NCBI GenBank assembly: GCA_035048485.1
Contig: CM068592.1
Location: forward strand, 36,030,001 to 36,094,000
Direction of reading: 5' to 3'
Source: Pteria penguin
Taxonomy: Eukaryota > Mollusca > Bivalvia > Pterioida > Pteriidae
Length of the DNA stretch: 64,000 nucleotides
In this document: positions 1 through 64,000 of the stretch, piece after piece
How the letters are laid out: each line of letters opens with the position of its first letter
Numbering within the stretch: position 1 is the first letter of the stretch
Made by a program: the position numbers and the translations under genes
Notes under the pieces: model-generated
Database searches by the model: none
Seen by the model: only the letters and a program-made list of their open reading frames with translations
Told to the model about the DNA's origin: nothing

Positions 1-24
1 AGTAATGATTTTTCACCTTAGGAG

Positions 25-2946
25 GTATCTATCTCAATCCATTAAATGCCAAAACTCTGAATCTTTTAATTTTCATTTTATTCTTTTATGTGTCCTCTCA
101 CCTTTGATGACATATTACCATTGTTAAAGTGAGGACCCCTAACCTCTGATGACATATTACCATTGTTAAAGTGAGGATCCCTAACCCTTGATGACATATT
201 ACCATGATTGTTAAAGTGAGGACCCCTAACCTTTGATGACATATTACCATTGTTAAAGTGAGGACCCCTAACCTTTGATGACATATTACCATTGTTAAAG
301 TGAGGACCCCTAACCTTTGATGACATATTACTAATGTTAAAGTGAGGACCCCTAACCTTTGATGACATATTACCATTGTTAAAGTGAGGACCCCTAACCT
401 TTGATGACATATTACCATTGTTAAAGTGAGGACCCCTAACCTTTGATGACATATTACCATTGTTAAAGTGAGGACCCCTAACCTTTGATGACATATTACC
501 ATTGTTAAAGTGAGGACCCCTAACCTTTGATGACATATTACCATTGTTAAAGTGAGGACCCTAACCTTTGATGACATATTACCATTGTTAAAGTGAGGAC
601 CCCTAACCTTTGATGACATATTACCATTGTTAAAGTGAGGACCCCTAACCTTTGATGACATATTACCGTGATTGTTACAGTGAGGACCCCTAACCTTTGA
701 TGACATATTACCATTGTTAAAGTGAGGACCCCTAACATTTGATGACATATTACCATTGTTAAAGTGAGGACCCCTAACCTTTAATAACATATTACCAATG
801 TTAAAGTGAGGACCCCTAACCTTTGATGACATATTACCATTGTTAAAGTGAGGACCCCTAACCTTTGATGACATTTTACCATTGTTAAAGTGAGAACCCC
901 TAACCTTTGATGACATATTACCATTGTTAAAGTGAGGACCCCTAACCTTTGACATATTACCATTGTTAAAATGAGGACCCCTAACCTTTGGTGACATATT
1001 ACCATTGTTAAAGTGAGGACCCCTAACATTTGATGACATATTACCATTGTTAAAGTGAGGACCCCTAACATTTGATGACATATTACCATTGTTAAAGTGA
1101 GGACCCCTAACCTTTGATGAAATATTACCATTGTTAAAGTGAGGACCCCTAACCTTTGATGACATATTACCAATGTTAAAGTGAGGACCCCTAACCTTTG
1201 ATGACATATTACCATTGTTAAAGTGAGGACCCCTAACCTTTGATGACATATTACCATTGTTAAAGTAAGGACCCCCAACCTTTGATGACATATTACCATT
1301 GTTAAAGTGAGGACCCCTGACCTTTGATGACATATTACCATTGTTAAAGTGAGAACCTATTACCATTGTTAAAGTGAGGACCTCTTACCTTTGACCCTGA
1401 GCACCGGTGTTCTGTCTTTTGGATGAGACAGTAAAAACCGAGGTCCCGTGTCACATTAGGCGTGGCACGTAAAAGATCCCTCACTGCTTCGGGTGGGTCT
1501 GTTGCAAAGGTCTAAATTTGTATGCAATGCATCAGGCAGATGCCGTCATCATATAATGAAATAATCATGGAGTGACGTAAAACAATAATCAATCAATCAA
1601 TCTTACCCTTGATGATATATTACCGTTGTTAAAGTGACCCATCACCTTTGATGATATATTACCATTGTTAAAGTGAACACCTCTCACCTTTGATGACATA
1701 TTACCATTGTTAAAGTGGGGACCTCTCACCTTTGATGATACATTACCATTGTTAAAGTGAACACCTCTCACCTTTGATGATATATTACCATTGTTAAAGT
1801 GAACACCTCTCACCTTTGATGACATATTACCATTGTTAAAGTGGGGACCTCTCACCTTTGATGATATATTACCATTGTTAAAGTGGGGACCTCTCACCTT
1901 TGATGATACATTACCATTGTTAAAGTGAACACCTCTCACCTTTGATGATATATTACCATTGTTAAAGTGAACACCTCTCACCTTTGATGACATATTACCA
2001 TTGTTAAAGTGGGGACCTCTCACCTTTGATGATACATTACCATTGTTAAAGTGAACACCTCTCACCTTTGATGATATATTACCATTGTTAAAGTGGGGAC
2101 CTCTCACCTTTGATGATACATTACCATTGTTAAAGTGAACACCTCTCACCTTTGATGATATATTACCATTGTTAAAGTGAACATGATGATATATTACCAT
2201 TGTTAAAGTGAACACCTCTCAGGGGACCTCTCACCTTTGATGATACATTACCATTGTTAAAGTGAACACCTCTCACCTTTGATGACATATTACCATTGTT
2301 AAAGTGGGGACCTCTCACCTTTGATGATATATTACCATTGTTAAAGTGAACACCTCTCACCTTTGATGATATATTACCATTGTTAAAGTGGGGACCTCTC
2401 ACCTTTGATGATACATTACCATTGTTAAAGTGAACACCTCTCACCTTTGATGACATATTACCATTGTTAAAGTAGGGACCTCTCACCTTTGATGATATAT
2501 TACCATTGTTAAAGTGAACACCTCTCACCTTTGATGATATATTACCATTGTTAAAGTGAACACCTCTCACCTTTGATGATATATTACCATTGTTATAGTG
2601 AACACCTCTCACCTTTGATGATATATTACCATTGTTATAGTGAGGACCTCTCACCTTTGATGATATATTACCATTGTTAAAGTGAACACCTCTCACCTTT
2701 GATGATATATTACCATTGTTATAGTGAACACCTCTCACCTTTGATGATATATTACCATTGTTATAGTGAGGACCTCTCACCTTTGATGATATATTACCAT
2801 TGTTAAAGTGGGGACCTCTCACCTTTGATGATACATTACCATTGTTAAAGTGTACACCTCTCACTTTTGATGATATATTACCATTGTTATAGTGAGGACC
2901 TCTCACCTTAGATATATATTACTATTGTTAAGTCAGAACCTCTCAC
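25..2946 (-). repeat. 42-bp minisatellite carrying a repeated 5' splice site
   Basis: More than 60 head-to-tail units of 42 bp, abutting the donor of USP40 exon 25. On the gene strand each unit ends ATCAAAG and is followed by GTGAGAGG (right part, 1600-2946) or GTTAGGGG (left part, 78-1380), echoing the real junction AAAG|GTGAGAGG. A SINE (1390-1602) separates the two subfamilies. The right part shows two- and three-unit higher-order repeats. At 12-32 the sequence ATACCTCCTAAGGTGA resembles the exon edge ATACCTCCAAAGGTGA. The long ORFs across the array arise because 42 is a multiple of 3 and are not genes. Confidence 0.93.
1390..1602 (+). mobile_element. 5'-truncated tRNA-derived SINE inside the 42-bp array
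   Basis: Shares its body (GATGAGACAGTAAAAACCGA, GGCACGTAAAAGATCC, GGGTCTGTTGCAAAGG) with copies at 41855 and 63520. It ends in a simple (AATC)n tail. The tRNA-like head is missing. Confidence 0.82.
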
Positions 2947-3086
2947 CTTTGGAGGTATACGTCCCCTCTGCAGGAGTAATCTATCTCCATGATGTACTAT
3001 AACTTGCTCTAAACTGGCATCTAAATCATCAAGAACCTCTGCAGCCTCTCCACACCAGTTAGTCTTCTGTAAATGCCACTTCTCAT
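2947..3086 (-). CDS. USP40: USP40 exon 25 (last exon seen; source of the 42-bp array)
   Basis: 140 nt, ending in phase 0. It encodes [20 protein letters not shown] and [14 protein letters not shown] (human WHLRKMDWCYEAGE...GDTLLLIEGQLPP). The donor AAAG|GTGAGAGG at 2945-2946 is the first of more than 60 near-copies of the same boundary. Reading through into the intron meets a stop after 12 codons. Later exons are outside the window. Confidence 0.92.
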
Positions 3087-6000
3087 CTAAAGCAAAATTA
3101 AAGCATACCATACATCTCATTCACTGTACGAATATATATAATATATATATTTAAAGTGCAGACTTCTAGCACTACTGACTGTGAAGAATATTTCACCTCT
3201 AAAATACTTTTGAATAGAGTGTTTGGATATGGTATATAATGGAGGTAATTCTAATGTAGCCTTCAGAATGGGCTACACACAAAATATATGTACAAAGTTG
3301 ACATGTAAATCTTCCATAATAATGTATTTATCTTGAATGACAACTTTCTTTCTATTAAGAAGACAGTCGAGTATGGAACACCTTTTCTGACCTGTTAGTC
3401 CTGCTTTATTAATAGCACACTGTAAACAGAAGCTAACTGTGGTGGTACGATCCAACATAATGTCAAGGTCATCAAGATCTAGGTCAGGAACTGACACAGC
3501 TATATTGATCTGCAAAACAATCAGTAAATCTTAAGAGTAGATACGTATACATGTAGATTACATTATAAACATTTAAAACAAAATACTAAGAGTATTGCTT
3601 AAGCAACACACGTACCCTAATCAGTCCCAGCAAATTTGATGATGGCTATGTAGAAAGGGGGATTTCGATCTTAAGTTCCGATAATGCAAAATAGAACTTC
3701 ATCATCAGAATAAAAAAACATCCACCTCACTTCATAAAAGTAAGTGTACATCCAAGTTAGGCTTGAATCTGAAGCATAGTATCCAGAAATCATGTGAAAA
3801 ACCATGTTTCCAACATGATTTCACCTGAAGAACATATGTTGTGACCTAGACCTTTGGGTCATAATCTGTTGAATGGTTTATAATAAGTGGCAGTTACAAT
3901 GACAAGCTGTTACAAAATAATATGTATGATAATTGTGTGTCAACATTCAATAAAATAACGTAATGTATGATTGGAAGAAATGAAATTTCATTTTCACTTA
4001 ATTTCAGTCAAAAAAGACCTGTAATTCAGTCAAACACACACAGAATCTCACAAAACATAAAATCCATCAGCCACTTTGTTTTATATATCACTGTACCAAT
4101 TTTCGTTCAGATATCGCGTAGTTTAATCTAAATTAATTCTGGAAAACAAAATTTTCATTGATTTTCAGTTAATATAGAACCATAATTAAGTAACAAATTA
4201 AAGAAATCCCAAGAAACCCAAACTTCATCTGTAATGGTGTTACACTTACTAAATTTCAATCATATTAACCTTAATGACTGATCAAAACAACCTTAAAGTC
4301 AGTGTTGCATACAACACTTGTCCCCTGCCGTCATCAGTGGGTTAGAGGCAACAGTCTTAATTGGCTGCAGCAACACATAGGAAATTAACACTAGCAATAA
4401 ATGTAAGTTACTGTTTATCTACAAAATGTTTATTACATGTATGTGTTGTCTATTCATGAACTTCTTATGCAAATACTAAACAAATGCTAAGCAAATGAGG
4501 TATTGCTAAAACGTATGACATCCAAATGTATGCACTGAAATTTTCGGTTCTTAGTAGGTTAAATATAAAAATTTTCATTTTGTGACCCAAACAAGTGCTT
4601 CATGATACATTGTGACAGTATATAAATACCTGATTCGTTGAGGGAGGTTGACCTTTTTCCAGGACGACAACAGAGAATTTATTGAGACCACATTCTTCTA
4701 CAGTTTTCTCCTCATACACTGAAACATAACAGATTTATTAGTTGATTTCACACAGGATAATTGAATTTAGCTCATCCCATAAGTAAATCTTCAAGAGGAA
4801 TACAAGTTGAATTTATAATTATTCATAATTTGCTTGATATGGGACATAAAAAATTTGAATTAACTGGAGGTTGGAGTCAATCTCTCAGACTTCAAATAAC
4901 TGTCAACATTCTTGAACTCCGATAGACAAGATCCAGTATGTTTGTACATTTCACTATTGAGAAGTTGAACAACAAGGGACATAGAAAAACAAGTTGGTTT
5001 TACGGAAACATCCATTTATCCCTGCTCCAGTAAATAAAAATTTTCTATGATAATTCCATATTTAGTTTTACTTACATGGAGGTTTGAGACCAAGTTGTTC
5101 ATCGTCGACTCGGAGTCTGTAGCTTTCCTCTACATCCATTATGCCATGGTAAGTCAATGCTAAACTCTTTAGTCTTGACACTTTCTGTATATATACATGT
5201 ACATCAAAAGTGTATATAGAACCATAGATTGAAAGTTAAAATGTTCCATAAAAACATGCATGAGGGACTTCAGAGATAACAGAGAAACCAGTAACTGTTT
5301 TCTTCAAGGTAAGTGATTACACGGTGTGTGTGTTGGGGGGGGAGGGAGTTGTTCTTAAGAAAGACAGTGTAGCATAGGTATAGTAAAGGTCATAGTTAAG
5401 AAGGAAATTATTTCCATCAGAGAAAGTTACTGAATAATACAATTTCTGCATACTCATTTCAATAATCTGGGGCAGGCTTGGTATAGTGGTTAAGCGCTTG
5501 GTTTGCTGCACCGACGACCCTTGTTCAATTCCTGGATTGTGTCACTAAGTTTAAGAGGCTGGTAACCTCCTGCTTCCATATCGCGATATAATTGAAATAT
5601 TGTTGACAACGACATAAAACATCAATCAACCAACCAACCAACTTTTCAATTATTAATGGAGAGGTATCAAATTAATGTTGTTAATGTTGTATTAATGTTG
5701 TTAATGTTGTATTAATGTTGTTAATGTTGTATTAATGTTGGTAATGTTGTATTAATGTTAGTAATGTTGTATTAATGTTGTTAATGTTGTATTAATGTTG
5801 GTAATGTTGTATTAATGTTGGTAATGTTGTATTAATGTTGTTAATGTTGTATTAATGTTGGTAATGTTGTATTAATGTTGGTAATGTTGTATTAATGTTG
5901 TTAATGTTGTATTAATGTTGGTAATGTTGTATTAATGTTGTTAATGTTGTATCAATGTTGTAAATGTTGTATTAATGTTGTAAATGTTGTATTAAAGTTG

Positions 6001-9000
6001 GTAATGTTGTATTAATGTTGTTAATGTTGTATCAATGTTGGTAATGTTGTATTAATGTTGGTAATGTTGTATAAATGTTGTTAATGTTGTATTAATGTTG
6101 GTAATGTTGTATTAATGTTGGTAATGTTGTATTAATGTTGTTAATGTTGTATTAATGTTGTTAATGTTGTATTAATGTTGGTAATGTTGTATTAATGTTG
6201 TTAATGTTGTATTAATGTTAATGTTGTATTAATGTTGGTAATGTTGTATTAATGTTGGTAATGTTGTATTAATGTTGTTAATGTTGTATTAATGTTGTTA
6301 ATGTTGTATTAATGTTGTTAATGTTGTATTAATGTTGGTAATGTTGTATTAATCATATGAATTAGAAACCAGTTTCACAATATACAGTCAAACCTCGTTA
6401 TCTCGAAGTCTGAGGGACCGTGGAAAATACTTCGAGATATCCGTAGTTCGAGATATCCAAATTTCGAGTTTAGGATCACAAATCTTGCAGTTAAATTGTT
6501 AATGTACGCCGATTCATTTGACATTTGTGATTATTATAGTAGTTGTATGAGATATACATGTATTTATCAATAAATACGCCTGAAGATGTGCATATTGTAT
6601 TGTTCCTAAATAATTAATCTGAATCTCATCATACCTTTTATATTTTATGAATACATAGAGAATATACTCCAAAACTGAAAACATCATGTTTCCTTTTCAG
6701 TAACATCGTAATTTAAATCCATTACTGGATATACCTGTCTTATACTATAACTAAAACCGAGGACGGGCTAACTTGTAAGACAAGATAAAGACACACGTCA
6801 TAATTTGATTTAATTACTATTACTTTGCATAAAAATACAGACATACACATGGATTGGAAAAAGTAATAATTAATGAATAGTGTAAAGAAATTTCTTTAAA
6901 CGCAGGTATGAAAAAGCATTAATTACAGTTAATGCTAATTTTCTAATTTTGTGTCGAGTTTAGTAAGCTATCATCATTTATTAATATTTTGTATAAATAA
7001 AGGGTACGCACAGACGCGAACGATTATGTAATTACTGCGGCTTTGTACACTGACAGGGTCAATTGATCACACCACGCGAGCGACCTGTTATTTAGGGTAA
7101 ACGCCGAGGGGAATATTGTCAATAAGAAGCCAACTTCGAGATAAACCGGGTAAATAAGAATTTGGGACTTGAAAATGTATTTGAGATAACCATGGTATTC
7201 GACATATCAGTGTTCGACACATCCGGGGTGAGTTTAATCATAATATGAAGGATTTTTTTCAGGACTGACGTTCGACTTCGAGATATCCTGGGTATTCGAG
7301 ATATCAGTGTTCGAGATATCGAAGTTTGACTGTAAAATAGAAAACTATGATTTTTATAATTAAATCTCACCTGAGATGTCTCAATCTCTACACGGCAACG
7401 TTCATTGATTCCATCTCCTGACTAAAAAAAAGGAAAAAAAATCTGACTTAGCCACATATATCTATATAAAATACATTTAATTTGTTTTACTGGATTACTT
7501 AAGTGAGAACTTCATAGCGTACGATAATTTAGTCTCAGTAATGACCTATAAATGCATACTATTACATATTCTTTCCATTACACAGCAAACAATTAACAAG
7601 TTTTGTATAATTTTACCACCAACATTATTCCGTCCATTTGTACTTCACTGTGGCACAGTTTCAATGTGGAAAATCTGTTGTTGGGCATTTCCACTATATA
7701 TAGCCTATCAAACCAGTTCTTGAAAGAGCTGACAACTTAATGTCCCTCCTAGCAAGACGTACACTTATCATTATTACAATCATACTGAAACTTAACCTTC
7801 CAATTACAAGGTCATTCATCAACAATTCTGTCAAACCCAACATAATATTTGATCAAATTCACTGAAATACTTCTCGTTATACCTTACATCTGTTTTCAAC
7901 AGTGAGGGATACTTTTGCTGGTAGTTGCTTAGCAACCACATTTGGTCTGGTTGAAGTCATTCTGAAACATTCAAATTTAAGATACATGAAAGATACTTTT
8001 TTAAAGACGGAGAATAAGGAATTTGACATTACATTTAAAAATCAAAAGAGCATAAAAAACAAGAGTTGTCAGTAGAAAACATAGCTTGCCGGTCCAGGTT
8101 ATAGTCATTTCACAGACATTGAAATTAAGATTTAAAGGTCTTTAATTTGTTCTGGTACTAAAGAAAACCATCAAAAAAGCCAAGATCAAAAGTAATGGCA
8201 CCAAATGAAAGTTCTGGTCATAAGGAATCTACAAAACCCTATCTCTAATGGTTGAAAAGTAGTAGCCAATTTGAAAGTTAAAGTATACATACATAGAGGT
8301 ATCCTGAATAAGAAGCTGATCTCCATCCTTCAGCTTCAATGTCTCCAGAGTGTCATCATACTCCATTAATGTAAAAGTTAAAACTCGGCTTCCATCTGAA
8401 AAATATGATGTTTAGAATTATAGGAAAATCAAGTAATTATGTAAATTTAAAGGCAATCACAAATTCTAAATCTGAGTAAATGTAGATGAGATAACAAAAA
8501 ATTATTCTTCAAAGCATCTTAAAGAAAACAGTACATTCCTCTGCTTTGTTTGTTTAAATACATTTCTCTACTTTGTTTGTTTGGATACATTTCATGTTCA
8601 GATACATTCCCCTGCTTTGTTTGTTTTGGATATGTTTCTTGTTTTATTTGTTTGGATACATTCCCCTGCTTTATTTGTTTGGATGCCTTCCTCTGGTTTG
8701 TTTGTTTGGATACATTCCCCTGCTTTGTTTGTTTGGATACATTCCCTTGCTTTATTTGTTTGGATACCTTCCTCTGGTTTGTTTGTTTGGATACATTCCC
8801 CTGCTTTGTTTGTTTGGATACATTCCCCCTGCTTTGTTTGTTTGGATACATTCCCCTGCTTTGTTTGTTTGGGTACACTCCTCTTCTTTGTTTGTTACTG
8901 TTTAATGATACATCAGGAGTGTTTCCCCTATATTTGTAATACCGGTATGTCAGGCAGTGGTCATAGGAACCAGAATATTAGGTTACCTGGAAAAGCCACT

Positions 9001-12000
9001 ATCATTTTGCAGACCATCCCACTTGGCCTAATTTGACACAATGGATCCAACCAAAGCAGTGAGAAATCTTTTAAACAATGCCAATATTTACCCAGGTTTT
9101 CTTGGCTTTGCACCAAGCACGCTACCTAATGATCCATACCATACCACCTCGACATTCTACTGAGATTTAGGTAGTAAGTTTAAAGTTAAAGCTGTGTGGT
9201 CATTTTGCAATATAGAGATATCTACCCATAGGGTAGATACAAGAGATATAATGACTGTAACCTACACCAATTCTATGGAAACCGATGGCCAATTATAGAA
9301 ACAAAAATGACTATTCCATAGGGATTATTTGATGCCAAAATAGTTGCATCTGTATGGTGTACAATACCTACACAAATGCGAAATAACTCTGTTTAATGAA
9401 AATCGTGAATGCTTAATTATAGTAAACATATGTATTACACCACAGTGAAATATATCATATACATGTATGGAAAACAATAGGTATGAAGTAAAATTCCCAT
9501 GACATCTTTACCTTTATCACTATCTAATACTCTCTGTAAACTCATACTATCACAGTCAAGGTCAAGGATATCACATACAGCTTGCTTTAGGGAGGACAGT
9601 AGCATATTTCTGGGAAATCCCCTGATGAGTATATTCTGTTGTATTTCTGAGGATATGTTGAGTAGGAGAGGCTCCTGTAGAATACCTGTAGTGACCTGGA
9701 TGCCTTCTACCTATAATATACAAACATGTTCATTAGCATACAGGTTCCTGTAGAATACCTGTAGTGACCTGGATGCCTTCTACCTATAATATACAAACAC
9801 GATATACGTTACATGTTCATTAGCACAGGTTCCTGTAGAATACCTGTAGTGACCTGAATGCCTTCTACCTATAATATACAAACATGTTCATTAGCATACA
9901 GGTTTCTGTAGAATACCTGTAGTGACCTGGATGCCTTCTACCTATAATATACAAACACGATATATGTTACATGTTCATTAGCACAGGTTTCTGTAGAATA
10001 CCTGTAGTGACTTGGATGCCTTCTACCTATAATAAACAAACACGATATACGTTACATGTTCATTAGCACAGGTTCCTGTAGAATACCTATAGTGACCTGG
10101 ATGCCTTCTACCTATAATATACAAATACAATATACTTTACATGTTCATTAGCATACAGGTTCCTGTAGAATACCTGTAGTGACCTGGATGCCTTCTACCT
10201 ATAATATACAAATACGATATACTTTACATGTTCATTAGCACAGGTTCCTGTAGAATACCTGTAGTGACCAGGATGCCTTCTACCTATAATATACAAACAC
10301 GATATATGTTACATGTTCATTAGCACAGGTTTCTGTAGAATACCTGTAGTGACCTAGATGCCCTCTACCTATAATATACAAAAATGATATACGTTACATG
10401 TTCATTAGCACAGGTTCCTGTAGAATACCTGTAGTGACCTGGATGCCTTCTACCTATAATATACAAACACGATATATGTTACATGTTCATTAGCACAGGT
10501 TCCTGTAGAATACCTGTAGTGACCTGGATGCCTTCTACCTATAATACAAACATGTTCATTAGCATACAGGTTCCTGTAGAATACCTGTAGTGACCTGGAT
10601 GCCTTCTACCTATAATATACAAATACGATATACGTTACATGTTCATTAGCACAGGTTCCTGTAGAATACCTGTAGTGACCTGGATGCCTTCTACCTATAA
10701 TATACAAATACGATATACCTTACATATTCAGTAGAACAATTTCCTGTAGACTACCTGTAGTCACCTATGTGCCCTCTGTCTGTTATACACCAACACCAGA
10801 CATCTTGCCTATTCAGTCAGGGTTATTTCACCTGTATGGTGGCTGCATTTACTTTATGTTTTCTTAACAAATTTTACTTGTATGCAATTGAACCCAATAA
10901 AGCAGTCAAGGTTTTTTTACAAACAAAAGTGGATAAAAGACCACAGTATACATTCTGTCTCAAACGACAAGTTACTGATGTGATAATACTGTCTCAAATG
11001 ATGAGTTACTGATGTGATAATACTGTCTCAAATGATGAGTTACTGATGTGATAATACTGTCTCAAACGACGAGTTACTGATGTGATAATATTGATTTATG
11101 AGAAGATTCATTTGTGGAATTTGTTGACTTTACTAATATGGTGGTAGTGGCCAGGGTCAAATCATAAAGAGAACTGGAAGACAAATATACCTGAAGAGAA
11201 TGGCCTACTAATATGGTGGTAGTGGCCAGGGTCAAATCATAAAGAGAACTGGAAGACAAATGTACCTGAAGAGAATGGCCTACTAATATGGTGGTAGTGG
11301 CCAGGGTCAAATCATAAAGAGAACTGGAAGACAAATGTACCTGAAGAGAATAGCCTACTAATATGGTGGTAGTGGCCAGGGTCAAATCATAAAGAGAACT
11401 GGAAGACAAATGTACCTGAAGAGAATAGCCTACTAATATGGTGGTAGTGGCCAGGGTCAAATCATAAAGAGAACTGGAAGACAAATGTACCTGAAGAGAA
11501 TAACCTACTAATATGGTGGTAGTGGCCAGGGTCAAATCATAAAGAGAACTGGAAGACAAATGTACCTGAAGAGAATAGCCTACTAATATGGTGGTAGTGG
11601 CCAGGGTCAAATCATAAAGAGAACTGGAAGACAAATGTACCTGAAGAGAATAGCCTACTAATATGGTGGCAGTGGCCAGGGTCAAATCATAAAGAGAACT
11701 GGAAGACAAATGTACCTGAAGAGAATAGCCTACTAATATGGTGGCAGTGGCCAGGGTCAAATCATAAAGAGAACTAGAAGACAAATGTACCTGAAGAGAA
11801 TGGCCTACTAATATGGTGGCAGTGGCCAGGGTCAAATCATAAAGAGAACTGGAAGACAAATGTACCTGAAGAGAATAGCCTACTAATATGGTGGCAGTGG
11901 CCAGGGTCAAATCATAAAGAGAACTGGAAGACAAATGTACCTGAAGAGAATAGCCTACTAATATGGTGGCAGTGGCCAGGGTCAAATCATAAAGAGAACT

Positions 12001-15000
12001 GGAGTACAAATGTACCTGAAGAGAATAGCCTACTAATATGGTGGCAGTGGCCAGGGTCAAATCATAAAGAGAACTGGAGTACAAATATACCTGAAGAGAA
12101 TAGCCTACTAATATGGTGGTAGTGGCCAGGGTCAAATTATAAAGAGAACTGGAGTACAAATATACCAGAAGAGAATGAGGGTTTTTTAATGTAAAACCCC
12201 TGTTTATGAGAAATTTATACTTACCAGCATCTATAACTATTTGCAATATACTCGAACTCCTACGGTCATGTCCGAATAGTTTTCGTACGAATAGACTACA
12301 TAGTCTACGCACGAGTTACCTTCCCTAAACATGCTCTTCAGTTTATATGAGGATAAAGAACCTCCTATTACTAACAAACATTAGTGGGGAGGCGGGAAGG
12401 GTTATGCTGGTAAGTATAAATTTCTCATAAACAGGGGTTTTACATTAAAAAACCCTCAGTTTATATCAAAATTTATACTTACCAGCATCTATAACTATTT
12501 GCAAAAGCCAGAATTTTAAGCTTTACACCAGGAGGAGGGTAATGTTAAAAAGTCTTTAAATAAAGAAATAACACTCACCCAATCTAGTGTCTTATATTTT
12601 GATTCTTTTTCCTCCTTTTTGCCCAATCCACAGTCTCTAGAAGAGATGCTCTAGCAAACTTATCTTCATTCCACACCACATCTTTCATGTAAAAAGATGT
12701 AAATGTTGTTTCAGAAGCCCAGTGTGCTGCTTGCAAAATGTCTTTAATCGATGCACCGTTGAATAATGCCCAAGAGGATGATAAACGTCTAGTATCATGG
12801 GCTCTCACATTTGATAGAGTTTGATTAGGCATGTTCTCATAAACAAAACGTATAAGAGACACAATCCATCTTGATATTGTTGATTTTGCAGCTGCTTTAT
12901 TTAAGCCCTTTTGATAAGTGATGAATAAATTGAGAACTTGTGATCTTGGAATCTTAGTTCTTTCAATATAGAGTTTTAAAGCCCTGCATGGACATAGGAG
13001 AAGATCCTCAGAGTCTGTTGCATAAGAACTAAAATCCGGAATAAAATAAGGTTTCCATGCCTTTCCAATTCGTTGTGTTTTAGCGAGAAACTTTAAGTTA
13101 GGAAGTAATCTCACTCCATGCTTGTCAAATCTCATGTTTTCTTTATCAATCGATAAAGCATGTAATTCACTAACTCGAGAAGCTGTAGCAAGCGCAAGTA
13201 AAAATACTGTTTTCTAAGTTAGGTATTTTAATTCACAAGATGACATTGGCTCAAAAGGATAACAAGTTAAAGCCATGAGAACTGACGGCAAGTCCCAATT
13301 TGGAATTAGCGGCCTGACGCTAGGACTGCTATTAAATATTCCTTTAATAAGATTTGATAAAGTTTTATCCTGACTTACAGAGAACTCGTGTTTTCCTTTA
13401 TGTATTGATGCAATCGCAGATCTATATCCTGAAATAGTTGTTGCTTTTACATCCCTTTGTTCATGTAGATACACAAAAAAGTCCGCAATATTCCCTATAG
13501 AGGCAAAAGAGGGATTGACAGATTGTTGGTCACACCAATTTCTGTAGATCGCCAATCTAGCATCATACAGCTTTCTTGTGGATGGTCTTTTGGCTTTAGC
13601 GATATATTCTTTAGCTTTTTTAGAAATTCTTTTTGCAGATACTTGTGACTTGATATTTTCCAAGCTACCAGATTTAGACTTTCTGGATTTTTGTGTACTA
13701 TTTGTCCTCTTTGCTGACTTAACATTTTTTGAGTTATTGGTAGTTTTCTGGGGAAGTCTATTAGTAACGACAGAAGATTCGGGTACCAGGATTGTCTTGG
13801 AGCTAATGGTGCTATTAGAATCAATACACACTCTTCTGTTCGAACTTTCCTCAAGACTTGCGGTATCAAAATCGGTGGTGGATATGCATATGCATAAAGA
13901 TTTATCCAACTGACACTCAGAGCATCGGTTGCCCATGCTTCTCTGTCTGGGTAAGGGGAGCAATACACTTGGAGCTTCTTGTTCTCCTTCGTTGCAAACA
14001 AATCTATGTTTGGTTGAGTGAAGACTTGAAACACAATTTTTACTATGTGCGAGTCCAAGCTCCACTCTGTTATCCTTATTGTTATTCCTCGAGAGAGATT
14101 GTCTGCTAATATATTGCGTTTCCCTGGTATGTGAGCTGCCTGAATCGAAATATTGCAGTCCCTCGCCCACTGAAGGATCTCCCATGTCAGAGAGCATAGT
14201 TGTAACGACCTTGTCCCCCCTTGTTTGTTCATGTATGCCACTACAGTTGAGTTGTCGCACCTCAACAGTATCCTTTTGCCTATCAAAAGATGCTGAAATT
14301 GTTGGACAGCAATTTGAATGGCCTTCATTTCTAGCCAATTTATGTGATTTTTCTTTTGAAGAGGACTCCATGTGCCTGAAATTTGATGGTTGTTCATATG
14401 TGCACCCCAGCCCGTTAGTGACGCATCCGTCCAAATAACTATGGGCTGAGGGAGATGCAATGGTTTCCCTATTAATAAATTGTTCTGGTTCAGCCACCAT
14501 TTGAGATGTTGTATAAGAGAATCCTTGACTGGGATTGGTTGTAGTAAACTGTCCTTGTGGGGGCTCCAAAAACAAAGGACATAAAATTGAATAGGGCGCA
14601 TATGTAAGCGAGCCCAAGGTACAAGGTCTATACATGAAGTCATCAGACCTAAAAGACGTAAAAATCTCTGTGCTGGATGCTGAGGCTGAGATACTATGAT
14701 TTTGACCTCCTCCATTAGATTGATGCATCTCTCCCAAGATGGATAAATCATCCCTTTGTTGAGATTGAATATTGATCCCAGATACTGGATAATCTGTTTG
14801 GGTTCCAACTGAGACTTGGAGAAATTCACAATTAGTCCTAAATGTTCTATCGATTCCAAGACAATATTTCTCTGGACTGATAACAGTTTTTGGCATTGAT
14901 TTTTTATCAGCCAATCGTCTAAATACATGTAGATTTGAATCTGATGAGCTCTGAGATAACTTCCTACGACAGACATCAGTTTTGTGAAGATCCTTGGTGC

Positions 15001-18000
15001 TGTCGCCAAGCCGAAGGGCATTGCCCTGAACTGATAATGCTTTCCTTGAATACAAAATCGGAGATATTGTCTGTAATGAGGATGAACTGCTAGATGCAGG
15101 TAGGCATCCTTTAAATCTAGAGATAGACCCCAATCTCCTTTTTCCATTGCACAAATAATGGATCTCAGAGTCTCCATTTTGAAGCGAGGCACAACGAGAT
15201 GTGAATTTAGTTCCCTTAGATTTAATATTGGGCGCAGGCCCCCGTCTTTTTTGGGAACTAAGAAAAAAGTGTTGTAAAAACCTAGACCTTCCTGGCCTTT
15301 TGGAACATATTCTATGGCATTCTTTTCTAACAAGTTTTGAACCTCTTCTAATATATACAAAAGATTTTGATTGTTCACATTTTTTGTGATTTTCACTCCG
15401 CTTCTTGGCGGATGATTTGTAAACTGAAGTTTTAGTCCTTCTTGTACTAAACTTATAATCCAATTGTCGTTGGTTATCCGTTTCCACGACTGCACAAAAT
15501 GAATCAATCTTCCTCCTACCTGGAGAGTTTCCTGACTTGTACTGGTATGATAATCTATTTGGGGGGACGAAACCCCAATTGATGGCCCTTACTCTTATCA
15601 AGCGAGCTTCCATCATCTTTTTTGGTCATCTTATTTGAAGCCTGTGATTTCTTGTGGTTTGATTTTAATCCTTGACCTTTTTTGAAGAATTTTGAGGCTG
15701 GAGCCTCTTCTTGGTCATTGGCTTTTCTTTTTGAACTTGATGCAGTGCTAACAGGCTTGGGACTTCTCAAATGTTGTGTTTCTTTGGCATCCCTTATGTT
15801 CTCAGCACTTGAATGAAGTGTTTCAAAAAATTTTCCGAGAAACATATCTGAGCCGATAGTGGACATTTTATGTAATTTCGACTCTGTTGCCCTGTTTTTA
15901 AAAGCCATATCTTGAAGATGTAAGCTTCTTCTGGCACCAACACTGCCCACAATAATTCTTGATGTTGCATCAGCCATAGAATTGAAAACTTGCATCAATG
16001 CTTGTAGCGCTTCGGTTTTGTCTTCATCAGAGACAACTTTGTCAATATATGAAGTGATCATTGATCCATATGAAATTTCTCGGAGAAGGAGACGAGCTGC
16101 TAAGTCAATTTTACGCAACTCTAAATTTCGAGATACATTTTGTTTATTTCGAAATTTGAAATTTTTCTCAGCAGTTGTATTCCTGTTTCCAGGCTGCCCC
16201 ATGATTCCCTCTTCAATATTATCATCCAAATGAGGGGTCTTACAGAATTTATTGAAATGTTCAGTTGAGATGGAATATTTCATATCATCCTTAGCTTTAA
16301 AAGCTCTAATTTTACCCTTTGTCTGCCATTCATTATCGACCTCAAGTAAAGACTGAATAGCAAAGCCATCCAAGGGCATTTTATGTTTCTGTTGAGGTTT
16401 TGATGACATAAGTCTATTAGAGACATAAGAGACAAAACCTTGGTTGTTGTTCCCATCTGAAAGATTTATGTTGAGTTCCTTGGCTACTTTATTCATAAAG
16501 CTTTGCCAATCTCTAGATGTGTGTACATCATCACTTGAAAGAACTGAGCACGAATCGTTATCCAGATCATTCGGATCAGAGTGAACTACGGACTGATGGT
16601 CAGAGACAAAGTCATAATTTGTATCTGTGATATCCAAAATATCATCTGCATGTGACTCGTCGTCAGAAAAAGATGAAGAAGAAGGTTGAAGTCTACTGTA
16701 TCTTTTCTTAGCTCTAGAATTTTCCGTGTTGTCTGGCTTTTGGGAAGAAACAGTTTGAGTGACTCCAACGGAATTGTTTGCAGCATTAACATCAGAGCTC
16801 TTGTTGCTAATCATATCCTGTATGCGTTTATCAATGAGAGAATTGAAAAACTGCTCATTCAAAAGGGATGGATTTAAATTAAATCCATATGGCATGCATG
16901 GATAGCTGTTCCCCATATAGGAAACTTGAGGGAATGTATTTCCCATAGAGGAAATCTGATTTGTGTTGATGACATTTCCCATAGGGGAAATTTGATCTTG
17001 ATTCGTAATATTTCCCATAGAGGAAATTTGAGTGGAATTAGTAATATTTCCCAAAGAGGAAATTGGTTCGCTCCGAGATTCCTCTGATTCCGTCGGCGAA
17101 GTAATAGTTGCCGATCTATTACTGTCCTTGGATATGGCTTTATCCACCATTTTTCGATAGGATGTCCATCTGTCGGACCCCCATTCCTTGCAAATGTCGC
17201 ACGGAAACTCCTCCGTGCATAGACGATGTCGGAAACAGTCCTCGTGACTATCGAGAACGTTCATGTCTCGCGAACATTTTCTGCAAGATTTGAAGTTGTC
17301 ACTCATCCTGAACGGTATAAAAACGTTCTAGAGCACTTACACTTCCAAAATAAGATAATGATTGTCCTAATAAAGATTGATTTACGACCGTAGGTATCGA
17401 AAATAAACTTGACGAAAAAAATATCCGTCAATATGGCAGCATGTCCGAATATAAACTGAAGAGCATGTTTAGGGAAGGTAACTCGTGCGTAGACTATGTA
17501 GTCTATTCGTACGAAAACTATTCGGACATGACCGTAGGAGTTCGAGTATATTGCAAATAGTTATAGATGCTGGTAAGTATAAATTTTGATATAAACTAGC
17601 CTACTAATATGGTGGCAGTGGCCAGGGTCAAATCATAAAGAGAACTGGAAGACAAATGTACCTGAAGAGAATGGCCTACTAATATGGTGGCAGTGGCCAG
17701 GGTCAAATCATAAAGAGAACTGGAAGACAAATGTACCTGAAGAGAATGGCCTACTAATATGGTGGTAGTGGCCAGGGTCAAATCATAAAGAGAACTGGAA
17801 GACAAATGTACCTGAAGAGAATGGCCTACTAATATGGTGGCAGTGGCCAGGGTCAAATCATAAAGAGAACTGGAAGACAAATGTACCTGAAGAGAATGGC
17901 CTACTAATATGGTGGTAGTGGCCAGGGTCAAATCATAAAGAGAACTGGAAGACAAATGTACCTGAAGAGAATAGCCTACTAATATGGTGGTAGTGGCCAG

Positions 18001-21000
18001 GGTCAAATCATAAAGAGAACTGGAAGACAAATGTACCTGAAGAGAATAGCCTACTAATATGGTGGTAGTGGCCAGGGTCAAATCATAAAGAGAACTGGAA
18101 GACAAATGTACCTGAAGAGACTAGCCTACTAATATGGTGGTAGTGGCCAGGGTCAAATCATAAAGAGAACTGGAAGACAAATGTACCTGAAGAGAATAGC
18201 CTACTAATATGGTGGTAGTGGCCAGGGTCAAATCATAAAGAGAACTGGAAGACAAATGTACCTGAAGAGAATAGCCTACTAATATGGTGGTAGTGGCCAG
18301 GGTCAAATCATAAAGAGAACTGGAAGACAAATGTACCTGAAGAGAATGGCCTACTAATATGGTGGCAGTGGCCAGGGTCAAATCATAAAGAGAACTGGAA
18401 GACAAATGTACCTGAAGAGAATGGCCTACTAATATGGTGGTAGTGGCCAGGGTCAAATCATAAAGAGAACTGGAAGACAAATGTACCTGAAGAGAATGGC
18501 CTACTAATATGGTGGTAGTGGCCAGGGTCAAATCATAAAGAGAACTGGAAGACAAATGTACCTGAAGAGAATAGCCTATTAATATGGTGGTAGTGGCCAG
18601 GGTCAAATCATAAAGAGAACTGGAAGACAAATGTACCTGAAGAGAATAGCCTACTAATATGGTGGTAGTGGCCAGGGTCAAATCATAAAGAGAACTGGAA
18701 GACAAATGTACCTGAAAAGAATAGCCTACTAATATGGTGGCAGTGGCCAGGGTCAAATCATAAAGAGAACTGGAAGACAAATGTACCTGAAGAGAATGGC
18801 CTACTAATATGGTGGTAGTGGCCAGGGTCAAATCATAAAGAGAACTGGAAGACAAATGTACCTGAAGAGAATAGTCTACTAATATGGTGGTAGTGGCCAG
18901 GGTCAAATCATAAAGAGAACTGGAGTACAAATATACCTGAAGAGAATGGCCTACTTTTCGCAGGTAAACTAATAGCTTATTTTCTCACTTCAGCCAAGCA
19001 GTTACTGAGACCAGATTAGAAATAAATAGTCCATAACTTACTTGCACACCATCCCAAACAAAGATCATTGTATTATCCTGTACATTCAAATCACTAAGGA
19101 CCTTGTTGTTGTCCACTGTAAATAGAAAGAGGGAAATTATGTCTTTCTGAAAAAGCAAAATATAAGAGCTTATATCAGCTATAGAATTACATACAAGAGT
19201 ATTCTTCAAATAACTCATATCTCAACGAGAGGTAAAGCTGATAGGAAACAAAAATTTCAAAAACTACATGTGAACATGAGCAATGTCAGGCATCCTCTAG
19301 CACAGCAGCAAAATCCATGGTTCTTAATTGACCTTGACCTTAGACCTTTTCACCCCATAATCATTAGGGATCTTCCTCTCATTATACTTAAGGTATAAGT
19401 GAAATGAACCTAATAGGGCCAAAATTGATACTTCTTGAGTGTTTACAAGGTTTAGTTACAGACATATGCAAGCATGCACCCACCCGGGCATGCATCCATA
19501 CATAAACGGTACTATTACTGTATCCTCCCTGCAATGCTGTTGCAAGGGGATAATAAAGACAAGTTACCATGTGCTTGAGGTATACAGGAATACAAATAGT
19601 TATATTTTATCAACTTTCACTTTCATTTAACAGACCTACCAGCATGCTTCACTGCATTCCTGTATCAATGCCATGCATATTTAGACATTTAGCAATTGGA
19701 CTAATAATTCAGCAACATAAAAGTGTTGAATGGTAAAGAAAAATAAAATACCAAGAGAAAACAATAGCCCTTCACTAGGTACCCTGGTAATCTATCTATC
19801 TTGCCCTCAACCTGATAAACAATAGCCCTTCACTAGGTACCCTGGTAATCTATCTAACTTGCCCTCAACCTGATTAACAATAGCCCCTCACCAGGTACCC
19901 TGGTAATCTATCTATCTTGCCCTCAACCTGATTAACAATAGCCCTTCACTAGGTACCCTGGTAATCTATCTATCTTGCCCTCAACCTGATTAACAATAGC
20001 CCTTCACCAGGTACCCTGGTAATCTATCTATCTTGCCCTCAACCTGATTAACAATAGCCCTTCACTAGGTACCCTGGTAATCTATCTATCTTGCCCTCAA
20101 CCTGATTAACAATAGCCCTTCACTAGGTACCCTGGTAATCTATCTATCTTGCCCTCAACCTGATTAACAATAGCCCTTCACTAGGTACCCTGGTAATCTA
20201 TCTATCTTGCCCTCAACCTGATTAACAATAGCCCTTCACTAGGTACCCTGGTAATCTACCTATCTTGCCCTCAACCTGATTAACAATAGCCCTTCACCAG
20301 GTACCCTGGTAATCTATCTATCTTGCCCTCAACCTGATTAACAATAGCCCTTCACCAGGTACCCTGGTAATCTATCTATCTTGCCCTCAACCTGATTAAC
20401 AATAGCCCTTCACCAGATACCCTGGTAATCTATCTATCTTGCCCTCAACCTGATTAACAATAGGCCTTCACCAGGTACCCTGGTAATCTATCTATCTTGC
20501 CCTCAACCTGATTAATAATAGCCCTTCACCAGGTACCCTGGTAATCTATCTATCTTGCCCTCAACCTGATTAACAATAGCCCTTCACCAGGTACCCTGGT
20601 AATCTATCTATCTTGCCCTCAACCTGATTAATAATAGCCCTTCACCAGGTACCCTGGTAGTCTATCTAACTTGCCCTTAACCTGATAAACAATAGCCCTT
20701 CACCAGGTACCCTTGCAATCTATCTATCTTGCCCTCAACCTGATTAATAATAGCCCTTCACCAGGTACCCTGGTAGTCTATCTATCTTGCCCTCAACCTG
20801 ATAAACAATAGCCCTTCTCCAGGTACCCTGGTAGTCTATCTAACTTGCCCTTAACCTGATAATCAACCCAGATTTAACGGAGGTGAGAGGCTATGGTTAG
20901 TTCAAGCACATCACTTTAGAGAACCTACAACCAAAGCTCTCTATTAACACACAATAAAACAGTCTAAATCACTTAATAACCTTATTTCTTCAATCAAGTG

Positions 21001-24000
21001 AATATGCATTGTGTTGGATTAATTTATTTGTGTCATAAAAAGTTATGTAGTGTGCCCTTGGCTTAGGGTGCAGGTGATGCAGGTACAATTCCTCTTGCTT
21101 CCAAAGAAGAAATGAAAGTGGAAGACAACCCTAAGAAAATAAACTATAGACTTATTACCTGAGATTTCATCATACAAATGGAATCCAGCAGGAACTTCCT
21201 TCATTCTATGTAGTACAAAGGGCTCATCTACCAGCTCCCCTCCAAGCTAAAATCAAAAACATTAGATCACTTTGAAAAGTACTCAGACGGCTCTGTTGTG
21301 ACACAACCTTTACAAATAATGCTGTCCTAACGAGACAAATACCCTCTGTGGCAACAAAGCTGAAACATGCAATAATTCATCCCAAGATCTATCACTGGTA
21401 AAAGTGTAATGGATGTCCCACTTGTATATTTTGAGAAACTTGCAAAACAGACATACAGACAGATTGGGTGAATCCTACATACTCCCAAAACTTACATTGC
21501 AGGGGTATAATTACATTTTTAATCACTGCAGAATATATAATCTTGCATGTGTAAGCACTCAGATATAACAGTCTTCAATTGTTACATCTACAGATATAAA
21601 TGTATATATTTTGATAACAAACATTTTTACCTCCATGATTGCTATTTTCAGGTCCTCTACCGTTTTCCGTCTGTCGATAGCTAGTTCTAAGAAGCTACTT
21701 TGATAATCCTTGGGATGCAGAGCACCATTATTGAACTGGAACCACTGATGAAAATGAATCTGCAGACTTATTCTATTAATGGTAAGATCATATTCCTTCC
21801 TGAAACAAAGGGGTAAAATGAATTATGATTTTAAAGATTTATCTAACCATTCAATCTTGAGCAAGCAATTTGGTATAATTGCATTATATAGGACCCATAA
21901 TGGTATATCAAGTTAAATGCTTTTTCACTGCCTCAAGTTAGAATCCAGGAGCGAGTTTTACTAAAAGTCATAATATTAGACGTAAACATACACTTTATGA
22001 CTAAAACTATGTGTATGTAAGTTGCGTTTTACTAAAAGATGTAAGTCCACTCGTAAATGTACATAGACGTAGTGTCAGTCATAAGCTACAACTGGATTTT
22101 TTCAACAAGCAGTCGGAAAATTTCTAGCAATGGTAAATCAATATTGCGTATTATTTACATTCACTTTTGAATTTATTGTCATCTGTTAAAAAGGAAAACA
22201 AGATGAAGAAAACAAAAAAGCCAACCTAGAAATGTAACAGCCGAAATGGGGGTGTTGGCAGATGAATTCCATGAATGCCCCATCGGCAACAAAGTCGAAA
22301 ACAGCTATTTTAGTATAAATGTCAAGGTCACTGACTTCGGTTTTATTTGAAAGGGTTTCATCAGCTGAGTATGAATGCAAAATATAAAGGTTTTATCTCT
22401 TATGGTTCAAAAGTTATAGCTGTCTTTATTTCGACTTTAAATTTTCTCGATACAAGAAAAACTTTCCGACTGGATGTAGAGTTTTGGAGGTAAAACAGCT
22501 TTAATTTCTGAAATGATTATTGACAGAAAGTGCGTGATTCCTCTCATAATGCCTTTTCAGCTAGCTTCTCAAGATCGAACAGTAACGTCATTTTATCTAA
22601 GCTAGTGGCTAGTGAGAGTTATAGTGATGCAATAATTTTATGTTCTGCGTAAATCCTTTGATTGACGTTGCTCACAACGTCATGCCAATGTCACCAACTG
22701 TACTAGTTGGGCTGTGACGTGATGTTGGCACTCTAAGGGTTAATTACACAATCTCTTATAACTCCCTTATGTCGTTTGTTGTCTTATGTGTTTAACAGTG
22801 ACCCTTTGTCTCGAAAAACACCCTCTGTCCTTAAGGCACCTTCACTTCTGTTCTGAATTAAGCATAAAACAGCCTCCATTGTACTTACATGCAAAGCTAT
22901 GTCTGCTACTAGGTACACCTAAGTTTACGTGTAAATCTACGCATAATGGTAAGTTACAATGTTTAGTAAAATGCAAAATACTCGTAAGTTATGTTTACGA
23001 CTACGTCTACGTTTGGGCTTATGACCTTTAGTAAAACTTGGTCTGGAATATTTTGAATGTTGATTAATGCCTATAAAATGGAATGTAATCAAGGAATGTT
23101 ACAATAGTACATGTACTAGATACAGTAGGGACTACCAAATTTTCAAATACAAGGTTAGGTAACATGAAAATACCATTAAAGAAAATTTTACAATGAAAAA
23201 TTACCTCATCAATTTCAGTTCCTCATTTTCTGCTAATACTTCTGTGATCAAGTCATCTGGTATCTGATAGGACGGATTGCACTGTGCTGATAATACGTAT
23301 ATAAATCTTATGTAATCATATCTTTGATAAGACACCAATGTTATATCAAAATCCTAAAACTAAGTGGTACATGTAATCATTCATACACACATAACATGAA
23401 CATACCGAGATAAGAATTACCAGATGATACAATATAAGTGAAACAGTGATGTTAACTCAAAAACCCTGACAGATGAAATTTACATTATGTAATGAAATGA
23501 ATTATAGAATAGAAACGTCACGGTTACCCTGTAGTAACACACTTTAAATGTCACTGACAAAATTTACAGTTTAAAAGTATTACAGATATTGGGAAAAAAA
23601 AATATTTTATTGCTATAGGGTAAACTGTCAGTTTTCAATGTTTTAAGCAGCAATTATAGAGCTCAACATATCTCATTTTTTTAATATCCTACAAGGATCT
23701 TAACACAAATCCAAACAACCCACCTTCTACAGGTCTGTATAGATCTGCCTTTCGATAAAACAACATGTAAGCACTAGATTTTCCTGAGAATGTTTTCTGA
23801 ATTTCCTCTTCTCTGATTGGATGAATTCTTACATCATCAAAGCTGTACCAGCATTGACCAGTATCAGGGGAAGGAGAATGGTTACTGAAAATGATATGTA
23901 ATACACAACAGTAGTTACAATACGGTTCTGAAACAGGGGCATCCAATACACAAAAACATTTTTATATATTAATGTTATCTTGAAGTTCAATCTTGACAAG

Positions 24001-27000
24001 ATAAATTCTAATCCAAGTTATCAATGGAGGACAAAAGTTTTTTGATAGTCAGAAAGCAAATTACTTAGAGGATTTTTCATTGTCTGTCGTCCTATCTGTC
24101 TTTTAGATGAGACAGTCCAAAACAAAAACATGTACTACAGTCAATAACTTACAATGCCATGCACTATGCAAGTACCTTCACCATGGCAATGTAACCATCT
24201 TGGTATGGTGTTAAACTGAGGGATCACCAGATCCAACTTTAATGACGCCCATTATGTAGTTTCAATGTGACGTCACAGTTTAATTCATGTTTGACGGTCC
24301 ATTTACTTATGACTTCATAATGAAAAAGGGTGCCAAAAGATGTGATGTCATGGCATTTGACGATCAGACAATAAAGTACAATGCCACATACCTTTGACTA
24401 GGTGTGGTGACTGAAGCTACGTTAGTACTCTGTCCTGAAGGATCACCACTACCGTCTCTGGGTTTACCATACTGTCTCAAACACACCAGGTTACTGGAGA
24501 GTTCCACCACAAACTTATCATTATATTTCTGAAGAAACTGTATAGAGAATATAAATAGCCAAGTTTAAGTGATGCTATTACAATGCTTACATTGACCATA
24601 AACAAACATGTATATCTTGCTTGCTAGATCATTCTTTTGTTTTCTGCTGTTTCCAATGTTTTTCACCTTTCATTATAGAGGAGCTACCTATGTCTCAAAT
24701 CAAGAACTGCTACCAAACACAGACATAACTTTTAAGGAGAAGGTAATAATGCCATATATATTCTACTCCCAAGATGTACAATCAGTTTCAATATTACAAA
24801 TAGGCTTACAAATCATTCTATTGCAATGTCAAGGTTTTGAGAGTCTATATGTGTAAATATGTTTTTAATAAATAATATACCTTAATAATTGGTCCATACT
24901 GTTTTTTAAATCGTTTGTTCCATGAAACACCAGTCTGTTTACTGATTTCCTGTAATACAAACAGAAAGGTCATCTAGTAGTTTAAAACATTATCGAAATA
25001 GTACAACTTCAAAATTTTCAGATGCATTTTTAAAACATGTTCAATTAGTAAAAAACTATGTATGAAAAATGAAAGGAAGGTCAAAATAACATGTATTAAA
25101 CAGATAGGACATTTCATTGATAGATAATATCTTAAATGCTAGAGATTCAGTTTTCAGAGTAAATTTTCAGGATTTTTCAAGTACTAGAAATTTTCATTTC
25201 TGAATTTTGGTCTAAGACTTAAATGGGCAAATCAGTTTCATTCTATGATTACTTCATTTTGATTAAAGTCATTAATAAAATAAAAATAACAGTCCTGGGA
25301 ACAAGTGCCTTGTGAAAACAGAATGTCACCCAATATACACTTAATTCTTCCTTACTTTCAACAAAAGAAACATAAATGAAATCATTTTCCAGATCATCAC
25401 TCAGACTGGTAGATTTTTGTTGCTTCTTATGATTAAGTAACATGACTACATAGGGAAAGAGTAAACTTTATTTAGATTCCAGAAAAGCTAACAGCTTAAA
25501 AGGAAGACAAGTAATTTCAGAGAATTGTGGTCTCCCGCTTTCTGGGTTCTATCAATATGGGTGCAGTGAGCTGTGACATATTGTCATGGTTGAGCATTTC
25601 TACAGACACACATTCCAAATATGAAGGCTTTACGTCTTACAGTGAAAAAGTTACATTGAAGTAGGTCAAAGGTCATGGTCAAGGTCACATGATAAAAAAT
25701 TCTGGTACCAATGGAAAGGTATTGCAATTAGGGACATACATGCCAAATATGAAGGCCCTACGTCTCACTGTTAAAAAGTTACATTGAAGTAGGTCAAAGG
25801 TCACAGTCAAGGTCACAGAAAGGTATTGCAATTAAGGACACACATGCCAAATATGAAAAACCTATGTCTTACGGTTAAAAAGTTATGACTTAGGTTAAAG
25901 TTTTTGTGACAGACAAACAGACAGACAGACAGATGAAATTTAATGTTCCCACGCTTTCATGAAAAGTGGGGGACAAAAAAGGCTGATCGACCATTATTGA
26001 AAGATTTGGTATATCTAATTTCAATATTTAAAGGAACATAGTACGAGACTGAAAAATTTTAGAATGAAAAGGATAAATTACGACAATATCTTATTTTTCC
26101 TTTATTACATAAATTATAAACTTTGTGTTAATTGCAAAATTTAAAACTAGCATCCCTAATTGTTTTCGTAGAATAAAGGTAAATGAGTCGAATTAAATTC
26201 AGTTGGTATCAATTCCCCAAATAAGGCAATGCTCCGCCTACAATCATGCGTGTGCGCAGATATTCACTGTAGAAAACAGCGAAAATGGTTCACATGGAGG
26301 AATACGAGCACAAGAAAAACAAAAGTGTGGTAGAAAATAACTTAACACAGACTCAAAGGCCAAAAAAAGAAAAGTGGAACAAATGTTAGAATCGGGTAAA
26401 GTTCGAGTTTCATTGTCACGTGATTTCCTCTGACCGACCTCATCAATATTCAAGGAGTTGGCCTGGTTATGTTGCAAATTTAAAACGGGCATATCTCGTT
26501 AACGACTTCGTCTTTGGTAACGATACTTTTTACACATCTTAGATAATATATTAGCAATCAATTGCCATTTAAGAAATCCGTTTACATTTTTTATACTTTT
26601 CCTGACTTCAATCGGACCATGCTCCTTTAAGCCATGGTCTATTTGCTTGTTTTGTTTCACAACATCGAGATAATTTCACTGGATTAGTGACAGCATCTGT
26701 CAAATGCTTTACACAGAAATTTAGACCAACAGACCCACCCAAAGCAGTGAGACATCTCTATACTTACCAAAACCTACTGTTATAGCTGATATTGGTTTTT
26801 CTATCTCAACTTAGATTCTTTACACTTATACAACAGACTCACCCAAAGCAGCGAGACATCTTTTACTTGCCAAAACCTACTGTTACAGTGGACCTTGGTT
26901 TTTATTATCTCAAATTAACAACTAGACGCAGATAAAGTACCAGTTGGGCTTCATACCTGGAACACTTCATTCTGGGCCTGATCTACACACATGGATATAA

Positions 27001-30000
27001 ATGATGACATAATACTTACAGCTGCCAGCTTATCAATGGAACAGGTGTGGTCTGGCTTCTGTGATAAGATGGCCTGTATGAGTTCCACTGGAGAATCAAA
27101 CTCGATGAAATCGACTTCTCCTGTACTGGGGTCAGCAGGTAGCTGTATAGCCTCCTCTTCCTACAATAGAACAAGCAACAGAACACAGTGAAATAAACAA
27201 GTGTTCTAAGAAGTCAATTATTTCTTGTCAACAAAATGAGGCAGATCATTTTTCATCACATTAAGATAATTTCACTTATATAGTGAAATATATCTGCCTT
27301 GTGCACAGAAACTTTCACCTGATTGACAGGACATGGATGGATCCTCAGTAAAGCTCCAACCCACAAACACTTGGTCCCAGACTAAACATGCTACTGACTG
27401 TCTTCAAAATGAAATTAATTTTTTTTTTTAGACAATAAACTATATATATTAGGTTCAGTTAGGAAGTTAACCTGCTTAAGTCAGGTTTATAACATCAGAT
27501 ACTGAGCATAAACTATGGCTTTGTACCACTTTCATGACATGAAGAGTCATTTCACTTATTTGTTTAGTATTATTATACTATCGTGTAATATTATAGACCT
27601 CACCGGATGTGTCCACTTTCCGATGCCATCCACGTCTCTGATATAGGCATAGTAATGACCACCATGGGCTCCACCTCTGTGTATCACTACCGAGAATAAG
27701 TCATACCAAATTTCCTCTGACTGCACCTATAACACATTTTTTTTTAATTCTGAATTTAAAAATCAAAGTACACAGTACTTACACAATAAAATTACAAAAA
27801 TACATTCCGACAATAAAAAATCTATTCAGACCTAGACCTATACATAAGCTAGCATTGTATGAAATTGTAACGAAATCAATTATTCTTAACTCAAGTTATT
27901 ATCTGGCAATCGAAATACAGTGATAAATGTCTATTTTTAGTAACAGTTATTTTAAAATTGACCTTTTGACCCCAAAATCAATCCGACCCTAGACCTTTAC
28001 ATTAGCTAGCCTTATATGCTTTTATGTTTGTGTGTACATGTATTCCACTATATGACTTTTGATTACAGAAATATACAGTTTGTTGGGCATTTCAGAAATA
28101 TTTATCAATTAAAATCAGGTCACAGGTACCACACTATTGATAAGTCAAACTTCAAAAGATCAAGAAAAATATTTAAGAATTATCAGGAGTTTGACTTCAA
28201 CTCTTAAACAGATATCAAAATACCCAAATCAGAACTCAACTTACAATAAAACGGCCTTCACCTGAAATATGAGTCATTCATATTTATGTAAATGAAAATC
28301 AAATGTAGTTCAATTTTTCATTACCTTTCAAACCCTGTATTATTCCTTTTATACAGGCTTCACAAAAACTTACTTGCCTGACCCCAGTGCTACCAGATTT
28401 ATTGTCCAGCGGGTAAAAATTGCCTAACAAAATATATAAGGGGCTAGTGGTTCAAACAATCAAAAAAAGTTTTTGTGAAGACTGTTTTCACACATGTAAC
28501 AATGTGCTAAATGTAACTATGCTTTAAATGAGTACATTCTATTTCTTCAACATACCTGCTCACAATACTTTGCCATGTTCAGTCTCTTTGGAAAAACGTA
28601 TTTCCCTGTTTCCTGTAAGACATTATATGATTTAAAAAGAGGCATTTAGTATTTATCTGTACATATTTATACTCACCCACATTCAAATTCAAACTGTTTA
28701 AAGATCTATGATTCTTACAATTCAAATCAGGAAACATTCTGATGCAGCACGAAGAATTCATTTACATGTAGATTAATGAATACTGGTACACATTCAATAC
28801 ACGAGCATATAACTGATAATCAAAAATTCGGCTAAAAAAAAATTTAATAATTACCCAAACCTAAAAATTTCAAAAAGAAATTCCAAATGTTAGTGCCTTT
28901 TACCTCTCTATGGTACATATTTACTCTTCAGGCCTTATTCTTATTTTCTTAATTTTGTACTACATTTATGATATGCATTTCTTGCATACTAAAGTGATAC
29001 AAATGTATGTAACACACCTAAGGAAAGCTCGTTAACAAATCAAGATATTTGTCAGAATACCTTGTATCTTTGGAGTTTGACAAGGTCAAAGCTGAATCTC
29101 AAAAGCGACACAGTAAGAATCTCTGGTAGACTTCGTATTCTGGCTCCCTGTAACATTATATCAATAAAACTTTATTTAGCTATGTTTGTGGTACATATGT
29201 ATTGTTTGAGATTGTATGATCAATTCACCCTCACTGTGTTGAACAATGTTTAGAGAGGAAGTAACCTGGAGTAGCTGGAGGGAAGAAAACCATCAAATGC
29301 CAACACATACAATGGATTCATTGCAATTTCCCTACCAAGGATGAAAACCTCATTAATTTTGAAGAAGAGAAATGTGAAATAATTCCATTTCCTCTCTTCT
29401 GCTCACTTAACCATTCAGGCATCCTAAATTCTGTTGACATGGAAATGCTAAAAGAAATATTTACATGTGTCAATAACTAACTCATTTTAAACCTTTATCA
29501 CAGAATATATATTTTGTCTAATGTGCTAGTATACATGTATAAAAACTCCTATCTGTTCTAGTTTCATTTACAACTCAGCTGTCTTTCAAAGGCAGCTCCA
29601 GATCTTGTCATGTTATTATAATGTATAGTTATTTTGGATTTCTTTTCTGATTATCCTTCAACTTTACTCTTTTGTTTCAACCAGGAGAGACTTGGTGTAG
29701 TGTTTTGAAGGGCATTTTAAACTGCCGTCAGTTTCGGCTCCAGTCTCAATCTAAGGATCATGCCACTATATTCAAGAGATCAGAAAGCTCCTGTTTCCTT
29801 GTGGTGATATGACCATGAAACAGTTGAAAATGATACAGAATATCAACAAATCAACCTTCTCCCCATCTGAATTTACCTTTCTGGCATCCACCAGCTTACT
29901 GCACTGATCACATCTGTATTGATTTTTACCGTCCATCATCTCCATCTGGCAATAACTCAAGTCTAGTCCATTTTCCAAAGACTCTGAACCAGCCACTGTC

Positions 30001-33000
30001 ACACACAGATCCAAAAAGTCCTCCTAGAAAAATCCACAATCAGACTTAGTCATTTTGCCATAATGTTGGTTGACATGTAATTAATGCTTTATAACAGTAT
30101 GGGTGATGGAACAAAGTAGACTTATGTTATTGACCTATGAGATAGATCATACCTCACAAACCACATGGGACAACACAACCAAAAATCCTTTGGAAGGTGT
30201 GTCTGAAATCCTGCAATCTCATTGGTCCACCACGACAGTGATGTACCAATGAAACAACACCTAATATTGGCAATACGGGGTTATGTTACCCATGTCGTAA
30301 TATGGCGGCGTTCAAAGACATAAATTATACCAGGTTTAAGGTGCTGCAAGATTTCAAATTAAAAGATTTTCAGAAACATATTTTGCAAGCTTTGGTTATG
30401 GAGAGACATGATGTCATCATATCTGTTAAAACAGGAATTCAAACACTTCCTTTTGTAAGTAGAATTGATTTCATTGGTTGTGAGGGCAGTGTTTGATGAC
30501 ATGAATATTAATAAGTTCTGAAGCTTTTTGCTTGTATTACCCCATGGGGTTTGTGAGGTACGATCCACCCCGTGTATTTCACACTTTGGTTAATGACTGG
30601 TTTACTGCAAAGTAAGGGTTTCCATGTCTTTTCTTGAATTTTCAAAGAATTACAATAAATTACTAAAAATTTACCTCTCTCTCACTGACTTTACCACAGA
30701 CAGTACATATTATCTGAAAATAGACACAACCTCAATATGTAGAGCATATTCTCACAAACTCAAGGTATAAACAATTCTTAAACAAACCTAGTACATAAAG
30801 AATTCTTTGTAGAACGAACAAATAACAGCAAAACAGAGAGTATTAATACAATCCTAGTAGCACAATGACTATTTATTTTGTTTTGTATACAACAATAATC
30901 ACAGAACTTACATAGCAAAATATAAACCACATTAAATGCGTATTTCATGATAGAGAAATAACAGTAATTTATACTTTGATAACAGTGAATCCTTTATATT
31001 CATACAGGGTACATATCTGATTGACAATCCATAGTACAGCCTGTTAATTACACCCCTCCCTCCCTCTTCAACACACATGAGTACACACAAAAGGTTTATT
31101 CTGACAATTATGATGATGGATCTCAGGGCTTTTTTCCAGAAATTGGGAAGAAGCTAAGCCTTTCATATGGAAAAATTTACGCATGATTTTGAAGCAAACT
31201 GGGAAAAAGTTGACTGACATTATGAAATATACAACGAATAAAAAGTATATGTTAAAAACTAAACATCTTTGTCGTTCTTCTGGCAAATCGAATCGGAATG
31301 TTATTTTAAGAAGCAATTCATCTTTTGGTTTGAGTATTGTCAATTTCTACCAAAAAGTGTATGTTTTACTAAAAGAACAACAAATTAAATCACATGCATG
31401 GACTTTTGCTGTAATAATTATGTCAGGAAGAGGGATAATTATTTCTTTATTTGGGGAAATTTGCTAACTCAGATTGGGAAAGAAGAAGGCTTTTTTTCAA
31501 CTGGGAAGCCACCGAATATCTGTCTCAATTATATATGATTAAAAAGCCCTCAATCCCTATTACAGCAGTAATACAATATACCTACCTGATTGACAATTTT
31601 GCCATGATACAGTCTATTTATCAGATCCTGCCCACTGGTAACAATACAGTATACAAAATACCTACCTGACTGACAATCTTGCTATGATACGGTCTATTTA
31701 TCAGATCCTGCCCACTGGTACCAATACAATATACAATATACCTACCTGACTGACAATCTTGCCATGATACGGTCTATTTATCAGATCCTGTCCACTGGTA
31801 CCAATACAATATACAATATACCTACCTGACTGACAACTTGCCACGATACGGTCTATTTATCAGATCCTGTCCACTGGTACCAATACAATATACCTACCTG
31901 ACTGACAATCTTGCCATGATACGGTCTATTTATCAGATCCCACCCACTGGTACCAATTCAATATACAATATACCTACCTGACTGACAATCTTGCCATGAT
32001 AAAGTCTATTTATCAGATCCCATCCACTGGTACTAATACAATATACAATATACCTACCTGATTGACAATCTTGCCATGATACAGTCTATTTATCAGATCC
32101 CGCCCACTGGTACCAACCAAAGATTCCTCTATAGCACTGAACAAGATCCTGTTTAACTCCTGAACATCATGCTGTTGTAACTCCTGATAAAAGAACAAAA
32201 TACATCAGTGTGTAAATGACTTTCCTACATTTGTGTACCAAGCCACAGGCAGTTAGGTATATCAGTTACACTGCTGTTCTTGTTTTTTAATCATTATTAT
32301 TCTAGGTTTAATCAGTATTCCTTATAAGAATATTTCTGTCACCAGATGTTAGTATATACAGTACAGTTCAGTCTTATAGACCTTGGTAAATACCATACTG
32401 TGCAGTCTAACAGACCTTGGTAAATACCATACTGTGCAGTCTAACACACTGGGACTAGTTTCACAGCAGAACTAATGACACTTAATATATCGTGCAATAT
32501 CTGAAGTTCTTTAGTAAAAAGAGCTGAATGAAACTAGAATACCGGAATAATTGAGATACACACTTACGTCTATTTAATAAATGTACAATAATACTACATG
32601 TGTAGCATTGCCATACAATTCTTTTGGACCAAAACATTACAGTATACATGAGATATGGTGAAGAAACATTTTTTGGAGGTTTTTCCAGGTAAAAATGATA
32701 GTTAATCTAAGTTAACTATATCTTACAGTATGTCTTTTTCGCAAAATTAATGGCTCACAGTTTCCTTACCTTATCCAAGGCATGGTGGATAGGTAGAAAG
32801 TGATTATATTCTTTTTTATTGTGGTTGTCATTTACATATTAAGTTTACATTAAATGAATTCTTACCTCATTATTAGTCCATCCAAAACTATTGGTTAAAT
32901 CAGTGGTGAGTACGCTCTGTCTATCACTAAGAAGAAGGCGGACAAATAATCGCTGTAGCTCCAGGGGAATTACACGAACCTAGCAATATAAGATCATGAA

Positions 33001-35881
33001 TTTCAATGTCTATGTTGCTTAAACAAACTTTACCCTCTCTGAGGTATATCTACTCACTTTTAATGACTAATTAAAACAACTGCCACTTTAAGTATACCAG
33101 TACATGTATTTGTTATGAAATAAAATATCAAATGAGCGTCAAGAATGATTTTAAAAGTCCACTCCCTCCACTGAGCAAAATAAAATTTCTCTGAACCATA
33201 TTGATAGAGAATATGGACGATATTGATAAGGATAATTTGGCAAAATCCTTCTGTTAATAAAAAAAAAATAATGATAGATTCCTCCTTAGTCCTTATATAT
33301 GTCAAATACATACTGTACATGCAAATAGGAAGCTTATTTTGAATGTAACAAGCTCATTAATGCCATGAGAGATCCATGTGGGATCTTTCATAATAGGAAA
33401 TAATTGCCACAGAGACTGAAAGTAGATTCTAAAGAAGTCCAGCAAATTTCTCTTTAATGAAGTTTGATGGTCTTATCCATTTATTCCAATTTATTAAGGA
33501 GGAGGATTTTCCTGCTTTGGTAACAGTGCATGTGACTTTGATCTCGAATGAAACATGATGAAACTCAAGTCATACCATGTATTTACAAAACCAATTTAAA
33601 GTGTATCTTAAGCAGCAAGTCCATTTCATATATCTTCCTTCATTGCATTATCAAAATATCATGATCATTTTTAAAACTATTTTTAAAACATGAAAACAAA
33701 TAAAAAATTATTCTTTTCTGTCAGTTGTCATAATTATAGAATGATGTGACTTAACCCTTTAAAAAACCTCCTGAAATGTACAACGAAGGGACTAAAAACT
33801 ATCCAATAGATTTCTCTGTATGACGGAATATAACCATTCATTACATAGTTTGTATCTTAATCTTCATACTCATACCTTCGTACTTTCTTTATCCGCCAAT
33901 CTGCCAAGTTCCTTCTCATCTAACATGAAAAGATTTTCTGTAATAAGACATTAAGTTGTGTGACATGTTAGCTGGTATATACTATTAATAAGGTAGTGAA
34001 AACCTCTCATTCAGAGGCAACCATATACATTAATAACAAACTGAATCACTGTTTTCAGTAGTAAATTTCAAGTACATGTCTTAGACAGAATGATGAAATT
34101 TTTCAAATTTTTATTTTAAATAAAAAAAATGGCACATCCGTATGACTTACTGAATAATGTCTACAAAAGATCACTTTTATAATTACTGTTTCATTCATTC
34201 ATGCATAAATGCTGCAGCTATAAACATCAAAATCCTTTTATAAGAATTCTACCTACATCAGTTCATGATTTTTTTTTTTGGTATATGTGATTTACTTAAA
34301 ATAGCACATAAGTTCATTTAGAATAAAAACGGCCATATGTCACACACGATTTCATTGGTCGATTGTTTCAAAATTGATCCTGAGTAATGGCAACTCTTGA
34401 GCATAAATTAGAGAAAAGGAAGACATGTAACTAGAGATTACAGAAGGCTTCTAAAGGAAAGGAGGACGAGGCGAGTCACATTAAGGGTCAAGAAAAATGT
34501 GCACTATCGATATTCCTAGGTTTTCCTTATGTGTCACAGTCAGACCCAAGATGATGCCTGTCAACACAATCAACACATCATGGGGGTCGTACTAGTAGGA
34601 CAACCTGGACTAGCTTTAGGCAAAAACAAAGGCCAGGCTATTTGCAGGACGGTCGCATATGTAAACCGTAATTTTTATATACATGGCGATCGTGTAAATA
34701 GCTGAGAGAGTATGCAATGGCTATTTAGATGACAGTAGTGTACCTGAATTGATATGGTTATATACATGATGGTCGTGTACCTAAAGTGATATGGCTATAA
34801 TACACGATGGTCATGTACCTAAAGGGGTTTGGCTACTTACACGACGGTCGTGTGATGGTGTACTTAACAGACTCGATCCTGTCGAGGCCTCTCGTGCCCA
34901 AACGAATGCTGGGGAAGTTTGATAAGGAAACTTTGTGTCCTACATATATGCGTACATTGTAACATAAACGTAGAAGAGCTTGTATTTCGACGTAAGAAAT
35001 GTAAAGACAGCAAACAAATAATTTTTTATTAATTTTTCATTTCACTATTTACAAGCGGTTACACTCATGTACCTAAAATGATTTGCTGAATAAGAGAGAT
35101 TAGAAATGTTTGAGGTTGCTAAGCAAGCTCCCTGTCCTGTTTCTGGGTGTTGAATTTTTTTTTCTTACTTTAAAATCTATTACTTTGTTAAAGTTTTTAT
35201 ACTGAGCAGTATTCTTACAAAGAAAACATCTCTTCAAAATGATAAAATCTCTAGAGAAAAGATTTGTTTAAAACAATTAAATAAAGTAATTGATCACAGG
35301 AATGGTTAACGAAATGTCTTTCAGGCATCCTCAGCCTTTTACTCTATAAATCCGTTAGTATGCAAAGGGGCACCTCACAGATACGGGTTATATACTCGTC
35401 GTCTACTTAGGCAATATACAAAAGTAACACAACAGTCCTGTAAATAGCCATATCACTTTAGGTACATGACGGTCATGTAAATAGCCGTATCACTTTAGGT
35501 ACATGATGGTCATGTAAATAGCCATATCACTTTAGGTACATGACTGTCGTGTAAATAGCCATTTCACTTAGGTACACGACCGTCGTATATATAGCCACTA
35601 CCAAAAACAAAACTTAATTTCTTTCTCTTGACTTGCACTCAACTACTACATTCGAACTAATACATTGGTACTACGTTACCTCTAAATTCAGGAGTAAACA
35701 GGAGCGTTTGTAAAAGTGAATTCAGGTAACATGTAGCACCCTGGTTGCTGATTCCACTGAGTCCACACTGCGGCCTGGGAAGCGAAGGTACCTGTACTCC
35801 TGGCTTACCCGTGTCCGTGGAAAATCCCAGACTGGATACATCGATCCCTTCATCGTCAAACAAACTACCCAATCCTAACAT
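2947..35881 (-). CDS. USP40: Ubiquitin carboxyl-terminal hydrolase 40 (25 exons, 3' end outside window)
   Basis: A cysteine protease of the USP (C19) family that removes ubiquitin from proteins. The 25 exons sum to 2775 nt (925 codons), with compatible phases at every junction and GT-AG borders throughout. The Cys box ([11 protein letters not shown]) puts the nucleophile at C51. The His box ([11 protein letters not shown]) puts the catalytic His at H302. Two CxxC pairs (C171/C174 and C219/C222) form the usual USP zinc finger. Residues after about 320 form the long USP40 C-terminal region with ubiquitin-like-fold stretches (for example the segment ending FVWDGVQ). Recalled human USP40 is about 1235 residues and aligns colinearly, so roughly 300 C-terminal residues should lie left of the window. 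The start is the ATG at 35879-35881; the GTG two codons upstream is not needed. Family assignment is firm; individual exon borders are read by eye from consensus sites. Confidence 0.93.
3392..3509 (-). CDS. USP40: USP40 exon 24
   Basis: 118 nt, left in phase 1. It encodes [20 protein letters not shown], then [18 protein letters not shown]. It matches the EIVVEETISVRDCLKLMLKKSGLQG region, a ubiquitin-like fold. Confidence 0.88.
3510..4629. other. USP40 intron 23
   Basis: 1.1 kb of AT-rich intron. I see no repeat, RNA gene or conserved ORF. The next intron (4719-5075) is likewise featureless. Confidence 0.6.
4630..4718 (-). CDS. USP40: USP40 exon 23
   Basis: 89 nt, entered in phase 1 and left in phase 0. 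It encodes [20 protein letters not shown] and KGQPPSTNQ, matching the YTLKEAELKMGSSLGLCLGKAP block. Confidence 0.83.
5076..5184 (-). CDS. USP40: USP40 exon 22
   Basis: 109 nt, left in phase 1. It encodes [20 protein letters not shown] and [16 protein letters not shown], corresponding to the IKELKLMKEL...LRPID...GKLL segment of human USP40. Confidence 0.82.
5467..5643 (+). mobile_element. tRNA-derived SINE, full length
   Basis: A tRNA-like head has an A box (TGGTATAGTGGTTAAGCGC) and a B box (TTGTTCAATTCCTGG). A short body follows, and the element ends ACATAAAACATCAATCAACC with CAAC repeats. The tail resembles that of the SINE at 1390-1602, but the body differs, so it is probably a second family using the same LINE tail. 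Confidence 0.78.
5671..6354. repeat. 20-bp minisatellite (AATGTTGTATTAATGTTGGT)n
   Basis: About 34 units with a G/T alternation at the second-to-last base. It lies in USP40 intron 21. There is no similarity to the flanking exons. Confidence 0.92.
6385..7332. mobile_element. Non-autonomous pogo/Tigger-like DNA transposon
   Basis: Terminal inverted repeats start CAGTCAAACCTCG and end in its near complement (GAAGTTTGACTG). The subtermini are rich in TTCGAGATATC. The element is flanked by TA on both sides, the Tc1/mariner target duplication. The interior is AT-rich with no transposase ORF. CAGTnAAACCTCG ends are typical of pogo-type elements in invertebrates. Confidence 0.8.
7371..7421 (-). CDS. 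USP40: USP40 exon 21
   Basis: 51 nt, phase 0, encoding [17 protein letters not shown]. Splice sites are TTTTAG and CAG|GTGAGA. Supported by phase and position; homology is weak. Confidence 0.7.
7422..8292. other. USP40 introns 19 and 20 (around exon 20)
   Basis: Apart from exon 20 (7883-7961), nothing recognisable. The short plus-strand ORF at 7541-7723 has no conserved motif. Confidence 0.55.
7883..7961 (-). CDS. USP40: USP40 exon 20
   Basis: 79 nt, encoding [20 protein letters not shown] and VENRCK, ending in phase 0. Conservation is weak here. The call rests on phase, splice sites and its position between exons 19 and 21. Confidence 0.75.
8293..8395 (-). CDS. USP40: USP40 exon 19
   Basis: 103 nt, entered in phase 1 and left in phase 2. 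It encodes [20 protein letters not shown] and [14 protein letters not shown] (human EQGLRNGSSILIQDS). The donor is CTAT|GTATGT. Confidence 0.86.
8530..8890. repeat. 27-bp minisatellite
   Basis: About 13 units built on TTTGTTTGGATACATTCCCC plus TGC. They give overlapping ORFs in several frames on both strands because the unit length is divisible by 3. Located in USP40 intron 18. Confidence 0.9.
8990..9180 (-). mobile_element. Decayed SINE relic
   Basis: Contains AAAGCAGTGAGAAATCTTTT, a diverged match to the SINE core read on the minus strand (GAAGCAGTGAGGGATCTTTT at 63592). Neither end is definable. The rest of this intron to 9511 holds nothing else recognisable. Confidence 0.5.
9512..9710 (-). 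CDS. USP40: USP40 exon 18 (source of the adjacent 85-bp array)
   Basis: 199 nt, entered in phase 0 and left in phase 1. It encodes [18 protein letters not shown] (human GGVHIQTGIDCEPLLLN) and ends [10 protein letters not shown]. The acceptor is TATTATAG|GTAGAAGG at 9711-9712. About 13 copies of this acceptor with the first 42 exon nucleotides lie upstream (9711-10800). Confidence 0.91.
9711..10800 (-). repeat. 85-bp minisatellite repeating the USP40 exon 18 acceptor
   Basis: About 13 units of roughly 70-86 bp. On the gene strand each has about 43 nt of intron ending TATTATAG, then 42 nt matching the start of exon 18 (GTAGAAGGCATCCAGGTCAC to the CAGGAACCT region). Every copy therefore carries a 3' splice site plus exon start, and an internal CTACAG|GTATTC that looks like a donor. 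The last unit (10738-10800) is degenerate. Using an upstream acceptor reads into an in-frame TAA after 19 codons. Confidence 0.94.
11100..12176 (-). repeat. 75-bp minisatellite, left part
   Basis: About 14 near-identical 75-bp units. On the gene strand each reads TCTCTTCAG|GTACATTTG at the unit border and stays open in the frame giving YDLTLAT and ILVGYSLQ. No exon of USP40 matches it. It is interrupted by the DIRS element at 12177 and resumes at 17599. Just left, at 10960-11085, three short copies of a 43-bp repeat (ACTGATGTGATAATACTGTC) occur. Confidence 0.94.
12211..12348. repeat. DIRS left inverted terminal repeat
   Basis: Near-perfect inverted match to 17449-17587. It contains an imperfect palindrome (TAGACTACATAGTCTA). 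The outermost bases (12177-12210) are specific to this end. Confidence 0.92.
12404..12504. repeat. DIRS internal complementary region
   Basis: Bases 12404-12457 are the reverse complement of the left end (12177-12230). Bases 12458-12504 are the reverse complement of the right end (17552-17598). The two meet without a gap, so the region is complementary to a circle junction. Confidence 0.9.
12584..13800 (-). pseudogene. DIRS tyrosine recombinase, split by one in-frame stop
   Basis: The N-terminal core-binding part ([16 protein letters not shown] to SCELKYLT) ends at a TAG at 13214-13216. The catalytic part continues in the same frame from 13213 to 12584. Catalytic residues are present: R in TASRVSEL (about 13176), HxxR in AHDTRR (about 12799), H/W in AAHWAS and the nucleophilic Y in FTSFYMKD (about 12690). 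The N-terminal part overlaps the end of the RT ORF in another frame; its start is uncertain. The single nonsense change is the only break seen. Confidence 0.85.
13495..15507 (-). CDS. DIRS reverse transcriptase-RNase H
   Basis: 670 codons from the first ATG. RT motifs: [20 protein letters not shown] (81-100), DLKDAYLHL (131-139), [12 protein letters not shown] (163-174) and the YLDD box (195-198). The RNase H quartet is visible: D361 (TDASLTGWG), E393 (LEMKA), D418 (RCDNS) and D469 (ILADNLSR). A post-RNase H region ([14 protein letters not shown] to APRQSWYP) matches the segment described in DIRS elements as methyltransferase-like. The frame is -1 to gag and stays open upstream through the gag stop, so translation may begin upstream or by frameshift. 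Confidence 0.92.
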   Translation of the reverse strand: MIHFVQSWKRITNDNWIISLVQEGLKLQFTNHPPRSGVKITKNVNNQNLLYILEEVQNLLEKNAIEYVPKGQEGLGFYNTFFLVPKKDGGLRPILNLRELNSHLVVPRFKMETLRSIICAMEKGDWGLSLDLKDAYLHLAVHPHYRQYLRFCIQGKHYQFRAMPFGLATAPRIFTKLMSVVGSYLRAHQIQIYMYLDDWLIKNQCQKLLSVQRNIVLESIEHLGLIVNFSKSQLEPKQIIQYLGSIFNLNKGMIYPSWERCINLMEEVKIIVSQPQHPAQRFLRLLGLMTSCIDLVPWARLHMRPIQFYVLCFWSPHKDSLLQPIPVKDSLIQHLKWWLNQNNLLIGKPLHLPQPIVIWTDASLTGWGAHMNNHQISGTWSPLQKKNHINWLEMKAIQIAVQQFQHLLIGKRILLRCDNSTVVAYMNKQGGTRSLQLCSLTWEILQWARDCNISIQAAHIPGKRNILADNLSRGITIRITEWSLDSHIVKIVFQVFTQPNIDLFATKENKKLQVYCSPYPDREAWATDALSVSWINLYAYAYPPPILIPQVLRKVRTEECVLILIAPLAPRQSWYPNLLSLLIDFPRKLPITQKMLSQQRGQIVHKNPESLNLVAWKISSHKYLQKEFLKKLKNISLKPKDHPQESCMMLDWRSTEIGVTNNLSIPLLPL
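15555..17306 (-). CDS. DIRS gag-like protein
   Basis: 583 codons, intact. The N-terminus has a Cys/His-rich motif ([17 protein letters not shown], then [12 protein letters not shown]) found in DIRS first ORFs. A low-complexity stretch with repeated SSMGNI-like units follows. The middle (about residues 300-480) is a conserved-looking helical region, and the C-terminus is Lys/Ser-rich. It probably forms the nucleic-acid-binding particle protein. The start is the first ATG after the right terminal repeat. Confidence 0.82.
   Translation of the reverse strand: MSDNFKSCRKCSRDMNVLDSHEDCFRHRLCTEEFPCDICKEWGSDRWTSYRKMVDKAISKDSNRSATITSPTESEESRSEPISSLGNITNSTQISSMGNITNQDQISPMGNVINTNQISSMGNTFPQVSYMGNSYPCMPYGFNLNPSLLNEQFFNSLIDKRIQDMISNKSSDVNAANNSVGVTQTVSSQKPDNTENSRAKKRYSRLQPSSSSFSDDESHADDILDITDTNYDFVSDHQSVVHSDPNDLDNDSCSVLSSDDVHTSRDWQSFMNKVAKELNINLSDGNNNQGFVSYVSNRLMSSKPQQKHKMPLDGFAIQSLLEVDNEWQTKGKIRAFKAKDDMKYSISTEHFNKFCKTPHLDDNIEEGIMGQPGNRNTTAEKNFKFRNKQNVSRNLELRKIDLAARLLLREISYGSMITSYIDKVVSDEDKTEALQALMQVFNSMADATSRIIVGSVGARRSLHLQDMAFKNRATESKLHKMSTIGSDMFLGKFFETLHSSAENIRDAKETQHLRSPKPVSTASSSKRKANDQEEAPASKFFKKGQGLKSNHKKSQASNKMTKKDDGSSLDKSKGHQLGFRPPK
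17449..17587. repeat. DIRS right inverted terminal repeat
   Basis: Inverted partner of 12211-12348. It lies just upstream (gene sense) of the gag-like ORF and probably holds the promoter. The last 11 bases to 17598 are specific to this end. Confidence 0.92.
17599..18960 (-). repeat. 75-bp minisatellite, right part
   Basis: About 18 units of the same 75-bp repeat. The first bases (AGCCTACT) continue exactly from GAAGAGAAT at 12168-12176, so both parts were one array before the insertion. Confidence 0.94.
19042..19115 (-). CDS. USP40: USP40 exon 17
   Basis: 74 nt, ending in phase 0. It encodes [20 protein letters not shown] and WDGVQ, the human IFVWNGVEV motif. The following intron is 9.3 kb and holds the 75-bp array and the DIRS element. 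Confidence 0.9.
19760..20868. repeat. 58-bp minisatellite
   Basis: About 19 units built around CACTAGGTACCCTGGTAATC and TATCTTGCCCTCAACCTGAT, in USP40 intron 16. There is no similarity to exons 16 or 17. The rest of this intron (19116-19760 and 20870-21158) shows only a possible tRNA-like relic near 21050-21115. Confidence 0.93.
21159..21246 (-). CDS. USP40: USP40 exon 16
   Basis: 88 nt, left in phase 1. It encodes [20 protein letters not shown] and GFHLYDEIS. It corresponds to the LVPAGLHIYQSLGGDE region. Confidence 0.88.
21631..21799 (-). CDS. USP40: USP40 exon 15
   Basis: 169 nt. It encodes [20 protein letters not shown], then FNNGALHP and [10 protein letters not shown]. It matches the HFFNGALHPV...DKRKTLGDLR block, the start of the first post-catalytic ubiquitin-like stretch. 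Confidence 0.91.
21953..23039. mobile_element. Long foldback element, family A (1.09 kb)
   Basis: The ends are inverted copies: GAGTTTTACTAAAAGTCATA on the left and GACCTTTAGTAAAACTT on the right. Subterminal ACGTAAACAT/ACGTCTACGT-type motifs are also inverted. The interior has no transposase. The same termini occur in the 233-bp element at 41167-41399. Confidence 0.75.
23205..23286 (-). CDS. USP40: USP40 exon 14
   Basis: 82 nt, entered in phase 1 and left in phase 2. It encodes [20 protein letters not shown] and onward to LKLMR. It corresponds to the YGVPCHLLNEM region of human USP40. Confidence 0.86.
23287..24391. other. USP40 introns 12 and 13 (around exon 13)
   Basis: Outside exon 13 (23724-23884) the only recognisable item is a short SINE relic near 24090-24130 (TGTCTTTTAGATGAGACAGT). 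Confidence 0.5.
23724..23884 (-). CDS. USP40: USP40 exon 13
   Basis: 161 nt, residues 438-491. It contains [20 protein letters not shown] and [15 protein letters not shown]. The second motif is the end of the catalytic domain (SAYMLFY block). Confidence 0.92.
24392..24537 (-). CDS. USP40: USP40 exon 12
   Basis: 146 nt, entered in phase 0 and left in phase 2. It encodes [20 protein letters not shown] followed by a Ser/Gly/Thr-rich tail (residues 390-437) that is probably a flexible linker. Confidence 0.86.
24881..24949 (-). CDS. USP40: USP40 exon 11
   Basis: 69 nt, phase 0, encoding [20 protein letters not shown] and IIK. It matches the ISWNKKYRKQHGP segment of human USP40. Confidence 0.9.
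25560..25975 (+). repeat. Interspersed repeat with internal duplication
   Basis: Carries repeated TATGAAGGC.. and AAAAAGTTACATTGAAGTAGG blocks followed by GTCAAAGGTCA, and ends in a (GACA)n run. Related sequence is seen at 41425-41720 and 61990-62530, so it is a dispersed family, probably a non-autonomous element with undefined ends. Confidence 0.65.
26690..26900 (-). mobile_element. Two adjacent decayed SINE relics
   Basis: AGACCCACCCAAAGCAGTGA (about 26738) and CAGACTCACCCAAAGCAGCG (about 26834) are two diverged copies of the minus-strand SINE core seen at 63585. Each is followed by an AAAACCTACTGTTA-like stretch. Confidence 0.6.
27020..27160 (-). CDS. USP40: USP40 exon 10
   Basis: 141 nt, phase 0, residues 320-366. 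An acidic start ([12 protein letters not shown]) leads to [20 protein letters not shown] and DKLAA. The donor is GCT|GTAAGT. Confidence 0.88.
27604..27726 (-). CDS. USP40: USP40 exon 9: catalytic His box
   Basis: 123 nt, phase 0, residues 279-319. It contains [20 protein letters not shown], which carries the catalytic histidine (H302), followed by [11 protein letters not shown]. Confidence 0.93.
28556..28612 (-). CDS. USP40: USP40 exon 8
   Basis: 57 nt, phase 0, encoding [19 protein letters not shown]. It matches the FPLRINLKPFCEQ region of vertebrate USP40. Confidence 0.88.
29061..29147 (-). CDS. USP40: USP40 exon 7
   Basis: 87 nt, phase 0, encoding [20 protein letters not shown] and onward to QRYK. 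This is the LPxxLxxxLxRF block conserved in USPs before the His box. Confidence 0.9.
29877..30023 (-). CDS. USP40: USP40 exon 6: second zinc-finger CxxC
   Basis: 147 nt, phase 0 to 0, residues 182-230. It starts [10 protein letters not shown] and contains YRCDQCSKL, the second CxxC pair. The acceptor is TTTCTAG and the donor AAAG|GTAAAT. Confidence 0.92.
30148..30567 (+). mobile_element. Short TIR element carrying the start of a RecQ-like helicase gene
   Basis: Terminal inverted repeats of about 24 bp (TACCTCACAAACCACATGGG left, CCCATGGGGTTTGTGAGGTA right). The interior has CCAAT-like motifs, an ATG ORF (30302-30496) and a GTAAGT donor. It therefore looks like a captured promoter, first exon and donor rather than a transposase remnant. 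Confidence 0.65.
30302..30496 (+). pseudogene. RecQ-like helicase N-terminal fragment (captured)
   Basis: Encodes [25 protein letters not shown], resembling the start of RecQ-type DNA helicases, where a Q-motif-like region precedes Walker A. The expected GSGKS is replaced by GIQTL, so no ATP site is present. A GTAAGT donor follows LPF. It is on the strand opposite USP40, within intron 5. Confidence 0.5.
30675..30713 (-). CDS. USP40: USP40 exon 5: first zinc-finger CxxC
   Basis: A 39-nt microexon, phase 0 to 0, encoding [13 protein letters not shown]. It gives the first CxxC pair of the USP finger. It is too short to show as an ORF but is needed to join exons 4 and 6. Confidence 0.85.
31570..32057 (-). 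repeat. 80-bp minisatellite repeating the USP40 exon 4 donor
   Basis: Six to seven units of 71-82 bp. On the gene strand each holds about 55 nt of the exon 4 end ([19 protein letters not shown] coding) followed by CAG|GTAGGTATATTG, or CAG with one base change. The true exon is the unit at the high-coordinate end. A more diverged fragment lies at 31009-31047. The stretch between (31068-31560) has ORFs on both strands without recognisable domains. Confidence 0.93.
32058..32183 (-). CDS. USP40: USP40 exon 4 (source of the adjacent 80-bp array)
   Basis: 126 nt, phase 0 to 0, residues 127-168, with the conserved [13 protein letters not shown] and YHGKIVNQ. The acceptor is TATCAG|GAG and the donor CAG|GTAGGT at 32056-32057. 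About six further copies of its last 55 nt and donor lie immediately downstream (31570-32057). Confidence 0.92.
32184..33875. other. USP40 introns 2 and 3 (around exon 3)
   Basis: Outside exon 3, AT-rich intron. A short duplicated phrase (CCTTGGTAAATACCATACTG) occurs at about 32381 and 32413. Nothing else seen. Confidence 0.5.
32866..32979 (-). CDS. USP40: USP40 exon 3
   Basis: 114 nt, phase 0 to 0, encoding residues 89-126. It contains [14 protein letters not shown] and the SFGWTNNE motif typical of USP family members just after the Cys box. The donor is GAG|GTAAGA. Confidence 0.9.
33876..33937 (-). CDS. USP40: USP40 exon 2
   Basis: 62 nt, entered in phase 1 and left in phase 0. It encodes [20 protein letters not shown] and one more residue, following EFR of exon 1. 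The acceptor is TTACAG at 33938-33939 and the donor GTATGA. Confidence 0.88.
34630..35605. mobile_element. Foldback element with tandem-repeat arms
   Basis: The left arm (34640-34865) has several roughly 40-bp units reading GTACCTAAAGTGATATGGCT and ACACGATGGTCGTGTA. The right arm (35425-35600) has the same units inverted (AGCCATATCACTTTAGGTAC). The centre (about 560 bp) is AT-rich with no ORF. This is the architecture of Foldback-type elements. It lies in USP40 intron 1. Confidence 0.72.
35680..35881 (-). CDS. USP40: USP40 exon 1: start codon and catalytic Cys box
   Basis: Encodes residues 1-67 plus one base. It opens [12 protein letters not shown], like the short acidic start of vertebrate USP40, and carries the nucleophile in [13 protein letters not shown]. 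The donor is AGAG|GTAACG at 35679. No TATA box is obvious upstream. Confidence 0.9.
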
Positions 35882-36840
35882 GGTTTTCACACTTTAAAAA
35901 AGATATCATAAGAAATAAAACATGTCAGTCTTCGTTTAACAACTGCCAAAGTGCAGACAGTCTTTTTCGTGAGGTATTGCACATTGTCTATGTTAGGACT
36001 TTCTGTTTCGGTGCTCTGTTTCCGGTTAGGTCGTGTCTATCGGTATTTCAGTTAGTAATGAGATCCGGTAACGACGCGACAGCTAACCACACGACATATA
36101 CGTAAAGCTGGATAACTAGGCCTAATCTAAATCAAAACACTTGAAAACAACTACATTAAGGTACTTTAATTTAAACTAAAGGTATTTTATCACATCGATC
36201 ATGTGACCAGTAAGATTAATGTGGAATGGAGAAGATAAAAGTAATTTTGCCTCTTTTTTCATATACATATTTTTAATTACCAGATGATTTAAATATGTTA
36301 AATATACAATAAGCACATGCTCTATGCGTCAAAGGCAATTTAATGACCAAACAATCAACGTTTTCTGTCGCTTGTTTAAATTGATAACGAATTCGTGTGG
36401 GATGATAAGAATTCAACATTGACTGTTTAGAGATGTATAACAAGGCGTAAATGATCGGATATCGGTGCTAATATTTCTATACACATGGCAAGTACTTTCG
36501 CACAAAATGAAAAACTCGTGAAAATAACAGCTATTGTGCCTTTGAGGAAAAAAAACATAAATAATAAGACATGACAAATGTTTCCGATTCAAGTGCAGTT
36601 GCCGCGATACCGACTTAGGACATGACAGTAGTAAATCAATTGGTGTGCTGGTACAACTTCCTACTCACTACAAAAGTAGTATAGTCAAGGGAGACACATT
36701 TCAAAATCTATAAATAATTCTCCCTATAGAGAGCAAATATCAACAAGTTTCTCGAGCTGAAAATAATAGAAATGTAAACATGTATCGTAATACAGAATAC
36801 GACCATAATACTAAAAGTACATGAATTGATATCAACGTAA
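35882..36840. promoter_or_regulatory. USP40 5' flank (putative promoter region)
   Basis: Sequence upstream of the USP40 ATG. The transcription start must lie here or further upstream, but no TATA box or clear initiator is seen. The region is less AT-rich near 36000-36110. There is no gene on the other strand nearby. Confidence 0.4.
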
Positions 36841-36849
36841 GTAAATCAT

Positions 36850-38050
36850 GCTCTGCCGATCTGGCAGCGCGCTGAGACCGTTGATCGGTAGGAGTCCCGA
36901 CTAGCAGTCAGAGGGGATGATGTTAAGGACCATGTCTCCTCTGAAAAAAATCAACAGGGCCCTTCATATAGTCCTCACCGCCCTGTTAATAAGAATACAA
37001 CGTTCAAGTAAGTCTGTAGAATACTGTAAAAAGGGCCCAATATAAGACTTACTGTCTTCTTTTTATGTTCGCTAGATCATATTGTCGACGGCGAACGCGC
37101 TTCGCTATAGATAAAATTATCGGAACCTTTGACCCTCTAAAGTTTGTACACAAGATCACTATAGAAACTGGGATGGGAAATTCCATTGGAGACATATTGT
37201 TAAAAAGTAACATTCCCGAATTTTGATGGAAGTTGTGAATAGGACCTATATAACATTTTCAAAGGTTTTTCTAAGTTTATGATACCTCTAATTCTGAATT
37301 AAAAGTTCAACGTTATCTGTAAATGTTTCGTATGAGTGTCCAACACGTTAGTACAGGCTCCGAGAAATCGAACCAACTAAGACATGTAAATACCATATGA
37401 TGAGAGTCTTGGGACATTATCATGGAAATTTACAAGAAGAAATCTAAAATCGTTACATTCATGGTAAATATTTGTATGAATTCTATTATCAATCATCTTA
37501 TTGTTTATGGTCAAGAGCGGTGTGCATGTCTGTATCACAAATATTAGCTTAATTGAAGTTGGGGCTGGTATATGTCAGTAACATATCTTTCAGACTCAGG
37601 ATCGTCAATAACTATGATGTCATCGAGATACCTAGCGGTATCATTGAACATATTGATAATTGTGAATAAAATGCATGAAGAATGCACAAGGTCCCTCTCA
37701 TCACAGTATAGAAACAAATCTGCCATAAGAGGTGCGCAGGTAATACACACAGAAATCCCAACTACTAGCTAATAATTCTTGTCATCAAACTGCACATAAA
37801 TATTATCTATCATGAAAAAATCGATGGTTTTACCTAATTCAGCGGTATCATTGAACATATTGATAATTGTGAATAAAATGCATGAAGAATGCACAAAGTC
37901 CCTCTCATCACAGTGTAGAAACAAATCTGCCATAAGAGGTGCGCAGGTAATACACACAGAAATCCCAACTACTAGCTAATAATTATTGTCATCAAACTGC
38001 ACATAAATATTATCTATCATGAAAAAATCGATGGTTTTACCTAATTCAGC
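36850..38050 (-). pseudogene. Decayed retroelement reverse transcriptase with a tandem duplication
   Basis: Minus-strand reading from 38045 to 37090 gives FMIDNIYVQFDD, CAPLMADLFLYCDERD, ARYLDDIIVIDDPESERYV, then SSYGIYMS, CTNVLD and ISHPSFYSDLVYKL, with several stops and frame breaks. The order matches an RT family common in cnidarian and mollusc genomes (RY-I/L-DD catalytic box); Penelope-like origin is possible but unproven. A 208-bp segment (about 37634-37841) is repeated directly at 37842-38049. The far 3' part is very degraded and includes a GGGC/GCCC hairpin near 36955-36990. Confidence 0.65.
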
Positions 38051-38373
38051 GTAAGTCCAGTATTTTTTTGTGAAGTGTATTGTTTGTTGAAAAAAAATCC
38101 CGAATTATTCGAAGTACAGACATGACAGAAGTATGTTTTAGATTATCTGTTAAATATAATTGAACTTATATGATCTCTACAGTATACACTTGCATCTAGG
38201 GAATCTTATATATACAAAGCACATACCAGTGGCGGATCCACGATCAGAAAAGGGTGGGGAAGGGCACGTGCATTAGCCAAACTACTCGGCCATTTTTTTT
38301 TGTGCCAAATCTGGATTTTTATTGGTAGATATGTTGCAAAAAGGAGAGCGGGGAACCCCTATAAATCTGCCTT

Positions 38374-38391
38374 TACACACACACACACACA

Positions 38392-38461
<70 letters not shown>
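38374..38461. repeat. (CA)n(CT)n(CA)n microsatellite
   Basis: Compound dinucleotide repeat: a CA tract, a CT tract, then a second CA tract. It produces a meaningless ORF of alternating residues. Confidence 0.95.
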
Positions 38462-38462
<1 letters not shown>

Positions 38463-38492
38463 CTGATCCCAAGAATGACTACTGGGTCGATA

Positions 38493-38814
38493 CACAGGGC
38501 ACGTCAGTTATGCTAAATAATCGTCGACGTCACATGTTGACACATATAAATTTTTTTTTTTATAATTATGTGTCAACATGTGACGTCAACGATTATTTAG
38601 CATGCGCGGATCCAGAAATTTTTGTCAGAGGGGGTCCAACCAAAAAAATGTAAATTTTTCTCTTAGACGAGGGGGGGGGGTGGGGTGGGTCCAACCCCAA
38701 AAATGCCCAAATATTACCTTTTTTTGGTAAAATTTTCGGATTCCAGGGAGGGTCCAGACCCCCCTAACCCCCCTCTGTATCCGCGCATGTTTAGCATAAC
38801 TGACGTGCCCTGTG
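38493..38814. mobile_element. Palindromic MITE with 8-bp target duplication and a nested insertion
   Basis: Ends are CACAGGGCACGTCAGTTATG and its inverse, flanked by GGTCGATA on both sides (38485-38492 and 38815-38822). The arms pair over about 50 bp around a T-run. The right arm is split by a second element (about 38600-38790) with GCGCGGATCC/GGATACGCGC-type ends, and TTTAGCAT is repeated on either side of it. An 8-bp duplication fits the hAT or P superfamilies. Confidence 0.82.
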
Positions 38815-38928
38815 GGTCGATAAGGATGCTGGTGGACCGTTAGTTTTGGAGGATCTCACCAGTTCATGTTACAGATTTTATAGGTCAAAATGTCACTCGG
38901 GATGAAACTTGGGTTCACATTTTGATCC

Positions 38929-40425
38929 AGAATAATAATAATATAAACTAGAGGCCCAAGTGGGCCCATATCGCTCACCTGAGTACCTAGATTATCAGTC
39001 ATGCAGGAAGGAAGAATTATTTATTATTTTTGCATTACTGTGGCTAAGTCAACAAAAAATGTTGAAAATATGTCAAATTTTATTTCAAACCAGAATAAAA
39101 AAAGACAACAGTTTTTTGCACATCCATTCAGATGATTTTGATATTCAGCATTTGCTCTGTCTCTGCAAGATGTGATTCAGAGCAACAAGTTAGTCATTTT
39201 CTTTAGGTGGGGCCTTTTGTTGATTGATTTCAAGTCTGGGTCATTCAAAATGATATAATTTCATATGTTGAGTGTTGAGAAACATCTAAAAACTTTAGAT
39301 GTGTAAAGAAATGAAAAGAAATTTTTGACCACAGCGGGATTTTAACCGCTACTCTCCATATTTTAATTACCATGTGGTATATGTACCATTGTGAGCCCAT
39401 TTTTTAGACATGGTGGCACCATCTGTTGACCAATTTGGATGAAATGTAAAAATTGATAAAGGACCTATAGTAATTCATGTATATCACGTTTAATTAAAAT
39501 CTTTCATGCAGCAGAAGTTAAAAATGTGAAGAATTGACCCTCATTTGGAAGTCTTAAAAAATTCATGGAAAATCCAAAAATTGAGATATTGACAAAATTC
39601 TTTCAAAATAACATTCCTTACCATAATTATGATCAAAACAGTCCATAAGAAATCATCGTTATCAATTAACTAGAAAATATGACACTTTTCTGATTGAAAT
39701 CACAAAGTCAAAGGAAATGTCGAGAAAATTTCTAAAATTTGATTTTGAAAGGGAACAAGTTTTCTTCACACATCCTCTAGATCATTTTTATGCATTCTGA
39801 TTGTCTCTGTATACAGCCAGTATAAAGAAGATTGACCTACTTTTGACTGTGGTGGCGCTACCTGTTTTTGGAAGTCTTAAAAAATTCATAAAAAATCCAA
39901 AAATTGAGATATTGACAAAATTCTTTCACCATGATATTTCTTACCGTAATTATGATCAAATTAGGCCATAAGAAGTCATCATTATCAATTAACTGAAAAA
40001 CATGACACTTTTCTGAATTGAAATTATTAAGTCAAAAAAAAAATGTCGAAATAACGTCAAAAATTTGACTTCGGAACGGAATCAAAAATAATAACACTTC
40101 TTCACATATCCCTCTAGATCATTCCTGTGTATTCGGTTTGTCTCTGTATGCCCCCGGTCTGAAGAAGAAGTATGTTAAAGGAGGGTACCTTCTGTGACCT
40201 CCTTTTGCCTGTGGTGGCGCCACCTGTTGACGGATCTGAACAAAAAACAACAACACTTGTAGGGGACCATGAGTATTTCATGCATACCAAGTTTCATCAA
40301 ATTCTGTTCAGCGGTTCTGAAGAAGTCAAAAATGTGAAAAGTTAACGACAGACAGACGAACGGACGTACGACGGACTACGATTAATTACAATAGCTCACT
40401 TCAGCCTTTGGCTCAGGTGAGCTAA
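38929..40425. mobile_element. 1.5-kb interspersed element with terminal GCTCACCTGAG motifs
   Basis: Starts after an AAT run with ACTAGAGGCCCAAGTGGGCC and CATATCGCTCACCTGAGT. It ends in an imperfect hairpin (TAGCTCACTTCAGCC and GGCTCAGGTGAGCTA). Internally a roughly 330-bp block is present twice (about 39540 and 39870, AAATCCAAAAATTGAGATAT). There is no ORF. I recognise this style of repeat as common in bivalve genomes, but cannot name the family. Confidence 0.65.
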
Positions 40426-40510
40426 GAAGCATTCACCAGATTCACATTGGCTCACTCTTTCCAAGTTTTAATAACAGATGCAACGGAATGCAGCTTCGAG
40501 GTTCTTCCGT

Positions 40511-40607
40511 ATGTTACACTAACATTTAAAACATTTTTATGTTTAAACACTATTATAATAATGTTTAAACATACATGTATTAAATGTTTTAAATATTAGT
40601 GTAACAT
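40511..40607. repeat. 97-bp near-perfect palindrome
   Basis: ATGTTACACTAACATTTAAA at the left pairs with its complement ending GTGTAACAT at the right, across ATGTTTAAACA arms. Probably a tiny MITE. A 23-base G run follows at about 40850. Confidence 0.75.
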
Positions 40608-41166
40608 GTATCCCGCATATTCTCCAGATTTGGCCCATCTGACTTCTTTCTGTACCCCAAACTAAACTCTAACTTACGTGGTAAGAATTTTGGAAGCAAG
40701 GGTACCATGGACGTTGTATACGAGAACTAAGGGGACCAGAGTCAAGCATTATGCAAGAGTACTTGTGACTCAGCTATGAGAAATGCATGCTTAAATTATA
40801 ATTTAGTATTATGTTCGATTGGTGCCTAAAGTTTGTTGAACTGCCGGATTGGGGGGGGGGGGGGGGGGGGGGCAACGATGTTCACATAAAATAACTGTCA
40901 CAATTTTGGCTTTAATTGCTGATACTTTAAATTTCACGTTAAGGAAGCACAACACCTTACGAAGATTATAGCCATGTAGAAGGTCACGGCCACACAGTCC
41001 AGCTCGCTGTCGACGAGAAAAGTTCTTTGAATTTTCAAAGAGGCAGTATAAATTAGATAATTAAAAAGCTTTTTTCTTGTAAATCTTCACATGACAACAT
41101 GGTTGGACCACTAATCGGAAATGTGTGTTAGTGGAGTGAATTCCCTCTTAGGGGCACGTCCGGAAT

Positions 41167-41399
41167 GAGTTTTACTAAAGGTCATAAGCTCAAACGTAGA
41201 CGTAGACGTGAACTTTCCGACTAAATTTCCGTGAACGTCAATTGAATTTTTCTTGAAGTCTATGTTTACACGTATTTACATTGGTAAACGTTGTAAAAGG
41301 TGTACGTTACTTCTGGAACTCTTCAGGGAGGAGACAAATACTTCTTAGCAAAGTTCACGTCTACGTCTACGTTTGAGCTTACGACCTTCAGTTAAACTC
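41167..41399. mobile_element. MITE, family A (233 bp)
   Basis: Inverted ends of about 45 bp: GAGTTTTACTAAAGGTCATA with CAAACGTAGACGTAGACGTG, against CACGTCTACGTCTACGTTTG with GTTAAACTC. Same family as 21953-23039. Confidence 0.8.
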
Positions 41400-41854
41400 A
41401 ATTGACCCTACCATGTCTCAACATAAACAAGATGTGTTTGTAAAACACGAATGGGGCATACGCATGTGAAATATGAAAGCCCTACCTCTTACGATTCAAA
41501 AGTTATAACAAATGTTACAGTTTTTGAAATGTAGGTCAAAGGTCATGAGGTCAGAAATTACTGTAGCGACAGAAAGGTCTTGTCACAAGGAAGAAACATG
41601 TAAATAATGAAAGCCCTACCTCTAATAACGATTCAAAAGTTATAACCAATGTTAAAGTTTTTGAAATGTCGGTCAAAGGTCACTCAAGGTCACCGACTTT
41701 GGTGCAATTTGAACTAGAACTGTTGGGACAAATAACCCGGCAGCAGCAAGTTATTTAACAGCAAACTTGTCCACAGACTGAGCCTATATCCAGGTCATGA
41801 TATTGTACCAATGTTAAAACCCTTATATTTAGTGTTTAATAGGTATTATCAATG

Positions 41855-42012
41855 AAGCCGGTGTGGTCTAGTGAATAAAGTGCTCGGCTCGTGATCGAGA
41901 GGTCCCGGGCTCGACTCCCGCCCTGGGCACACCGGTGTTCTGTCTTTCGGATGAGACAGTAAAAACCGAGGTCCCGTGTCACGGTAGGCGTGGCACGTAA
42001 AAGATCCTTCAA
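41855..42012 (+). mobile_element. tRNA-derived SINE, 3'-truncated
   Basis: The head GCCGGTGTGGTCTAGTGAAT has an A box, and GGGCTCGACTCCC is a B box. The shared body follows up to GGCACGTAAAAGATCC, then unrelated interspersed repeat. A (TG)n microsatellite follows at 42061-42098. Confidence 0.85.
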
Positions 42013-42061
42013 GGTCAAGGTCAATTGTCTTGGTACCAAAATGTAGTACTTGTTAAGGTGA

Positions 42062-42101
<40 letters not shown>

Positions 42102-42401
42102 TGATAGCCCTATCCATTCTACTATATGAGAACAAACAGACGGACACGGTGGTTCATTCGTTTGCAGGGGTATAAAAAGCTTTACGGGTGGATTATGCAT
42201 GCCAATTGTCTCTATCTCTCACGGTTCATATTTTCATATGTTATGGCGAAGGTTTAAGTTTAAAAAGGACAGATAAACAAACAGATTGACAAGACAAACA
42301 CAATATGCCCCTCCTATCTATCGATCTGGGGGCATATAAACGTATCGCTTGAGCTACGTCGACTTCAAATATAACGTAAACACCAAAACACATCTTCACA
42401 T

Positions 42402-42409
42402 CTTTATTG
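42402..42409 (-). terminator. Candidate GALNT polyadenylation signal
   Basis: On the minus strand AATAAA is followed within about 30 bases by a GT-rich stretch (GTGTTTTGGTG), the usual layout of a cleavage site. The interval from the GALNT stop (49127) to here is uniform AT-rich sequence with one MITE, compatible with a 6.7-kb 3' UTR. Many other AATAAA motifs exist, so this is tentative. Confidence 0.35.
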
Positions 42410-45400
42410 TAATAGTTTTATATTTTTGCAATATATAAGCACACTCTCAGGGGATGACTAGATTACAAAGCTTTCTTATTGCCAAATCAATTAACTCAAT
42501 CAGTAACAACTAAAATTTCACCTAAACAATTAGTAACAGTTATCAGTATAAATGGTTTACATACAAACTTTACCATGATTCATAAGGTGATGGGTATTTC
42601 GTCCATGATACAAAATGAGATAAAGACAAAACATTTACAACAGACATTCATGTAAACTAGCTGAACTTCCATGGGTTAATCACAGAGGCATGTAACCCCC
42701 CCCCTTTCCAACTGAATGAATGTAAAGAACAAAAAGGTTTGTAAATGTCACACAATTTCGAAATTCTACATAGCTAGATCTATGCTCAAAAGTCCCTTTA
42801 TTCACACCTTTTTATTACCTTTTAGTATCATATTTTAAAACCAATCCACAACTAATGATTGCAGAACATCTGTTTAACATTGCGCTGACAAACCTTGTGA
42901 AAATACAGAAACTTTATAGTGATTCAGAAAACTGAAATATGCATGATAGTTTGTATTTTTTAAATCATATAAGGTATAGTTAATACATAATATAGTGTTT
43001 ACTTCTCTTCACTTACTGCCTTTAGCAATTAATACCTTTTGTTTAACAATACCTCCTCAAAAACAGGGAAGGAGCTGGGGAGTATGTACATGTACCTGTA
43101 TGTTACAATCGTTAAGTTTGGCAAGAATGATGACTCTAGAATACATATCTGAAATTTACTATGAAAAAAAATCTAAATAAAATTTACCGAAAAGAAAAAA
43201 AAATTAAAGTAAAAAAAAATTTTTATCCAAATTATCAGTAAAAATGACATTAAAAAAAAATATACTGATACTTTATCCATCACGTAACTATTAACAAGTA
43301 AATAAGAGTTATTTTCACTCGACTTTTTGCAATTTCAAGAAAAATGCTAAAATTTGACACTGAAATAGACACAAACTCTCTAACAAATAGGAAATAGTAA
43401 ACATCACTTGATTCTTAAAAACAAAATGTTCAACATGGATAGTAGTGCAGTAACAAGTATTTACAAACTGGTTTACAGAGAAATAATGGAACACCTATAC
43501 ACATTTACAATGAATATTTAATTTCGAAGATCAACAAAAATATATCTTAATGTTTGCTACAGGTACATACTTGTATGGAGCACAATAATGGTCTATACTC
43601 ACGTCTACCAAATATTACACACAGTAAAATCCTGTCCAAATTTTGTAACATACAATGAAATTAAATTCATTAATCCCCAGCATTCATTACAAATATTACA
43701 TAGTGGAAATATGGTGTGTATGACACTTTTATACATATTCAAGAAAAAAAAATTGATTAATATCTGACAAATCAGAAAATAATTAGAATTTAAAAATTAA
43801 AATAGCTGTCACAATTAAGATACATGTACTGAGTACACAAGGACAAAAGTATCCTTTAATTTCAAATTGAAAACTCTGTCCTTCACCAACTATGGATGAA
43901 AAATGAAGATCTATCAGATCAAGTCATTCTTATTTAAATTCATTTCATTGAAACAAATACCTCTATTCACCAATACCAGAAGTGAAGACATCAGATACTC
44001 AGCTGCAGGTACAAACATCCACCCATAAAATCCCACTACCTAAGTTAGATTTCTATGAAATTCTCATGATATGTCTCGCATTTGTCAATATCAGGAAATA
44101 AAAACAAAAGAATTTAAGAATCTATTATGAAGAGACAAATCATGATAAATAGAGTGGAATGTAAACAGACATGTAATTCCTCTATCTACTCTTAAGTCAT
44201 TGAATAAAAAATCTACTTCAATACATATGTACTTCACAGCAATGAAGGTCCTATTTTTATTTTCTAAACTATCACGATAATCGTTGGGTTTCTATTCTTA
44301 TTCAAATGAAATAATTTCAAAGTTCTCAGGTATTTATGAAGTATGTACTGAAACAATCAGAGTATCTCACGCAATAAATGTCAGAGTATCTACAAAAAGT
44401 GCAAAGAATATAAGATTGTAAGAAAATCATATAAAGATTACATAAAAATACAGTGATTTGATTAACTAATACTTTGAGTTGGAATTCTACATGATCGGAG
44501 GGAATAACAAGTCAAAAAATATCAACACAACTCTGACTTCTTTCTAAATTGATTTAACTAATTTGTGAAAAATTAACAAGTTGTTTATTAGATATAACGG
44601 TTCATGAATAACTCTCCTACAACATAAAAACAATTCAAATGTATCAAATATTTTTTTCACCTTTGAAATAAAATGTTACTTCTTTCTATCTTTAGAAATA
44701 TCCAAAAGAAATATATATCTGAATTTTGGCATATTTATTCGGTCTTTGCGTTATACAGAGTTACTTCCCATTTCGGATGGTATCTGACATAAAACAATTA
44801 TGACATCATCATATTCTATGGTAACTGCTCTAAAACTCAGGGAAATGACAGTCCACAAATGGCGTTTTCATAGGAATTTGATGATGTCATAATTGTTTTA
44901 TGTCAGATTCCATCCCAAATGGGAAGTAACTCTGTATAACTAAAAGACTCAATAGAAGAATTACTGAAATGATTGTCTAGATTTGATAGGGTGAAAACAA
45001 ATTAAAATCTTTTAGCAACTTTACTTAACATACAGAGGGTCATATGTTAACAAAAATCCCAATTACATGTTAAAAAAAAAACTTTTTCATTATTGAAATT
45101 TTGCCACTTATATCAAACTCAATATTGTAAAAGTTTTAGAAGAACATAAAAATTTCTTACAACACTGAAAATCCCAAACTTATCTGATTCTTGTGCCCAA
45201 GAAAACAAAACATTTTTCGCTCAATAGAACTTGCATGTATTGTTACAATAAGGATCATTAAATGCTTTATACAGGAAGCGCTCTGCACCTTCGATAATGA
45301 ACACAATATACCGTGAAATGAATACAAGGTCACAAAGGTCATTGGTTCATATCGACTTGTGTCTTACATTCATAAATTATGTTACAACATTCAATACATT

Positions 45401-48400
45401 TACACCTAATATTTTATATTATAACTCCCTTAAATATTTTATAATACTATATACATGTATTATAAATCTTTAATATCCACAATAACATGACATAAATTGT
45501 AACTCATTTGATGGCCACAAGATGATAACATCAACTTTGCGAATTCCTATACATATCTATTCATGCAGCAAAATATTTCAGATCTTTTAAGATACTGACC
45601 CTTCCATTTATGCTCGAAAAAGTGTTAAATCAGATGACATCACAATACTTTACAACTCGGTCATACCCAAGACAAACATAAAAAATGTACTGTGACGTCA
45701 TGAAATTATAAAAATATTCCGAGAAAACAATGGGTCAGTTGACAGCTACAGGCTATGGACAATGACAGCATGGGTATTTTATGAATGCACATCCTGGCAG
45801 CATGAAGTTACAAAACCATTGTCTATTTTGCCATAGAATACATTCACATTATTTACTTATGACATCTCACAATCAGGTTTATATTAGATTTCTTTTTGCC
45901 CATTTCCTAATAAAACCACCAAAATCTTCCCTGTGCTAAACCAAAATCTTCCCTGTGCCAATCTCATAGCTTAAATCTCCTCACTTAAGAAATAATGTAA
46001 CGTTAGTGTAAATATCAACAATAATAACTCAAACATCTGTCAACAAATTTATATCTATTCTTCTTCATACACTACATGTATTATTATATAGTAACCACAA
46101 TAAATTTTGATTAATTGAAATCAAGGCGATAAAGCTTGCTATAAGTATTATGAATCTGTATTAAATAAATGTAATGAAAATAACATTAACCATGTGATCA
46201 CAATTATTCAAGATAACTCGGTCACAGATTTTGTAAAAAAAAAATTCTAATATTAAAACATATCACTCAATCATAAAGAATGTATGAAATGATACAAATT
46301 ACAAACCACTTTATCATTTTTATTACAAGGTTATATTTGCTCAAAAGTAAACTGAGAAAAATACGAAGTGTATGAAGTCTTCTTTAATAATAACATTGTT
46401 CAAATTCCTAATTTCCAATGAACATTTAATGAAACAAGAACATGTACATGCGTTTGTCTTGCAAAGATGACAAAAAAATTTATGTTTCAGACAGCTAAGC
46501 AGTCAAAAAGATCCCCAAGTGTTTCTAAGCTTTGCTGATAACATAAAATGGAATGTTTTACAAGAGTATCTCCATCAAAATCTGAAACTAGTACCTTGAT
46601 AGATACAGATATGTACAAACAAATCACATGTATGTACATGTATAACTTAAGTTAAACAAACTGTTCATTATGTACTAGATTTTACAAATTAAATAAATCC
46701 CTGTAAATAACTGTGTTACATACAAGGCATTTTGCAATTCATCTGAGAACTCAATGCTTCTCCTACCACTCAGTATTTATCAACTGTAAATTGGCATCGA
46801 ATACTTTTATGAAGAAATGTATGTTCAGCATTTACATGCAGTAATAGCAAAAAAAAACATTTTTGAAAAAAAGTACTGGTTTATATAATTTACCCGAAAT
46901 TTTAATTAAATCATGAGCAGAGAAAATATATGAAACATAAATGATATCATAGAGTTGCTGCCTGGGATTGAGGCTAGACCCTCATACAGACTGTTGTGTG
47001 TGGTTATGTCTGTGCCAGAGTCAAACTAATCAATCGTCTCCCAAAATCTCAACAACTCTTTTTTGTGATTCATTTACTTCATTGAAAGTTCAATATTTAG
47101 CTTTACTACTTTATAAATTAGTTTTAACTAAGTTTAAATGGTTTCTTAAAAGAAATTAATGCTGCCCAGTAAACAGGGCAACGACTGCCAGGCTTGTTTA
47201 CTATCTGAGAAAAGGAGTTACTCCCATAAAAAGTTGTGGCGTCATACCAAGCAACAGTCTTTTTAAATAGTTGATATCAACTGTTTCATGGGCATCTTTA
47301 TATCATCATTTTGTTTCTTGGAACTTTTTTATATAAAATTATCATACTGGGAATAGCAATGCCTACTAACATATTAAGCTATCACATGCTACCCAGGATT
47401 CTCATGTCGCATGCTATTTTGAAATTGAATAAAATAACTTTTCAAAGAATTTCAAATTTGAACCACTTTCCTCCTAAATATTCTAATTTTTACAAGACAA
47501 ACATGAAATATATCACTGTTTATTACCTTAAGTAATAATTCAAATGCTCTATAAAGATTCACACTCATGGCATTGTTCATTTTTTAAGAAAAAACAATAT
47601 ATGCTTGTTTGACCTTTATGTTCTCATTTGTATCAATATGCCGGTACTTAAAAACAATTCCTGAAAGAGAAACTGCTTGGCAAACGAAGAGTGGATAGAC
47701 TGATGGACAGATGAACAAAGCCCTATATGCCCCTGACCACTATTCGATTATCTCTGCATCTGACAGAGGGCATAAGAATTAATTCAGACACTAAAACAAA
47801 CATGACAGAAATAAGACAAACATAAGTAACTATCTGTGAATATTGTATGAAAATCAAATTAGTCTACCTCTAAGTACTGATGTAGTAGCTTAATTTGCAA
47901 TGTAATCTGAAAACAAACACAGTATGGTGTAATGAATAAGGACCATGCATGAAATCTATGTTGCAGTAATAGGGCTATAAAAATCAAATATATACTGTAA
48001 GAAATCTTAACCAAGAGAACAACAAATGCAACATTTACAAGCATGTTTGGTGGGGGATGTCAAATTGTAGCACCACTTCAAATTATACTACTGCTCTGCA
48101 TATACGTCTTAGAAAGAAAAATACTTATTCAACCCCCATGTAATCTAATTTAAATAATGAATATCTTATCCAGATAAAATATTTACAAGAATAATATACA
48201 GAGAAATATATCAGTATTTCATAACAATTTTGATTATGTTTTAAGCAAAATATTACATTGTTTGAGAAAGTAAAAACAGAGTAACAAATTGAGCTAAAAG
48301 TCGCGTTGGTTCACCACAAAAAGATAAACATTTATTTTCTAATAGACAAGAAATTATATACATATATAGTTTAAAATGTAATACCATTTACACTACTTGC

Positions 48401-49126
48401 AACTGATGCAAGTAAATAAATCCCGACCTAGACATCTCTCAAAAGGAACGACTGGAGTCACACATCAACAAACAATACTATCCAACATGTATATTACCAT
48501 GATACTAAATTCATCGTGATATTGTGATCAAACATCCATAAAGAGAATCTTGATTGCATAAAATTAATCACACATCTTACAACATTTACACTTGCCATAT
48601 ATAACCAACAAGTTAGCAAATTCAAGAGAGATAACTCTAGCCCTTGTAACAAGTAACACATCAATATTGCGTCTTTTATACCCTATCAGCACCTTCATAT
48701 CAGCACAAAAGCTGGTAGCCACAGCAATCTGGAATGTTAGATATCTTAGTTTATTTCAGCAGATAAAACTGCTGAGGTGGGATCTCTCAATGGCTATCAC
48801 AGTCAAATATAACCCATCTTCTCTTAACACTATGTTGTATTATTTGTCACATTAACATTCTGAAGTAGTGTGTTCATAAATAGTTCCTTTAAAATTTTGG
48901 AGAAAGTCCCCAATTTTGATTCATTCAATCTTTTAATATGGAGACTATTCCTGTTGTTTAGTCATGAAATCAGAAGATGTTTTCACCACCCTGGTTTGTG
49001 CTGACTTTTTTTTTCACTTCATTATTCAAAATTAGAAAAGTTGGGGATAACAAATCTATGATCATACTGACAATGGTCCAATCCTATATGGGTATGAACA
49101 TAATGATATCACTGGAATTCTGTAGG
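42410..49126 (-). other. Putative long 3' UTR of GALNT (or intergenic)
   Basis: No coding potential, minisatellite or SINE. The only structured item is the MITE at 44750-44940. This contrasts with the repeat-rich introns either side and is why I favour an untranslated exon. RNA evidence would be needed to settle it. Confidence 0.4.
44750..44940. mobile_element. MITE with 62-bp inverted repeats (191 bp)
   Basis: GTTATACAGAGTTACTTCCC at the left is matched by GGGAAGTAACTCTGTATAAC at the right. The arms extend through ACATAAAACAATTATGACAT. TA at both ends fits a Tc1/mariner-type duplication. Confidence 0.82.
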
Positions 49127-49182
49127 CTACCACCTCATGTCTCGTATATCCCACTTCTGTCCCTTGCTGCCATTACATGGTC
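49127..49182 (-). CDS. GALNT1: GALNT last coding exon
   Basis: 56 nt. It completes the codon begun in the previous exon and encodes [17 protein letters not shown], then TAG at 49127-49129 (human DCNGSRSQQWLLRN...). The acceptor is TATTCCAG|GACC. It is too short for an ORF scan and was found by matching the end of the lectin domain. Confidence 0.85.
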
Positions 49183-52100
49183 CTGGAATACAAAAACTCA
49201 AATCATCAAATGAACCATCATACATTGTGCTGGCCAAATTCAAGATATATATCAAATTTCAAGAAGTATTTCTTTTCACATGGGTAACCTGTCAAAGAAT
49301 ACTGATTCATGGCACACTTTGTAACCTAAATATATATGTTACTGTGACATATATTAATGATCTATAAATGGTTTCCATGGATGTTTGATTACATTCCCTT
49401 ACAACTCGTAGCACTATCTGTGATTGTTTCAAATTCTGACTTATTTCTGAACATCGTTAAGGGTAAGTTGGTGTGTGTGTGAATTTTTTTTTGTTTATTT
49501 TTTTTAAAGGTTTGAGAAAAATTTGGACAAATTTTGGGAAAAATCAAAGAAATCTTCAATGGGAAGGGTCTTTATAATGGATCTGATTTGAAGGTGAAAA
49601 ACAAAACACTGTCATGGACACTTTAATGTACTAGGCCAACCTTGACTTGTGCTTTTGTCTCATGTTCCACTTACCTACAATATGAATGACTGATATGATA
49701 TGAATTGGTCTTGGAAGAAGTTTCAAACCCATAAACTTCAACCTCCTAGATGCAATATTAACATTATTATAAAATAAAACATTCATGCAATGTCCAGGTC
49801 AATACCACAAATTCATTGGGGCAATAAGTAAGCTATTGTCACATTGAATCTATATAAATTATAGTGAAACAAGAGTTATCAGAAAAAGAACAGAACTTGC
49901 TGATGGCTACCAAATTTAAATACTACAAAAATTGTTGGACCTTTCTATGATACAGAAAATAAGATGATATACTTCAAAACATCACTTACCTACAGCAGGG
50001 GAGTCGTTATCATTGGAGTGGGCTTTCCCTAGACACTGCTTACTGTTAGCATGTCACTTGCCTATAGAGGGGGAGTCTTTATCATTGGAGTGGGCTTTCC
50101 CCACACACTGCTTACTGTTAGCATGTCACTTACCTATAGAGGGGGAGTCTTTATCATTGGAGTGGGCTTTCCCCACACACTGCTTACTGTTAGCATGTCA
50201 CTTACCTATAGAGGGGGAGTCTTTATCATTGGATTGGGCTTTCCCCACACACTGCTTACTGTTAGCATGTCACTTACCTATAGAGGGGGAGTCTTTATCA
50301 TTGGAGTGGGCTTTCCCCACACACTGCTTACTGTTAGCATGTCACTTACCTATAGAGGGGGAGTCGTTATCATTGGAGTGGGCTTTCCCCACACACTGCT
50401 TACTGTTAGCATGTCACTTACCTATAGAGGGGGAGTCGTTATCATTGGAGTGGGCTTTCCCCACACACTGCTTACTGTTAGCATGTCACTTACCTATAGA
50501 GGGGGAGTCTTTATCATTGGAGTGGGCTTTCCCTAGACACTGCTTACTGTTAGCATGTCACTTACCTATAGAGGGGGAGTCTTTATCATTGGAGTGGGCT
50601 TTCCCCACACACTGCTTACTGTTAGCATGTCACTTACCTATAGAGGGGGAGTCTTTATCATTGGAACACACTGCTTACTGTTAGCATGTCACTTACCTAC
50701 AGCAGGGGAGTCGTTATCATTGGAGTGGGCTTTCCCTAGACACTGCTTACTGTTAGCATGTCACTTACCTATAGAGGGGGAGTCTTTATCATTGGAGTGG
50801 GTTTTCCCCACACACTGCTTACTGTTAGCATGTCACTTACCTATAGAGGGGGAGTCTTTATCATTGGAGTGGGCTTACCCTAGACACTGCTTACTGTTAG
50901 CATGTCACTTACCTATAGAGGGGGAGTCTTTATCATTGGAGTGGGCTTTGCCCACACACTGCTTACTGTTAGCATGTCACTTACCTATAGAGGGGGAGTC
51001 TTTATCATTGGAGTGGGCTTTCCCTAGACACTGCTTACTGTTAGCATGTCACTTACCTACAGCAGGGGAGTCTTTATCATTGGAGTGGGCTTTCCCACAC
51101 ACTGCTTACTGTTAGCATGTCACTTACCTATAGAGGGGGAGTCTTTATCATTGGAGTGGGCTTTCCCTAGACACTGCTTACTGTTAGCATGTCACTTACC
51201 TATAGAGGGGGAGTCTTTATCATTGGAGTGGGCTTTCCCTAGACACTGCTTACTGTTAGCATGCCTCAGTTCTAATGTCTATTAAAAAACACAGTAATAT
51301 CAAACATTACACAAAGAATGAAAGTATTATATGTCAGTGTAATTAATATGTATGTTTACATTCATTTTTTTTCCAAATAAAAAGAGGCAAGAAAATAGGT
51401 TTGAGAAGTTTGTGAGAAGAAACCTGACAAACCATTGTCTTTAATCTTAAATATTTGTTGATTTTGAAGAGGAAGTTTAGTGAAGTTTACCTAAGATGGG
51501 AGGGGGGGGGGGGGAGTTGGGACACATACTCAACAAGAAAAGGATGTTGCATAATGAAAATGTGTCATATCTCTTCAGACTTACATCTTTTGGTTACAAT
51601 GACTCCTGTATCAACATACTATGGTTTTAATTATGTTTGATAGTTAGATAGATAAATACAATATTGTTGCACCTGGAAAATTTCACCCACACGACAACTG
51701 TAATCATAGTTGATTTCTTTTTACCTATATATCTACAGAAGGTATATGCTGGTGAAAGAACTTGAGATTACCTTGAGAAAACCAGAAACCTACAACAGGT
51801 ACAACAGTTGACCTTGACTACTATATGTATCTGGACAAAAGACCTACCCTGACCAGAGAATGGACCCCGACCTGACATAGGTAAGAACAGATTAAGTTCC
51901 AGCACAGCATTTTGACCTACTCAGCCACTGTGACCAGATATCTGATCCAGACCAGACAGAAGTAGGAATGGAATTACAAGATCCAGCACAGCATTCTGAC
52001 CTACTCAGACATTGTGACCACAGATCTGATCTAGACCTAACAGAGGTAGGAATAGAATAACAAGATCCAGCACAGCATTTTGACCTACTCAGACATTGTG

Positions 52101-55100
52101 ACCACAGATCTGATCTAGACCTAACAGAGGTAGGAATGGAATAACAAGATCCAGCACAGCATTTTGACCCTCAGACATTGTGACCACAGATCTGATCCAG
52201 ATCTGAGAGAGGTAAAAATGCAATACCAAGTCCCAGCATAGCATTTTAACCTACCCAGTCACTGTGACCAGAGAATGAATCCTGACTTGACATAGGTGAG
52301 AAGAGAATAGCAAGTTGCTTCATAGCATTTTGACCTACTCAGACATTGTGACCAGAGAATGTATCCTGACCTGACAGAGGTAGGAATGCAATAACAAGTT
52401 CCAGCACAGCATTTTGACCTACTCAGACATTGTGACCAGAGAATGAATTCTGACCTGACAGAGGTAGGAATGCAATAACAAGTTCCAGCACAGCATTTTG
52501 ACCTACTCAGACATTGTGACCAGAGAATGAATTCTGACCTGACAGAGGTAGGAATGCAATAACAAGTTCCAGCACAGCATTTTGACCTACTCAGACATTG
52601 TGACCAGAGAATGAATTCTGACCTGACAGAGGTAGGAATGCAATAACAAGTTCCAGCACAGCATTTTGACCTACTCAGACATTGTGACCAGAGAATGAAT
52701 TCTGACCTGACAGAGGTAGGAATGCAATAACAAGTTCCAGCACAGCATTTTGACCTACTCAGACATTGTGACCAGAGAATGAATTCTGACCTGACAGAGG
52801 TAGGAATGCAATAACAAGTTCCAGCACAGCATTTTGACCTACTCAGACATTGTGACCAGAGAATGAATTCTGACCTGACAGAGGTAGGAATGCAATAACA
52901 AGTTCCAGCACAGCATTTTGACCTACTCAGACATTGTGACCAGAGAATGAATTCTGACCTGACAGAGGTAGGAATGCAATAACAAGTTCCAGCACAGCAT
53001 TTTGACCTACTCAGACATTATGACCAGAGAATGTATCCTGACCTGACAGAGGTAGGAATGCAATAACAAGTTCCAGCACAGCATTTTGACCTACCCAGAC
53101 ATTATATGCCTCTAAGGCGTTAGGGTATATTCTTAAAGCTGTATACTTTATGTTCGCATATTATGGGTAAATTTAATCTAAACTGTTTTGATTATATGTA
53201 TAAGCCTAAAACATATTTTAAAAAGGCCCTTGGAAATGTTGTGATCAAATTTGTCTTATTAAGTGAGATGCGGCTGTGTAAAACGCGATGTTTGTAAACA
53301 AAATATGTTTACAACCAACTTATCACGTGATCTAATTTAGAAACTGTATCATGGAGGGCGAGGTAAATAAACTTGACGAGTAACTTTGAAAATCTGCTTT
53401 CAAGTCTGCTAAAGTTAGTATTTACTGAAATTGTTATCTTTTGGAGTCTCCCTTCGTCGTATTTGTTTTGATTACACTGGGCATGCGCGAAGTCAGGTTA
53501 CAGTTGTATTTATGGAATACCCTCTTTATTTACGAAGTATGTTCTTTTTATTTTGATATCTCCGAAGGTTTGAAGCAACAAAAACTGTTATTAACGCAAA
53601 GTTGATAACTTCAACCATACGAGAAAAATATAGTTTTTGCTTTAATTTTTGAAATTATACCGAATTGTAGGGTATACAACTTTAACTTTATCACTGAAGT
53701 ATTCAATAACTCATTTAACTTATCTGAAACTACATCTAAGATAAGGAAAGATTAAATAATCTTTACTCTCAATACATCACATTTCAAATTACAAAGATAT
53801 TTTGAGTTATCAAGAGGTGAATTAAACATTTACTGAAAACTTCAACATACTTAATTTGGACTAAAGATAGTTTGACTCAACCAGAAGTTCAAATTAACAA
53901 GTACACAAGAATCTACTATACCTTAAATTTGGAAAACAATAAGAAAATGAGGTAAGATAACAGCAATGTGAAACAGAATGAAAGTCATAAAGCTCTAAAA
54001 TTAAGTGAAGGAAATTGTAAGGGTGTAAAAGGATAAACAAAAGATTAAGAGAAACAGCAAACAAAATGGATGAAATCATTCTTATTGAAAAAGAAGAACA
54101 GAATGTCACTGGCTTTGATATTACAAATTATACCTAAAAAATTCCTGGATCACGACAGTAAAAAATACCTTATAATTCAAAAGTCATATAAATACTAACC
54201 AATCAGAATGTATGCTTCAGGAACAAACTTAAACAAGAGGGTGTATAAACATTCTACACATTTTTCTGTTGCTGGCTTCATAGAGATTCCAAATTCAGAA
54301 ATTTGTAAAAGTACAGGACATTTAGATTTCATCCTATCTTTTCTCAATTTTCCCCTATTATTCTACCTTGATTTATGTTTTTAATTAATTCTGTAAGTCT
54401 TGCAGATCAAGAAGGAAGGGGTTTCGTGTTGGGCTACCACTCTGATTAATGAATTATAACAAAAAAGGTCATTTTCAGTTATTTTCAAATATGTAAATCT
54501 CCCTCTTCCCTGGCAAAATTCTATTTAAATAAAATGGATCCCCTTTCTCTTCAACAAATTTAACTACTAAGGAATAGAGAAAAAGTCTTTATAAATCACT
54601 GGATCCACCCTTGAGTGCATTATTTTACATACATTTCAGTGCAATACAATACACAAAAAAACAATTAGAAATTTAGACTTCTAACCCCAAATCAGACTGG
54701 TTAGTAATAAATATGTTATGGTGTGCTAACAGGCATTCTATTGGTTGAAGTGAGATGAAAGGATTTGATTCTGGTTAAATAAGGTCAACATGCTGCAATA
54801 CAAGCAGAAGTCATTCTAAGTCATCACATGCAGTAGAAATGAGTAAGTGGCTTTTTTACACCCTCCTATGTCCAATAATCATGGCTAATCAGGAAATGTA
54901 CCCAGAATTCCATTCATTCAGTAAGTAGTCTTCTATTCTTGCAAAAAGTATACATTGTACCAAGACTCTTCTGCCTACGTACAATGCACTATACTATGTC
55001 AAATTGACATTAATACTCAGTAATTTTTTTTTCCACTAAATAGTGATATGGTAAATCACCTCCCCTCCCCCCACGTAGTAAATTCTCCTTAAAATATTAA

Positions 55101-58100
55101 TAATACTAAATATAGTGAAGTACATCAGAATATAATCCTTTGCAGTTAAATTTCAAAGACTATTTCAACTTTATTTCTACTACAGGCTATCTATGAAGGA
55201 AATTCAAGTAAAAAGATGAAAAAAAATCTTTAAGGTCTATCTGAGTGTTTTCCAAAAGAAGTCCTCTGAAAATTAACCACATAACTTGAATATTGGAACA
55301 AGAAGTGTTTGCGAAACAATAATGCCCCAGAGCATAAGCTGTATCCAAATATTAATGAATATTGTGTGACATGACAGTATTCTATAAAAAGTTGAGTTAT
55401 TATTACAATGTACGTAATGTCGTGATTATAAAGAATCTAGTTACCCTATATCCAGTATATACCAACGCCTTTTCTATACTGAGCAGCTAGTTATTGAAAT
55501 ATCTACTGATACAAAAGTGTTATAGGTAAAAAGAAGGAAGTGAGCACACCTTAAGACCTTCACCCCAGAGAAGTGAGTACTAAACTGAGTAACATCCAAG
55601 AAAATTAAGTACTAATCTGAGATTTTACTGTTTGATTAACTACTAGAGAAAACATGGAATAGTATCATTATTATGCAGTGTGCCAGACTAGCCCACTGCC
55701 CCAACACTAGAAAAATAGTGACTGGGCTTGTAGAAATTAGGTGAACACTATCCCTATAAGTTTAGAGAAAATTTCAATGCAGTTTCAAATATTCATCTCA
55801 AAATTATTGATATGTAATCAACTTGCTGGAATAAATCTCAAAATTTACAAACTATTTCCTGTGTTGTTCCTTTGTTTTAAAGCATTTTCATCAAACTTTC
55901 TGGCAAATTTCATGATCCATTGAGATTTTGTATAACATCCTGTGATATGCCAGTAGATTTCTGGTTACCAAGGTAGGACTTCTTCATCTATCACCATGAG
56001 AGGATAAAGTAAGAGAACTTACTGAATTTTAAAGTTGAAAAGGAAGGCAATTTTTAAATAAAGAGTTACCACTCGAGTTGAGTTTTCTTTTCTTATTGTC
56101 AGAAAATAGATGGGACTAGTAAAATCTGCTTCAGGGTAGTCATTTTACTGAAGAACTAGCCTGACTTGTTAAGTATTATAAAAAGGTTTCTGGGGTTGAC
56201 TGATTATGAGGAAACCCCAAGTTTTCATTAAGATTATGATTATTAGACATCTTACCTAATCTACACTACTTTGTCGCTTAATGTCATCTCTAGATAACTT
56301 CTTTTATAGTTTAACATTCATATATATTTATGGTACAAAAATTATTAATCTAAACCCCCCCCCCTCCTTTTTCATTTCAAATGTATGAATGTGATGTGAA
56401 AAATCATACATGTAAATCAAAACTACAATGCTCAAAGAACATTTGTGACTCCAATCGATATTTCAAAAGTATGACTCCTAAAAGGCAAAGCTATCTCTGT
56501 ATGTTCCATTGCTTTACAATATATACAGTTTGAAAAAAAAGGTACCTAATCAAACAATTTGAACAACAAATAAGAAAAAGTAAATCAAAATTAGAATAGC
56601 CACTTCAGGATGAATACACCCCTCTCCTGGAAACAACATCATGTATTGCTAATTATGAGGGAATTATATATATATATATATAAAATCACTGTGACTTTCA
56701 CCTGAAGGTCAGAGTCACAACACATCTTTTCTTGTGATGTTTGAAACCAGCCCAAGCAATAATGATTTTAAATGTTAAAGTCCTACAAATTACTCTTCAA
56801 AATATCACTAATAGTTAAAGTTTAAGAAGAAAATGCTCTTTGATAAAGAGGTCTGAAAAGATTGTATAATTTTAAAGCTGATGTTACTACAAATATATAA
56901 AATGTAAATGTCTTCCCAGTTCAAAAGATATCACTTAAGTCTTATAGAAAGTGCTCTATAATGTTAGTAAATTGTCAAGGTCACATAGGGAAAAAAGTTG
57001 CCATCATTTTAAAACTTATGTTATAAGGTCAAGAGGTAAAAATTGCTGATACTATTTGAAGTTCTTTGAAATTTAATGAAATATGAAACCTTTCTTTTTC
57101 CTTAAGTACAAGAGGTAGTGTTCTCATTCACAAAAGCTTGATGGATGGACCAACTAATAGGGAGTTTCTGATATTCCCCAAACTTTATGTGTTGGGAGGA
57201 ACAATTTCCTTATAAGGTAAAAACTAATCAATGTTGGTCAAGAATAATAACTTACTGAGTTAAAGTTAATGACTGGCATACTCTTCATTACTTTTTTTTT
57301 TAAATGATTATCAGTTTTAAGAAATTTGACTTTCAAAGCTAGATGGTAGATGCACACTGTGTTTTTATCAAAGCACTTAAGCCAACGGAACACTCTACTA
57401 ATGATGCTATTTCACACGCTATGTAGATAGAGAGAGAGAGAGTGTGGGTGATAAACAATATGTCTACCTCCTTCATGTACTGCCATTGTCCAGCGCCCGA
57501 GTCACAGCGTATAAAGGTCACTTGGTTATAGGAGGCATCCACACATACGTTATCATCGGTCATTATTTGTTGTTTACTGGTATAGGAGAATACCTAGAGG
57601 TCATGCACACAATATTATATCACACAAAAATGCCACAATGACTACTGCACGTCATTTCTACTGTAATGATATCTTCACAGGTAATGCTTTCCAAGCCATT
57701 AATATGTGCAACAAATGCCTTTACTTCATGACTGTTTTCTTTAAGCTAACGCACAGAGTTGTGCAACTGAACAATCAAAATTTACGACTATTGATTTTTG
57801 GATATTTGATTATAAACACTAGCAAATCTATGCATTAAAGACTGCAACCTATTAATGGCTTTTATAAACAAGAACAGATGAAGGCACTAACAAGAAAAGG
57901 TTTAGGTTGAAGACAATGTATCACAGAACCTAGACCTTCACTAAGCAATATAATACAACAGACTGGTGTTTTGCAGCATGCTGAAAAACAAGTAGTAAGA
58001 AATCATATCGCTACATGGGTGCATCAAACAACTACAGGAGTTGTCTCCCCGGATGTGGAGCTCTTCAGTTTTACCTCTTTGTCATACTCCCACTTCTGAT

Positions 58101-61100
58101 TGCCACCTAGACCATGGCATTGAAATAATTTTACAGGTCCACTAACTGAGGATACATCCAGACAGACGTCATCTGTTTGTAATGCTTTCTTTTTAGTATA
58201 TGAAAACACCTGGAAATTGTCGCACATGGTACATTAAGAACAGAATACAACATCTATAGATTTTTTCAAACCTGAGCTGGAAGTCAAGTGAATAGATTAG
58301 TATTAAGTCATATTCATTCAACAAATATACATGTATTACAAAGCAAAACAAAATGTTATCAAGGCACTGTGAGACCAACATATGGATTATTATTTGTTAT
58401 CATATATGACAATCTGGGTTTTTAACCCAGGTAGCTCTATGAATAAAATGTTTATATCGTTGTAAGAAATTCCTTGGCTCGAATCCATGTCTGGCCTATC
58501 TTTTTCCCTGCTTGTTATACACATAATAAATCTTCTGACAATTATATCAAATTATACACAAGATGTTATTACTTTAAGTCTAGACAAAGCCACAAAGAAA
58601 TGAACACTTTGTCCTTTCCAAACATCACAGAACATTTTCAAGACTCCATCTCATAGGCTAATTTAACTTCTTGTATTTGTATATCTGATTAATTAAACTC
58701 ATGAAACATATGGTAAAATGTACTTTCAGGTATCTGGTTACAAAGTTTTTGTAAAGATTGCCAGTAGAACTGAACACTTTCAACACTGACTCAATATATA
58801 AACTATGCTTTCAGTTTCACATACTTTGTATCTAATGGCAAATTTGGTCTTCTTCTTCATGCACTTTCATAGTTATATCCTTACACACCTTAATGTAATA
58901 TATGCATTAATATATTCATGCAAAGAATGACAAACATTCACATATGAAACCAAGATGACATACCTGGTTACCCCCCATTCCATGACAATGGACTAATCCT
59001 ACTTTTTCTCCACTCTTTCTACCCATACTGTCTATACACTGACCAGTTTCTTTATTTCTTATCTGAAAAAAAAAAAAGAATTTGAATATTTGTACTGACA
59101 GCCGGTCTGCTTGCAAATGAAATGATTAACATTAAATCTGATTGTAATAATACATCTAACCAAGATTTTTCTATCTGTAGCGTGACAGCATTTGCTTCAT
59201 GCATGACACAGAAATTCAGACATACACAACAGACCTAACCCAGGCATTTGGGAATCTTTTACGTGTCTTCTGTAAGCATTTTGGTTTTTTGTCTCGTTTG
59301 ATAAATAGGACACCAAACCAGTTGCTGGTGGGGTTTGAATATTGGACCTCTTGACATACAGCCCTTCTCTTCCATAGACATGAATTCAAAATAATATTTG
59401 TTGGAAGCACCAATAACAGTTAAACTTCAACATCTTTGACCTGCACCCTTACTATGGGCAGACTGAGTGGATTAAACTGACCTCTTCTCAAGCATGACAT
59501 TCGAGCAGTATCCATGACTTTGTATAATGAAGACAATAGGTTGTTCCACTTACAATTTCTAAGCAATGATATTCTGTTGAGATCTGTGATTCTGTGATGT
59601 TCAGTGATCTGTGAAATTTAATATCTGATTACTCACCTCCTCAAGAGCATTGTGTTCTAGTGGCATCAGTGTGTATGGTGTTCTAGTGACATCTATGTGC
59701 ATGGTATTCTAGTGACATCTGTGTACATGATATTCTAGTGACATCGGTGTACATGATATTCTAGTGACATCGGTGTACATAGTATTCTAGTGACATCTGT
59801 GTACATATCCCATAAACATCTATATATGTGGTATTCTAGTGATATCTATGTACATGATATTCTAGTGAAATCTGTGTACATGGTATTCTAGTGACATCGG
59901 TGTACATAGTATTCTAGTGACATCTGTGTAAATGGTGTTCTAGTGACATTGGTGTAAATGGTATTCTACTGACATCTGTGTGCATAGAATTCTAGTGAAA
60001 TCCATGTGCATTGTATTCTAGTGGCATCTGTGTACATGGTATTCTACTGACATCTGCATGTATGGTATTCTAATGACGTCTGTACATGTTATTCTAGTGA
60101 CATATGGGAGTACGGTGTTCTAGTGACATCTGTGTGTATGGTATTCATGGTATTCTAGTGACATCTGTGTACATGATATTCTACCGACATCTGTGTAAAT
60201 AGTATTCTAGTGACATCTGTGTACATGGTATTCTTGAGACATCTGTGTATACATTTTATTCTAGTGACATCTGTGTACATGATATTCTAGTGACATCTGT
60301 GTGTATGGTATTCTAGTGACATCTATGGTGTGTAAGGTACTCTAGTGATTTCTGTATAAATGGTATTCTAGTGACATCTGTGTACATGGTATTCTTGTGA
60401 CATCTGTGTACATGATATTCCAGTGACATCTGTGTGCACTGTATTCTAGTGACATCTGTGTACATGGTATTCTAGTGACATCTCTGTACATGGTATTCTA
60501 GTGACATCTGTGTGCATTGTATTCCAGTGACATCTGTGTACATGGTATTCTAGTGATATCTGTGTGCACTGTATTCTAGTGACATCTGTGTACATGGTAT
60601 TTTAGTGACATCTGTGTGCACTATTCTTGTGACATCTGTGTGCACTGTATTCTAGTGACATCTTTGTACATGGTATTCTAGTGACATCTGTGTACGTTAT
60701 TCTAGTGACATCTGTGAACATGATATTGCAGTGACATCACTGTGTACAGTATTCTAGTGATATGTGTGTAAATTATCTGTGTAAATGGTATTCTACTGAC
60801 ATCTGTGTGCATTGTATTCTAGTGACATCTGTGTGTATGGTATTCTAGTGAATTTTGGTGACTAATAGAATCTATCTGATTTGGTGTCTGGTGATGACTG
60901 AAAAATGCTCTTACCTAAATGTCCAGTTAATTGAGTCCTTATCAAGGCTTGCAGAATGATTATTTTTCTCCCATATGTACTCTTACCGACAAATTCGTTT
61001 GTAAACATTGACATGTGCTTTTTGTGCATATTACCACACATCTGACCCATTTAACGGAAAAACCAACTCATCTCTATATTTATTCATTATGTTAGTGAAC

Positions 61101-63146
61101 ACCAACAACAATACCTTACTCAGATCGAAACACATATATCAATGAATACATACAAAGATATTCAAGTTGTACTTCACCATACATAATCAACCACTATAAA
61201 CACCACAAGACCACAAAAGCATATATTACACTGATGCACAATGATGTCAGCATAATGCCAGTAACATTTCCTGCTAAGTGCTTGTTGCTTATTTTCCACC
61301 CCACTGTGGATTACAGACTGATTATTTTGGACAAACAATGAGGATAATTCTGTAAACATGAGAGAAATATGTATCTTGATATTTATAGCTTTTGTGTAAT
61401 CCTCTCCCTTAGTGCATGGTATACAAGTGACATCTGTGTGTATAGTATTATAGTGACACATGTAAGGAAATTTATAATTTCTGTGTACTCACCTCCCCTA
61501 GTGCACGATATTCTAGTGGTTTCTGTTACAGATATTTATAGTTTGTGTACTCACCTCTCCTAATGCATGGTATTCTAGTGGCATCTGTGATTCTGGATAC
61601 ACATTCTCTAGGTACCACTTAAAACTCTTGCAGCGTAACCTCTCCCTTAATTCCTTTCTTTCTGTGATGTCACCATAGCTTGTACTTTTTACACCTAAAG
61701 CAGAGAAATGACCATATCACAAAAAGACCTACTCAGATGTATGATTGGTATTTAAATCAGGAATGTAACACACATAAATACTGATCAGGAATAAAGACAT
61801 ATTATACTGTATTAAATAAAGTTTTATCTCAGGGTTTAAACATCATTTCCAATCCCATTTTCTTTTAAATTAAGAACAGAAAATTCCAAATGTCAATCCT
61901 GGTATTAATAAAAATAAGATGTGTATGTGAAATATGAATGCCTTCGGCAGCAACAAAGTCCAAATAAGGCAAATTTTGCAATGTCCTTTATCTTGATTAC
62001 ACCCCATCCCATGGGAATACACATGTGAAATATGGAAGTCCCATCTCTTACGATTCATAAGTTATAACCAATGTTAAGGTTTTTTAAATGCAGGTCTAAA
62101 GGTCTTAGTCAAGGTTACAAGATATAATAATTATGGTACCAATGGAAAGGTTTTGTCACAAGGAGTATGCATATGAAATATTAAAGCCCTATCACCTACC
62201 ATTCAAAAGTTATAGCATGGACTATTTATTCATAAATTTTGATCAAACTCCAAGGGAAAGGCAAAAAAGTCAAAAACTTTTTTGTACTAGTAGAAAGGTA
62301 TTCCCACAAGATATACACATGTGAAATATTAAAGCTCTATCACTTAGCATTTAAAAGTTACAGCATAAGGTCTTTTTCCTAAATACAGGCCAAATTCCAA
62401 TGTCAAGGTCAGAGGGTCAAATTTTATTGTACAAAATGAAACGTCTTCCCACAAGAAATACAAATGTGAAATATGAAAGCCCTATCATCTACATTTACAA
62501 TTTTATGCATCTTTTATTGAATGGGACGGAATGACAATCAGACAGACAACCCAAACAAGACGGAACATAAAAAATAGAAGTTTGTTGCTTTGTATAGTAC
62601 ACATAAAGATGATTAAAATCATGTCTGAACTGATGATATCCCTTTTTTATATATTCATGGTAGTTTTAAAAAGAGGTCTGTATGCTTCGTTCTTAAAGTT
62701 ATGCGAGATTAGTTTATGCAACACTAATGCCACGACAGTCACATTTAACTTAAATAAGACTGAATTCTTACAATGGGATAGACAGATGAAAATTGATCTC
62801 AGTTCTTTCTAAACCATGTTAGCTGTCTTTACTTTGTCTTTTTTTATTTGACATTTTAAGAATAAATTCCTAGTTAGATAGTAGAGGGTCTTTAACAATT
62901 GACTATTAAAACTCAACTCTTAAGCATTTATAAACAAATTTATCATTTTTATGTTTATACAGTACCTGGATTTATCTTATAGAAGAATTCTTTGTACTCG
63001 TCCATCCAGACCTCAACGATTCTCTGTGTGTTATGATTGATGATTCTGGCCACGCCCCCTGGCCAGGAATATGGAGACGTCTTACGGAACACATGACCAA
63101 CACGAGAACATGTCACAATGAATATCTTCCCACCACACATCCATAT
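49127..63146 (-). CDS. GALNT1: Polypeptide N-acetylgalactosaminyltransferase, GALNT1/13 type (3' half)
   Basis: A Golgi enzyme that transfers GalNAc from UDP-GalNAc to Ser/Thr, the first step of mucin-type O-glycosylation. Seven exons are visible: 62966-63146, 61555-61694, 58964-59062, then 58075-58209 and/or 57468-57593, then 51200-51278 and 49127-49182. With one beta exon they encode about 229 (first version) or 226 (second) residues plus a stop. The first exon is the end of the catalytic domain ([11 protein letters not shown]). The rest is the linker and three beta-trefoil repeats of a ricin-type lectin domain with QCID, VCLD and QCLG CLD-like motifs. It aligns without gaps to recalled human GALNT1; GALNT13 is equally possible. 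The upstream catalytic and transmembrane exons are outside the window. Confidence 0.9.
49988..51260 (-). repeat. 72-bp minisatellite repeating a GALNT lectin exon and its donor
   Basis: About 17 units. On the gene strand each contains the 63-nt coding stretch [20 protein letters not shown] plus Ile and ends CTATAG|GTAAGTGACATGC (variant CTGTAG|GTAAGT). Read through, each unit has an in-frame TGA just past its donor. The real exon is the high-coordinate end unit, which alone has the acceptor and the TLELR codons. The plus-strand ORFs across it are artefacts of the unit length. Confidence 0.95.
51200..51278 (-). CDS. GALNT1: GALNT exon: start of lectin gamma repeat (source of the 72-bp array)
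   Basis: 79 nt, entered in phase 0 and left in phase 1. It encodes [20 protein letters not shown] and KDSPSI (human [25 protein letters not shown]). The acceptor is TTTTTTAATAG at 51279-51280 and the first donor CTATAG|GTAAGT at 51198-51199. The donor recurs every 72 bp downstream. Confidence 0.88.
51279..51830. other. GALNT intron segment
   Basis: AT-rich intron with a G run at about 51502. Nothing else recognisable. Confidence 0.5.
51835..53105. repeat. 84-bp minisatellite
   Basis: About 14 units, diverged at the left and nearly identical from 52300 to 53100, containing CCTGACAGAGGTAGGAATGC and CATTTTGACCTACTCAGACA. It lies in the GALNT intron before the gamma exon. I found no match to any GALNT exon, unlike its neighbours. 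Confidence 0.92.
53106..57467. other. GALNT intron, single-copy sequence
   Basis: About 4.3 kb of AT-rich intron. Short ORFs carry no conserved motif. An (AT)n run lies near 56668. A GTCAAGGTCA-type interspersed-repeat relic may occupy 56690-57180. Confidence 0.45.
57468..57593 (-). CDS. GALNT1: GALNT exon: lectin beta repeat, version B (duplicate, probably alternative)
   Basis: 126 nt, phase 0 to 0. It encodes [20 protein letters not shown] then [13 protein letters not shown] (42 residues). It has the same start and end motifs as version A but has diverged strongly inside and lacks GGNQ. Good splice sites (CTCTAG and GAG|GTAGAC) and an open frame argue that it is functional. Equal phases allow A or B to be used singly, or both together. 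A (GA)n tract lies just downstream at 57425. Confidence 0.85.
58075..58209 (-). CDS. GALNT1: GALNT exon: lectin beta repeat, version A
   Basis: 135 nt, phase 0 to 0. It encodes [20 protein letters not shown] then [15 protein letters not shown]. This is the version closest to vertebrate GALNT1 (45 residues, CHHLKGNQLWEYD). The acceptor is CCAG|GTGTTT and the donor GAG|GTAAAA. Confidence 0.9.
58425..58500 (+). mobile_element. tRNA-like SINE head, decayed
   Basis: TAGCTCTATGAATAAAATG resembles an A box region and TTGGCTCGAATCCATG a B box, in tRNA-like spacing. The remainder of this intron (58210-58963) shows nothing else. Confidence 0.45.
58964..59062 (-). CDS. GALNT1: GALNT exon: lectin alpha repeat
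   Basis: 99 nt, phase 0 to 0. It encodes [20 protein letters not shown] and [13 protein letters not shown], with the CxD and QxW-like core of a ricin repeat. Confidence 0.92.
59165..59400 (-). mobile_element. Decayed SINE (minus strand)
   Basis: GGGAATCTTTTACGTG and GGGTTTGAATATTGGACC match the SINE core and B box of the copy at 63520-63755, with many changes. Confidence 0.6.
59636..60860 (-). repeat. 24-25-bp minisatellite derived from a GALNT exon edge
   Basis: About 48 degenerate units reading TATTCTAGTGACATCTGTGT on the plus strand. The last 30 nt of the exon at 61555-61694 reads GCATGGTATTCTAGTGGCAT then CTGTG. At the far left (59636-59660) a unit is again preceded by a donor-like CTCACCTCCTCAAGAG. 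Confidence 0.92.
61400..61554 (-). repeat. Extra copies of the GALNT linker-exon edge with donor
   Basis: Two or three longer units, each with CTCACCTCC/TCTAGTGC-type sequence (gene strand GAG|GTGAGT) joined to the ATTCTAGTG motif. This bridges the true exon and the short-unit array. The sequence between (60860-61400) is ordinary AT-rich intron. Confidence 0.82.
61555..61694 (-). CDS. GALNT1: GALNT exon: linker (source of the 24-25-bp array)
   Basis: 140 nt, ending in phase 0. It contains [20 protein letters not shown] and [20 protein letters not shown]. The donor is GAG|GTGAGT at 61553-61554. The last 30 nt are the seed sequence of the downstream array. Confidence 0.92.
61990..62530 (+). 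repeat. Interspersed repeat, same family as 25560-25975
   Basis: Three partly degraded internal units containing TGTGAAATATGAAAGCCCTA and AAAAGTTATA, ending near GACAGACA. Flanking intron (61695-61990 and 62530-62965) holds nothing else. Confidence 0.6.
62966..63146 (-). CDS. GALNT1: GALNT exon: end of catalytic domain
   Basis: 181 nt, entered in phase 0 and left in phase 1. It starts [20 protein letters not shown] and contains [16 protein letters not shown] and [12 protein letters not shown], the Gal/GalNAc-T motif end and the adjoining catalytic region. Confidence 0.93.
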
Positions 63147-63519
63147 CTATAAAGACAGACATCTTTTGCCATTAAGCTAGAAATGGAGGCAGGCTGGAAC
63201 AGTGAGATTACACAAGATTTTTAATCTGACAGTGTAAAATAATTTATTATTCTCTTGTCTCTCTGTCATCCAGACAGGCTGACTGACATCCTATGTCATA
63301 GTACCACCGTCAGGTAAAACATCCCTCACTGTTTCAGACTTAATACGGCATCGACCACATTTTACAGCCCTTCATCAAATAAGAGCTGCCAATGTCTATA
63401 AGAAATCACTGTGGTATAGTGTTAATCATGAGTAGATGTGACAGGAAGTCAATTAGTATGACTGGATCTGTCAGACTGATTGACTGAGTATTGTTTTACC
63501 TCACTCCACGTTTATTTCA

Positions 63520-63757
63520 AATTCACATATATGGTAATGGCATCTGCCTGAGGCATTGCATTGAAATTTCTACCTTTGCAACAGACTCACCCGAAGCAGT
63601 GAGGGATCTTTTACGTGCCATGCCTACCGTGACACGGGACCTCGGTTTTCACTGTCTCATCTGAAAGACAGAGCCATGTGTGCCCATGGCGGGAATTGAA
63701 CCTGGGACCTCTAAGTCACAAGCCGAGCACCTCATCCACTCAGCCATACCGGCTTAG
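63520..63757 (-). mobile_element. tRNA-derived SINE, full length
   Basis: Minus-strand head GCCGGTATGGCTGAGTGGAT (A box) and CCCAGGTTCAATTCCCGCC (B box), then the shared body with GATGAGACAGTGAAAACCGA and GGTGAGTCTGTTGCAAAGG. It is the best preserved copy in the window. The rest of 63147-64000 is intron with a body fragment of the same SINE near 63260-63350. Confidence 0.88.
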
Positions 63758-64000
63758 GATCTGTCAGAAGAGTAGAAAATTCAGTAAGCACTGTTTAAGG
63801 AACAAATGTGATTCGAAGGGTTATTTTGAATTATTTCTTGAAGTCTAAATACTTCACCAGTCTGATGAAAACATCAGAGGGAAAGATGAGCTTATAAATG
63901 TTACAAACCTCAGGTACAGTCTATCATGTGATAGCGTATATGTACAGGTACTCATCTTAGCACAATTCACACTATGATAATGTTGCAAAATCTATGTTGA

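Follow-up and report, generated by a model that had tools for sequence, protein, structure and literature searches.

Tandem repeats that span exon-intron boundaries have been described from amphioxus, where the globin paper terms them mirages, after the Adh3 work. It also reports such repeats at other loci, differences in their length and splicing that is apparently undisturbed, and it includes a model of intron gain. The PGBD5 paper adds the troponin C and PGBD5 mirages. In these accounts, the unit is 10-72 bp long for Adh3 and 150-160 bp for the globins, and the inner copies are homogenised, with the edge copies excluded. In human segmental duplications, too, minisatellites lie at exon-intron boundaries, and there they alter the introns and transcripts of recent paralogues (PMC2812944). 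Among molluscs, no report of exon-edge arrays occurs among the literature matches listed by a mollusc-directed search, which left subscription papers mostly uncovered. Other minisatellites include a 27-bp repeat in an intron of an abalone TSSK1-like gene, for which an exon origin is unmentioned in the text available, those in introns of an earthworm metallothionein gene, which accompany fourth-exon duplications absent from the transcript and, as far as described, do not form an exon-edge array, and those found near alternative exons in C. elegans. An earlier note on the DNA considered here described five arrays seeded at exon-intron boundaries and knew of no described system producing them. 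That statement no longer stands, as the arrays fit the published amphioxus mirages and boundary repeats are known in human segmental duplications.

Genes and splice junctions of the window

Two neighbouring minus-strand genes, USP40 and a GALNT1-like gene, lie in the window analysed here, a 64-kb stretch of bivalve DNA with a GC content of 35 % (base counts). Exon mapping relied on tblastn, with GALNT queries and four USP40 proteins from bivalves, and on splice signals to refine the boundaries. It gave 31 exons and 61 splice junctions, all on the minus strand, with a GT start in 31/31 donors and an AG end in 30/30 acceptors. Among the best 120 of 2468 matches to the joined USP40 exon translations, the highest was to Pinctada imbricata (54 % identity over 91 %; 950 bits). 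Next came Mytilus proteins, with scores of up to 717 bits and identities of 42-45 % over 91-100 %; for two Mytilus records that are partial, the values are 48 % over 75 % and 54 % over 43 %. Scallops stand at 41-43 % and oysters at 41-42 %. On these protein identities, the window comes from a bivalve, one that is probably nearer to the pearl oysters than to the other bivalves listed. The closest solved structure to the second gene is GALNT1 (E 9.5e-84). Two successive lectin exons of this gene (58075-58209 and 57468-57593) are alike, both starting with VFSYT and aligning to the same part of GALNT1, and look like alternative exons, perhaps mutually exclusive ones.

Arrays accompany three exons of USP40 (4, 18 and 25) and two of the GALNT gene (Table 1). 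The exon numbers in the earlier note fit if the ATG exon is counted as exon 1, and its GALNT positions, 61555 and 51200, agree with the protein mapping. All five exons align with USP40 or GALNT1 proteins and the frames are open in the four that were read (exons 4, 25 and 18 and the 51200 exon), in line with the view that an exon edge was copied and the complete exon kept.

Table 1 Array-bearing exons, arrays and outlying exon-edge copies in the window
Feature	Position	Strand	Basis
USP40 exon 25 (...GRIPPK)	2947..3086, donor 2946	-	tblastn with Pinctada USP40 P0121; AG..GT boundaries
42-bp array, intron 3' of exon 25	100..2946	-	TRF; AAAGGT counts; donor scores
Likely exon 25 edge relic past far end of 42-bp array	13..28	-	15/16 match
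USP40 exon 18	9512..9710, acceptor 9710/9711	-	tblastn and splice signals
85-bp array, upstream of exon 18	9711..10817	-	TRF, junction BLAST; 13 aligned copies including exon
USP40 exon 4	32058..32183, donor 32057	-	tblastn and splice signals
80-bp array, downstream of exon 4	31571..32057	-	TRF, junction BLAST; 7 copies including exon
GALNT1-like lectin exon	51200..51278, donor 51199	-	tblastn and splice signals
72-bp array, downstream of 51200 exon	49982..51199	-	TRF, junction BLAST; 18 copies including exon
GALNT1-like exon	61555..61694, donor 61554	-	tblastn and splice signals
26-bp array	59648..60851	-	TRF; unit-exon match; inner units without junction
Single donor-bearing copy of 61555 exon edge	61482..61519	-	89% over 38; donor score
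Donor-bearing copy, far end of 26-bp array	59625..59678	-	weak tblastn E 0.14; donor 59636

BLAST comparison of the ±40 bases around each junction against the 64-kb window, at E<=0.01, distinguished junction-spanning copies at 5/61 junctions. Spanning matches comprise 6/6 of those to the exon 4 donor, 12/17 to the exon 18 acceptor, 16/16 to the exon 25 donor, 17/18 to the GALNT 51200 donor and 1/24 to the GALNT 61555 donor. At the same threshold and within the same window, none of the remaining 56 junctions has a spanning copy and 51 have no match at all. The GALNT 51278 acceptor has 17 matches, none of them spanning, those shown being the 72-bp array from the other end of the exon, and four junctions have one opposite-strand match each (15-18 bases, none spanning).

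Structure of the arrays

All five of the proposed arrays were recovered by TRF at the positions given, and the claim that each lies at an exon edge is confirmed in part. It does not extend to the whole set in its strict form, as the 42-bp unit contains about 5 exon bases and the 26-bp unit lies off the junction. Three arrays clearly span a junction, with units of 85 bp (acceptor), 80 bp (donor) and 72 bp (donor). Both kinds of exon edge are thus copied, an acceptor in the array of exon 18 and a donor in those of USP40 exons 4 and 25 and of the 51200 exon. Many of the 42-, 85-, 80- and 72-bp repeats keep AG and GT signals, which are absent from the inner units of the 26-bp array, units that do not span the boundary.

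In gene orientation, the 85-bp unit (9724-10766; 12.5 copies in TRF) runs from the end of the intron through the acceptor into exon 18, of which it includes about 44 bases. Its outermost copy is degraded (70/83 matching; 10695-10777), and an extra degraded unit even farther out found no support, with 1232/3000 controls scoring as high. The 80-bp unit (31571-32116; 6.9 copies) comprises about 60 bases of exon 4, the donor and about 20 intron bases, and the 72-bp unit (49982-51263; 9.5 and 8.3 copies in two TRF rows) 64 exon bases, the donor and 8 intron bases. Copies in these three arrays are 89-100 % identical to the exon copy, with the exception of one 72-bp copy (68 % in a fixed window adjoining a shortened unit). 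Three of the 72-bp copies (at 51127, 50984 and 50493) do not differ from the exon copy at all (100 % identity), which means that exon and array share a recent exchange or a recent expansion.

The 42-bp array (100-2951; 68.2 copies in TRF) starts at the exon 25 donor, its unit being made up of the exon bases, the donor and the intron that follows. Two blocks can be distinguished, with AAAG/GTGAG in the near half and AAAG/GTTAG in the far half. AAAGGT occurs 55 times in the array, 29 times as AAAGGTGAG and 22 times as AAAGGTTAG. All but one of the former (28/29, exon 25's own included) lie at or above position 1500, the other being at the far end near 101, while all 22 of the latter in the array lie below 1500. 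The TRF consensus does not match exon 25 even at E<=1 and matched no exon above chance level, and the tie to exon 25 consists of contiguity with its donor and of the near-half units. For the likely exon 25 relic past the far end, none of 3000 control windows scores as high, against 13/3000 for the exon bases alone. With so short an exon part, the seed of this array may be intronic. Used as a protein query, the open reading frame of the array gave no match at E<=0.001 among 7996 scored candidates.

The GALNT array that had been described as 24-25-bp units starting exactly at a junction is neither contiguous with its exon, from which about 700 bases separate it, nor built on the junction itself. 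Its 26-bp unit (19.4, 24.0 and 3.0 copies in three TRF rows) corresponds to 24 bases inside the 61555 exon and ends 11 bases before the junction (E 1e-7), with additional chance-level matches to two other exons. Among the donor-like sites there, two represent donor-bearing copies of the 61555 exon edge, one near the exon and one at the far end.

The units are unrelated to one another, as the earlier note had it, with no unit-unit match at E<=0.1 among fourteen families, and each of the 85-, 80- and 72-bp units has its own exon as the sole exon match at E<=1. The other nine families gave no convincing exon-edge match by junction BLAST and unit-exon comparison. Their best exon matches are 14 bases inside exon 12 for a 34-bp unit (E 7e-4) and 12 bases in exon 9 on the opposite strand for a 36-bp unit (E 0.012). 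A 58-bp unit matches 13/14 bases over the exon 4 donor, which is at chance level (E 0.33). Another TRF row, at 32137-32187, extends over the exon 4 acceptor and encodes the peptide LQQHDVQEL; the presence of this peptide in 4/4 bivalve proteins indicates that the row is old and unrelated to the arrays.

Further repeats in the window include two 37-bp arrays in USP40 intron 1 (34717-34853 and 35435-35597), which are mutually inverted (82 % over 125 bases), and a recent duplication at 37634-38051, with a 207-bp unit in two copies at 98 % (TRF). A DIRS-like retroelement (11131-18955) contains a reverse transcriptase frame, for which 2453 relatives reach E<=0.001, has a tyrosine-recombinase match under the Pfam cut-off and inverted copies near 12211 and 17573, and apparently lies within a 75-bp array of USP40 intron 17, which it splits in two.

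Origin of the arrays

The arrays are most readily explained, at a probability of about 0.8, as mirage-type arrays in a bivalve, formed by local tandem duplication at exon edges and subsequent multiplication and homogenisation in the intron. A small local tandem duplication would have happened to span an exon edge or, for the 26-bp array, to lie just inside it. The intronic copies would then have increased in number and been kept alike by the processes that act on other minisatellites (slippage, gene conversion or unequal exchange), with selection keeping the sole complete exon. The mechanism of duplication, and the disregard of the copies by splicing, are parts of the explanation that we infer. 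Edge material that may have escaped homogenisation can be seen in the outer 85-bp copy and the likely 42-bp relic, and none in the 80- and 72-bp arrays, where the far-end copies are undegraded (95 % and 94 % to the exon copy, respectively). Sequence common to the joints, with array ends inspected by eye in two of the five arrays, amounts to 0 bp in the 72-bp and about 2 bp in the 80-bp array. The intact exon was indeed seen as the terminal unit and the copies in gene orientation, but neither constitutes independent evidence. Tandem duplication always gives direct copies, and duplication across one edge leaves one complete exon, kept by selection, at the end of the array.

An assembly artefact, with copies added or misjoined, has a precedent in the aberrantly assembled mirage that the amphioxus globin authors report from a draft genome. 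However, several percent of difference separates the individual copies, the 42-bp array is ordered into two sub-families, an edge copy of the 85-bp array is degraded and the frame of the array exons stays open, all of which make an artefact extremely improbable, although the exact copy numbers may be wrong. Even less credence, indeed next to none, can be given to a single mobile element that carries a repeat and inserted repeatedly at junctions. The window does contain the DIRS-like retroelement and several other arrays, but the units are unrelated and four of the five match their own exon.

Chance placement of seeds was modelled with one unit-length seed per family, placed at random on 45,262 bases after the arrays and the retroelement had been collapsed. 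Twelve settings were used, with 14, 12 (minus two retroelement-linked) or 9 large families, uniform or GC-matched placement, and 1 or 5 bases required per side. Three dinucleotide runs and the TRF rows of 1.8-2.4 copies at 6431, 25856, 26727, 32137, 37634 and 43191 were omitted before the count, the 2.5-copy row at 32362 was kept, and overlapping TRF rows were merged by hand. Random placement gives 0.55-1.16 expected junction-spanning seeds over the twelve settings, with P(>=4) of 0.0015-0.022 and P(>=5) of 0.00005-0.004. The four or five junction-linked families of 12-14 exceed this, and chance alone may be insufficient. Strictly, however, the 26-bp array falls outside a count of five and the 42-bp array barely qualifies for one of four, and for the three clear arrays only, a Poisson calculation on the same expectations gives P(>=3) of 0.018-0.112. 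The excess is suggestive; it is post hoc and comes from one window chosen for the pattern, and since the window was raised because of the pattern, it represents a lead and not a result. The earlier suggestion that GC-rich exon edges seed such arrays explains little. Exon GC is 0.42 vs 0.34 in the collapsed window, and the small effect of GC matching raises the expectation for fourteen families merely from 0.93 to 1.16.

The same excess would be expected if splice junctions were favoured, either by a process linked to transcription or splicing (for example R-loops or pausing) or by the better survival of repeats that bear AG/GT. In a human study, an 8.4-fold excess of introns with a length that is a multiple of the surrounding repeat is reported, and it is argued that expansions of dual-AGGT repeats are less harmful since they can be removed by splicing (PMC10809524). 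Nevertheless, with a single window selected after the pattern had been noticed, a P(>=3) of up to 0.112 for the three clear arrays, 56/61 junctions without a spanning copy and no sequence common to the units, favoured junctions are quite unlikely as the explanation. The active process at splice junctions that the earlier note entertained is neither needed nor excluded by the data. Beyond this locus, and only as a rather unlikely conjecture, mirage-type arrays could be a general product of animal genomes and not a peculiarity of amphioxus, with exon edges over-used as minisatellite seeds, because arrays form more often at transcribed junctions or survive by being spliced out, and feeding intron gain in many phyla.

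Copied splice sites and comparison with known systems

The copied splice sites of the arrays were scored with matrices built from the other 26 exons of the window. The exon 4 donor scores 11.0 in 7/7 copies and the GALNT 51200 donor 9.0 in 17/18 copies (exon included in both), the eighteenth having GC for GT. For the exon 18 acceptor, the scores are 7.3-8.6 in 12/12 aligned copies, a count that leaves out the exon and the degraded outer copy. When scored in the opposite role, the same AG/GT of the 72- and 85-bp arrays also falls in or close to the authentic range, as acceptor (3.7-4.2 vs authentic 3.3-13.8) and donor (4.3-4.9 vs authentic 4.7-12.2), respectively. Such scores would suit working decoy, alternative or recursive (AG/GT) sites. 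However, conservation of the splice motif does not exceed that of the remaining unit, with equal or higher conservation in 19/77 windows of the 72-bp, 14/67 of the 80-bp, 21/47 of the 85-bp and 15/49 of the near half of the 42-bp repeats. Use of the first repeat site would lead to an in-frame stop at all four exons checked (4, 25, 18 and 51200), and most donors in the far half of the 42-bp array have the weaker form GTTAG, scoring 4.2 (80 of 95 sites listed). The amphioxus mirages reportedly leave splicing undisturbed. A splicing role for the copies thus finds no support in these sequence comparisons and appears very unlikely. Selection on the copied splice motifs found no support either, the motif windows being unexceptional in conservation.

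The arrays in this 64-kb window are a real mirage-type set with an ordinary explanation and, as far as the mollusc-directed search shows, new for a bivalve. The presence of three to four of them in so short a stretch suggests a recurrent way for introns to gain multiple copies of splice sites. New introns could be built from such copies, which can also mislead gene prediction and RNA mapping and which offer a natural test of how the spliceosome passes over dozens of near-identical sites beside the right one.

Related systems share some of these features. The dual-specific AGGT arrays of UBC and VCX3A likewise consist of tandem units that each carry AG/GT, but the UBC units are coding, whereas the copies here are intronic and reading into the first meets a stop (PMC10809524). 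Intron gain by tandem genomic duplication likewise copies AG/GT (PMC3443670); it makes a new intron, whereas the arrays here are known as intronic copies only. The closest likeness is to the amphioxus mirages of Adh3, the globins BflGb6 and BflGb9, troponin C and PGBD5, which are minisatellite-like duplications across 5' or 3' exon edges, as here, with AG and GT kept in many copies, as in the 42-, 85-, 80- and 72-bp arrays. Unlike these, the present arrays have a bivalve host, reach about 68 copies, and number three to four in two neighbouring genes. Mirages having been reported from cephalochordates, the bivalve arrays differ in the place where they are found and not in their build.
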